The notes beneath the pieces are model-generated. The model was not told where the DNA came from, ran no database searches, and saw only the letters and a program-made list of their open reading frames with translations. Below are positions 1 to 64,000 of a stretch of 64,000 nucleotides of DNA, piece after piece. The first letter of the stretch is position 1. Each line of letters opens with the position of its first letter. A program made the position numbers and the translations under genes. This DNA is from Styela clava (lineage: Eukaryota > Chordata > Ascidiacea > Stolidobranchia > Styelidae). The stretch covers positions 17,236,001-17,300,000 of the forward strand of contig NC_135251.1 in assembly GCF_964204865.1 (NCBI RefSeq). The letters are read 5' to 3'.

Positions 1-3000
1 TGGCTATGACGTCCTGTTACAATTTCAAATTTGTTATGAAATCTGTTTTAACATATTTTAACAAAGATTTCATTTTATTTTAATTATTGTTTATTCAGTT
101 TTTTTTTACTTCATTTAGTAATGCTCCTGTAGAGGCAAACTATATACAGTACCAATAAATTCCCTTTGTGAATGGGAAAAATAAGAAATATTTGGCTATG
201 GATATTGCTATCCTTGTATATTATATTAAAAAGGTATGTTATATCAAATCAGAAACAGAATAAAAACTATGTGACCTTACTTTTGTAAATTCTTTAACAG
301 CTGGATAATACTGCCCCATAGTTGCAAGAGAAACTGCTTTCATGAACTGACATGGTTCATTGAATGGTTCGAGAGATGTGCAAGTCTAAGTTTGAATGAA
401 AATGAGTCAATATTACATCTGATGATACATTGGAAAGAAGATTCAACCAAGAAGAAGAAGAATCCCCTAATTTTGTTCAGAACCTTGTAAAAATATTATC
501 GTAATAGTTTTGCCACTGGTCATCTTTCAGTGTGAATCTTAATCACATAAGTGCATATGGTGGGAGCTGACTTCGATGACCGTACGGTCGTATCGCTCCC
601 TTCTGTCCATACCAAAACAATTTTATTGCTGTTGCTATTTTATTGATGACTGTATTTTTTGGTTGACGAATAAAATCTCTCTCTCTCTAATTAGGGAGTG
701 TGCAATCGTATGAAAATAGATGAAAGCATAATTCTGTTGTGAGTTGTGAGACCATAATCATGCAGAGTAGTGGGATGGATATGTTATGATATGATAAATC
801 TATCCGGTCAAGTTCTGATTCATAATCAACCAGTCTCACAAATCTACCAGGGCTAGGTATTTTATGTTTGGCATGAACATTTGCCAATAGCTTTTTGGAC
901 TTATTCTGTTTGACAATTCAGTCTTAAATAAATTCAAACCTATACAACTTAAGATAAATAGAATCAAATAAACGAGATCAAAAAAGTTGTGGTGGACAGA
1001 AAACAGGATAGTACGTGAAAGCTACAATTTTAGTGCTTGTTTTTACATTTTTATGTTCTTGTTTTTCTAGTTTCCAATACGAATTTTAAAATGAGTTTTC
1101 ACATGGGTGGGGCTGTTTTTGCTTTACAATTGAAGTTAAGCTAAAGCGTCCTATCAGCAGCAAATTGTGTGACAACCCCATTGGCCACATGCCCGACAGA
1201 TAGCACCAGAAAGAGGGGCACCCTCTCCAACCTTAATAGAGTGGTCATGAAATTGAGGTTGTTTGCGCCCAAGTACTTTTGGTAAGAATTTTTGGGAACA
1301 AAAAAATCAAACCTTGAAAGATTGTAGAGCATCATCAGCATCCCCATGATTGTATTGTAAATGTCCTTTATAACGATATGATCTTGCATCGGTTGGATTT
1401 ACAGACAATGCTTTGTTGAAATTTTCTATTGCCAAATCGAACTCTCCCAGTTCCCTGTCAAATATAGATGGTAAATTAAGCAATAAAAGAACACATTTGC
1501 AAACCAAATGAAATATCAGAACATGCATAATCAACTATTGAATTTCTACCTGTATGCTTGGCCCAAGCTTTGTATCACCTCTGTATAGTCTGGTTTCAAT
1601 TTTAGAATATCCTGTTATATAAATAAGGTATAAATGGCATATAACTCGAGAAAAATTAGTCTGTAAGGAATCGAATATTCCAATCGATTCAAAATTGGTT
1701 ATATTCGATGTAGCAATTCAGGATTTTAGGGATAATTCAGAATATTTTAAACTGAAAACTTGCTTATTAATCTCAAGCAGGTCACTCAAACCTTGTTTAA
1801 CTTTTGATCAAACAAGAGAGTAACGCTCAAATATATGGACACGAAGATCAAAACATAGTACGGATATCTAATTTTTAACACTACCGATACAAAAAGCGTG
1901 GTCTAGGCGACTTCGACAGACTACTAGATCACAATGGCCACAACTAGAGGTGGAAACTCAAATTTCATGAATTTGCATTGATTTCTTTTAAATTCTCCAT
2001 TAAAACCAGTTTAGCATATATATTACATATTTCATATAAGAAACTAATATTTCAAAATGTATTCATACTAGTACTTCATTCAACTTTGGCTATTGATGGC
2101 TATTAGATTCCAAAGCAATTGGATAAAATAATTTCTCGGTAAAGAAAAGCAATGCATACAGTAACTTCCACAAGTCAGTTTATTATACATTTGCATAAAT
2201 ACAGTAATCCATATTTTTGAATGCAATGAATGACCGAAATAAAAAAATGTTTTTTTCTTATCAAAAATAATAACAAACCTGAAACAAAGTTATGGATTCC
2301 TTCAATCGACCCATATGATAAAGACAAAGAGCTTGATAATGCATTGCTACTGGTTGATCTGGTGTATTATCTAGCGACTTTTGAAAATCATCATGAGCTT
2401 TGCTATATTCCTGAAATAAAACAGTGTTTCCCAAACGGGGAGGAACTTTACTGTTTTTGTAGAAAAAAATTCACTTTTTATCACAATTATACTAATATTG
2501 TCTAGCTCAGGGATATTGAACCCTGTTTAAAGAATGATGAACATTTTCAAAAATTATTTTTTGTGCATTGTTGTCAGTAGCTGCATACTATAGTAGTTCT
2601 AGTATAGTAGCACATATTCTAGATTGAATTAAAGATAATTTGCTGTCAATTTTATTTCTGAAAAGTCAGTATGCTTTTTGCATTGATTCGTGGATTGGCA
2701 GGTCACCGAAAAAAACAAGAGTAGTAACCTGCAGGTAGCGGTCCTCATCCATGGCCTAGCTATTATTACCATTGTAAATTGGACACATTATAAGGATGAA
2801 AATCGGTGCGATTTATGTGCATTGTTAGGTAATGATCCATTAAAAAAGGAACAACAGATGGTAATCAAATCGTTACGTATGTATAGTGAGGGTAGGATAA
2901 ATAGTTTCAAATTAGTCAAAGAGAGAAATGTATGAAAAAGCACAGAAACTGCTGGGTTGTTTTCTGCTGGGTTATTTTCCCTTTTTCTAGGATTCAAATT

Positions 3001-6000
3001 AAAATTAGGCATTAATATGTTCAAAAACACACTTATCTTGTTAATTGTAAATAAGGATACATTTTGCCAAGATATATATTAATCATATAGAAATTTACAG
3101 ACTAAATTTTTTATGGGCCGTTTCCAGACATCCATTTGAACAAGGCTCTGTATAAGCAACTTCTGACACATAATGTGCCACTATTTTTGATGGGAACCAC
3201 TAATTTTGTGAGTATTGAAATCTTTCTGATTGGGCATTGCCTACCCAAATTATCACACCTTTGGGTGTTGGAGTTGATGATCCTGGAGAGGGAATATGAA
3301 ATTTTTAGCTCGCGATGCTAACATAGTGGGGCATAATTCACGTTTAAATTCTCCAATAGCAAAAAATCATTCATAGCCAATCGAAAAAACAAAAATGAAT
3401 CATAATATTTGAAACAAAAAAATTACTTGGTGTATCTTACTCACCTCCAACAGAAACAATACACTTCCTCTGTGCATATAAATATTAGGATCTGATAAAT
3501 TGTTTTTTAAAATTCTTGAATAGTCATTATTTGCTTCATGTAATCGTCCCATTGCTTGATATACCTTGAAAAGAATAAGCATCTTATTTCTATGTACCTA
3601 ACTAAGACTGTGGAAACACCAAAAGTTTTTACAGATTTATGTATTATTTTATATACCAATGACACATTGCCAAGCAGTGTTTCTGTTCTGTTATGAATCA
3701 TACATGTTGGCACAATGTCGTCCTCAACTGACTCCAAATTATAGTAGAGGTGTTCAATGAAAACTTGCCCACAGAAGAGATTTGAAACCATATTTGATTC
3801 AAACCATATATATACAAAATTTGGGAGGATTTTAAGATTCACACAAAATTAAAATAAATATTGTGCATGCCACATCAGTGGTCGAAGATTTAACAACTGC
3901 ATTTTTAATTGAAATTAATATTTTAATGGATGTTAAGAATTTAGACAGTCCTACTCTATTTCAGTTATTTATATCACAAATGAGTTAAGATGTGAGCTTA
4001 TAAAAGCGAATGAGAAATACAGGGTGAACCCAAAAACAGAAATCGGGTCATTTGGAACATATTATTGGAGAAGATACCTTTTGTGCAAAGAATCCTGGAT
4101 TACTGAAAGTTTTGGGTACAATCATACATGAACAGAAGTCAAATAAATTTTCTTCATTTCATAGAAGTAATTGAGAAATTGATGGGTTCTGTTTCTTTGG
4201 GGTCACTGTGTGGTATAAAATAATCATTGAAAAACAAGGTTTTATTCACTCACTTCCGCTCTCCTTTCCAATATAGCAAGAGCAGCTTCTTCACTTTTAA
4301 TATACTTCAGAGCAGTATTGTAGTCATTCAATGCATTTTCTGCATTTCCTTGTTGTGACAATCCACTTTTTGCATATGCTAATGCTCTTCCATAGTAAAT
4401 GGCTGGACAGGAAACATCCTCCTTTTGTATCATGAAAATAGGAAAAGAATATTCAAATTATTTTTGAGCTTTCTCCACACAGAGGTTAGAAGCACAGAAC
4501 TGTTAATGTAATTACGTTATGATGGGCAGTTATCGCTGTAAAGATTCTTTTCTGGAGCGAAAAAGTAAACATAAAATAAAGTTGGTTTACTTATTATTCA
4601 CCCTCGGAATGTGTTACTCTCTTATGTGAAAATACATGCACGGATGTGACAATGTATATCACTGACAATCATTTATTAAATTGAATAAGTTGTCTTATTT
4701 CCATGTAGTGGCTGCATCAGTTTATTCCACTAAAGATAAACAAACCCCATGACAGAATATTCAAACAAATATTCTTTTGATTCATTCAGAGATATATATA
4801 TAATATGAAGTCCTATAACAGGTAAAAAGTACCAGTGACATCTTGTTGTAATGATTGTATGCTTCGGTTGGATATCCCATTGCAACTAAGATGATGCCAA
4901 CAGCTGAAATAAAACATATAACTTAAATACAAACAGCATTATTTCGGCCTCTCATCTGGTAATGTCTATGCAGAATATGCAGATAGTTAACCAATTATTC
5001 ATTGCAGATGTATGGACTTGATAATGGAGGAAGCCATAACCAAACAGAGGTTACATAGACCATCCTATGATGATGAGTCCATCAATTATCTCGCATATGA
5101 TCAATCCTCACAAGATTTAAATTCGCAAGTCCGCGCGTAGTCAGATGTGCCATGACAAACGTGATTTCTTAAAGATTATTCAGCCATTAAACCAAGCAAT
5201 TTGAAAAAAATTCTTCTGTGTTATTTATTTATTGTCTGTGTCATAAAAATAAATGTTATATGAAATACACATTCTTATCATTGACAGTGAAATTAACTAA
5301 AAATAAAAACTGACCTAATTCTTCACTGTTTCTTCCATCACTGCATTCAACAGGAAGCAACTTATTTTTAACCAGTTCATTAGCGAAATGCTGAAATTTA
5401 GAATATATATAAATAAGCACAGTTGATTAAAAAAAATCTTCAATGTTAACTTTTACTGCATGGGCATATAATTCGAATAATCCCCCTTACAGAAATGGGC
5501 CATTGATTCAAAAAAGCACAATCTCTATTCTAGTTCGACAATCAAGCCAAACAAATGTCTTCACAAAAGTTATATTTAACCAACAAAAATACCAGAAACC
5601 GAAGCAAAGACATTGTAATTTAAAAATAAACACTCACACGAATAACGTCATAATTCAATTTATCAGGAGGACATTTGACATCACGATATGAGAGTGATTT
5701 ATAGACAGAAGGTCCTAGAATAGAAGGACCATCCCCACCCATCGACCATTCTTCTCGTGAAGGAGCTAATGTAGGTTCAAGGCATGATTTGGGAAGATAG
5801 ATGACATGATCAGACATCCGTCCATACCCTGTTCAATGAAAGGAAAATAATTTACAAACATGCAGCAGTTGCAGTTGGAAAAGAGAATATAAAGGGGGCA
5901 GAAATGGGAATATGCTTGTCTTTTGACTTGTCTTTCGTTGAAAATATGACTAAAGAAATACCGTAGTCTTTTTGTGTTAAAAATAAACCGTTCAAAACAT

Positions 6001-6990
6001 ATGATCGTTAGTTTGCCTTTCAAGATTAAAATATGAAACTGGAACTATTTTATTTTCGTTTTGAAGTCAAGGGCCAATTATTAAATGATGTCTCATGATA
6101 ACTGCTTCTCTGACATTTACCGCTTTGACATTGACTCTTTTTCACAAACGTGTTACAAAGTTTCCATAAGATTTTGATTTTTCTGAACAAACATTGAGTG
6201 GCAATATGACAGTACGAGTTATATTTCAGGACTTTTTACTCATTCAACAAGATATTTCTGTTTTCCCTTCGATCGGGTTGCCTTATTACTGTATTAGTTT
6301 GAATATGAAAATCCTATCCTGCTGAAAAGCTATATCTGCTTCGAAGTAAGATGTGCCATCTACGGGTCTATTGCACACTATGCTGTTATTGCAATATTGG
6401 AAGAAAATAGTCCAGCAGGTGGAGAGAAATACATCAGTCAGTCAGCTCAAGTCATTAATTACAGAATTAGATAAAGTATTGGACAAATTCACAGGCAAAA
6501 GCTGAACTAACAAACAGACAAAAGCGAGAATATCGGTCGAAGACCGAAAACTCATCGATCGAAACTGCGGTTTCGATTCATTACTCTATAGTGACACCGC
6601 GTGTCCCATCACAAATTAATTACCAACTCGTTAATTATACGACATAATTCATCCAAAATCAATAGGCTTCTGGTCCGAGATATGATGAATGCACATGCGA
6701 AATTTAGAGCAGATTCATCCTCGCTTTTGTGAGATATCCGTGCATCTAACAGACAGACAAATACCTATCAACATACTTACCGATCAAGATTGATAAGTAA
6801 TAAATGATAATAATGAAAGCCAGATATCTCAGTATTTGTATTTGTGTGTTGACTTACCTATGAAAACCCTGGACAGTACTTGTATATTGTGATCATCATC
6901 ACCCGCACTTTGTTTGCATGCTTCTGCACTAATACCAGCTGACACTAGTTTGAAACAGGCCACGAAGCACACGAGAATAGAGGGCTTCAT
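1..6990 (-). CDS. TTC13: TTC13-like tetratricopeptide repeat protein, 5' part (3' end off the left edge)
   Basis: Exons in transcript order: 6858-6990, 5638-5828, 5315-5390, 4833-4903, 4254-4421, 3445-3564, 2279-2410, 1550-1611, 1313-1454, 281-385, and probably the first bases of another at 1-13. All have GT-AG borders and compatible phases, and together give 400 codons without a stop. The start at 6990 (MKPSILVCF) was chosen because it opens a hydrophobic signal peptide. The in-frame upstream codon near 7047 lacks one. From about residue 130 the protein is a chain of TPR units. Stretches such as AIYYGRALAYAKSGL, MGRLHEANNDYSRIL and LGEFDLAIENFNKAL follow the order and spacing of vertebrate TTC13, which is about 860 residues, so roughly half is missing here. 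TTC13 is a poorly characterised secretory-pathway or extracellular-type TPR protein. The introns hold no other gene I can support; the one at 386-1312 contains a repeat tail. Confidence 0.85.
540..690. repeat. possible non-LTR retroelement 3' tail in a TTC13 intron
   Basis: A GC-richer block with a short inverted motif (GACCGTACGGTC) near 578 is followed by AATAAAAT and a CT run at about 677-688. This combination is typical of LINE or SINE 3' ends. No coding part is visible and no second copy was confirmed in the window. Confidence 0.3.
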
Positions 6991-7329
6991 AATAGTCCTA
7001 TCAACCCGCACATAGCATAATAGGCTAATCCTGACCCAACAGAACAACAGAAAGCGCTAGTCAAACCAAAACAAAACAAGCCGCAGGCAGAAAAGTAGGA
7101 AGAGAGATATCAAGAAATAGATGTCAGTAGGTAATGAGTGCTAACGCAAGTGACACCGAGACGGGTGCTCAAGCAAGATGCAAAAAGTGACGTAACAATG
7201 CTCCCCTTTCGCATCCGCTCAGACACTTTTTGGACACGTAGTGGACATAACGATCGTTTCAATATTATGTTGTTGTTGTTCTTGTTCTTGTTATCCTTGT
7301 TGTTGTTCTTTGACACGTTTTTAAAAAGT

Positions 7330-7500
7330 CGCTTTTCTCTTCGAATACTGGACCAATTGCTTTGAAATTTTCAGTGGTTGAAGATAAAATTTTTCTCCAG
7401 AAGGCTATTACTTTTTTTTTCGCTATGACGTCATCAAAATTATTGCCATTGGGTGGCGCTACGTGTCCATATATTTGAGCATAGCTCTCTTGTCTCACTA
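7330..7500. repeat. degenerate dispersed repeat, member 1
   Basis: It shares the ordered landmarks CCAATTGCTTT, AGAAGGCTATTACTTTT, a GTGGCG block and TATTTGAGCAT with 21960-22300, and more weakly with 24955-25175. No clear inverted ends or target duplication were found. Confidence 0.45.
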
Positions 7501-7879
7501 AGACAGATTTTCAAGCGTGGTCGTAAACATTACCTCGTTTTCGCGTTTTTGAACTCTATTCGTTAGTTTTCAGCTGTGTTTCGGAAACTTAAATATGAAT
7601 CAGATAATTCATGATCACTCTGTCTTCCTATGAGTTTTAATTTAATTTAAGTAATAAAAATTAATTCCATGGTTCTTAGTTTTTTACATTTGTCAAATTT
7701 GCATTCTCTCTAAGTTTTTCTTTATTTTTTCTTGTTGTCCTCTCATTTTCTCTCTTCAGTGCATTCTCTCGTGATAGTTATACATTTATTTTGTTAAATA
7801 ATCTGCACAGTAGCCTCAATTATGTATACTGCCGCAACTACTGGTATTCAGTAGTTGTGTCTTATTTAGTTACTTTTTT

Positions 7880-8050
7880 ATACTAACCTGCATCAGCTAG
7901 GTGTCGCTGCTTGAAGACCTTTATAGGTCCCTCGCGACCCTCCAGTCACACAATTAACATGATCAGTATATTTCGTTTGTTGTAACAGTTTTCTATATGC
8001 TTGTTTTTTGTGTTGACAAATGACAAATAAAAGATTGATTGATGGATTGA
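7880..8050 (+). repeat. possible LINE 3' end
   Basis: The segment ends in ACAAATAAAAGATTGATTGA followed by degenerate GATT repeats, a common form of non-LTR 3' end. No reverse transcriptase coding is visible upstream, so this would be a 5'-truncated relic. Confidence 0.35.
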
Positions 8051-8416
8051 ATTAGCGTAGAATTAGCTGTGATAGACTAGGCTAAAATTCTTTACCGGTA
8101 GTTTCAAAATACAGATTGTTGTATGCGATAAATCATAATGATGGTATGAAACACATACGCCATTTTACAGGCGCCAACTCGCAAAAGCACTCTTAAAATA
8201 GCCCCGAAAATTTTGCAATGGTAAAGTATGAGAAAAAATTTTCGGGGGTCAAAGGTCGGGGAAAGGTCCATAGCTGTTGAGAAATGAGAATGGGTAAACG
8301 ACTCACTTCAATGCGATATTACGTCCTTAAAATTCACTATCATGTAGTGACGTAGTCGCTGAAATTTCTTTCAGCGCCGAAAGTTGTTCTATACAAATTA
8401 TCGATATCCTTATTCC

Positions 8417-8944
8417 TAGGCTTACCATACGTCCCGGTTCAGCCGGGACAGTCCCGGTTTTAGCATGTTTTTCTGCCGTCCCGGCGATAGACTTAAATGT
8501 CCCGGTTTTGCAGTATGACAGTCATAATAGTTTTTCTATTCGATAATATTACAAAAAAAATTATTTTTAATGGAGGCAGCCGATTTACCAATGATTTGCG
8601 TCTCACTTCATGACATGAAGTATGAACCATGCGTTAATTTAACACCCAACTGTAATGTCGTTGAATCATCAAAATGCCGGAAACAAAGTGCAAGTTTTCT
8701 AATGAGTTTAAGAATGAGAACAATTCCCATTATTTGAAGCGAAGGCCAATAGAAAGAGAGAGTTTATTTTTATTTGTCAAACCGAGGATTTCGTAGTAAG
8801 ATTTACAGCTAATTTTGATGCCTGCAATCTACCCACAATGGTAGGAAAACGTTTAAACTATTACTAACCCCCAGAATCGAACCAAGTTTGACTTGTCCAA
8901 TCCGCGCCGTCCCGGTTTTTGGCTTCAGAGATATGGTAAGCCTA
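8417..8944. mobile_element. hAT-like element, 528 bp; holds the left end of the tandem unit
   Basis: Perfect 13-bp terminal inverted repeats (TAGGCTTACCATA at 8417-8429 and its complement at 8932-8944) are flanked by a perfect 8-bp target duplication CTTATTCC (8409-8416 and 8945-8952). Eight-base duplications fit the hAT superfamily. Both ends carry GTCCCGG-rich subterminal motifs. A short ORF from about 8673 (MPETKCKFSNEFK) resembles the start of hAT-type transposases but soon stops. The tandem unit begins inside it at 8647. Confidence 0.8.
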
Positions 8945-8994
8945 CTTATTCCCCATTCTTGACGTCTGTGCTGGGACCAACTCGTTCAGATCAA

Positions 8995-10588
8995 ATATAG
9001 AGGACTTGCACGGGTCACGTGACTTTGTTACTGGACGGCAATAAAACAAAATCGTCCATTTGGCTCCTGTCAGTTGCAAGTCGGATTATACGTTTCCGTT
9101 TTGTTTGGCTGTTGAAAATGGTTATTTCGTATTGTTCCGTTGGCTGCACGTATAGTATAGACTATAGACAACGAAATGGATCTTCAGTTATATTCCCCTG
9201 TTTTCAAAAGATCCGGAACGTCGCGCAATGTGGATATCATCTATTGGCAGATCTGCTTGGTGTCAAGTCCAGAAGCCATCTCACTTGTGTTTAACTGTTT
9301 GCGGACAGCACTTCGTTGATGGTGAGTCATCATGTGCCGTTATCGAATTTTTAAATATTCATAAGCTCCCTCATTTCAATGGAAAGCAGATGACAAACTA
9401 CTGTTATTGGTAGGCCTAGGCGTAGGCCTACTTGCAGACTTGACTCGTGTAAGGTATTAATCAATAATTGCCATAAGGTATTGTTTTCCTAGTTAGCAGG
9501 TAATCTATTAGTAATTGTGAAAAGTTGAATAGATAACTAAAGTTTAACGCCAGTGCTCATGCAAAAAATAACCAGAATTCAATTGAATTCGCCATCTAAG
9601 AGTACGCTCGCCACCGCATCTCTGATCCCACTGGGAGTTTCACAGCTTCCAATCCCATGCGGGGATAGTTATGTGCGAGTGGATTGCAGCTCTCCTCCCA
9701 CTGAGGGTGGTTCACACGACCGCTGGTCGATTACGACATCCCCCACCATCAAGTATATGCTTCTAAAACAAATAACTGGCTAACTAATCCCGACATAGAA
9801 ATGGTAATCGTACGATGCTGCACCTTGCAATCTGTCCCCAACCAATGATAAATTCTATCCTGAAAACTACCCACATTGGTAGGCATAGTTGCGTTTTAAA
9901 TTGAAAGAAATCTTCATTAATGGTCAAATTGGTCTGATTGTTTTGTTAGTTAGCAGGTAATTTATTACTGATCTGATACACAAACTTGGCACTGTCAAAT
10001 GATGATAAGTGTTTAATTTATTTTCAGGAAAAAGGGAAGATAACCCATTATCAGCTGCTTATATGTCCCATCGAAACACATGTAAGATGGCTTCTGGACT
10101 TGACACCAAGCAGTTCTGCCAATACAATAGGCAATGGATGATATCCACATTGCGCGACGTTCCGGATCTTTTAAAATTAGTGGAATATAACTGAAGATCC
10201 ATTTCGTTGTCTATACTATACGTACAGCCAACGGAACAATACGAAATAATCATTTTCAACGGTGACCGTACATTTGAACCTACGTACATTTGAACCCATG
10301 TGTATATTCGCGAGTTCAATCTATATGCGGGTGCTAAACCCATGGGTTAGGGTTAGTATGAGTTCAAATATCCGTAAAACAACAAAAATTTTCATAGGTG
10401 CAATAGTGTGCAGGTGCAATCGTCGTGGGTTCAAATGTACGTGGGTTCAAATGTAATGGAACCATTTTCAACAGCCAAACAAAACGGAAACGTATAATCC
10501 GACTTGCAACTGACAGGAGCCAAATGGACGTTTTTGTTTCATTGCCGTCTAGTAACAAAGTCACGTGACCCGTGCAAGTCCTCTATAT
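8995..10588. mobile_element. THAP-type DNA transposon relic with long inverted ends, copy 1
   Basis: Inverted repeats of about 300 bp lie at 8995-9290 and 10076-10588; the right arm is interrupted by a 203-bp MITE. The left arm encodes the first part of a THAP-like zinc finger (YCSVGCTYS, C-x4-C). A second frame just inside continues with LCLTVCGQHFVDG, which matches the C-x2-H-F end of a THAP domain. The two parts are in different frames, so the domain is broken. THAP domains are DNA-binding modules of P-element-like and related transposases. The interior 9295-10071 shows no intact transposase. Confidence 0.7.
10261..10463. mobile_element. 203-bp MITE, insertion A, copy 1
   Basis: It starts GGTGACCGTACATTTGAACC and ends with the complement of GGTTCCATTACATTTGAACC, so the inverted ends are imperfect and about 40 bp long. 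A perfect 9-bp target duplication ATTTTCAAC flanks it (10252-10260 and 10464-10472). The element sits inside the right arm of the THAP transposon. A 9-bp duplication suggests a Mutator-like mobiliser. Confidence 0.85.
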
Positions 10589-10769
10589 ACTACTACGTTC
10601 AGATACATCTTTAAAATATTTTTACTTGGTGTTTCATATCGCCGATAAGCGTTTAAAGCAAATACTAACCAAATGGAGCTTGTATATGTATGCAAATTTG
10701 TTTCAATATATATAAAATACATTGTGAAGATCAACAATGCATAAATATTTATGTAGGTAGATTCTAGAC

Positions 10770-11070
10770 CAGGCACGCTTTTTGGACCGGGTGCCAAAAA
10801 ATTTGTCTACTTAGACTGGCGGCCATGTAAGTGTGACGTAAAAAGTTACATTTTATAAACAATATTTACACTGTTACAAAAGCAAAAGTGGAAAACAGTG
10901 AGCCTCGTGCCAAAACGAAATATAATCCCAATCTCAACAAATTCCTTGAGCTATTTTTAGCCCAACATCAAAATTTGGTTTTAGTTTGGTTGTGGCAGCA
11001 TCATGCGGGCCAGACTGAACTACCCAACGAGCCGGATTTGGCCCGCGGGCCGTAGTTTGCTCATGTCATA
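10770..11070. mobile_element. hAT-like non-autonomous relic, copy 1
   Basis: It begins CAGGCACGCTTTTTGGACCG and ends in a GGCCCGCGGGCCGTAGTTTG block, the terminal pattern of many hAT (Charlie-type) elements. I could not find a clean 8-bp target duplication, so its ends are approximate. Confidence 0.5.
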
Positions 11071-11651
11071 TGTCTGTTGTAGACGGTTTGCACAAACGAG
11101 TTTGACTAACATTCACTGCCCAGGACGTAACCTGCAACAGCTGAGCTATGGCGCCATTGGTAACCAATTGCCACAGTTGCCCAGATATGAGGATATTTCT
11201 TTATACATTGACTTTGAATTAGATTCTGTGTAGCAACTAATAAAAACGACGGGAATGTTGTTAAACTACTGAGAGGGGTTCTACGTACAATTTGTGAAAG
11301 GCGTAATCATGTTCATTCTAACATTTGTCGTGAGTTGCATAAGCAAATACTCAAACTCATTCACCTAAACTCTCTCTACAAACAGTCACTAAAAATGTTG
11401 AGGTTTTCTATATACAACTTCTCTCTGTGTACTACGCTCTGTACAAGCAACTAAACGAAAATATGGGTGAGTTCATTCACATACCCCTTGAGAGCCAAGC
11501 TTCACCGACTGGCGCTACGTATAGATTTGCAAACCTATAACACAAGCCTACATTTTCTGGTTTTTAGTTTATTTATTCAATCAATAGACGAAAGAACATA
11601 TGCAGGAACAAATGACGAAATTGGCAAAAAAACACATCTAAACATTTAAAT
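11071..11651. other. 3' flank of RGS3-like gene, copy 1
   Basis: No gene is seen. On the minus strand AATAAA (11568-11573) lies about 80 bases past the RGS3-like stop and is a plausible poly(A) signal. Confidence 0.5.
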
Positions 11652-14600
11652 TTAATTTTGTGAAATATATCGTCTGTAAGAATCAGATTCCATCAACCGA
11701 AATATATGATCTTGAGCTTCCTGGAACATTTCTGAGGTTGGATTCTGCAGCTTTTCTGTTATCATTGAACGTATTTTTGATGTAATATTAACCTGAAAAT
11801 ATAAAAGATTATCCATTAGGCATTGACGTATTTGAATAATTTGGAGCCGGAAGGTTTTTTTTAGACTGAATCAGAACAAACCAACCAACAACCAAATCAT
11901 ATGGGTGGCAATGTTTTCATTGAAAATGGAGGGACCTGAGCCCTGGCAAAGACCAATGAATGACTCGCTCCAGCAGCAGTAGATAAAATTTCAAGGATAT
12001 GATGGATGTTTCGCCTATATATATGGCCGTTCACTCAAAAATCAAAAAAAAAATAGTGCTGATAAAGACTGAATGTCAAATCATACCTCACACTCTGCAT
12101 CAGAGTGGATATATTTTTTGTAGATCGCAGACGCAAGTTTACGTTGTTTTGTTGTCTTCTTATTTTTGTAACTTTCACATTCAGTCCAAAAATCAAGATT
12201 TTCCTCACTGTGCTCTATTGCAAGAAATGCGCGAAAGGAAGCACATTTACCTTCAAAAAATAAAAAATATACATTAATATATATATATGTATTTTCAAAA
12301 CAATGAGAGAGAAAGGTAATAAACCTAACCGCCGAAGAATACTGGCAAATGATAAAATGTAGATTATGTGAAAACAGTTTTAAAACAGAATATTACATTA
12401 ATTCGTATCTGATTATAACCAGGATTAATCTAGGTTTAATTTAAAATCGATTCACGGGAATATTCTACAAACCTTTATCTTTCAAAATAGCTAGCAGTCC
12501 ATTCGCTGACGAAGAATTGGAGGAACAAGACGATACGTTAATAATATTACTTTCCAGTGCTGTGTAGCCTTTCTTCTCCTCGTTCTTATGTTTTCTTGAC
12601 TTGACACGACTAAATTAATGTTGAAAAAATATATTTGAAAAACATTAGAATATATGAGGTAAGAAATGTATCAGCACAAGTGACACAAATAGTTTACACT
12701 TATACAAGTTAAACTTTTTTTCATTTTCAACTTCAATCATTAACATAAAAATAAACTAGCAGCAGCACAGAAGCTACAAGATTTGTGTATGATTTCATAT
12801 GTCAGTTATAAGAAAAGCAAAGAATCTTTTCACTTCAGTAAATGCCCATGTACTGTTCCTAGCAAAAGTGTGTATGCTTCATTTAACTTATCTAGGCTAT
12901 TGCATTTGATCAATACAGGGCACAGGGTTACTAATTCAACAAACCGACTTATGGAACCCTGTACTACAAACATCCAAATATTTCGATTCAAAGTAAGATA
13001 TATTTATGTTTGTCACGGTAAGAGTCAAATAAGGTAAGAAAAAAGACTTTTGTTACTTACAATATCTTTTTAATCTTTTCTGTTTCGATCCAATCAATTT
13101 TACTCGAAATATTTTTGTTGTTTTGTAGTTCTTCTTTCGTTTTCAAATCTGATTCGGAAGAACATGACCGACTTCTTATTCGTTTTGGATCAACATCGCT
13201 TGATGACGTAACACTAACGATTTCCACGCGATCATTGTCATAATTTTGCGACCTCGAGCTATTTATTTCAGATGACACGATATCACTCGGTGCCCCAAGT
13301 TCGAATTTTTGAGGAAAATCTGAAAATGAAAAAATTAAATAATGCAAACTTCCTCACATCGACCCAAGGTGAACGCATGCTTGAATCTACTTACCAATGA
13401 AATCAGGATAATATAAGGTGAACTTCTCATTCCCAGCCTGTAACAAAGAAATTATAATGTTTATATATTATATTTTTTTAATTTATTGGTTCAGTTTGTT
13501 TAAACGTATAGATTCGTCGGAATATTTATAAGATTGCCTTTGCATTGTGCTGTGACGCCGCTTCAATAATAAAAAAATCGAATATCGGAACAATTAGTTT
13601 ATAAAATCTACATACCGATTTTTGCATACGAAAACTCTCCGACTTATTAAAATATCTTTTGCTGCTTGTGCGTTCATATCCGTTAATGCTTCTTTTTGCA
13701 GATCGTCGAAGAATCGGCGATTCACATCCGGGAACCATTTGTCTCAATTGCGCGAGTTGTTTTTTCCCGTCATGATATGTTCGTCTTCGGACTATTCTCG
13801 CCGACTTTTGCAAATTTGCACCGTATGTAACGGACGCCAAACACAGCGGTGTACCGGGAGTGTTGCTAGGACGACAGGGAATGGAGTTACCAGCATATAA
13901 CGGGGGCTTGCAAATTTGAAATGTCTGTTCCTGCTCTTCAGTCAAAAACACATCATCATTATCTTCATCTTCAAATTGTATTGGTTTGATTTGGTGCTTC
14001 ATATCATGTTGTGGTCTGAATGGCGTTTGCTGGTCTATATCATTTTCTATATATCTATACTTTTGTAGTTTTTCTCTCGTTGTAATGAATTGCAAGTTAT
14101 TTTGCGCTGATGTCCTTAGTCGATGTTCGTTCAATTTACGCTTTTTGTGTCGAACACCACCTTTTCTATTAAGTTTACGTTTATATCCGCCTTTTGGTGT
14201 ATTGTTCAATTCTCGGTTGTTTCGATGACTTCTTTGAATTTTCAGCACTACAACACCGGAACAAGATCTATATAGAGGCAAAATACCAGTTGGCAATTTT
14301 GTTCATTGCAAAAATATATAAATAATAACCTAAAAATAACACTTACCTCAGTAAATTTTGAAATTCAAAATTAGTCCGGTTATTAACAATTGACCCATTG
14401 ATTGACAATATTACGTCTCGTTCACGGAGTCCGACGGAATAAGCTTGTGATCCTGAAAATAAAAGGTTTATATACATTTTAATCAAAGTAAACTAGTAAG
14501 AAACGCAAGGCAACAACTCTCTTAGGCTTTAATAAGAAAAGGAGCATTTTGAGTAAAATAGATCAGCTGGTATGTTTTGTATTGATATCGTACGAAAATT

Positions 14601-17600
14601 TACACATCTGACTAAGCTTTAAAAGTCTCATGGTTTTGTGACAAAATTAGTTGCTTGTGCATTAGGATTTTTCGGAAGCGACATCAACTTATTATAAAAC
14701 TCACTCGACTCGGTTAGAACCCCTTACCTTCTGTGACTGATGAAACACATGGTGGCGATTGTGTTTGTGCGCCAAATTGAACATCTCTTACAATGGCATT
14801 AGTCGATAATTGGATCTAAAAATAGAAATATTTTTATTGAATAATGTTATAATATATATTGTCTATCGGCAGAAGAACCGTTCTATGTATCGTACATGAG
14901 TTTGACAGTGTTTGGGGCATAATTAGTGATGAAAGCTTGATGCGTCCGACGTTTCCCAATTTCATGCTTTGAGATTAATAGTAATTGTTCCGAACTAACC
15001 TCCTTATGTTCGATCATTTTTCTGCTCGGCGTGAATCCAGCTTGTGATTTGTCATTTTGTGATGTCTCTGCTGGGAACTGATTATAATTCATTGTCTTTA
15101 CCTTGTTTTCTCCTGATGTCAGAAATGAGAAAGTACATTTATTTATTCATTTTATTCTTATATTATTACGAGTCCCGAGTGAATGAGAGATTTCAAACAA
15201 ATTTGAATCCATGCGTTCCAAGCAAGACTTTTCCGTCGACCTACTTACCAACACATCATTTGCATAAAATATGCGATAAAATTAACATTTTGTATACACT
15301 AAGTTATCATATTTGCATAATAATTATCTTACTGCTGAGGCTTTGATTCGGTTTCACAGCAAGATGTTTTCGTCGTCCTATGTTCTCACCGAGCAAGTAA
15401 TATGAACCTTGAATTATCTGTGAAATAATGTTGAATTAATTGGAATGACTGACATGACACTGACATTTTAAGCAGAAACGACGTATTACCGTTGCTTGAG
15501 ATCAAAACAATAACGATTTGGAATATGTGGTTGTTCGTTTAAAATCGAGAATAACAGTTCAATTTTTGAATATTATTACGTTAATAATAAAAATGATGCA
15601 AGTTACCTCATTATTCGTCATAAACTTCCGAAGTCCAAAGCTTGTGCATCCTTTAAAATTCACCGGAGTCATAGCCTGTGACCAGACTTCAATCAGCAAT
15701 CTTCTATTCAATGCCATCCGAGACAAGTTACTAGAATTTTAATTTTTTCATGTAAATTTTTAATTTAAAACCTAAACTATTAGATCAAGATATTCTTTTT
15801 TTTTCAGCAAAAGGTTCGGCCATTCCGTGTATGTCAAAACTTGACAAATTATAATCGTAATGGTATTATCAGTACTTACAAAGAGACCGTCTCGTGGAGA
15901 ATGGTTTCTTTTGCTGCCATGTGCACCTTCATGATATGTTCAGCATGTGTTTCGCTCTTTTCCGAAATTAGGGAAATCTAAAAATAATATGCGATTACTT
16001 TCACATGTTACCTGAAATTTACGACGAAAATCTACCAGTAAATTTTTGTTGAGCAATTTTAAAATAACAAAGTCCAGATCCTGATTCTAGCATTCATATT
16101 ATCAAATTATCCATTTACATAATATATCTTATTGTCGCGATACAAATGAACATACCAGCATACGTCACTTGATTAGTACAGGTAAGGACGTAATTAAGTT
16201 TGGACTTACCTTTATGTAAATGCTGGATCCTATTGAAGACAAAATGTTTCTAATTCCCAACAGAGTGACAGTCAACTTCTTGGCCGTTCCACATGCCACC
16301 AATTTGATTTGACCTTGATAAATATCAGGTATTATTCCATGATTGAATTTTTGTTTTAGACGGTTAGAAAAAACATGACAAAATAGATTTCGATACATAA
16401 TTCCGAAAGCATCAAATCATGGAAAAAAAATTAGGCATCGCTTAAAAATTGAACATTATTCAATATACTACAAATCATCACTTACCTCGCATTGTTAGGC
16501 GCCAATAACAACAACGTTCCTCCTCACAAATTGCTTAGATAAAATCAGTAAGAAATAATTAAATATAAAACTGCAATGACAACGCATATGTTTAAACATA
16601 CGTCGACAATATTACGAATTAAGTGAAGGTTTGTCTCTGGCACGCTAAATCATATATATCTTTCGCTGATCTGTCTCCTGGATTCGTTTGCTAATACTAT
16701 TTGCACGGAAGCCTGACCTAGGTATCAAATGTCACCTTTCTACTTCGCGATACGTTTCTCCTTGACTAAGCAGTCTAAATAATCGTGAAAAGTAGAACTG
16801 CAAACACTTCGTTGTTTGCGAAGGAAGATGAATCAAGTGACGTCAAAATTTCAAAGCGGATTACACTGCTGGAATCTTTTTGAACCAACTAAATTTTTTG
16901 ATGATTTCTGACATGCTGGGTTTTCTAGTGCTGAAATTTTGTGGCGATGCATGGCGGAAATTGTTTTCTGCTATTCACTGGCAGACTTTCCGTTTTAAGT
17001 TCGGATACATCAAGCCGGGTCAAACAGGATCCACATCTAATAAGCCATATAATACTCGAATATTTTACTTTCACTTAAATTTACATGGTAACCCATTGTC
17101 AAACTAAATCCGAGTTTATTATTTTCACTGCAGCCGCCGTAATATTCCACAATATTATATATATATATTCAATACTTTCTCGATTCGCACTCAATAACTC
17201 TGGTCTAGGTTTAACCTGCCGGCACCCACATTTCAATGAATGAGATACTGTTGAAATCTTCAACTGTCGAAATTGAGAGTACTCAGAGATGTCAGACAGT
17301 GAAAACTGTCTGTGACCCAAATCACGTCAGCGAAAAAAAAGAAGCAACATCTGCCTCAGTTTATTCATATCAAGAGACAATAGCCAACACAACGGGTTGC
17401 CTGAGTGGCAAGGCGGTCATTATACCGTGAAATGAAAACTTCCCAGCAAGGCAGGTGTGCCAAGTTTTTTACCTTTATGTATAATTATGTGTTATCATAC
17501 GCTGATTACTTGCAGTTTTACTTTTATAATGCCAGATTAGCGCACACGTTAAGTTTCACTATCACGAAAAGTCAAATCCTTAATGAACGGGATAACTATT

Positions 17601-19529
17601 TAATAATCGCTAATGATGATTGGCAGAAGTCTGCTTACGTAGAATCAGACTGTCATAATAAATAAAACAATAATTAATACACTATATGTCGAGCAACAAA
17701 ACGAATGATTACGGTATTTACGGTCTATTGTGACAAGACTTGTCGTACGGTTCCATTACATTTGAACCCACGTACATTTGAACCCATGACAATTGCACCT
17801 GTATGCTATTGCACCTATGGATTTTTTTTTGTTTCACGGATAGTTAAACCCATACTAACCCTAACCCATGGGTTTTAGCACCCGCATATAGATTGAACCC
17901 GTGGATATACGCATGGGTTCAAATGTACGTGGGTTCAAATGTACGGTCACCTTGTCGTACGCAATAGCGAAATTTTCAATCGAAAGCCAAGAAACGAATT
18001 ATGTGACGTAATCATTCCGTAAAGAAGGAGCTTCAGGGTTATTGATATTCAGCGACATACATTGCCAACTTTTCGGTTTTACATTTTTGGTTTACTCTGA
18101 CATCTTGCATTCCATATCCTTAGGACGGACTAATGGGCTCTGCGAGATCTAGCAGAATAAAGACATTCCGATGACGCCGTTTCCGAAAATAAATCATTTT
18201 GGCATGCGTATCAATCGCACCTGTTCTTGTGTTATTTGCTTTGGGGAAATCATATAAGTCGGAGGCGCACGTTGATTTTTTCAGTTGGAGTTTCCGTAAT
18301 TATCGCCAACAATCTTAATTTTTCGCAGTTTCGACAACTATCAACAGGTGAATGTCAATACTATCCAACCCGATAATTATCGCGCTTAGACTCTTGATTA
18401 ATTACATCAGACACATCTTTATCTTATTGAAAGTACTTTTGTTTCTCGCAATGTCAAATGACTAAGCGTTTGGCCTAAATAACTAATCGTGATTTACGGA
18501 CTAATATCAGGTCTCAACATTTTGTAAATTTTTCTTCATCATTTTCTATCATAACCTATTTCTTATTTCTATCTACAGCGAAATTACGGTTACGGACTAT
18601 ACAGTTACGGACTACGGTATTGGCAAGATCTGAAATAACATTCGCCCAACACTACTTTCAACAAACTTGCGGTCGAACAATCCACATTGTAGAAACGTTA
18701 ACGTAAAAGGTTTCGACAATCAACAGCAGTTTTACGACTGATAGTGCGACTTTACAACGCCCGAACTCTAAAGAAATGTTCTCTTGCATGTTGAACGTCG
18801 TTCTAAATTGCCATATTTTCATAAACTACATTGACAGAACGTAATTACCCAGTGTATGACTAATGCAATTAAATACACGTAATGTTTGTTCAAATAATAA
18901 TAGTAATACCTTGATTGGGAAGTTTGTTGCTTATGTTTTTATTACTCTCTACTTTTCTCTTCTTTGGAGTAGGGAATACTGAAGATTCTGAATCCGTACT
19001 GTTTGTGCTTCCGCGCATTCTACGCTTGATCATTTCTTGATTCAATGTACTTCCATAATAGACTTCATTAAAATTTGCATATTCGTCGCCAGATGATTCG
19101 GAGTCATGGTCCGTCATTCTGAAATTTCAAAATGCTATTATGTGTTGTATTCGGCGGTTTAGAATTAAACTTTTCTCTGACAAAATCGTGGTGAAGTAGT
19201 TAGATCTATTGATTTCATTGCTGCCTGTTGGGTGAGCATATTACCGTCATGCTACGGATTGTCTTATCATTAGCTAGTGGGTTGTATACTAAGTGTAAAA
19301 TTGAAACTTCAAAAATTTGAGAAATAAATTATAAATTTCACCTTTGATAAACATCAGCGTAAATCTTTCTTTTCGTAACTTCATCTTCTGAAGAAAGACT
19401 TGATGTTGTGCTCTTTCGAATTTCATCCCAATCAAATGATAACTTTGGGCATATCGTTTTCAAGTCAAACTTGAATGAAATCGGTTTTTTGTTTTGTAAT
19501 ACAGTAAATTCATTCGTTTCGCTCGCCAT
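11652..19529 (-). CDS. RGS3: RGS3-like regulator of G-protein signalling (C2-PDZ-RGS), copy 1
   Basis: Exons: 19342-19529, 18910-19118, 16210-16313, 15880-15977, 15607-15730, 15333-15417, 15000-15112, 14728-14815, 14347-14452, 13616-14267, 13395-13437, 13061-13319, 12473-12609, 12087-12250, 11652-11792. All phases agree, giving 836 residues. Order: acidic and serine-rich N-terminus with a PKKRKV nuclear-import motif; C2 domain (GQIKLVACGTAKK to GSYYLLGENIGRRKHLAV, close to vertebrate RGS3); PDZ domain (EIQLSTNAIV to GVVVLKIQR); a long basic and acidic linker; RGS domain (SFRAFL, SEENLDFW, VNITS, LMESDSYRRYIS). The family speeds GTP hydrolysis by Gi and Gq alpha subunits and so shortens GPCR signals. 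Odd points: the PDZ carboxylate loop is poor (QFGA instead of GFGF), and the protein stops just after the RGS helix, without the usual C-terminal tail. An alternative first exon may lie at 16486-16492 (ATG CGA G), also in phase. Joining the two upstream exons to the C2 exon is inferred from phase. Confidence 0.85.
16486..16492 (-). CDS. alternative first coding exon of the RGS3-like gene, copy 1
   Basis: ATG CGA G is followed by a strong donor GTAAGT (16485 down) and joins in phase to the C2 exon at 16313, giving MRGQIKLV. It would yield an RGS3-like form lacking the 132-residue acidic N-terminus and its nuclear signal. A third possible start is the ATG at 16398, if that intron is retained. 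The same bases recur at 34272-34278 and 52058-52064. Confidence 0.45.
17749..17951. mobile_element. 203-bp MITE, insertion B, copy 1
   Basis: Same family and length as insertion A, in an RGS3-like intron. It is flanked by a perfect 9-bp target duplication TTGTCGTAC (17740-17748 and 17952-17960). The core contains CTAACCCTAACCC, two units of a telomere-type hexamer. Confidence 0.9.
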
Positions 19530-19607
19530 TGTAACATATGTGGTGACATAAATTTTGTGGATCTTGTTTATATAACCGATTATATCTTTCGTGGGAAAAT
19601 TAAAAAA

Positions 19608-19669
19608 CTGATAAGAAATGTGTTATACATCTTATCAGCAATTGAAAGGATTGCTGATCAATCCTTTCA
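19608..19669. promoter_or_regulatory. two adjacent hairpins upstream of RGS3-like start, copy 1
   Basis: CTGATAAGA (19608-19616) pairs with TCTTATCAG (19630-19638). Then TGAAAGGATT (19643-19652) pairs with AATCCTTTCA (19660-19669) across a 7-base loop. They lie 79 to 140 bases upstream of the ATG. The first pair forms two inverted GATA-factor sites (TGATAA). A regulatory role is inferred only from position and motif. Confidence 0.35.
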
Positions 19670-20138
19670 TTTAGTAAAATTAAAAGAAATTCTCGATTGC
19701 TACTCAGATAGTACTTGATAACGATTACCGTATCTTTTAAAAATTTGCACTCAGGTTGAAAATATAGACATAGATATCAAGACAAAATGTAATCAAAGGT
19801 ATGAAATGTTGATCAAATCAAGTAAAAATTTGAGTGTTCCGAAACTTTGTAATTACATTCGCACATATATTTTGTTATATCATGATATACAACTGAAAAG
19901 CCAGAAAAGTTTTCCGGTATAAAAACCTATTTTTCGCGACACAAGAGTACCTAACGTAAGGCAAGATGTAGCAGAGCGACAATGCTGCTAAATATTAGGC
20001 GAAACTTGTTTTTATGCCTGTTCTCTAATTGAACACTCCAAGTAAGTGGTCGAAACCTAGACATTTTGTTTCTGTTGACCTGAGCAATGAGCATCTCATC
20101 AATACACGTGCATTTGATTAAGTGAATATATATATACT
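19670..20138. other. intergenic DNA between RGS3-like and SLC22-like genes, copy 1
   Basis: I see no gene in this stretch. It may hold further promoter sequence for the RGS3-like gene. The remaining gaps 20315-20906 and 21117-21496 also lack supportable genes, apart from an AATAAA on the minus strand at 21351-21356 that could end SLC22-like transcripts. Confidence 0.4.
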
Positions 20139-20314
20139 CAGTGGTGGGATTCAGCCGGTTCGCACCGGTTCTATAGAACCGTCTCGTGGAATTTTATGAG
20201 TACAGCGAACCGGTTAGCATCCCTGAAAAAACATGACTTTTTGTAACAGAAACGGCTGAAAAATATGACTTTTGTGATGGAACCGGCTGACAAAAAATTT
20301 GAATCCAACCACTG
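20139..20314. mobile_element. hAT MITE, 176 bp, copy 1
   Basis: It starts CAGTGGTGGGATTCAGCCGG and ends GAATCCAACCACTG, flanked by a perfect 8-bp target duplication TATATACT (20131-20138 and 20315-20322). The terminus and the internal ACCGGTTC motifs match a hAT-type consensus that recurs in many animal genomes. Confidence 0.9.
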
Positions 20315-20906
20315 TATATACTGTATATATACATGGCATATACTTGGACTATGTTTGCAAAATCGAAGAATATAACAATGCTCATGGCAGCTATTTTTAG
20401 GTATAGAATCACGGCGGTGGTTCGCAACCAATGGGGATTTAGGGGTTGTTAACGGGAAACAAACTCACACACAGTAAACACAATGAAAATCATAATACAT
20501 GACACAGGGAGAAGAAAGCTGCCTATGCTGTCACAACTACACAAGAGTTTGATGAAACGTCCTGATGGTGTGATGTGTCATAATTGCGAAACGGTCGACA
20601 CCAAATGACCACAAAATTCGATCTCCTAGATTGCTTCGAAAATGGCCTGTCTCCTGGCAGAGAGGTGTCACCTTTCCTCGCGATTAATACCAAAGCAAGC
20701 AAAAATTCCGCATACCTAGATCAAAATAACGAGCACAATGGTGATAAAAACAACGAGCACGTGGTGATCAAAACAACGAGCACACGCCACACATCAATGA
20801 AGTATTTCTGGAATGGCCAACCAGTCAGAGACTAAGAGCCGCATTTCGTACTTCATTACCGCGAAGAGCCACATTATAAACAAGAGCACATGAACATCAG
20901 ATATAC

Positions 20907-21116
20907 CTTTATTCATCTCTGCTAGAATGATAGTTTTTTGTGAATGTCACTAACCACGAACTTTCTGTAAGCCACGCCCTTCCACCAGTTGGTTGGCATA
21001 AAAACAGTTGAACATCCGACGCACAGCACGACTGTTTGAGCGTGACTGAATACCGTCGTAATCTTATAGCAACCTGGGCACTTTACATCCATGAAATACG
21101 AGTTTGGTTCTTGTGA
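20907..21116 (-). pseudogene. RPS27: RPS27 retro-pseudogene, copy 1
   Basis: The minus strand reads [16 protein letters not shown], then [16 protein letters not shown], nearly identical to ribosomal protein eS27, with both CxxC pairs of its zinc finger. One extra T in the T run at 21000-21004 shifts the frame right after CSTV. The old frame (CQPTGG) then resumes in another phase and decays. The N-terminal basic stretch is not recognisable. The segment is intronless across a usual exon border and is followed by AATAAAG. This is most likely a processed copy. Confidence 0.8.
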
Positions 21117-21496
21117 CATCTGGTCCCTACCATTAAAGCGCAATTGAGCTGGTCTTCGTCATAAAGATTTGATCATCTTCAACTCAGTTGCAGCCTCATC
21201 TGAGACTAGAGGGAATTTCAGGGGTGTGCTATTGTTTGATTTCTTCCAAGCATTATTCTTTGAAAACAAGTATAGAATAGGCATTGTGGAGATGAGAACG
21301 TTTCTAGCTCGCCCAACAAAAAAAAGGGACAACAATATACTACGCACAATTTTATTGGAATGTGCTTCGGGAGCACATTCTCCAGGTCCCTTGGAAGTTT
21401 TTATATACTGTATATGTAATTAGTTTTTTACTCTTCCTGTTACCAAGTAACCAATATGGGTCAGCATAATAAATCACTAAAGATAATATGTTTCGA

Positions 21497-24400
21497 TTAT
21501 AAAATGCAGTTTTTTATTTTATCATTTTCATCCGCATCCGAGGTAAATGTGCTTGTCGCTGTCTTTCTGGTATTTTTTTCCAACTTTGCCTTTTTACACG
21601 ATGGTACTTGTAACCTGTGAAAGAAAATTTTAATACAACATTTTTGTAATCTTATAAACCAATGGTTAAATATAGGGAACTTTGTTATCACAATTTTGAT
21701 GTTGGACATTGACAAACGAGTCGAACTAATAGCGTACTCGAAATTTTATTTTGAAATGATGGCAATTTTCTCAAAGTGTTAATAGCACATCATAAAACAT
21801 AGCTCTGAATAAGAAGCAACGGATATGTGAGAAGCTATCGTGTATGTAAATGAAACACATTCTAGATTTACAATGTGTCCTGATTATTGGGCCCGAAGTG
21901 TTAATATGGTGTGTTTTGCTAAATTGTTGTTGTTGACTTGTTGTCTCCATAAAATAATGCACCAATCGTTTTCAAATTTACAGCACTTAAATATCGTTTA
22001 TTCCTCTAGAAGGCTATCACTTTTATATTTTCCCGACGCCTATAAAATTCGATATTTCATGCAAAATTTTGTTATCACTGCAAATACTGCGCCGCCGCGT
22101 GGCGTCACTTCAAATCTCCCTCACATCTTTCCGACAAAGTCTTTGCTGTCTTCTCAACTCCAGTACTACCAATGTTAATGCGGCGGTTAGACTTGATTTG
22201 AAGCTTTCGAATGATCATATAACGGATTTCATTCTAAGTCTCATGGGTACTGCAGTTGGTATTCGTGTTCGTATATTTGAGCATTGTTCTTTTGTTTGGA
22301 AAAAAAATTATGGTTTATTGGACCGCAATTGTAATTATATATATTAGACAACTTCAAAATGCGCTGTAAAAAGAAAATAACCATGTTTTTGAGCATACCA
22401 GTCAAACAGATTATTACTAAACAAAAAGGGTACCCTCGTAGTATGTGATCCAAGATGGCGGACACCGGAACGTAGTATGTGTACCAGGTAGGGTTAGGCC
22501 ATAATTTCAGGTACAAATACTACGGGAGTCACTTGGATAGTCCCCGAACTCGTAATAGAACTAAACTAAGGAAAACTGGATTAAAATTATGGCCTAACCC
22601 TAACCTGGTACACATACTATGTTCAGGTGTCCGCCATGTTGCTTCACATACTACGGGAGCGCCACAAAAAGTGTGAGAAGTACGTTACCTATATTTTTCT
22701 AATGCAAGCGACTCCTCCAGAGTTTCGGGAAGGGGTAGATCTTTTGTTTCGGGCAACAAGAGCGTTACAATTGACGCGACTAGAGCAATACCGCTTAAAA
22801 TCAGAAATGGAACCAACTTCGAACTTTCACCTGTAAATTACGAATAATACCACAATATGCTAGGTTCGGTACATATTAATACAGCGCCCAGTTGTGGCAA
22901 CTCATATAACTGTAATCTTATCCTATGAAGAGTGAATAATCTGGGTCAAGCTTACCAGTGAAAGCAATAAACGGCGCCATCAAACCACCAAAACGGGAAA
23001 GCGTTGCAGAGAATCCAAGTGCCGTGTTGCGGAGTTTTGTTGGAAAAAGCTCAGCTGGATACAAAAAAATCATTGCCATAGTAGATGAAATAAAAACCTT
23101 TCCGAGCATTGCAAACGCAATACTTACTGCGTTATCTGCAATAGGAAGTAAGATGATCAAGCTCATTTCAAACAACCTTGGAATAGCATTTCGAGTCTTT
23201 CGCTAAGCTATTCATGAAAATCCACAGTTTATCAACCAGAACAATATTCGCTACATATCTGATACTTTTTACCATATCATTACACAGTAGGCCCACGGTA
23301 TTATGCAGTAAGTTTAACTCACAGTTGCCAAACACCGGGCAGAGTATTGAGCATAAACATGATATTGCATATGCTGCGGATAACGTAGATCTTCTACCAA
23401 ATTTTTGCAGAAAATAAGGAGCAAAAATCCAGCCAGGAAGTTCTGCAGCGGCGGAAATAAAACAGTTCCAGTATTTGTTTCCTTCAAGGTTTGACGTATT
23501 AAATCCAAAACCATAATAAGATGTCAAAGTCGCGGTGCTATAACAATAGGAAATCAGGAGTTAACTAAAAATCTCCGTTTCTGACAAAGCTGTCCAATCT
23601 ACGACAACCATTATTTATCCTATGTAATTTTAAAGTGGAAAGTCTTACATAATCCAACTGATAATGAAGCATCGCTTCAGCAATACTCGGTTTCTTAAAA
23701 GTATGATGAAATGAGTCTCCTTTGAATCCTTACTTTTTGTAGTCTGAATTGTGAATAGATTTGGTCAACACTAGTTTTAACGTGCTCTTTAATAATTGAA
23801 AACTAATACCTACACTAGATTTTGCGGGTGACGAAATCAAAAATATATTTTGCCTCAAAAGCTTTTGATTTGTCGTATTTTTTCGCATGATGAATTTCAT
23901 GACTTTTGTAGCTTCAGCAATGCGACCCTTACTTGCAAGCCATCTTGGAGATTCAAAAATAATCCTTCATAACAAAATAAGTAATTATATATAGAAAAAC
24001 ATATTTAACATGATGAATAAAATGGTTCGAATAAGCTGGTACGCGTGGTTCCAAATCTAGTATGGCTATGATTGTTCTCAAACATACTATTGTGAAATCA
24101 TTTTTTTGTTTTCAACCTCTTAACATCGGGCTCAAGCTTAAATTCGCTATTTCAACTTACATTATTTGAAGACTTACCAACAAGAAGGAATGTACAGAAT
24201 ACCAATCAAGCCAACGACTCTCAAAATCCATCGCCAATCTTGACATAGATATGCGATTGCTGGGACCAGCATGTACGAGAAAGATTCAAAAGAATAAATA
24301 AGACAGCTGATTGTAGCTCGTTTGTCAGTTTTGACCAATTCTTGTACTGATAAATTAAATTTATATGATAAATTCCGACAAGGCAAACCAGCTACATTGC

Positions 24401-26305
24401 TGAAAAGAACAGGGACCTCGTGACTCAGTTTCGGAGTTTCGAGTTTTGAAAAATGTGTAGCGTGATGCTTTATTTCCCTGTTTATTTGTCTTGCGGTGTG
24501 TATGACCTACAATTTCGAACAACGAAATTAATCTTTTGTACAATATTTAAAAAAATGCAAGTTGTCAAATTGGGCATAAAGAGAGTTAATTTGGTAACAC
24601 TCTTGATGCAATGTATGTTTGCATTAAACTAAAGCCCTAAAACAATAATAATAAGTAATTTATACCTACAAGCATTTGATTATGTCTTACCATATAAAAA
24701 TGCTGTACAAAATGCTGCTGCGTTGATTGCTCCTAATAACGTAAACCATATGACACAAGATGCAAAGTTTGGCGCAAAGCTATAAGCGATCATCAGTGAC
24801 GATATAATCATACCGTAAATAATTGTTGGCTTCTTCCGTCCAAACCTGGAATTTCGTAAGAGTTATTTTCGATTAATGGTACGTATAACTGGCGTAGTTT
24901 TGTGCAACAAGGCTTTGGGATTTATCTTTAAATGTTCAAATGTTTCTCCCAGTGATGAGAATGTCCATGGAGTCTATAGAGGCGAAAAATAGCAGCTAGA
25001 AGATTATTACTTTTTAAAAGTTTTTAAGAGTCAATTTTGACTGCTGTGTTTCCATTCATGGGAACACTTTTTATAAAATATGGGCATATGACATTTTATT
25101 GTGTCACTTTTTTATTATATGCACGTGACCATCGTGCTAATGTTTTTGAGCATTCTACTTTTGTTTCCTAGTTAGTTGTTTGTAATCAAGTTGGATTTCA
25201 AGAGATGTGCAGTGTTTAGCAAATCGCTGTAGCCTACTTTATAATCGGCGTTTTTACTGTAATGTTAAAATTTCTAGAAAAGTAAAAATGTTTTTGTTTT
25301 GAGAGACATTTGTTGCTTAAAATAAATCTTGCATTCAACTTCATAGTTTTTTTTATGGTATGCAAATTGAACAAACCTGTCAACTATCATCCCTGCAATC
25401 AGACCACTAAACATTGGCCCTGCTGAAAATCCAAGCGTCAGAAGAATTCTTTGCCAATCATCATTACAGACCAAGTCAAACTAAAAACGAATCATGACTC
25501 CTGGTTGAGCTGAGAGGATGACTATTTAGGAAATATAAAAACACCATTTACAATCTTTTATCGTCGACTCATATAATATTATTTCTTAGCAGATGATTTG
25601 AAGGAAAATGTAATTTTAAATGCAGTTAAGCGTTTTAGCAGGGTTAATAGATTGCTCTTTACCTCCTCTGTCCCAGTTTTTACCCCATCTTTTGCATTGT
25701 ATACCCATCCGTCTTTGCAATATTCATTAGCATAGCTCCCGGTGGTGTTAAGTGTGATGTTGTGGTTTGAAACATTGACATACCTAAATTTAACTGTGAC
25801 GTTTTACGTTTACCGGATATCCCAAAAAAAATCTCTTCTAGAATTGAACATTGTTGTATATATATATATATATATATATATATGGTGACCGTACATTTGA
25901 ACCCATGTACATTTGTACCCATGCGTATATCCACGGGTTCAATCTATATGCGGGTGCTAAAACCCATGGGTTAGGGTTAGTATGGGTTTAACTATCCGTG
26001 AAACAAAAAAAATTCCATAGGTGCAATAGCATACAGGTGCAATTGTCATGGGTTCAAATGTACGTGGGTTCAAATGTAATGGAACCTATATATATATATA
26101 TTCGCATAATATCATGTTTGAGGCAGCTACTGAATTATGATGCCACAAAAGCCAACAGAATTTAAGATCGAAACGCAAATACAATGAAATAAACATAGCA
26201 TATATCATCAAAAACATACCTTTTGCATTTTGAAAATTCATTCCCATTCGGTCCCTCATGTGGAATGTAACGTAACAAGATTGATCTCGAGATATTCCTT
26301 TCTAT
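21497..26305 (-). CDS. SLC22-type organic ion transporter, 5'-truncated, copy 1
   Basis: Exons 2-12: 26220-26305, 25663-25783, 25377-25480, 24691-24845, 24178-24346, 23814-23964, 23649-23743, 23323-23537, 22956-23135, 22689-22830, 21497-21614. All reading frames and splice sites are open, but exon 1, with the start codon and first membrane segment, is absent because the unit ends upstream of exon 2. It would be inactive unless a new start is used; an in-frame ATG at 26455 lies across the junction. It could be called an unprocessed pseudogene. Confidence 0.8.
21960..22300. repeat. degenerate dispersed repeat, member 2 (SLC22-like intron 11)
   Basis: It matches 7330-7500 at AGAAGGCTATCACTTTT, the GTGGCG block and TATTTGAGCATTGTTCTTTTG, but is longer between these points. 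The small ORFs across it are not supported as genes. Confidence 0.45.
22434..22660. mobile_element. foldback element in SLC22-like intron 11, copy 1
   Basis: Two arms of about 80 bp are inverted copies of each other. The outer motif is CGTAGTATGTGA, followed by ATGGCGGACACC, GTAGTATGTGTACCAGG and TTAGGCCATAATTT. The loop is about 70 bp. It looks like a non-autonomous foldback transposon. No target duplication was clear. Confidence 0.7.
24955..25175. repeat. degenerate dispersed repeat, member 3 (SLC22-like intron 4)
   Basis: It shares AGAAGATTATTACTTTT and TTTGAGCATTCTACTTTTG with members 1 and 2. It is the most diverged of the three and its ends are uncertain. Confidence 0.35.
25884..26086. 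mobile_element. 203-bp MITE, insertion C, copy 1
   Basis: Inserted in a TA microsatellite within an SLC22-like intron, so its 9-bp flanks (TATATATAT) are compatible with a target duplication but not diagnostic. Orientation is opposite to insertion B. Confidence 0.85.
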
Positions 26306-26432
26306 CTGAAAACATGTTTGCATTTTTTCAAATGTAGTTAAAATAATATAAAGGATGTCGGCTCCGAGGGCCACAAAATTATTTTTGCATTGTTCGCGAG
26401 CCACAATAGTGCCAAGAATAGGTAAAACAGTG

Positions 26433-26730
26433 CAACTGTAATGTCGTTGAATCATCAAAATGCCGGAAACAAAGTGCAAGTTTTCTAATGAGTTTAAGAA
26501 TGAGAACAATTCCCATTATTTGAAGCGAAGGCCAATAGAAAGAGAGAGTTTATTTTTATTTGTCAAACCGAGGATTTCGTAGTAAGATTTACAGCTAATT
26601 TTGATGCCTGCAATCTACCCACAATGGTAGGAAAACGTTTAAACTATTACTAACCCCCAGAATCGAACCAAGTTTGACTTGTCCAATCCGCGCCGTCCCG
26701 GTTTTTGGCTTCAGAGATATGGTAAGCCTA
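26433..26730. mobile_element. truncated hAT-like element at the copy 1/copy 2 junction
   Basis: Only the right part of the 8417-8944 element is present, with the right inverted end and one flanking CTTATTCC. The left end is missing. The element was therefore already in place when the unit was duplicated. Confidence 0.85.
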
Positions 26731-26780
26731 CTTATTCCCCATTCTTGACGTCTGTGCTGGGACCAACTCGTTCAGATCAA

Positions 26781-28374
26781 ATATAGAGGACTTGCACGGG
26801 TCACGTGACTTTGTTACTGGACGGCAATAAAACAAAATCGTCCATTTGGCTCCTGTCAGTTGCAAGTCGGATTATACGTTTCCGTTTTGTTTGGCTGTTG
26901 AAAATGGTTATTTCGTATTGTTCCGTTGGCTGCACGTATAGTATAGACTATAGACAACGAAATGGATCTTCAGTTATATTCCCCTGTTTTCAAAAGATCC
27001 GGAACGTCGCGCAATGTGGATATCATCTATTGGCAGATCTGCTTGGTGTCAAGTCCAGAAGCCATCTCACTTGTGTTTAACTGTTTGCGGACAGCACTTC
27101 GTTGATGGTGAGTCATCATGTGCCGTTATCGAATTTTTAAATATTCATAAGCTCCCTCATTTCAATGGAAAGCAGATGACAAACTACTGTTATTGGTAGG
27201 CCTAGGCGTAGGCCTACTTGCAGACTTGACTCGTGTAAGGTATTAATCAATAATTGCCATAAGGTATTGTTTTCCTAGTTAGCAGGTAATCTATTAGTAA
27301 TTGTGAAAAGTTGAATAGATAACTAAAGTTTAACGCCAGTGCTCATGCAAAAAATAACCAGAATTCAATTGAATTCGCCATCTAAGAGTACGCTCGCCAC
27401 CGCATCTCTGATCCCACTGGGAGTTTCACAGCTTCCAATCCCATGCGGGGATAGTTATGTGCGAGTGGATTGCAGCTCTCCTCCCACTGAGGGTGGTTCA
27501 CACGACCGCTGGTCGATTACGACATCCCCCACCATCAAGTATATGCTTCTAAAACAAATAACTGGCTAACTAATCCCGACATAGAAATGGTAATCGTACG
27601 ATGCTGCACCTTGCAATCTGTCCCCAACCAATGATAAATTCTATCCTGAAAACTACCCACATTGGTAGGCATAGTTGCGTTTTAAATTGAAAGAAATCTT
27701 CATTAATGGTCAAATTGGTCTGATTGTTTTGTTAGTTAGCAGGTAATTTATTACTGATCTGATACACAAACTTGGCACTGTCAAATGATGATAAGTGTTT
27801 AATTTATTTTCAGGAAAAAGGGAAGATAACCCATTATCAGCTGCTTATATGTCCCATCGAAACACATGTAAGATGGCTTCTGGACTTGACACCAAGCAGT
27901 TCTGCCAATACAATAGGCAATGGATGATATCCACATTGCGCGACGTTCCGGATCTTTTAAAATTAGTGGAATATAACTGAAGATCCATTTCGTTGTCTAT
28001 ACTATACGTACAGCCAACGGAACAATACGAAATAATCATTTTCAACGGTGACCGTACATTTGAACCTACGTACATTTGAACCCATGTGTATATTCGCGAG
28101 TTCAATCTATATGCGGGTGCTAAACCCATGGGTTAGGGTTAGTATGAGTTCAAATATCCGTAAAACAACAAAAATTTTCATAGGTGCAATAGTGTGCAGG
28201 TGCAATCGTCGTGGGTTCAAATGTACGTGGGTTCAAATGTAATGGAACCATTTTCAACAGCCAAACAAAACGGAAACGTATAATCCGACTTGCAACTGAC
28301 AGGAGCCAAATGGACGTTTTTGTTTCATTGCCGTCTAGTAACAAAGTCACGTGACCCGTGCAAGTCCTCTATAT
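26781..28374. mobile_element. THAP-type transposon relic, copy 2
   Basis: Identical in the parts compared to 8995-10588, including the nested MITE and the frame break. Confidence 0.7.
28047..28249. mobile_element. 203-bp MITE, insertion A, copy 2
   Basis: Same insertion, with ATTTTCAAC on both sides, carried along by the duplication. Confidence 0.85.
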
Positions 28375-28555
28375 ACTACTACGTTCAGATACATCTTTAA
28401 AATATTTTTACTTGGTGTTTCATATCGCCGATAAGCGTTTAAAGCAAATACTAACCAAATGGAGCTTGTATATGTATGCAAATTTGTTTCAATATATATA
28501 AAATACATTGTGAAGATCAACAATGCATAAATATTTATGTAGGTAGATTCTAGAC

Positions 28556-28856
28556 CAGGCACGCTTTTTGGACCGGGTGCCAAAAAATTTGTCTACTTAG
28601 ACTGGCGGCCATGTAAGTGTGACGTAAAAAGTTACATTTTATAAACAATATTTACACTGTTACAAAAGCAAAAGTGGAAAACAGTGAGCCTCGTGCCAAA
28701 ACGAAATATAATCCCAATCTCAACAAATTCCTTGAGCTATTTTTAGCCCAACATCAAAATTTGGTTTTAGTTTGGTTGTGGCAGCATCATGCGGGCCAGA
28801 CTGAACTACCCAACGAGCCGGATTTGGCCCGCGGGCCGTAGTTTGCTCATGTCATA
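28556..28856. mobile_element. hAT-like non-autonomous relic, copy 2
   Basis: Counterpart of 10770-11070; ends approximate. Confidence 0.5.
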
Positions 28857-29437
28857 TGTCTGTTGTAGACGGTTTGCACAAACGAGTTTGACTAACATTC
28901 ACTGCCCAGGACGTAACCTGCAACAGCTGAGCTATGGCGCCATTGGTAACCAATTGCCACAGTTGCCCAGATATGAGGATATTTCTTTATACATTGACTT
29001 TGAATTAGATTCTGTGTAGCAACTAATAAAAACGACGGGAATGTTGTTAAACTACTGAGAGGGGTTCTACGTACAATTTGTGAAAGGCGTAATCATGTTC
29101 ATTCTAACATTTGTCGTGAGTTGCATAAGCAAATACTCAAACTCATTCACCTAAACTCTCTCTACAAACAGTCACTAAAAATGTTGAGGTTTTCTATATA
29201 CAACTTCTCTCTGTGTACTACGCTCTGTACAAGCAACTAAACGAAAATATGGGTGAGTTCATTCACATACCCCTTGAGAGCCAAGCTTCACCGACTGGCG
29301 CTACGTATAGATTTGCAAACCTATAACACAAGCCTACATTTTCTGGTTTTTAGTTTATTTATTCAATCAATAGACGAAAGAACATATGCAGGAACAAATG
29401 ACGAAATTGGCAAAAAAACACATCTAAACATTTAAAT

Positions 29438-32400
29438 TTAATTTTGTGAAATATATCGTCTGTAAGAATCAGATTCCATCAACCGAAATATATGATCTTG
29501 AGCTTCCTGGAACATTTCTGAGGTTGGATTCTGCAGCTTTTCTGTTATCATTGAACGTATTTTTGATGTAATATTAACCTGAAAATATAAAAGATTATCC
29601 ATTAGGCATTGACGTATTTGAATAATTTGGAGCCGGAAGGTTTTTTTTAGACTGAATCAGAACAAACCAACCAACAACCAAATCATATGGGTGGCAATGT
29701 TTTCATTGAAAATGGAGGGACCTGAGCCCTGGCAAAGACCAATGAATGACTCGCTCCAGCAGCAGTAGATAAAATTTCAAGGATATGATGGATGTTTCGC
29801 CTATATATATGGCCGTTCACTCAAAAATCAAAAAAAAAATAGTGCTGATAAAGACTGAATGTCAAATCATACCTCACACTCTGCATCAGAGTGGATATAT
29901 TTTTTGTAGATCGCAGACGCAAGTTTACGTTGTTTTGTTGTCTTCTTATTTTTGTAACTTTCACATTCAGTCCAAAAATCAAGATTTTCCTCACTGTGCT
30001 CTATTGCAAGAAATGCGCGAAAGGAAGCACATTTACCTTCAAAAAATAAAAAATATACATTAATATATATATATGTATTTTCAAAACAATGAGAGAGAAA
30101 GGTAATAAACCTAACCGCCGAAGAATACTGGCAAATGATAAAATGTAGATTATGTGAAAACAGTTTTAAAACAGAATATTACATTAATTCGTATCTGATT
30201 ATAACCAGGATTAATCTAGGTTTAATTTAAAATCGATTCACGGGAATATTCTACAAACCTTTATCTTTCAAAATAGCTAGCAGTCCATTCGCTGACGAAG
30301 AATTGGAGGAACAAGACGATACGTTAATAATATTACTTTCCAGTGCTGTGTAGCCTTTCTTCTCCTCGTTCTTATGTTTTCTTGACTTGACACGACTAAA
30401 TTAATGTTGAAAAAATATATTTGAAAAACATTAGAATATATGAGGTAAGAAATGTATCAGCACAAGTGACACAAATAGTTTACACTTATACAAGTTAAAC
30501 TTTTTTTCATTTTCAACTTCAATCATTAACATAAAAATAAACTAGCAGCAGCACAGAAGCTACAAGATTTGTGTATGATTTCATATGTCAGTTATAAGAA
30601 AAGCAAAGAATCTTTTCACTTCAGTAAATGCCCATGTACTGTTCCTAGCAAAAGTGTGTATGCTTCATTTAACTTATCTAGGCTATTGCATTTGATCAAT
30701 ACAGGGCACAGGGTTACTAATTCAACAAACCGACTTATGGAACCCTGTACTACAAACATCCAAATATTTCGATTCAAAGTAAGATATATTTATGTTTGTC
30801 ACGGTAAGAGTCAAATAAGGTAAGAAAAAAGACTTTTGTTACTTACAATATCTTTTTAATCTTTTCTGTTTCGATCCAATCAATTTTACTCGAAATATTT
30901 TTGTTGTTTTGTAGTTCTTCTTTCGTTTTCAAATCTGATTCGGAAGAACATGACCGACTTCTTATTCGTTTTGGATCAACATCGCTTGATGACGTAACAC
31001 TAACGATTTCCACGCGATCATTGTCATAATTTTGCGACCTCGAGCTATTTATTTCAGATGACACGATATCACTCGGTGCCCCAAGTTCGAATTTTTGAGG
31101 AAAATCTGAAAATGAAAAAATTAAATAATGCAAACTTCCTCACATCGACCCAAGGTGAACGCATGCTTGAATCTACTTACCAATGAAATCAGGATAATAT
31201 AAGGTGAACTTCTCATTCCCAGCCTGTAACAAAGAAATTATAATGTTTATATATTATATTTTTTTAATTTATTGGTTCAGTTTGTTTAAACGTATAGATT
31301 CGTCGGAATATTTATAAGATTGCCTTTGCATTGTGCTGTGACGCCGCTTCAATAATAAAAAAATCGAATATCGGAACAATTAGTTTATAAAATCTACATA
31401 CCGATTTTTGCATACGAAAACTCTCCGACTTATTAAAATATCTTTTGCTGCTTGTGCGTTCATATCCGTTAATGCTTCTTTTTGCAGATCGTCGAAGAAT
31501 CGGCGATTCACATCCGGGAACCATTTGTCTCAATTGCGCGAGTTGTTTTTTCCCGTCATGATATGTTCGTCTTCGGACTATTCTCGCCGACTTTTGCAAA
31601 TTTGCACCGTATGTAACGGACGCCAAACACAGCGGTGTACCGGGAGTGTTGCTAGGACGACAGGGAATGGAGTTACCAGCATATAACGGGGGCTTGCAAA
31701 TTTGAAATGTCTGTTCCTGCTCTTCAGTCAAAAACACATCATCATTATCTTCATCTTCAAATTGTATTGGTTTGATTTGGTGCTTCATATCATGTTGTGG
31801 TCTGAATGGCGTTTGCTGGTCTATATCATTTTCTATATATCTATACTTTTGTAGTTTTTCTCTCGTTGTAATGAATTGCAAGTTATTTTGCGCTGATGTC
31901 CTTAGTCGATGTTCGTTCAATTTACGCTTTTTGTGTCGAACACCACCTTTTCTATTAAGTTTACGTTTATATCCGCCTTTTGGTGTATTGTTCAATTCTC
32001 GGTTGTTTCGATGACTTCTTTGAATTTTCAGCACTACAACACCGGAACAAGATCTATATAGAGGCAAAATACCAGTTGGCAATTTTGTTCATTGCAAAAA
32101 TATATAAATAATAACCTAAAAATAACACTTACCTCAGTAAATTTTGAAATTCAAAATTAGTCCGGTTATTAACAATTGACCCATTGATTGACAATATTAC
32201 GTCTCGTTCACGGAGTCCGACGGAATAAGCTTGTGATCCTGAAAATAAAAGGTTTATATACATTTTAATCAAAGTAAACTAGTAAGAAACGCAAGGCAAC
32301 AACTCTCTTAGGCTTTAATAAGAAAAGGAGCATTTTGAGTAAAATAGATCAGCTGGTATGTTTTGTATTGATATCGTACGAAAATTTACACATCTGACTA

Positions 32401-35400
32401 AGCTTTAAAAGTCTCATGGTTTTGTGACAAAATTAGTTGCTTGTGCATTAGGATTTTTCGGAAGCGACATCAACTTATTATAAAACTCACTCGACTCGGT
32501 TAGAACCCCTTACCTTCTGTGACTGATGAAACACATGGTGGCGATTGTGTTTGTGCGCCAAATTGAACATCTCTTACAATGGCATTAGTCGATAATTGGA
32601 TCTAAAAATAGAAATATTTTTATTGAATAATGTTATAATATATATTGTCTATCGGCAGAAGAACCGTTCTATGTATCGTACATGAGTTTGACAGTGTTTG
32701 GGGCATAATTAGTGATGAAAGCTTGATGCGTCCGACGTTTCCCAATTTCATGCTTTGAGATTAATAGTAATTGTTCCGAACTAACCTCCTTATGTTCGAT
32801 CATTTTTCTGCTCGGCGTGAATCCAGCTTGTGATTTGTCATTTTGTGATGTCTCTGCTGGGAACTGATTATAATTCATTGTCTTTACCTTGTTTTCTCCT
32901 GATGTCAGAAATGAGAAAGTACATTTATTTATTCATTTTATTCTTATATTATTACGAGTCCCGAGTGAATGAGAGATTTCAAACAAATTTGAATCCATGC
33001 GTTCCAAGCAAGACTTTTCCGTCGACCTACTTACCAACACATCATTTGCATAAAATATGCGATAAAATTAACATTTTGTATACACTAAGTTATCATATTT
33101 GCATAATAATTATCTTACTGCTGAGGCTTTGATTCGGTTTCACAGCAAGATGTTTTCGTCGTCCTATGTTCTCACCGAGCAAGTAATATGAACCTTGAAT
33201 TATCTGTGAAATAATGTTGAATTAATTGGAATGACTGACATGACACTGACATTTTAAGCAGAAACGACGTATTACCGTTGCTTGAGATCAAAACAATAAC
33301 GATTTGGAATATGTGGTTGTTCGTTTAAAATCGAGAATAACAGTTCAATTTTTGAATATTATTACGTTAATAATAAAAATGATGCAAGTTACCTCATTAT
33401 TCGTCATAAACTTCCGAAGTCCAAAGCTTGTGCATCCTTTAAAATTCACCGGAGTCATAGCCTGTGACCAGACTTCAATCAGCAATCTTCTATTCAATGC
33501 CATCCGAGACAAGTTACTAGAATTTTAATTTTTTCATGTAAATTTTTAATTTAAAACCTAAACTATTAGATCAAGATATTCTTTTTTTTTCAGCAAAAGG
33601 TTCGGCCATTCCGTGTATGTCAAAACTTGACAAATTATAATCGTAATGGTATTATCAGTACTTACAAAGAGACCGTCTCGTGGAGAATGGTTTCTTTTGC
33701 TGCCATGTGCACCTTCATGATATGTTCAGCATGTGTTTCGCTCTTTTCCGAAATTAGGGAAATCTAAAAATAATATGCGATTACTTTCACATGTTACCTG
33801 AAATTTACGACGAAAATCTACCAGTAAATTTTTGTTGAGCAATTTTAAAATAACAAAGTCCAGATCCTGATTCTAGCATTCATATTATCAAATTATCCAT
33901 TTACATAATATATCTTATTGTCGCGATACAAATGAACATACCAGCATACGTCACTTGATTAGTACAGGTAAGGACGTAATTAAGTTTGGACTTACCTTTA
34001 TGTAAATGCTGGATCCTATTGAAGACAAAATGTTTCTAATTCCCAACAGAGTGACAGTCAACTTCTTGGCCGTTCCACATGCCACCAATTTGATTTGACC
34101 TTGATAAATATCAGGTATTATTCCATGATTGAATTTTTGTTTTAGACGGTTAGAAAAAACATGACAAAATAGATTTCGATACATAATTCCGAAAGCATCA
34201 AATCATGGAAAAAAAATTAGGCATCGCTTAAAAATTGAACATTATTCAATATACTACAAATCATCACTTACCTCGCATTGTTAGGCGCCAATAACAACAA
34301 CGTTCCTCCTCACAAATTGCTTAGATAAAATCAGTAAGAAATAATTAAATATAAAACTGCAATGACAACGCATATGTTTAAACATACGTCGACAATATTA
34401 CGAATTAAGTGAAGGTTTGTCTCTGGCACGCTAAATCATATATATCTTTCGCTGATCTGTCTCCTGGATTCGTTTGCTAATACTATTTGCACGGAAGCCT
34501 GACCTAGGTATCAAATGTCACCTTTCTACTTCGCGATACGTTTCTCCTTGACTAAGCAGTCTAAATAATCGTGAAAAGTAGAACTGCAAACACTTCGTTG
34601 TTTGCGAAGGAAGATGAATCAAGTGACGTCAAAATTTCAAAGCGGATTACACTGCTGGAATCTTTTTGAACCAACTAAATTTTTTGATGATTTCTGACAT
34701 GCTGGGTTTTCTAGTGCTGAAATTTTGTGGCGATGCATGGCGGAAATTGTTTTCTGCTATTCACTGGCAGACTTTCCGTTTTAAGTTCGGATACATCAAG
34801 CCGGGTCAAACAGGATCCACATCTAATAAGCCATATAATACTCGAATATTTTACTTTCACTTAAATTTACATGGTAACCCATTGTCAAACTAAATCCGAG
34901 TTTATTATTTTCACTGCAGCCGCCGTAATATTCCACAATATTATATATATATATTCAATACTTTCTCGATTCGCACTCAATAACTCTGGTCTAGGTTTAA
35001 CCTGCCGGCACCCACATTTCAATGAATGAGATACTGTTGAAATCTTCAACTGTCGAAATTGAGAGTACTCAGAGATGTCAGACAGTGAAAACTGTCTGTG
35101 ACCCAAATCACGTCAGCGAAAAAAAAGAAGCAACATCTGCCTCAGTTTATTCATATCAAGAGACAATAGCCAACACAACGGGTTGCCTGAGTGGCAAGGC
35201 GGTCATTATACCGTGAAATGAAAACTTCCCAGCAAGGCAGGTGTGCCAAGTTTTTTACCTTTATGTATAATTATGTGTTATCATACGCTGATTACTTGCA
35301 GTTTTACTTTTATAATGCCAGATTAGCGCACACGTTAAGTTTCACTATCACGAAAAGTCAAATCCTTAATGAACGGGATAACTATTTAATAATCGCTAAT

Positions 35401-37315
35401 GATGATTGGCAGAAGTCTGCTTACGTAGAATCAGACTGTCATAATAAATAAAACAATAATTAATACACTATATGTCGAGCAACAAAACGAATGATTACGG
35501 TATTTACGGTCTATTGTGACAAGACTTGTCGTACGGTTCCATTACATTTGAACCCACGTACATTTGAACCCATGACAATTGCACCTGTATGCTATTGCAC
35601 CTATGGATTTTTTTTTGTTTCACGGATAGTTAAACCCATACTAACCCTAACCCATGGGTTTTAGCACCCGCATATAGATTGAACCCGTGGATATACGCAT
35701 GGGTTCAAATGTACGTGGGTTCAAATGTACGGTCACCTTGTCGTACGCAATAGCGAAATTTTCAATCGAAAGCCAAGAAACGAATTATGTGACGTAATCA
35801 TTCCGTAAAGAAGGAGCTTCAGGGTTATTGATATTCAGCGACATACATTGCCAACTTTTCGGTTTTACATTTTTGGTTTACTCTGACATCTTGCATTCCA
35901 TATCCTTAGGACGGACTAATGGGCTCTGCGAGATCTAGCAGAATAAAGACATTCCGATGACGCCGTTTCCGAAAATAAATCATTTTGGCATGCGTATCAA
36001 TCGCACCTGTTCTTGTGTTATTTGCTTTGGGGAAATCATATAAGTCGGAGGCGCACGTTGATTTTTTCAGTTGGAGTTTCCGTAATTATCGCCAACAATC
36101 TTAATTTTTCGCAGTTTCGACAACTATCAACAGGTGAATGTCAATACTATCCAACCCGATAATTATCGCGCTTAGACTCTTGATTAATTACATCAGACAC
36201 ATCTTTATCTTATTGAAAGTACTTTTGTTTCTCGCAATGTCAAATGACTAAGCGTTTGGCCTAAATAACTAATCGTGATTTACGGACTAATATCAGGTCT
36301 CAACATTTTGTAAATTTTTCTTCATCATTTTCTATCATAACCTATTTCTTATTTCTATCTACAGCGAAATTACGGTTACGGACTATACAGTTACGGACTA
36401 CGGTATTGGCAAGATCTGAAATAACATTCGCCCAACACTACTTTCAACAAACTTGCGGTCGAACAATCCACATTGTAGAAACGTTAACGTAAAAGGTTTC
36501 GACAATCAACAGCAGTTTTACGACTGATAGTGCGACTTTACAACGCCCGAACTCTAAAGAAATGTTCTCTTGCATGTTGAACGTCGTTCTAAATTGCCAT
36601 ATTTTCATAAACTACATTGACAGAACGTAATTACCCAGTGTATGACTAATGCAATTAAATACACGTAATGTTTGTTCAAATAATAATAGTAATACCTTGA
36701 TTGGGAAGTTTGTTGCTTATGTTTTTATTACTCTCTACTTTTCTCTTCTTTGGAGTAGGGAATACTGAAGATTCTGAATCCGTACTGTTTGTGCTTCCGC
36801 GCATTCTACGCTTGATCATTTCTTGATTCAATGTACTTCCATAATAGACTTCATTAAAATTTGCATATTCGTCGCCAGATGATTCGGAGTCATGGTCCGT
36901 CATTCTGAAATTTCAAAATGCTATTATGTGTTGTATTCGGCGGTTTAGAATTAAACTTTTCTCTGACAAAATCGTGGTGAAGTAGTTAGATCTATTGATT
37001 TCATTGCTGCCTGTTGGGTGAGCATATTACCGTCATGCTACGGATTGTCTTATCATTAGCTAGTGGGTTGTATACTAAGTGTAAAATTGAAACTTCAAAA
37101 ATTTGAGAAATAAATTATAAATTTCACCTTTGATAAACATCAGCGTAAATCTTTCTTTTCGTAACTTCATCTTCTGAAGAAAGACTTGATGTTGTGCTCT
37201 TTCGAATTTCATCCCAATCAAATGATAACTTTGGGCATATCGTTTTCAAGTCAAACTTGAATGAAATCGGTTTTTTGTTTTGTAATACAGTAAATTCATT
37301 CGTTTCGCTCGCCAT
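29438..37315 (-). CDS. RGS3: RGS3-like regulator of G-protein signalling, copy 2
   Basis: All fifteen exons recur 17,786 bases to the right of copy 1, for example first exon 37128-37315, PDZ exons 32514-32601 and 32133-32238, and last exon 29438-29578. The predicted protein is identical to copy 1, with no stop, frameshift or lost splice site. With about 1.1 kb of its own upstream sequence before the RPS27 relic, it probably carries its own promoter. Confidence 0.85.
35535..35737. mobile_element. 203-bp MITE, insertion B, copy 2
   Basis: Same insertion with TTGTCGTAC flanks, in the RGS3-like intron. Confidence 0.9.
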
Positions 37316-37393
37316 TGTAACATATGTGGTGACATAAATTTTGTGGATCTTGTTTATATAACCGATTATATCTTTCGTGGGAAAATTAAAAAA

Positions 37394-37455
37394 CTGATAA
37401 GAAATGTGTTATACATCTTATCAGCAATTGAAAGGATTGCTGATCAATCCTTTCA
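37394..37455. promoter_or_regulatory. two adjacent hairpins upstream of RGS3-like start, copy 2
   Basis: Same paired inverted repeats as at 19608-19669, unchanged. Confidence 0.35.
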
Positions 37456-37924
37456 TTTAGTAAAATTAAAAGAAATTCTCGATTGCTACTCAGATAGTAC
37501 TTGATAACGATTACCGTATCTTTTAAAAATTTGCACTCAGGTTGAAAATATAGACATAGATATCAAGACAAAATGTAATCAAAGGTATGAAATGTTGATC
37601 AAATCAAGTAAAAATTTGAGTGTTCCGAAACTTTGTAATTACATTCGCACATATATTTTGTTATATCATGATATACAACTGAAAAGCCAGAAAAGTTTTC
37701 CGGTATAAAAACCTATTTTTCGCGACACAAGAGTACCTAACGTAAGGCAAGATGTAGCAGAGCGACAATGCTGCTAAATATTAGGCGAAACTTGTTTTTA
37801 TGCCTGTTCTCTAATTGAACACTCCAAGTAAGTGGTCGAAACCTAGACATTTTGTTTCTGTTGACCTGAGCAATGAGCATCTCATCAATACACGTGCATT
37901 TGATTAAGTGAATATATATATACT

Positions 37925-38100
37925 CAGTGGTGGGATTCAGCCGGTTCGCACCGGTTCTATAGAACCGTCTCGTGGAATTTTATGAGTACAGCGAACCGGT
38001 TAGCATCCCTGAAAAAACATGACTTTTTGTAACAGAAACGGCTGAAAAATATGACTTTTGTGATGGAACCGGCTGACAAAAAATTTGAATCCAACCACTG
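37925..38100. mobile_element. hAT MITE, 176 bp, copy 2
   Basis: Counterpart of 20139-20314 with TATATACT on both sides. Confidence 0.9.
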
Positions 38101-38692
38101 TATATACTGTATATATACATGGCATATACTTGGACTATGTTTGCAAAATCGAAGAATATAACAATGCTCATGGCAGCTATTTTTAGGTATAGAATCACGG
38201 CGGTGGTTCGCAACCAATGGGGATTTAGGGGTTGTTAACGGGAAACAAACTCACACACAGTAAACACAATGAAAATCATAATACATGACACAGGGAGAAG
38301 AAAGCTGCCTATGCTGTCACAACTACACAAGAGTTTGATGAAACGTCCTGATGGTGTGATGTGTCATAATTGCGAAACGGTCGACACCAAATGACCACAA
38401 AATTCGATCTCCTAGATTGCTTCGAAAATGGCCTGTCTCCTGGCAGAGAGGTGTCACCTTTCCTCGCGATTAATACCAAAGCAAGCAAAAATTCCGCATA
38501 CCTAGATCAAAATAACGAGCACAATGGTGATAAAAACAACGAGCACGTGGTGATCAAAACAACGAGCACACGCCACACATCAATGAAGTATTTCTGGAAT
38601 GGCCAACCAGTCAGAGACTAAGAGCCGCATTTCGTACTTCATTACCGCGAAGAGCCACATTATAAACAAGAGCACATGAACATCAGATATAC

Positions 38693-38902
38693 CTTTATTC
38701 ATCTCTGCTAGAATGATAGTTTTTTGTGAATGTCACTAACCACGAACTTTCTGTAAGCCACGCCCTTCCACCAGTTGGTTGGCATAAAAACAGTTGAACA
38801 TCCGACGCACAGCACGACTGTTTGAGCGTGACTGAATACCGTCGTAATCTTATAGCAACCTGGGCACTTTACATCCATGAAATACGAGTTTGGTTCTTGT
38901 GA
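38693..38902 (-). pseudogene. RPS27: RPS27 retro-pseudogene, copy 2
   Basis: Same frame break as copy 1, so the gene was already dead before duplication. Confidence 0.8.
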
Positions 38903-39282
38903 CATCTGGTCCCTACCATTAAAGCGCAATTGAGCTGGTCTTCGTCATAAAGATTTGATCATCTTCAACTCAGTTGCAGCCTCATCTGAGACTAGAGGGA
39001 ATTTCAGGGGTGTGCTATTGTTTGATTTCTTCCAAGCATTATTCTTTGAAAACAAGTATAGAATAGGCATTGTGGAGATGAGAACGTTTCTAGCTCGCCC
39101 AACAAAAAAAAGGGACAACAATATACTACGCACAATTTTATTGGAATGTGCTTCGGGAGCACATTCTCCAGGTCCCTTGGAAGTTTTTATATACTGTATA
39201 TGTAATTAGTTTTTTACTCTTCCTGTTACCAAGTAACCAATATGGGTCAGCATAATAAATCACTAAAGATAATATGTTTCGA

Positions 39283-42200
39283 TTATAAAATGCAGTTTTT
39301 TATTTTATCATTTTCATCCGCATCCGAGGTAAATGTGCTTGTCGCTGTCTTTCTGGTATTTTTTTCCAACTTTGCCTTTTTACACGATGGTACTTGTAAC
39401 CTGTGAAAGAAAATTTTAATACAACATTTTTGTAATCTTATAAACCAATGGTTAAATATAGGGAACTTTGTTATCACAATTTTGATGTTGGACATTGACA
39501 AACGAGTCGAACTAATAGCGTACTCGAAATTTTATTTTGAAATGATGGCAATTTTCTCAAAGTGTTAATAGCACATCATAAAACATAGCTCTGAATAAGA
39601 AGCAACGGATATGTGAGAAGCTATCGTGTATGTAAATGAAACACATTCTAGATTTACAATGTGTCCTGATTATTGGGCCCGAAGTGTTAATATGGTGTGT
39701 TTTGCTAAATTGTTGTTGTTGACTTGTTGTCTCCATAAAATAATGCACCAATCGTTTTCAAATTTACAGCACTTAAATATCGTTTATTCCTCTAGAAGGC
39801 TATCACTTTTATATTTTCCCGACGCCTATAAAATTCGATATTTCATGCAAAATTTTGTTATCACTGCAAATACTGCGCCGCCGCGTGGCGTCACTTCAAA
39901 TCTCCCTCACATCTTTCCGACAAAGTCTTTGCTGTCTTCTCAACTCCAGTACTACCAATGTTAATGCGGCGGTTAGACTTGATTTGAAGCTTTCGAATGA
40001 TCATATAACGGATTTCATTCTAAGTCTCATGGGTACTGCAGTTGGTATTCGTGTTCGTATATTTGAGCATTGTTCTTTTGTTTGGAAAAAAAATTATGGT
40101 TTATTGGACCGCAATTGTAATTATATATATTAGACAACTTCAAAATGCGCTGTAAAAAGAAAATAACCATGTTTTTGAGCATACCAGTCAAACAGATTAT
40201 TACTAAACAAAAAGGGTACCCTCGTAGTATGTGATCCAAGATGGCGGACACCGGAACGTAGTATGTGTACCAGGTAGGGTTAGGCCATAATTTCAGGTAC
40301 AAATACTACGGGAGTCACTTGGATAGTCCCCGAACTCGTAATAGAACTAAACTAAGGAAAACTGGATTAAAATTATGGCCTAACCCTAACCTGGTACACA
40401 TACTATGTTCAGGTGTCCGCCATGTTGCTTCACATACTACGGGAGCGCCACAAAAAGTGTGAGAAGTACGTTACCTATATTTTTCTAATGCAAGCGACTC
40501 CTCCAGAGTTTCGGGAAGGGGTAGATCTTTTGTTTCGGGCAACAAGAGCGTTACAATTGACGCGACTAGAGCAATACCGCTTAAAATCAGAAATGGAACC
40601 AACTTCGAACTTTCACCTGTAAATTACGAATAATACCACAATATGCTAGGTTCGGTACATATTAATACAGCGCCCAGTTGTGGCAACTCATATAACTGTA
40701 ATCTTATCCTATGAAGAGTGAATAATCTGGGTCAAGCTTACCAGTGAAAGCAATAAACGGCGCCATCAAACCACCAAAACGGGAAAGCGTTGCAGAGAAT
40801 CCAAGTGCCGTGTTGCGGAGTTTTGTTGGAAAAAGCTCAGCTGGATACAAAAAAATCATTGCCATAGTAGATGAAATAAAAACCTTTCCGAGCATTGCAA
40901 ACGCAATACTTACTGCGTTATCTGCAATAGGAAGTAAGATGATCAAGCTCATTTCAAACAACCTTGGAATAGCATTTCGAGTCTTTCGCTAAGCTATTCA
41001 TGAAAATCCACAGTTTATCAACCAGAACAATATTCGCTACATATCTGATACTTTTTACCATATCATTACACAGTAGGCCCACGGTATTATGCAGTAAGTT
41101 TAACTCACAGTTGCCAAACACCGGGCAGAGTATTGAGCATAAACATGATATTGCATATGCTGCGGATAACGTAGATCTTCTACCAAATTTTTGCAGAAAA
41201 TAAGGAGCAAAAATCCAGCCAGGAAGTTCTGCAGCGGCGGAAATAAAACAGTTCCAGTATTTGTTTCCTTCAAGGTTTGACGTATTAAATCCAAAACCAT
41301 AATAAGATGTCAAAGTCGCGGTGCTATAACAATAGGAAATCAGGAGTTAACTAAAAATCTCCGTTTCTGACAAAGCTGTCCAATCTACGACAACCATTAT
41401 TTATCCTATGTAATTTTAAAGTGGAAAGTCTTACATAATCCAACTGATAATGAAGCATCGCTTCAGCAATACTCGGTTTCTTAAAAGTATGATGAAATGA
41501 GTCTCCTTTGAATCCTTACTTTTTGTAGTCTGAATTGTGAATAGATTTGGTCAACACTAGTTTTAACGTGCTCTTTAATAATTGAAAACTAATACCTACA
41601 CTAGATTTTGCGGGTGACGAAATCAAAAATATATTTTGCCTCAAAAGCTTTTGATTTGTCGTATTTTTTCGCATGATGAATTTCATGACTTTTGTAGCTT
41701 CAGCAATGCGACCCTTACTTGCAAGCCATCTTGGAGATTCAAAAATAATCCTTCATAACAAAATAAGTAATTATATATAGAAAAACATATTTAACATGAT
41801 GAATAAAATGGTTCGAATAAGCTGGTACGCGTGGTTCCAAATCTAGTATGGCTATGATTGTTCTCAAACATACTATTGTGAAATCATTTTTTTGTTTTCA
41901 ACCTCTTAACATCGGGCTCAAGCTTAAATTCGCTATTTCAACTTACATTATTTGAAGACTTACCAACAAGAAGGAATGTACAGAATACCAATCAAGCCAA
42001 CGACTCTCAAAATCCATCGCCAATCTTGACATAGATATGCGATTGCTGGGACCAGCATGTACGAGAAAGATTCAAAAGAATAAATAAGACAGCTGATTGT
42101 AGCTCGTTTGTCAGTTTTGACCAATTCTTGTACTGATAAATTAAATTTATATGATAAATTCCGACAAGGCAAACCAGCTACATTGCTGAAAAGAACAGGG

Positions 42201-44091
42201 ACCTCGTGACTCAGTTTCGGAGTTTCGAGTTTTGAAAAATGTGTAGCGTGATGCTTTATTTCCCTGTTTATTTGTCTTGCGGTGTGTATGACCTACAATT
42301 TCGAACAACGAAATTAATCTTTTGTACAATATTTAAAAAAATGCAAGTTGTCAAATTGGGCATAAAGAGAGTTAATTTGGTAACACTCTTGATGCAATGT
42401 ATGTTTGCATTAAACTAAAGCCCTAAAACAATAATAATAAGTAATTTATACCTACAAGCATTTGATTATGTCTTACCATATAAAAATGCTGTACAAAATG
42501 CTGCTGCGTTGATTGCTCCTAATAACGTAAACCATATGACACAAGATGCAAAGTTTGGCGCAAAGCTATAAGCGATCATCAGTGACGATATAATCATACC
42601 GTAAATAATTGTTGGCTTCTTCCGTCCAAACCTGGAATTTCGTAAGAGTTATTTTCGATTAATGGTACGTATAACTGGCGTAGTTTTGTGCAACAAGGCT
42701 TTGGGATTTATCTTTAAATGTTCAAATGTTTCTCCCAGTGATGAGAATGTCCATGGAGTCTATAGAGGCGAAAAATAGCAGCTAGAAGATTATTACTTTT
42801 TAAAAGTTTTTAAGAGTCAATTTTGACTGCTGTGTTTCCATTCATGGGAACACTTTTTATAAAATATGGGCATATGACATTTTATTGTGTCACTTTTTTA
42901 TTATATGCACGTGACCATCGTGCTAATGTTTTTGAGCATTCTACTTTTGTTTCCTAGTTAGTTGTTTGTAATCAAGTTGGATTTCAAGAGATGTGCAGTG
43001 TTTAGCAAATCGCTGTAGCCTACTTTATAATCGGCGTTTTTACTGTAATGTTAAAATTTCTAGAAAAGTAAAAATGTTTTTGTTTTGAGAGACATTTGTT
43101 GCTTAAAATAAATCTTGCATTCAACTTCATAGTTTTTTTTATGGTATGCAAATTGAACAAACCTGTCAACTATCATCCCTGCAATCAGACCACTAAACAT
43201 TGGCCCTGCTGAAAATCCAAGCGTCAGAAGAATTCTTTGCCAATCATCATTACAGACCAAGTCAAACTAAAAACGAATCATGACTCCTGGTTGAGCTGAG
43301 AGGATGACTATTTAGGAAATATAAAAACACCATTTACAATCTTTTATCGTCGACTCATATAATATTATTTCTTAGCAGATGATTTGAAGGAAAATGTAAT
43401 TTTAAATGCAGTTAAGCGTTTTAGCAGGGTTAATAGATTGCTCTTTACCTCCTCTGTCCCAGTTTTTACCCCATCTTTTGCATTGTATACCCATCCGTCT
43501 TTGCAATATTCATTAGCATAGCTCCCGGTGGTGTTAAGTGTGATGTTGTGGTTTGAAACATTGACATACCTAAATTTAACTGTGACGTTTTACGTTTACC
43601 GGATATCCCAAAAAAAATCTCTTCTAGAATTGAACATTGTTGTATATATATATATATATATATATATATGGTGACCGTACATTTGAACCCATGTACATTT
43701 GTACCCATGCGTATATCCACGGGTTCAATCTATATGCGGGTGCTAAAACCCATGGGTTAGGGTTAGTATGGGTTTAACTATCCGTGAAACAAAAAAAATT
43801 CCATAGGTGCAATAGCATACAGGTGCAATTGTCATGGGTTCAAATGTACGTGGGTTCAAATGTAATGGAACCTATATATATATATATTCGCATAATATCA
43901 TGTTTGAGGCAGCTACTGAATTATGATGCCACAAAAGCCAACAGAATTTAAGATCGAAACGCAAATACAATGAAATAAACATAGCATATATCATCAAAAA
44001 CATACCTTTTGCATTTTGAAAATTCATTCCCATTCGGTCCCTCATGTGGAATGTAACGTAACAAGATTGATCTCGAGATATTCCTTTCTAT
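39283..44091 (-). CDS. SLC22-type organic ion transporter, 5'-truncated, copy 2
   Basis: Exons 2-12 from 44006-44091 to 39283-39400, identical to copy 1 where compared. Exon 1 is again missing and the same junction-borne ATG occurs at 44241. Downstream exons include the MFS signature exon 42477-42631 and the PETKDLPLPET exon 40475-40616. Confidence 0.8.
40220..40446. mobile_element. foldback element in SLC22-like intron 11, copy 2
   Basis: Counterpart of 22434-22660. Confidence 0.7.
43670..43872. mobile_element. 203-bp MITE, insertion C, copy 2
   Basis: Counterpart of 25884-26086, with the same TA-run length as copy 1. Confidence 0.85.
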
Positions 44092-44218
44092 CTGAAAACA
44101 TGTTTGCATTTTTTCAAATGTAGTTAAAATAATATAAAGGATGTCGGCTCCGAGGGCCACAAAATTATTTTTGCATTGTTCGCGAGCCACAATAGTGCCA
44201 AGAATAGGTAAAACAGTG

Positions 44219-44516
44219 CAACTGTAATGTCGTTGAATCATCAAAATGCCGGAAACAAAGTGCAAGTTTTCTAATGAGTTTAAGAATGAGAACAATTCCC
44301 ATTATTTGAAGCGAAGGCCAATAGAAAGAGAGAGTTTATTTTTATTTGTCAAACCGAGGATTTCGTAGTAAGATTTACAGCTAATTTTGATGCCTGCAAT
44401 CTACCCACAATGGTAGGAAAACGTTTAAACTATTACTAACCCCCAGAATCGAACCAAGTTTGACTTGTCCAATCCGCGCCGTCCCGGTTTTTGGCTTCAG
44501 AGATATGGTAAGCCTA
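44219..44516. mobile_element. truncated hAT-like element at the copy 2/copy 3 junction
   Basis: Right part only, as at 26433-26730, with exactly the same break. Confidence 0.85.
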
Positions 44517-44566
44517 CTTATTCCCCATTCTTGACGTCTGTGCTGGGACCAACTCGTTCAGATCAA

Positions 44567-46160
44567 ATATAGAGGACTTGCACGGGTCACGTGACTTTGT
44601 TACTGGACGGCAATAAAACAAAATCGTCCATTTGGCTCCTGTCAGTTGCAAGTCGGATTATACGTTTCCGTTTTGTTTGGCTGTTGAAAATGGTTATTTC
44701 GTATTGTTCCGTTGGCTGCACGTATAGTATAGACTATAGACAACGAAATGGATCTTCAGTTATATTCCCCTGTTTTCAAAAGATCCGGAACGTCGCGCAA
44801 TGTGGATATCATCTATTGGCAGATCTGCTTGGTGTCAAGTCCAGAAGCCATCTCACTTGTGTTTAACTGTTTGCGGACAGCACTTCGTTGATGGTGAGTC
44901 ATCATGTGCCGTTATCGAATTTTTAAATATTCATAAGCTCCCTCATTTCAATGGAAAGCAGATGACAAACTACTGTTATTGGTAGGCCTAGGCGTAGGCC
45001 TACTTGCAGACTTGACTCGTGTAAGGTATTAATCAATAATTGCCATAAGGTATTGTTTTCCTAGTTAGCAGGTAATCTATTAGTAATTGTGAAAAGTTGA
45101 ATAGATAACTAAAGTTTAACGCCAGTGCTCATGCAAAAAATAACCAGAATTCAATTGAATTCGCCATCTAAGAGTACGCTCGCCACCGCATCTCTGATCC
45201 CACTGGGAGTTTCACAGCTTCCAATCCCATGCGGGGATAGTTATGTGCGAGTGGATTGCAGCTCTCCTCCCACTGAGGGTGGTTCACACGACCGCTGGTC
45301 GATTACGACATCCCCCACCATCAAGTATATGCTTCTAAAACAAATAACTGGCTAACTAATCCCGACATAGAAATGGTAATCGTACGATGCTGCACCTTGC
45401 AATCTGTCCCCAACCAATGATAAATTCTATCCTGAAAACTACCCACATTGGTAGGCATAGTTGCGTTTTAAATTGAAAGAAATCTTCATTAATGGTCAAA
45501 TTGGTCTGATTGTTTTGTTAGTTAGCAGGTAATTTATTACTGATCTGATACACAAACTTGGCACTGTCAAATGATGATAAGTGTTTAATTTATTTTCAGG
45601 AAAAAGGGAAGATAACCCATTATCAGCTGCTTATATGTCCCATCGAAACACATGTAAGATGGCTTCTGGACTTGACACCAAGCAGTTCTGCCAATACAAT
45701 AGGCAATGGATGATATCCACATTGCGCGACGTTCCGGATCTTTTAAAATTAGTGGAATATAACTGAAGATCCATTTCGTTGTCTATACTATACGTACAGC
45801 CAACGGAACAATACGAAATAATCATTTTCAACGGTGACCGTACATTTGAACCTACGTACATTTGAACCCATGTGTATATTCGCGAGTTCAATCTATATGC
45901 GGGTGCTAAACCCATGGGTTAGGGTTAGTATGAGTTCAAATATCCGTAAAACAACAAAAATTTTCATAGGTGCAATAGTGTGCAGGTGCAATCGTCGTGG
46001 GTTCAAATGTACGTGGGTTCAAATGTAATGGAACCATTTTCAACAGCCAAACAAAACGGAAACGTATAATCCGACTTGCAACTGACAGGAGCCAAATGGA
46101 CGTTTTTGTTTCATTGCCGTCTAGTAACAAAGTCACGTGACCCGTGCAAGTCCTCTATAT
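44567..46160. mobile_element. THAP-type transposon relic, copy 3
   Basis: Counterpart of 8995-10588; same frames, same nested MITE. Confidence 0.7.
45833..46035. mobile_element. 203-bp MITE, insertion A, copy 3
   Basis: Same insertion with ATTTTCAAC flanks. Confidence 0.85.
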
Positions 46161-46341
46161 ACTACTACGTTCAGATACATCTTTAAAATATTTTTACTTG
46201 GTGTTTCATATCGCCGATAAGCGTTTAAAGCAAATACTAACCAAATGGAGCTTGTATATGTATGCAAATTTGTTTCAATATATATAAAATACATTGTGAA
46301 GATCAACAATGCATAAATATTTATGTAGGTAGATTCTAGAC

Positions 46342-46642
46342 CAGGCACGCTTTTTGGACCGGGTGCCAAAAAATTTGTCTACTTAGACTGGCTGCCATGT
46401 AAGTGTGACGTAAAAAGTTACATTTTATAAACAATATTTACACTGTTACAAAAGCAAAAGTGGAAAACAGTGAGCCTCGTGCCAAAACGAAATATAATCC
46501 CAATCTCAACAAATTCCTTGAGCTATTTTTAGCCCAACATCAAAATTTGGTTTTAGTTTGGTTGTGGCAGCATCATGCGGGCCAGACTGAACTACCCAAC
46601 GAGCCGGATTTGGCCCGCGGGCCGTAGTTTGCTCATGTCATA
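46342..46642. mobile_element. hAT-like non-autonomous relic, copy 3
   Basis: Counterpart of 10770-11070. It contains the one substitution (46393) seen in the first 14.5 kb of copy 3. Confidence 0.5.
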
Positions 46643-47223
46643 TGTCTGTTGTAGACGGTTTGCACAAACGAGTTTGACTAACATTCACTGCCCAGGACGT
46701 AACCTGCAACAGCTGAGCTATGGCGCCATTGGTAACCAATTGCCACAGTTGCCCAGATATGAGGATATTTCTTTATACATTGACTTTGAATTAGATTCTG
46801 TGTAGCAACTAATAAAAACGACGGGAATGTTGTTAAACTACTGAGAGGGGTTCTACGTACAATTTGTGAAAGGCGTAATCATGTTCATTCTAACATTTGT
46901 CGTGAGTTGCATAAGCAAATACTCAAACTCATTCACCTAAACTCTCTCTACAAACAGTCACTAAAAATGTTGAGGTTTTCTATATACAACTTCTCTCTGT
47001 GTACTACGCTCTGTACAAGCAACTAAACGAAAATATGGGTGAGTTCATTCACATACCCCTTGAGAGCCAAGCTTCACCGACTGGCGCTACGTATAGATTT
47101 GCAAACCTATAACACAAGCCTACATTTTCTGGTTTTTAGTTTATTTATTCAATCAATAGACGAAAGAACATATGCAGGAACAAATGACGAAATTGGCAAA
47201 AAAACACATCTAAACATTTAAAT

Positions 47224-50200
47224 TTAATTTTGTGAAATATATCGTCTGTAAGAATCAGATTCCATCAACCGAAATATATGATCTTGAGCTTCCTGGAACA
47301 TTTCTGAGGTTGGATTCTGCAGCTTTTCTGTTATCATTGAACGTATTTTTGATGTAATATTAACCTGAAAATATAAAAGATTATCCATTAGGCATTGACG
47401 TATTTGAATAATTTGGAGCCGGAAGGTTTTTTTTAGACTGAATCAGAACAAACCAACCAACAACCAAATCATATGGGTGGCAATGTTTTCATTGAAAATG
47501 GAGGGACCTGAGCCCTGGCAAAGACCAATGAATGACTCGCTCCAGCAGCAGTAGATAAAATTTCAAGGATATGATGGATGTTTCGCCTATATATATGGCC
47601 GTTCACTCAAAAATCAAAAAAAAAATAGTGCTGATAAAGACTGAATGTCAAATCATACCTCACACTCTGCATCAGAGTGGATATATTTTTTGTAGATCGC
47701 AGACGCAAGTTTACGTTGTTTTGTTGTCTTCTTATTTTTGTAACTTTCACATTCAGTCCAAAAATCAAGATTTTCCTCACTGTGCTCTATTGCAAGAAAT
47801 GCGCGAAAGGAAGCACATTTACCTTCAAAAAATAAAAAATATACATTAATATATATATATGTATTTTCAAAACAATGAGAGAGAAAGGTAATAAACCTAA
47901 CCGCCGAAGAATACTGGCAAATGATAAAATGTAGATTATGTGAAAACAGTTTTAAAACAGAATATTACATTAATTCGTATCTGATTATAACCAGGATTAA
48001 TCTAGGTTTAATTTAAAATCGATTCACGGGAATATTCTACAAACCTTTATCTTTCAAAATAGCTAGCAGTCCATTCGCTGACGAAGAATTGGAGGAACAA
48101 GACGATACGTTAATAATATTACTTTCCAGTGCTGTGTAGCCTTTCTTCTCCTCGTTCTTATGTTTTCTTGACTTGACACGACTAAATTAATGTTGAAAAA
48201 ATATATTTGAAAAACATTAGAATATATGAGGTAAGAAATGTATCAGCACAAGTGACACAAATAGTTTACACTTATACAAGTTAAACTTTTTTTCATTTTC
48301 AACTTCAATCATTAACATAAAAATAAACTAGCAGCAGCACAGAAGCTACAAGATTTGTGTATGATTTCATATGTCAGTTATAAGAAAAGCAAAGAATCTT
48401 TTCACTTCAGTAAATGCCCATGTACTGTTCCTAGCAAAAGTGTGTATGCTTCATTTAACTTATCTAGGCTATTGCATTTGATCAATACAGGGCACAGGGT
48501 TACTAATTCAACAAACCGACTTATGGAACCCTGTACTACAAACATCCAAATATTTCGATTCAAAGTAAGATATATTTATGTTTGTCACGGTAAGAGTCAA
48601 ATAAGGTAAGAAAAAAGACTTTTGTTACTTACAATATCTTTTTAATCTTTTCTGTTTCGATCCAATCAATTTTACTCGAAATATTTTTGTTGTTTTGTAG
48701 TTCTTCTTTCGTTTTCAAATCTGATTCGGAAGAACATGACCGACTTCTTATTCGTTTTGGATCAACATCGCTTGATGACGTAACACTAACGATTTCCACG
48801 CGATCATTGTCATAATTTTGCGACCTCGAGCTATTTATTTCAGATGACACGATATCACTCGGTGCCCCAAGTTCGAATTTTTGAGGAAAATCTGAAAATG
48901 AAAAAATTAAATAATGCAAACTTCCTCACATCGACCCAAGGTGAACGCATGCTTGAATCTACTTACCAATGAAATCAGGATAATATAAGGTGAACTTCTC
49001 ATTCCCAGCCTGTAACAAAGAAATTATAATGTTTATATATTATATTTTTTTAATTTATTGGTTCAGTTTGTTTAAACGTATAGATTCGTCGGAATATTTA
49101 TAAGATTGCCTTTGCATTGTGCTGTGACGCCGCTTCAATAATAAAAAAATCGAATATCGGAACAATTAGTTTATAAAATCTACATACCGATTTTTGCATA
49201 CGAAAACTCTCCGACTTATTAAAATATCTTTTGCTGCTTGTGCGTTCATATCCGTTAATGCTTCTTTTTGCAGATCGTCGAAGAATCGGCGATTCACATC
49301 CGGGAACCATTTGTCTCAATTGCGCGAGTTGTTTTTTCCCGTCATGATATGTTCGTCTTCGGACTATTCTCGCCGACTTTTGCAAATTTGCACCGTATGT
49401 AACGGACGCCAAACACAGCGGTGTACCGGGAGTGTTGCTAGGACGACAGGGAATGGAGTTACCAGCATATAACGGGGGCTTGCAAATTTGAAATGTCTGT
49501 TCCTGCTCTTCAGTCAAAAACACATCATCATTATCTTCATCTTCAAATTGTATTGGTTTGATTTGGTGCTTCATATCATGTTGTGGTCTGAATGGCGTTT
49601 GCTGGTCTATATCATTTTCTATATATCTATACTTTTGTAGTTTTTCTCTCGTTGTAATGAATTGCAAGTTATTTTGCGCTGATGTCCTTAGTCGATGTTC
49701 GTTCAATTTACGCTTTTTGTGTCGAACACCACCTTTTCTATTAAGTTTACGTTTATATCCGCCTTTTGGTGTATTGTTCAATTCTCGGTTGTTTCGATGA
49801 CTTCTTTGAATTTTCAGCACTACAACACCGGAACAAGATCTATATAGAGGCAAAATACCAGTTGGCAATTTTGTTCATTGCAAAAATATATAAATAATAA
49901 CCTAAAAATAACACTTACCTCAGTAAATTTTGAAATTCAAAATTAGTCCGGTTATTAACAATTGACCCATTGATTGACAATATTACGTCTCGTTCACGGA
50001 GTCCGACGGAATAAGCTTGTGATCCTGAAAATAAAAGGTTTATATACATTTTAATCAAAGTAAACTAGTAAGAAACGCAAGGCAACAACTCTCTTAGGCT
50101 TTAATAAGAAAAGGAGCATTTTGAGTAAAATAGATCAGCTGGTATGTTTTGTATTGATATCGTACGAAAATTTACACATCTGACTAAGCTTTAAAAGTCT

Positions 50201-53200
50201 CATGGTTTTGTGACAAAATTAGTTGCTTGTGCATTAGGATTTTTCGGAAGCGACATCAACTTATTATAAAACTCACTCGACTCGGTTAGAACCCCTTACC
50301 TTCTGTGACTGATGAAACACATGGTGGCGATTGTGTTTGTGCGCCAAATTGAACATCTCTTACAATGGCATTAGTCGATAATTGGATCTAAAAATAGAAA
50401 TATTTTTATTGAATAATGTTATAATATATATTGTCTATCGGCAGAAGAACCGTTCTATGTATCGTACATGAGTTTGACAGTGTTTGGGGCATAATTAGTG
50501 ATGAAAGCTTGATGCGTCCGACGTTTCCCAATTTCATGCTTTGAGATTAATAGTAATTGTTCCGAACTAACCTCCTTATGTTCGATCATTTTTCTGCTCG
50601 GCGTGAATCCAGCTTGTGATTTGTCATTTTGTGATGTCTCTGCTGGGAACTGATTATAATTCATTGTCTTTACCTTGTTTTCTCCTGATGTCAGAAATGA
50701 GAAAGTACATTTATTTATTCATTTTATTCTTATATTATTACGAGTCCCGAGTGAATGAGAGATTTCAAACAAATTTGAATCCATGCGTTCCAAGCAAGAC
50801 TTTTCCGTCGACCTACTTACCAACACATCATTTGCATAAAATATGCGATAAAATTAACATTTTGTATACACTAAGTTATCATATTTGCATAATAATTATC
50901 TTACTGCTGAGGCTTTGATTCGGTTTCACAGCAAGATGTTTTCGTCGTCCTATGTTCTCACCGAGCAAGTAATATGAACCTTGAATTATCTGTGAAATAA
51001 TGTTGAATTAATTGGAATGACTGACATGACACTGACATTTTAAGCAGAAACGACGTATTACCGTTGCTTGAGATCAAAACAATAACGATTTGGAATATGT
51101 GGTTGTTCGTTTAAAATCGAGAATAACAGTTCAATTTTTGAATATTATTACGTTAATAATAAAAATGATGCAAGTTACCTCATTATTCGTCATAAACTTC
51201 CGAAGTCCAAAGCTTGTGCATCCTTTAAAATTCACCGGAGTCATAGCCTGTGACCAGACTTCAATCAGCAATCTTCTATTCAATGCCATCCGAGACAAGT
51301 TACTAGAATTTTAATTTTTTCATGTAAATTTTTAATTTAAAACCTAAACTATTAGATCAAGATATTCTTTTTTTTTCAGCAAAAGGTTCGGCCATTCCGT
51401 GTATGTCAAAACTTGACAAATTATAATCGTAATGGTATTATCAGTACTTACAAAGAGACCGTCTCGTGGAGAATGGTTTCTTTTGCTGCCATGTGCACCT
51501 TCATGATATGTTCAGCATGTGTTTCGCTCTTTTCCGAAATTAGGGAAATCTAAAAATAATATGCGATTACTTTCACATGTTACCTGAAATTTACGACGAA
51601 AATCTACCAGTAAATTTTTGTTGAGCAATTTTAAAATAACAAAGTCCAGATCCTGATTCTAGCATTCATATTATCAAATTATCCATTTACATAATATATC
51701 TTATTGTCGCGATACAAATGAACATACCAGCATACGTCACTTGATTAGTACAGGTAAGGACGTAATTAAGTTTGGACTTACCTTTATGTAAATGCTGGAT
51801 CCTATTGAAGACAAAATGTTTCTAATTCCCAACAGAGTGACAGTCAACTTCTTGGCCGTTCCACATGCCACCAATTTGATTTGACCTTGATAAATATCAG
51901 GTATTATTCCATGATTGAATTTTTGTTTTAGACGGTTAGAAAAAACATGACAAAATAGATTTCGATACATAATTCCGAAAGCATCAAATCATGGAAAAAA
52001 AATTAGGCATCGCTTAAAAATTGAACATTATTCAATATACTACAAATCATCACTTACCTCGCATTGTTAGGCGCCAATAACAACAACGTTCCTCCTCACA
52101 AATTGCTTAGATAAAATCAGTAAGAAATAATTAAATATAAAACTGCAATGACAACGCATATGTTTAAACATACGTCGACAATATTACGAATTAAGTGAAG
52201 GTTTGTCTCTGGCACGCTAAATCATATATATCTTTCGCTGATCTGTCTCCTGGATTCGTTTGCTAATACTATTTGCACGGAAGCCTGACCTAGGTATCAA
52301 ATGTCACCTTTCTACTTCGCGATACGTTTCTCCTTGACTAAGCAGTCTAAATAATCGTGAAAAGTAGAACTGCAAACACTTCGTTGTTTGCGAAGGAAGA
52401 TGAATCAAGTGACGTCAAAATTTCAAAGCGGATTACACTGCTGGAATCTTTTTGAACCAACTAAATTTTTTGATGATTTCTGACATGCTGGGTTTTCTAG
52501 TGCTGAAATTTTGTGGCGATGCATGGCGGAAATTGTTTTCTGCTATTCACTGGCAGACTTTCCGTTTTAAGTTCGGATACATCAAGCCGGGTCAAACAGG
52601 ATCCACATCTAATAAGCCATATAATACTCGAATATTTTACTTTCACTTAAATTTACATGGTAACCCATTGTCAAACTAAATCCGAGTTTATTATTTTCAC
52701 TGCAGCCGCCGTAATATTCCACAATATTATATATATATATTCAATACTTTCTCGATTCGCACTCAATAACTCTGGTCTAGGTTTAACCTGCCGGCACCCA
52801 CATTTCAATGAATGAGATACTGTTGAAATCTTCAACTGTCGAAATTGAGAGTACTCAGAGATGTCAGACAGTGAAAACTGTCTGTGACCCAAATCACGTC
52901 AGCGAAAAAAAAGAAGCAACATCTGCCTCAGTTTATTCATATCAAGAGACAATAGCCAACACAACGGGTTGCCTGAGTGGCAAGGCGGTCATTATACCGT
53001 GAAATGAAAACTTCCCAGCAAGGCAGGTGTGCCAAGTTTTTTACCTTTATGTATAATTATGTGTTATCATACGCTGATTACTTGCAGTTTTACTTTTATA
53101 ATGCCAGATTAGCGCACACGTTAAGTTTCACTATCACGAAAAGTCAAATCCTTAATGAACGGGATAACTATTTAATAATCGCTAATGATGATTGGCAGAA

Positions 53201-55101
53201 GTCTGCTTACGTAGAATCAGACTGTCATAATAAATAAAACAATAATTAATACACTATATGTCGAGCAACAAAACGAATGATTACGGTATTTACGGTCTAT
53301 TGTGACAAGACTTGTCGTACGGTTCCATTACATTTGAACCCACGTACATTTGAACCCATGACAATTGCACCTGTATGCTATTGCACCTATGGATTTTTTT
53401 TTGTTTCACGGATAGTTAAACCCATACTAACCCTAACCCATGGGTTTTAGCACCCGCATATAGATTGAACCCGTGGATATACGCATGGGTTCAAATGTAC
53501 GTGGGTTCAAATGTACGGTCACCTTGTCGTACGCAATAGCGAAATTTTCAATCGAAAGCCAAGAAACGAATTATGTGACGTAATCATTCCGTAAAGAAGG
53601 AGCTTCAGGGTTATTGATATTCAGCGACATACATTGCCAACTTTTCGGTTTTACATTTTTGGTTTACTCTGACATCTTGCATTCCATATCCTTAGGACGG
53701 ACTAATGGGCTCTGCGAGATCTAGCAGAATAAAGACATTCCGATGACGCCGTTTCCGAAAATAAATCATTTTGGCATGCGTATCAATCGCACCTGTTCTT
53801 GTGTTATTTGCTTTGGGGAAATCATATAAGTCGGAGGCGCACGTTGATTTTTTCAGTTGGAGTTTCCGTAATTATCGCCAACAATCTTAATTTTTCGCAG
53901 TTTCGACAACTATCAACAGGTGAATGTCAATACTATCCAACCCGATAATTATCGCGCTTAGACTCTTGATTAATTACATCAGACACATCTTTATCTTATT
54001 GAAAGTACTTTTGTTTCTCGCAATGTCAAATGACTAAGCGTTTGGCCTAAATAACTAATCGTGATTTACGGACTAATATCAGGTCTCAACATTTTGTAAA
54101 TTTTTCTTCATCATTTTCTATCATAACCTATTTCTTATTTCTATCTACAGCGAAATTACGGTTACGGACTATACAGTTACGGACTACGGTATTGGCAAGA
54201 TCTGAAATAACATTCGCCCAACACTACTTTCAACAAACTTGCGGTCGAACAATCCACATTGTAGAAACGTTAACGTAAAAGGTTTCGACAATCAACAGCA
54301 GTTTTACGACTGATAGTGCGACTTTACAACGCCCGAACTCTAAAGAAATGTTCTCTTGCATGTTGAACGTCGTTCTAAATTGCCATATTTTCATAAACTA
54401 CATTGACAGAACGTAATTACCCAGTGTATGACTAATGCAATTAAATACACGTAATGTTTGTTCAAATAATAATAGTAATACCTTGATTGGGAAGTTTGTT
54501 GCTTATGTTTTTATTACTCTCTACTTTTCTCTTCTTTGGAGTAGGGAATACTGAAGATTCTGAATCCGTACTGTTTGTGCTTCCGCGCATTCTACGCTTG
54601 ATCATTTCTTGATTCAATGTACTTCCATAATAGACTTCATTAAAATTTGCATATTCGTCGCCAGATGATTCGGAGTCATGGTCCGTCATTCTGAAATTTC
54701 AAAATGCTATTATGTGTTGTATTCGGCGGTTTAGAATTAAACTTTTCTCTGACAAAATCGTGGTGAAGTAGTTAGATCTATTGATTTCATTGCTGCCTGT
54801 TGGGTGAGCATATTACCGTCATGCTACGGATTGTCTTATCATTAGCTAGTGGGTTGTATACTAAGTGTAAAATTGAAACTTCAAAAATTTGAGAAATAAA
54901 TTATAAATTTCACCTTTGATAAACATCAGCGTAAATCTTTCTTTTCGTAACTTCATCTTCTGAAGAAAGACTTGATGTTGTGCTCTTTCGAATTTCATCC
55001 CAATCAAATGATAACTTTGGGCATATCGTTTTCAAGTCAAACTTGAATGAAATCGGTTTTTTGTTTTGTAATACAGTAAATTCATTCGTTTCGCTCGCCA
55101 T
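47224..55101 (-). CDS. RGS3: RGS3-like regulator of G-protein signalling, copy 3
   Basis: All exons recur 35,572 bases to the right of copy 1 (first 54914-55101, long linker exon 49188-49839, last 47224-47364), with an identical predicted protein. This copy lies directly downstream of the only complete SLC22-like gene, which is the arrangement expected of the unduplicated locus. Confidence 0.85.
53321..53523. mobile_element. 203-bp MITE, insertion B, copy 3
   Basis: Same insertion with TTGTCGTAC flanks. Confidence 0.9.
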
Positions 55102-55179
55102 TGTAACATATGTGGTGACATAAATTTTGTGGATCTTGTTTATATAACCGATTATATCTTTCGTGGGAAAATTAAAAAA

Positions 55180-55241
55180 CTGATAAGAAATGTGTTATAC
55201 ATCTTATCAGCAATTGAAAGGATTGCTGATCAATCCTTTCA
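55180..55241. promoter_or_regulatory. two adjacent hairpins upstream of RGS3-like start, copy 3
   Basis: Same paired inverted repeats as at 19608-19669. Confidence 0.35.
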
Positions 55242-55710
55242 TTTAGTAAAATTAAAAGAAATTCTCGATTGCTACTCAGATAGTACTTGATAACGATTAC
55301 CGTATCTTTTAAAAATTTGCACTCAGGTTGAAAATATAGACATAGATATCAAGACAAAATGTAATCAAAGGTATGAAATGTTGATCAAATCAAGTAAAAA
55401 TTTGAGTGTTCCGAAACTTTGTAATTACATTCGCACATATATTTTGTTATATCATGATATACAACTGAAAAGCCAGAAAAGTTTTCCGGTATAAAAACCT
55501 ATTTTTCGCGACACAAGAGTACCTAACGTAAGGCAAGATGTAGCAGAGCGACAATGCTGCTAAATATTAGGCGAAACTTGTTTTTATGCCTGTTCTCTAA
55601 TTGAACACTCCAAGTAAGTGGTCGAAACCTAGACATTTTGTTTCTGTTGACCTGAGCAATGAGCATCTCATCAATACACGTGCATTTGATTAAGTGAATA
55701 TATATATACT

Positions 55711-55886
55711 CAGTGGTGGGATTCAGCCGGTTCGCACCGGTTCTATAGAACCGTCTCGTGGAATTTTATGAGTACAGCGAACCGGTTAGCATCCCTGAAA
55801 AAACATGACTTTTTGTAACAGAAACGGCTGAAAAATATGACTTTTGTGATGGAACCGGCTGACAAAAAATTTGAATCCAACCACTG
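55711..55886. mobile_element. hAT MITE, 176 bp, copy 3
   Basis: Counterpart of 20139-20314 with TATATACT on both sides. Confidence 0.9.
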
Positions 55887-56478
55887 TATATACTGTATAT
55901 ATACATGGCATATACTTGGACTATGTTTGCAAAATCGAAGAATATAACAATGCTCATGGCAGCTATTTTTAGGTATAGAATCACGGCGGTGGTTCGCAAC
56001 CAATGGGGATTTAGGGGTTGTTAACGGGAAACAAACTCACACACAGTAAACACAATGAAAATCATAATACATGACACAGGGAGAAGAAAGCTGCCTATGC
56101 TGTCACAACTACACAAGAGTTTGATGAAACGTCCTGATGGTGTGATGTGTCATAATTGCGAAACGGTCGACACCAAATGACCACAAAATTCGATCTCCTA
56201 GATTGCTTCGAAAATGGCCTGTCTCCTGGCAGAGAGGTGTCACCTTTCCTCGCGATTAATACCAAAGCAAGCAAAAATTCCGCATACCTAGATCAAAATA
56301 ACGAGCACAATGGTGATAAAAACAACGAGCACGTGGTGATCAAAACAACGAGCACACGCCACACATCAATGAAGTATTTCTGGAATGGCCAACCAGTCAG
56401 AGACTAAGAGCCGCATTTCGTACTTCATTACCGCGAAGAGCCACATTATAAACAAGAGCACATGAACATCAGATATAC

Positions 56479-56688
56479 CTTTATTCATCTCTGCTAGAAT
56501 GATAGTTTTTTGTGAATGTCACTAACCACGAACTTTCTGTAAGCCACGCCCTTCCACCAGTTGGTTGGCATAAAAACAGTTGAACATCCGACGCACAGCA
56601 CGACTGTTTGAGCGTGACTGAATACCGTCGTAATCTTATAGCAACCTGGGCACTTTACATCCATGAAATACGAGTTTGGTTCTTGTGA
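56479..56688 (-). pseudogene. RPS27: RPS27 retro-pseudogene, copy 3
   Basis: Counterpart of 20907-21116 with the same frameshift. Confidence 0.8.
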
Positions 56689-57068
56689 CATCTGGTCCCT
56701 ACCATTAAAGCGCAATTGAGCTGGTCTTCGTCATAAAGATTTGATCATCTTCAACTCAGTTGCAGCCTCATCTGAGACTAGAGGGAATTTCAGGGGTGTG
56801 CTATTGTTTGATTTCTTCCAAGCATTATTCTTTGAAAACAAGTATAGAATAGGCATTGTGGAGATGAGAACGTTTCTAGCTCGCCCAACAAAAAAAAGGG
56901 ACAACAATATACTACGCACAATTTTATTGGAATGTGCTTCGGGAGCACATTCTCCAGGTCCCTTGGAAGTTTTTATATACTGTATATGTAATTAGTTTTT
57001 TACTCTTCCTGTTACCAAGTAACCAATATGGGTCAGCATAATAAATCACTAAAGATAATATGTTTCGA

Positions 57069-60000
57069 TTATAAAATGCAGTTTTTTATTTTATCATTTT
57101 CATCCGCATCCGAGGTAAATGTGCTTGTCGCTGTCTTTCTGGTATTTTTTTCCAACTTTGCCTTTTTACACGATGGTACTTGTAACCTGTGAAAGAAAAT
57201 TTTAATACAACATTTTTGTAATCTTATAAACCAATGGTTAAATATAGGGAACTTTGTTATCACAATTTTGATGTTGGACATTGACAAACGAGTCGAACTA
57301 ATAGCGTACTCGAAATTTTATTTTGAAATGATGGCAATTTTCTCAAAGTGTTAATAGCACATCATAAAACATAGCTCTGAATAAGAAGCAACGGATATGT
57401 GAGAAGCTATCGTGTATGTAAATGAAACACATTCTAGATTTACAATGTGTCCTGATTATTGGGCCCGAAGTGTTAATATGGTGTGTTTTGCTAAATTGTT
57501 GTTGTTGACTTGTTGTCTCCATAAAATAATGCACCAATCGTTTTCAAATTTACAGCACTTAAATATCGTTTATTCCTCTAGAAGGCTATCACTTTTATAT
57601 TTTCCCGACGCCTATAAAATTCGATATTTCATGCAAAATTTTGTTATCACTGCAAATACTGCGCCGCCGCGTGGCGTCACTTCAAATCTCCCTCACATCT
57701 TTCCGACAAAGTCTTTGCTGTCTTCTCAACTCCAGTACTACCAATGTTAATGCGGCGGTTAGACTTGATTTGAAGCTTTCGAATGATCATATAACGGATT
57801 TCATTCTAAGTCTCATGGGTACTGCAGTTGGTATTCGTGTTCGTATATTTGAGCATTGTTCTTTTGTTTGGAAAAAAAATTATGGTTTATTGGACCGCAA
57901 TTGTAATTATATATATTAGACAACTTCAAAATGCGCTGTAAAAAGAAAATAACCATGTTTTTGAGCATACCAGTCAAACAGATTATTACTAAACAAAAAG
58001 GGTACCCTCGTAGTATGTGATCCAAGATGGCGGACACCGGAACGTAGTATGTGTACCAGGTAGGGTTAGGCCATAATTTCAGGTACAAATACTACGGGAG
58101 TCACTTGGATAGTCCCCGAACTCGTAATAGAACTAAACTAAGGAAAACTGGATTAAAATTATGGCCTAACCCTAACCTGGTACACATACTATGTTCAGGT
58201 GTCCGCCATGTTGCTTCACATACTACGGGAGCGCCACAAAAAGTGTGAGAAGTACGTTACCTATATTTTTCTAATGCAAGCGACTCCTCCAGAGTTTCGG
58301 GAAGGGGTAGATCTTTTGTTTCGGGCAACAAGAGCGTTACAATTGACGCGACTAGAGCAATACCGCTTAAAATCAGAAATGGAACCAACTTCGAACTTTC
58401 ACCTGTAAATTACGAATAATACCACAATATGCTAGGTTCGGTACATATTAATACAGCGCCCAGTTGTGGCAACTCATATAACTGTAATCTTATCCTATGA
58501 AGAGTGAATAATCTGGGTCAAGCTTACCAGTGAAAGCAATAAACGGCGCCATCAAACCACCAAAACGGGAAAGCGTTGCAGAGAATCCAAGTGCCGTGTT
58601 GCGGAGTTTTGTTGGAAAAAGCTCAGCTGGATACAAAAAAATCATTGCCATAGTAGATGAAATAAAAACCTTTCCGAGCATTGCAAACGCAATACTTACT
58701 GCGTTATCTGCAATAGGAAGTAAGATGATCAAGCTCATTTCAAACAACTTTGGAATAGCATTTCGAGTCTTTCGCTAAGCTATTCATGAAAATCCACAGT
58801 TTATCAACCAGAACAATATTCGCTACATATCTGATACTTTTTACCATATCATTACACAGTAGGCCCACGGTATTATGCAGTAAGTTTAACTCACAGTTGC
58901 CAAACACCGGGCAGAGTATTGAGCATAAACATGATATTGCATATGCTGCGGATAACGTAGATCTTCTACCAAATTTTTGCAGAAAATAAGGAGCAAAAAT
59001 CCAGCCAGGAAGTTCTGCAGCGGCGGAAATAAAACAGTTCCAGTATTTGTTTCCTTCAAGGTTTGACGTATTAAATCCAAAACCATAATAAGATGTCAAA
59101 GTCGCGGTGCTATAACAATAGGAAATCAGGAGTTAACTAAAAATCTCCGTTTCTGACAAAGCTGTCCAATCTACGACAAACATTATTTATCCTATGTAAT
59201 TTTAAAGTGAAAAGTCTTACATAATCCAACTGATAATGAAGCATCGCTTCAGCAATACTCGGTTTCTTAAAAGTATGATGAAATGAGTCTCCTTTGAATC
59301 CTTACTTTTTGTAGTCTGAATTGTGAATAGATTCGGTCAACACTAGTTTTAACGTGCTCTTTAATAATTGAAAACTAATACCTACACTAGATTTTGCGGG
59401 TGACGAAATCAAAAATATATTTTGCCTCAAAAGCTTTTGATTTGTCGTATTTTTTCGCATGATGAATTTCATGACTTTTGTAGCTTCAGCAATGCGACCC
59501 TTACTTGCAAGCCATCTTGGAGATTCAAAAATAATCCTTCATAACAAAATAAGTAATTATATATAGGAAAACATATTTAACATGATGAATAAAATGGTTC
59601 GAATAAGCTGGTAGGCGTGGTTATTTATTTGGATTTCATCTCCCAAAATACCATGACGGAGACAGCCACGTTGTAAAACCAAATCTAGTATGGCTATGAT
59701 TGTTCTCAAACATACTATTGTGAAATCATTTTTTTGTTTTCAACCTCTTAACATCGGGCTCAAGCTTAAATTCGCTATTTCAACTTACATTATTTGAAGA
59801 CTTACCAACAAGAAGGAATGTACAGAATACCAATCAAGCCAACGACTCTCAAAATCCATCGCCAATCTTGACATAGATATGCGATTGCTGGGACCAGCAT
59901 GTACGAGAAAGATTCAAAAGAATAAATAAGACAGCTGATTGTAGCTCGTTTGTCAGTTTTGACCAATTCTTGTACTGATAAATTAAATTTATATGATAAA

Positions 60001-62775
60001 TTCCGACAAGGCAAACCAGCTACATTGCTGAAAAGAACAGGGACCTCGTGACTCAGTTTCGGAGTTTCGAGTTTTGAAAAATGTGTAGCGTGATGCTTTA
60101 TTTCCCTGTTTATTTGTCTTGCGGTGTGTATGACCTACAATTTCGAACAACGAAATTAATCTTTTGTACAATATTTAAAAAAATGCAAGTTGTCAAATTG
60201 GGCATAAAGAGAGTTAATTTGGTAACACTCTTGATGCAATGTATGTTTGCATTAAACTAAAGCCCTAAAACAATAATAATAAGTAATTTATACCTACAAG
60301 AATTTGATTATGTCTTACCATATAAAAATGCTGTACAAAATGCTGCTGCGTTGATTGCTCCTAATAACGTAAACCATATGACACAAGATGCAAAGTTTGG
60401 CGCAAAGCTATAAGCGATCATCAGTGACGATATAATCATACCGTAAATAATTGTTGGCTTCTTCCGTCCAAACCTGGAATTTCGTAAGAGTTATTTTCGA
60501 TTAATGGTACGTATAACTGGCGTAGTTTTGTGCAACAAGGCTTTGGGATTTATCTTTAAATGTTCAAATGTTTCTCCCAGTGATGAGAATGTCCATGGAG
60601 TCTATAGAGGCGAAAAATAGCAGCTAGAAGATTATTACTTTTTAAAAGTTTTTAAGAGTCAATTTTGACTGCTGTGTTTCCATTCATGGGAACACTTTTT
60701 ATAAAATATGGGCATATGACATTTTATTGTGTCACTTTTTTATTATATGCACGTGACCATCGTGCTAATGTTTTTGAGCATTCTACTTTTGTTTCCTAGT
60801 TAGTTGTTTGTAATCAAGTTGGATTTCAAGAGATGTGCAGTGTTTAGCAAATCGCTGTAGCCTACTTTATAATCGGCGTTTTTACTGTAATGTTAAAATT
60901 TCTAGAAAAGTAAAAATGTTTTTGTTTTGAGAGACATTTGTTGCTTAAAATAAATCTTGCATTCAACTTCATAGTTTTTTTTATGGTATGCAAATTGAAC
61001 AAACCTGTCAACTATCATCCCTGCAATCAGACCACTAAACATTGGCCCTGCTGAAAATCCAAGCGTCAGAAGAATTCTTTGCCAATCATCATTACAGACC
61101 AAGTCAAACTAAAAACGAATCATGACTCCTGGTTGAGCTGAGAGGATGACTATTTAGGAAATATAAAAACACCATTTACAATCTTTTATCGTCGACTCAT
61201 ATAATATTATTTCTTAGCAGATGATTTGAAGGAAAATGTAATTTTAAATGCAGTTAATAGATTGCTCTTTACCTCCTCTGTCCCAGTTTTTACCCCATCT
61301 TTTGCATTGTATACCCATCCGTCTTTGCAATATTCATTAGCATAGCTCCCGGTGGTGTTAAGTGTGATGTTGTGGTTTGAAACATTGACATACCTAAATT
61401 TAACTGTGACGTTTTACGTTTACCGGATATCCCAAAAAAAATCTCTTCTAGAATTGAACATTGTTGTATATATATATATATATATATGGTGACCGTACAT
61501 TTGAACCCATGTACATTTGTACCCATGCGTATATCCACGGGTTCAATCTATATGCGGGTGCTAAAACCCATGGGTTAGGGTTAGTATGGGTTTAACTATC
61601 CGTGAAACAAAAAAAATTCCATAGGTGCAATAGCATACAGGTGCAATTGTCATGGGTTCAAATGTACGTGGGTTCAAATGTAATGGAACCTATATATATA
61701 TATTCGCATAATATCATGTTTGAGGCAGCTACTGAATTATGATGCCACAAAAGCCAACAGAATTTAAGATCGAAACGCAAATACAATGAAATAAACATAG
61801 CATATATCATCAAAAACATACCTTTTGCATTTTGAAAATTCATTCCCATTCGGTCCCTCATGTGGAATGTAACGTAACAAGATTGATCTCGAGATATTCC
61901 TTTCTATCTGAAAACATGTTTGCATTATTTCAAATGTAGTTAAAATAATATAGAGGATGTCGGCTCCGAGGGCCACAAAATTATTTTTGCATTGTTCGCG
62001 AGCCACAATAGTGCCAAGAATAGGTAAAACAGTGCAATACAAAACAAACACCTTTATTGTGCAAACACATAGTTATCAGGCATAGTCATTCTAGGCTAAT
62101 AGAATCCGCATTCGATTTTTAGTTTTCCTATATTGTTTGCATATATTCCCGACCAAAAAGTTAAAAAGCCAGATAACAATTTGGACCGCCAAGCACATCA
62201 TTCAACTTCGCTAGTTTCCCCAACTATCCATAACACTATTTAATTCAGTGATAATAGTGATGACAATATGTCAAAAAAATTTTCTGATTAATTTTATGAC
62301 GAAACAACATGAAATGCGATTTTTTGATTACTCTCCGAATGTGACGCGGGCCACAGATAATGAAGCGGTGGGCCACATGTGGCCCGCGAGCCTGGGTTTG
62401 GACCACCCTGATATAAAGCATAACAAATAAATATAAAATAACAAATAAAGGCCGTTCATGGAGCCAACGGATAACTGGTTCACTTGATGAGGCTCTTCCA
62501 AGCATTTGAGTGATGAGTGCCTTTAGTGTTGAGACGGAAACTATAACCTTTGTCATACCTTCAGTGGATCAATCAGTAAACATTACATATATACATACCT
62601 CATCGACAGCTGGAATGTAGCATCTATGATCTGGTATATCAAAAATGAAGACCGATGTAAAATTTATTGCTCCAACTTGAATTGCAATCAGAAATATTGA
62701 TAGAATACCAAACTTGTGATGCAAGTTGAAACCATCACAATTCTCAAATATTGACTCAATGTCAATGGACAACAT
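57069..62775 (-). CDS. SLC22-type organic cation/carnitine-like transporter, complete, copy 3
   Basis: Exons: 62599-62775, 61822-61907, 61273-61393, 61005-61108, 60319-60473, 59806-59974, 59386-59536, 59221-59315, 58895-59109, 58528-58707, 58261-58402, 57069-57186; 570 residues, usual for SLC22 (about 550). Exon 1 (MLSIDIESIFENCDGF) carries membrane segment 1. The large extracellular loop follows, with cysteines (HRC, SKC, YCKDGW, LVCNDDW) and glycosylation sites NVS, NIT and NTT. Then come the MFS motif DRFGRKKP, the ESPRWLASKGR loop, FLYPAELFPTKLRN and the C-terminal PETKDLPLPET signature. The family moves organic cations, anions, carnitine or zwitterions across the plasma membrane; the substrate cannot be told here. 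The last exon is joined because the donor at 22688 (copy 1 numbering) and the next acceptor agree in phase. Without that splice the protein would end at KYR. Confidence 0.9.
58006..58232. mobile_element. foldback element in SLC22-like intron 11, copy 3
   Basis: Counterpart of 22434-22660. Confidence 0.7.
61488..61690. mobile_element. 203-bp MITE, insertion C, copy 3
   Basis: Same element, but the flanking TA runs are 6 and 2 bases shorter than in copies 1 and 2. Confidence 0.85.
61951..62405. mobile_element. second hAT-like relic, spanning the right end of the tandem unit
   Basis: It begins near GTCGGCTCCGAGGGCCAC and ends with GTGGCCCGCGAGCCTGGG, then TTTGGACCACCCTG, the style of hAT termini. 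The interior is decayed. The unit ends inside it at 62034. In copies 1 and 2 only its left piece remains (26350-26432 and 44136-44218). Confidence 0.5.
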
Positions 62776-64000
62776 TCTACCCTTAGGTATATATATATAT
62801 ATATGTTTTTATCTTTTAAAATTCACGTCTTTGGGAAATCATAACAAATTTGTGGAAGGAAAACGCCCAAGCGATAGTTAAAAAAGAGTGACATTGAAAA
62901 TCAAAACTACGTTGTCCTAAATTTTCCTTCTGTTAGCCTTGCAAGACCTGACTTCTTCCAGCGATTACATAAGATAAGGTCTCTCTCAATAAATTAAAGA
63001 TGATTTGAGAATATATTATTTGATCGTTATTAACTTGTGAAATGATATCAAACAACAATTCATAAACTGTGTGCTTTTTCTTGCTGCTGAAATCCACAAT
63101 CCAACCCGACGGTGTAACACCCGCTTATACAAGCTGTTTTTACTGTATCAAATCTGAAAACGATAAGCGTAACAAATCAATCGTTTCCTCGAATGGCGCT
63201 ACGTAGCCTGCCCTAAGTGATGACACGCTGCCAAACGAAGTCAACTGCATGTGCGACAATTATTAGGGCATTATAAACCATAAGTAAACACCGTAATAGG
63301 CTGTTAGAATAATATATTTGTATATATAAGAAATATATTAATTTTTTTTGTTGGTTGTGTTATTGAGGATAGTTTTTCTTTGGCCGTTACGACAACGATG
63401 ATCACGGTACTGCCGTATCAATACCTATTCTCCAAATCTTCATCAGTTACTTCGAAGATACAGTTTGGAGCGAGCTGCGGTCGCTATGCAGTTCTTTGCA
63501 ATATAATATAATGTTTCGGTGCTGTATTACTATAGAGGAAGATGGGAGCAGTCCAATCCTTAGCTTGATCGCACCATCTTTCTGCGCTTGCCTGATTTTC
63601 ACTCCCAACAAAAAAATACAAAGGTATCAGACTTCTTCAGCACACAATGGATATTTATATTATTGCCAATCTGATCGTCACAATGCTACAGTAACTCATG
63701 TATATATACTGTTCTTTTCTGTCTGTATGATTAATTCCAGTAGAGTGCTTTGCCCTACCTAATTGACCCTCAATGTGAGCTGTAATTCATATTAATGCTA
63801 TATGTTTATATTACCCGTCTCATATGTATTTTACCGTGTGGCCTTCAAACACACCCCTTTAACATTAACGCAAAGCAAATGACTGTGGTAACTTACCACT
63901 CAGGCTCAATTATTTTACTCAATTCAGCATTTTTTGGGTCTCGTGTATTTTCTTACCTCAATTACTTACTAGAAAACTCATTGTCATCGCCACAGACGTT
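62776..64000. other. SLC22-like upstream region, no further gene seen
   Basis: A TA run (about 62788-62803) lies 13 bases upstream of the SLC22-like ATG. The rest is AT-rich, and its ORFs show no domain. Donor-like GTAAG motifs occur on the minus strand near 63890 and 63955-63970, which might belong to an exon of a gene beyond the right edge, but I cannot support a product. Confidence 0.4.

Follow-up and report, generated by a model that had tools for sequence, protein, structure and literature searches.

A probable, very young head-to-tail triplication carrying RGS-domain exons and part of an SLC22 gene, in Styela clava

The window analysed here is the whole stretch of 64,000 nucleotides of Styela clava between positions 17,236,001 and 17,300,000 of contig NC_135251.1 (forward strand, all positions below being counted from its first letter). 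It contains an array of direct copies of one gene-bearing segment, arranged head-to-tail on a single chromosome; the unit includes RGS-domain exons, a fragment of eS27 (RpS27) and seven exons of an SLC22-type transporter gene (Table 1). The two open frames of the RGS domain in copy 1 (11655-11870 and 12084-12392) each match the Pfam RGS family and, when joined, reach an E-value of 5.6e-29, so that the product is an RGS protein by its domain; the RGS domain exons occur three times. The sequence-only reading of this DNA had named the gene RGS3-like. The Pfam match bears out the RGS part of that name, and the RGS3 part is neither shown nor excluded by the solved structures, among which RGS4, RGS18, RGS1, RGS2 and RGS8 score above RGS3, and RGS16 both above and below it, by modest margins in a ranking by score. 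The nearest solved relatives, RGS4, RGS18, RGS1 and RGS2, belong to the R4 subfamily. It is likely that the whole RGS gene lies inside the unit, and we go no further than likely because the candidate upstream exons have no convincing family match. The eS27 fragment is a pseudogene. In the left flank, open frames with TPR matches were observed on the minus strand (1310-4457). Searches of the window with Rfam (gathering threshold) and ARAGORN gave no RNA or tRNA matches, and 8647-12000 had no match in a plasmid collection, as expected for a eukaryote.

Table 1. Positions of the repeated units, genes, interspersed repeats and junctions in the window.
Feature	Position	Strand	Length	Remarks
Tandem unit, copy 1	8647-26432		17,786 bases	same as copy 2, every letter
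Tandem unit, copy 2	26433-44218		17,786 bases	
Tandem unit, copy 3	44219-62034		17,816 bases	
RGS domain, two exons, copy 1	11655-12392	-		copies 2 and 3 at +17,786 and +35,572
Open frames upstream of RGS domain, candidate N-terminal exons	13060-14302	-		no Pfam match
Further candidate 5' exons of RGS gene	18893-19622	-		no Pfam match above curated cut-off
eS27 (RpS27) fragment	20925-21158	-		frameshifted; between RGS and SLC22 genes
SLC22-type transporter, exons 2-8, copy 1	22956-25793	-		without exon 1; hand model
SLC22 exons 2-8, copy 2	40742-43579	-		without exon 1
SLC22 exons 2-8, copy 3	58528-61403	-		adjoins exon 1
Likely SLC22 exon 1	62596-62775	-		includes a start codon and the first membrane helix; not in repeated unit
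Left interspersed repeat, whole	8417-8944			13-base terminal inverted repeats 8417-8429 and 8932-8944
Right interspersed repeat, whole	61954-62415		~460 bases	different from left one
Junction 1/2	26352-26440			81-base right-repeat stub and inner left-repeat part, CAA common
Junction 2/3	44138-44226			sequence same as junction 1/2
CAA microhomology, left copy	8647-8649			
CAA microhomology, right copy	62035-62037			
Copy-3 substitutions	unit positions 2175, 14531, 14962, 14992, 15116, 15349, 15396, 16027, 17679, 17705			

The text of the sequence-only reading was silent on the SLC22 gene, as it was on the divergent end of copy 3 described below. Our hand model of this gene ends at exon 8, beyond which the exons expected for the last membrane helices were not found, and all seven exons (2-8) are preceded by AG and followed by GT in each of the three copies. 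The joined model matches Pfam MFS_1 and Sugar_tr as well as OCTN2 (E 1.1e-49), OCT1 and other SLC22 proteins, with 26 sequences at 1e-10 or better; a match to the MFS and closest relatives within SLC22 place the product among the SLC22 organic ion transporters, the SLC22 match coming from exons 2-8. The candidate for exon 1 aligns weakly with OCT1 residues 4-58 (E 0.22), adds 6 bits in the OCTN2 alignment and has no Pfam match. Its position, strand, PDHRC motif and donor in fitting phase all agree, and no other exon 1 match with an E-value below 1 was found elsewhere in the window; we regard it as the likely SLC22 exon 1. Since this exon is outside the unit, copy 3 alone has it attached and the genes of copies 1 and 2 are headless, which makes the latter two probable pseudogenes.

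A string comparison of copies 1 and 2 found 17,786 of 17,786 bases equal, and these zero differences set their divergence at 1.7e-4 or less (95% upper bound). The two longest exact runs at an offset of 17,786 bases extend over 19,960 bases from 8647 and 12,355 bases from 28608, and chance is excluded as their source. The three head-to-tail copies reported by the sequence-only reading at 8647-62034 were located correctly to the base, and the absence of any difference between copies 1 and 2, noted there for the parts compared, holds across the full length; the exact step of 17,786 bases was confirmed up to 59622, beyond which it slips by +56, -18, -6 and -2 bases. No N letter was found in the 264 kb around the array and there is no gap between the copies, the next longest off-diagonal match in these 264 kb being one of 3.7 kb at 84%, in DNA resembling a tandem satellite. 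We also searched the species' own genome (376.6 Mb, 379 contigs), which is eukaryotic in its size, its genes with introns and its many interspersed repeats. Near-identical full-length matches of the RGS region and of the SLC22 region were limited to this array, with one other match for the former (87 bases, 78%) and 23 others for the latter (67-80%), and the remaining matches of the 1,000 bases at the start of the unit were repeats (93-96%). Haplotigs elsewhere in the assembly were not seen with the RGS region, the SLC22 region, these initial 1,000 bases, the junction or the right flank as queries.

Both unit edges cut through interspersed repeats. The left breakpoint (8646/8647) is located inside the left repeat, which runs across the equivalent position in all four other places examined (L013-L016; contigs 8, 3, 3 and 19), and the right breakpoint (62034/62035) is located inside the right repeat, 81 bases from its left edge, a repeat present in at least 39 other places with 89-93% identity among the matches listed. 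The letters at 26433 and at 44219 are alike, GTG/CAACTG, and the outer edges read ACC/CAACTG on the left and GTG/CAATAC on the right. The breakpoint edges have CAA in common and nothing longer, and when the two breakpoint regions are compared, no exact direct match exceeds 12 bases, the one of that length lying away from the breakpoint. Both cut repeats are intact in the outer flanks, where the ancestral single-copy sequence is thus kept at both edges, and whole repeats outside with fused halves inside are the mark that a tandem duplication of a single ancestral copy leaves. For flanks and junctions to be built in this way, the reads must contain at least one genuine junction. Direct copies, few shared edge bases and intact outer flanks were all found, as in a non-homologous tandem duplication, whereas the three-base microhomology taken alone is weak evidence.

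Two other interpretations of these edges were considered and rejected. An initial NAHR event would need like repeats, and those at the left and right edges are different; a TE boundary at 8647 is contradicted by the left repeat, which continues into the left flank. The matches that stopped at 8647 did so because the junction sequence was the query. The segment 8988-10592 and its equivalents in both other copies form a compound stack of a highly abundant repeat, ~650 bases of which are matched at 93-96% identity in at least 37 other places.

Copy 3 differs from copies 1 and 2 by 10 substitutions and four indels, the latter being a 56-base insertion (after 59622) and deletions of 18, 6 and 2 bases. 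These differences are unevenly spread: the first 14,530 bases hold one substitution only, and the other nine, with all four indels, fall in the final 3,256 bases, so that 18% of the unit's length contains 13 of the 14 events. For a boundary picked after inspection of the data, the binomial p of this clustering is 3e-9; in Monte Carlo placements of the substitutions alone, nine of the 10 fell within one 3,256-base stretch in 14 of 200,000 random trials. Both results argue that the cluster is not due to chance. Since copy 3 differs at one site in its first 14.5 kb, all three copies are similarly young there. A copy-3 substitution in SLC22 exon 6 replaces lysine by glutamate (23762/59334), and the remaining changes from unit position 14531 onward are outside the modelled exons.

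We interpret the locus as a very young head-to-tail segmental duplication, probably one that has reached three copies. That the tandem duplication is real, with at least two copies, is considered likely, with fairly high confidence; that there are exactly three is also probable, though stated with clearly less assurance. The type of event is already well known, and the present array is another instance of it. The process may have begun inside one repeat, where a break occurred or a fork stalled within the SLC22 gene's first intron. This site would then have been linked to another, 17.8 kb distant and inside the other repeat, the two having CAA in common, to give two copies. The junction anatomy would suit microhomology-mediated or replicative repair as the joining route, which we can only infer, since a three-base microhomology is not rare by chance. 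The long copies could then mispair, and an unequal exchange would add the third unit; such an exchange would explain why two of the three units are identical. The right end of copy 3, beside the unique flank, may represent another allele, which would have been brought in by a crossover with an unduplicated chromosome or by a phase switch in a mixed-haplotype assembly. In the simplest history, the duplication would thus have been followed by the crossover or phase switch at the right end of copy 3, and last by the unequal exchange, in which the first unit was copied.

Such an exchange is expected to leave a crossover scar, a middle copy resembling the last one in its 5' part and the first one in its 3' part (PMC12776057), and this was not seen in copy 2 at any of the differing sites. 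Copy 2 is copy-1-like at every one of them, including unit position 2175, so that either the crossover lay before this position, within the initial 2,174 bases, or the position reflects a later change or an error, or copy 2 arose as one entire unit.

The very recent triplication put forward by the sequence-only reading fits the identity of the copies, but a copy-number assembly error is still a candidate beside it. According to this possible, though less probable, explanation, the animal carries a true tandem pair, one unit of the copy-1/2 type and one with the right end of copy 3, and the first unit was written twice by the assembler or by a gap filler. A unit written twice by the assembler predicts that copy 1 equals copy 2, as is the case across 17,786 bases, a length that exceeds many long reads, and the missing scar in copy 2 therefore leans mildly towards such an error. 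So does a second array on contig 8, where two copies, identical in 3,000 of 3,000 bases compared, stand beside a different third. On the other hand, the single difference between copy 3 and copies 1 and 2 over its first 14.5 kb makes zero differences between copies 1 and 2 plausible for real young copies, and assemblers tend to collapse exact repeats more often than they expand them.

It is very unlikely that two haplotypes were placed end to end (a heterotype duplication) in an animal with no tandem copy, even if errors of this kind are widespread in assemblies (PMC9516828), and the divergence of the right end of copy 3 (nine substitutions in 3.3 kb) could equal heterozygosity. Differences throughout at the level of heterozygosity were not found, nor was a gap, two of the copies being exact and the third near-exact over 14.5 kb. 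Moreover, the half-repeats are fused identically at two junctions and have their whole versions in the outer flanks, and concatenation of haplotypes makes no such fused junction, which speaks against this explanation. We consider it equally improbable that the unit was present as an extrachromosomal circle in the tissue sampled and that reads across the junction of this circle produced a loop in the assembly graph. The junction of a circle would be the same as that of a tandem copy, and the circle would have the right end of copies 1 and 2; no direct sign of one was found, and as the right-end variants of the junction copies and of the flank copy differ, a circle would also need two alleles. 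A large mobile element, or a transposon that captures genes, can be practically dismissed as an explanation of the unit, for its two ends do fall in repeats, but inside them and not at their termini, the near-identical matches of its RGS and SLC22 regions are confined to this array, and no transposase was recognised in the 15 scanned of its 162 frames of at least 45 residues.

The closest precedent is the tandem copy-number array of MYH3C in stickleback, known from a preprint (PMC12776057). The units are alike in length, 17.6 kb in stickleback (PMC12776057) and 17.8 kb in Styela. The MYH3C unit holds one gene whole and has its breakpoints in neighbouring genes, the breakpoints show microhomology of a few bases but lack long homology, and the added copies are ascribed to unequal exchange among copies that are long and highly similar (PMC12776057); this layout of gene and breakpoints, the microhomology and the two-step logic match the Styela array. 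There are also differences: several haplotypes and populations were compared for MYH3C and one assembly here, and the crossover scar, present in intermediate MYH3C copies (PMC12776057), was not seen in the Styela array. Expression of MYH3C rose with copy number (PMC12776057). Among Drosophila copy-number variants, the commonest class (262 of 644, 41%) is a simple end with at least two bases of microhomology, and the role of NAHR is described there as small (PMC4056370). The Styela breakpoint is of this class, although most of the Drosophila variants are short, with medians in the tens of bases (PMC4056370), and the Styela unit, at 17.8 kb, is present three times. False duplications likewise consist of near-identical gene-bearing copies in one assembly, but heterotype duplications would not be expected to yield a junction of repeat halves with microhomology, twice alike (PMC9516828). 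A literature search for RGS and SLC22 with tandem copies returned no such array by title among the matches listed.

If the duplication is real, it represents a fresh change in gene dosage with breakpoints exact to the base and with a built-in test, copy 3 being joined to the SLC22 first exon and copies 1 and 2 not, and it would be a good marker for copy-number polymorphism in the species. If the third copy is a product of the assembly, the locus calls for caution on gene counts, the second array showing the same pattern. A more speculative and rather doubtful proposal is that of a live copy-number array, in which the RGS dose would vary among individuals through exchange among the long identical units, each addition bringing a headless SLC22 gene. 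Were this true, the headless SLC22 genes beside RGS could be a source of RGS-SLC22 read-through transcripts, and the exact twins here and on contig 8 (where compared) would point to frequent turnover of tandem units genome-wide.

The contig-8 array (7223971-7246930; L042, L044 and L045) likewise has three copies, of a unit of ~8.5 kb, two of them identical where compared. Its copies 2 and 3, to which the 3,000 identical bases mentioned above belong, keep a distance of exactly 8,495 bases at each of seven anchors, and copy 1 differs from them (98% in 1,480 bases). Exact twins are therefore not peculiar to the present locus, and the pattern reflects either common turnover of units in this genome or an assembly that tends to repeat units; the base rate for exact tandem copies is drawn from the 264 kb around the array and two arrays met by chance. 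On contig 3, two stretches of 3,298 bases (at ~18486791 and ~18509564; L014 and L015), 99.4% identical, lie 22.8 kb apart in the same orientation and are likely a segmental or haplotype duplication. Within 100 kb to the left of the window, satellite-like tandem arrays of ~3-4 kb were observed at ~4,300-8,200 of L019 and ~2,500-5,300 of L020, which have opposite orientations and are ~81-85% related among the matches listed.
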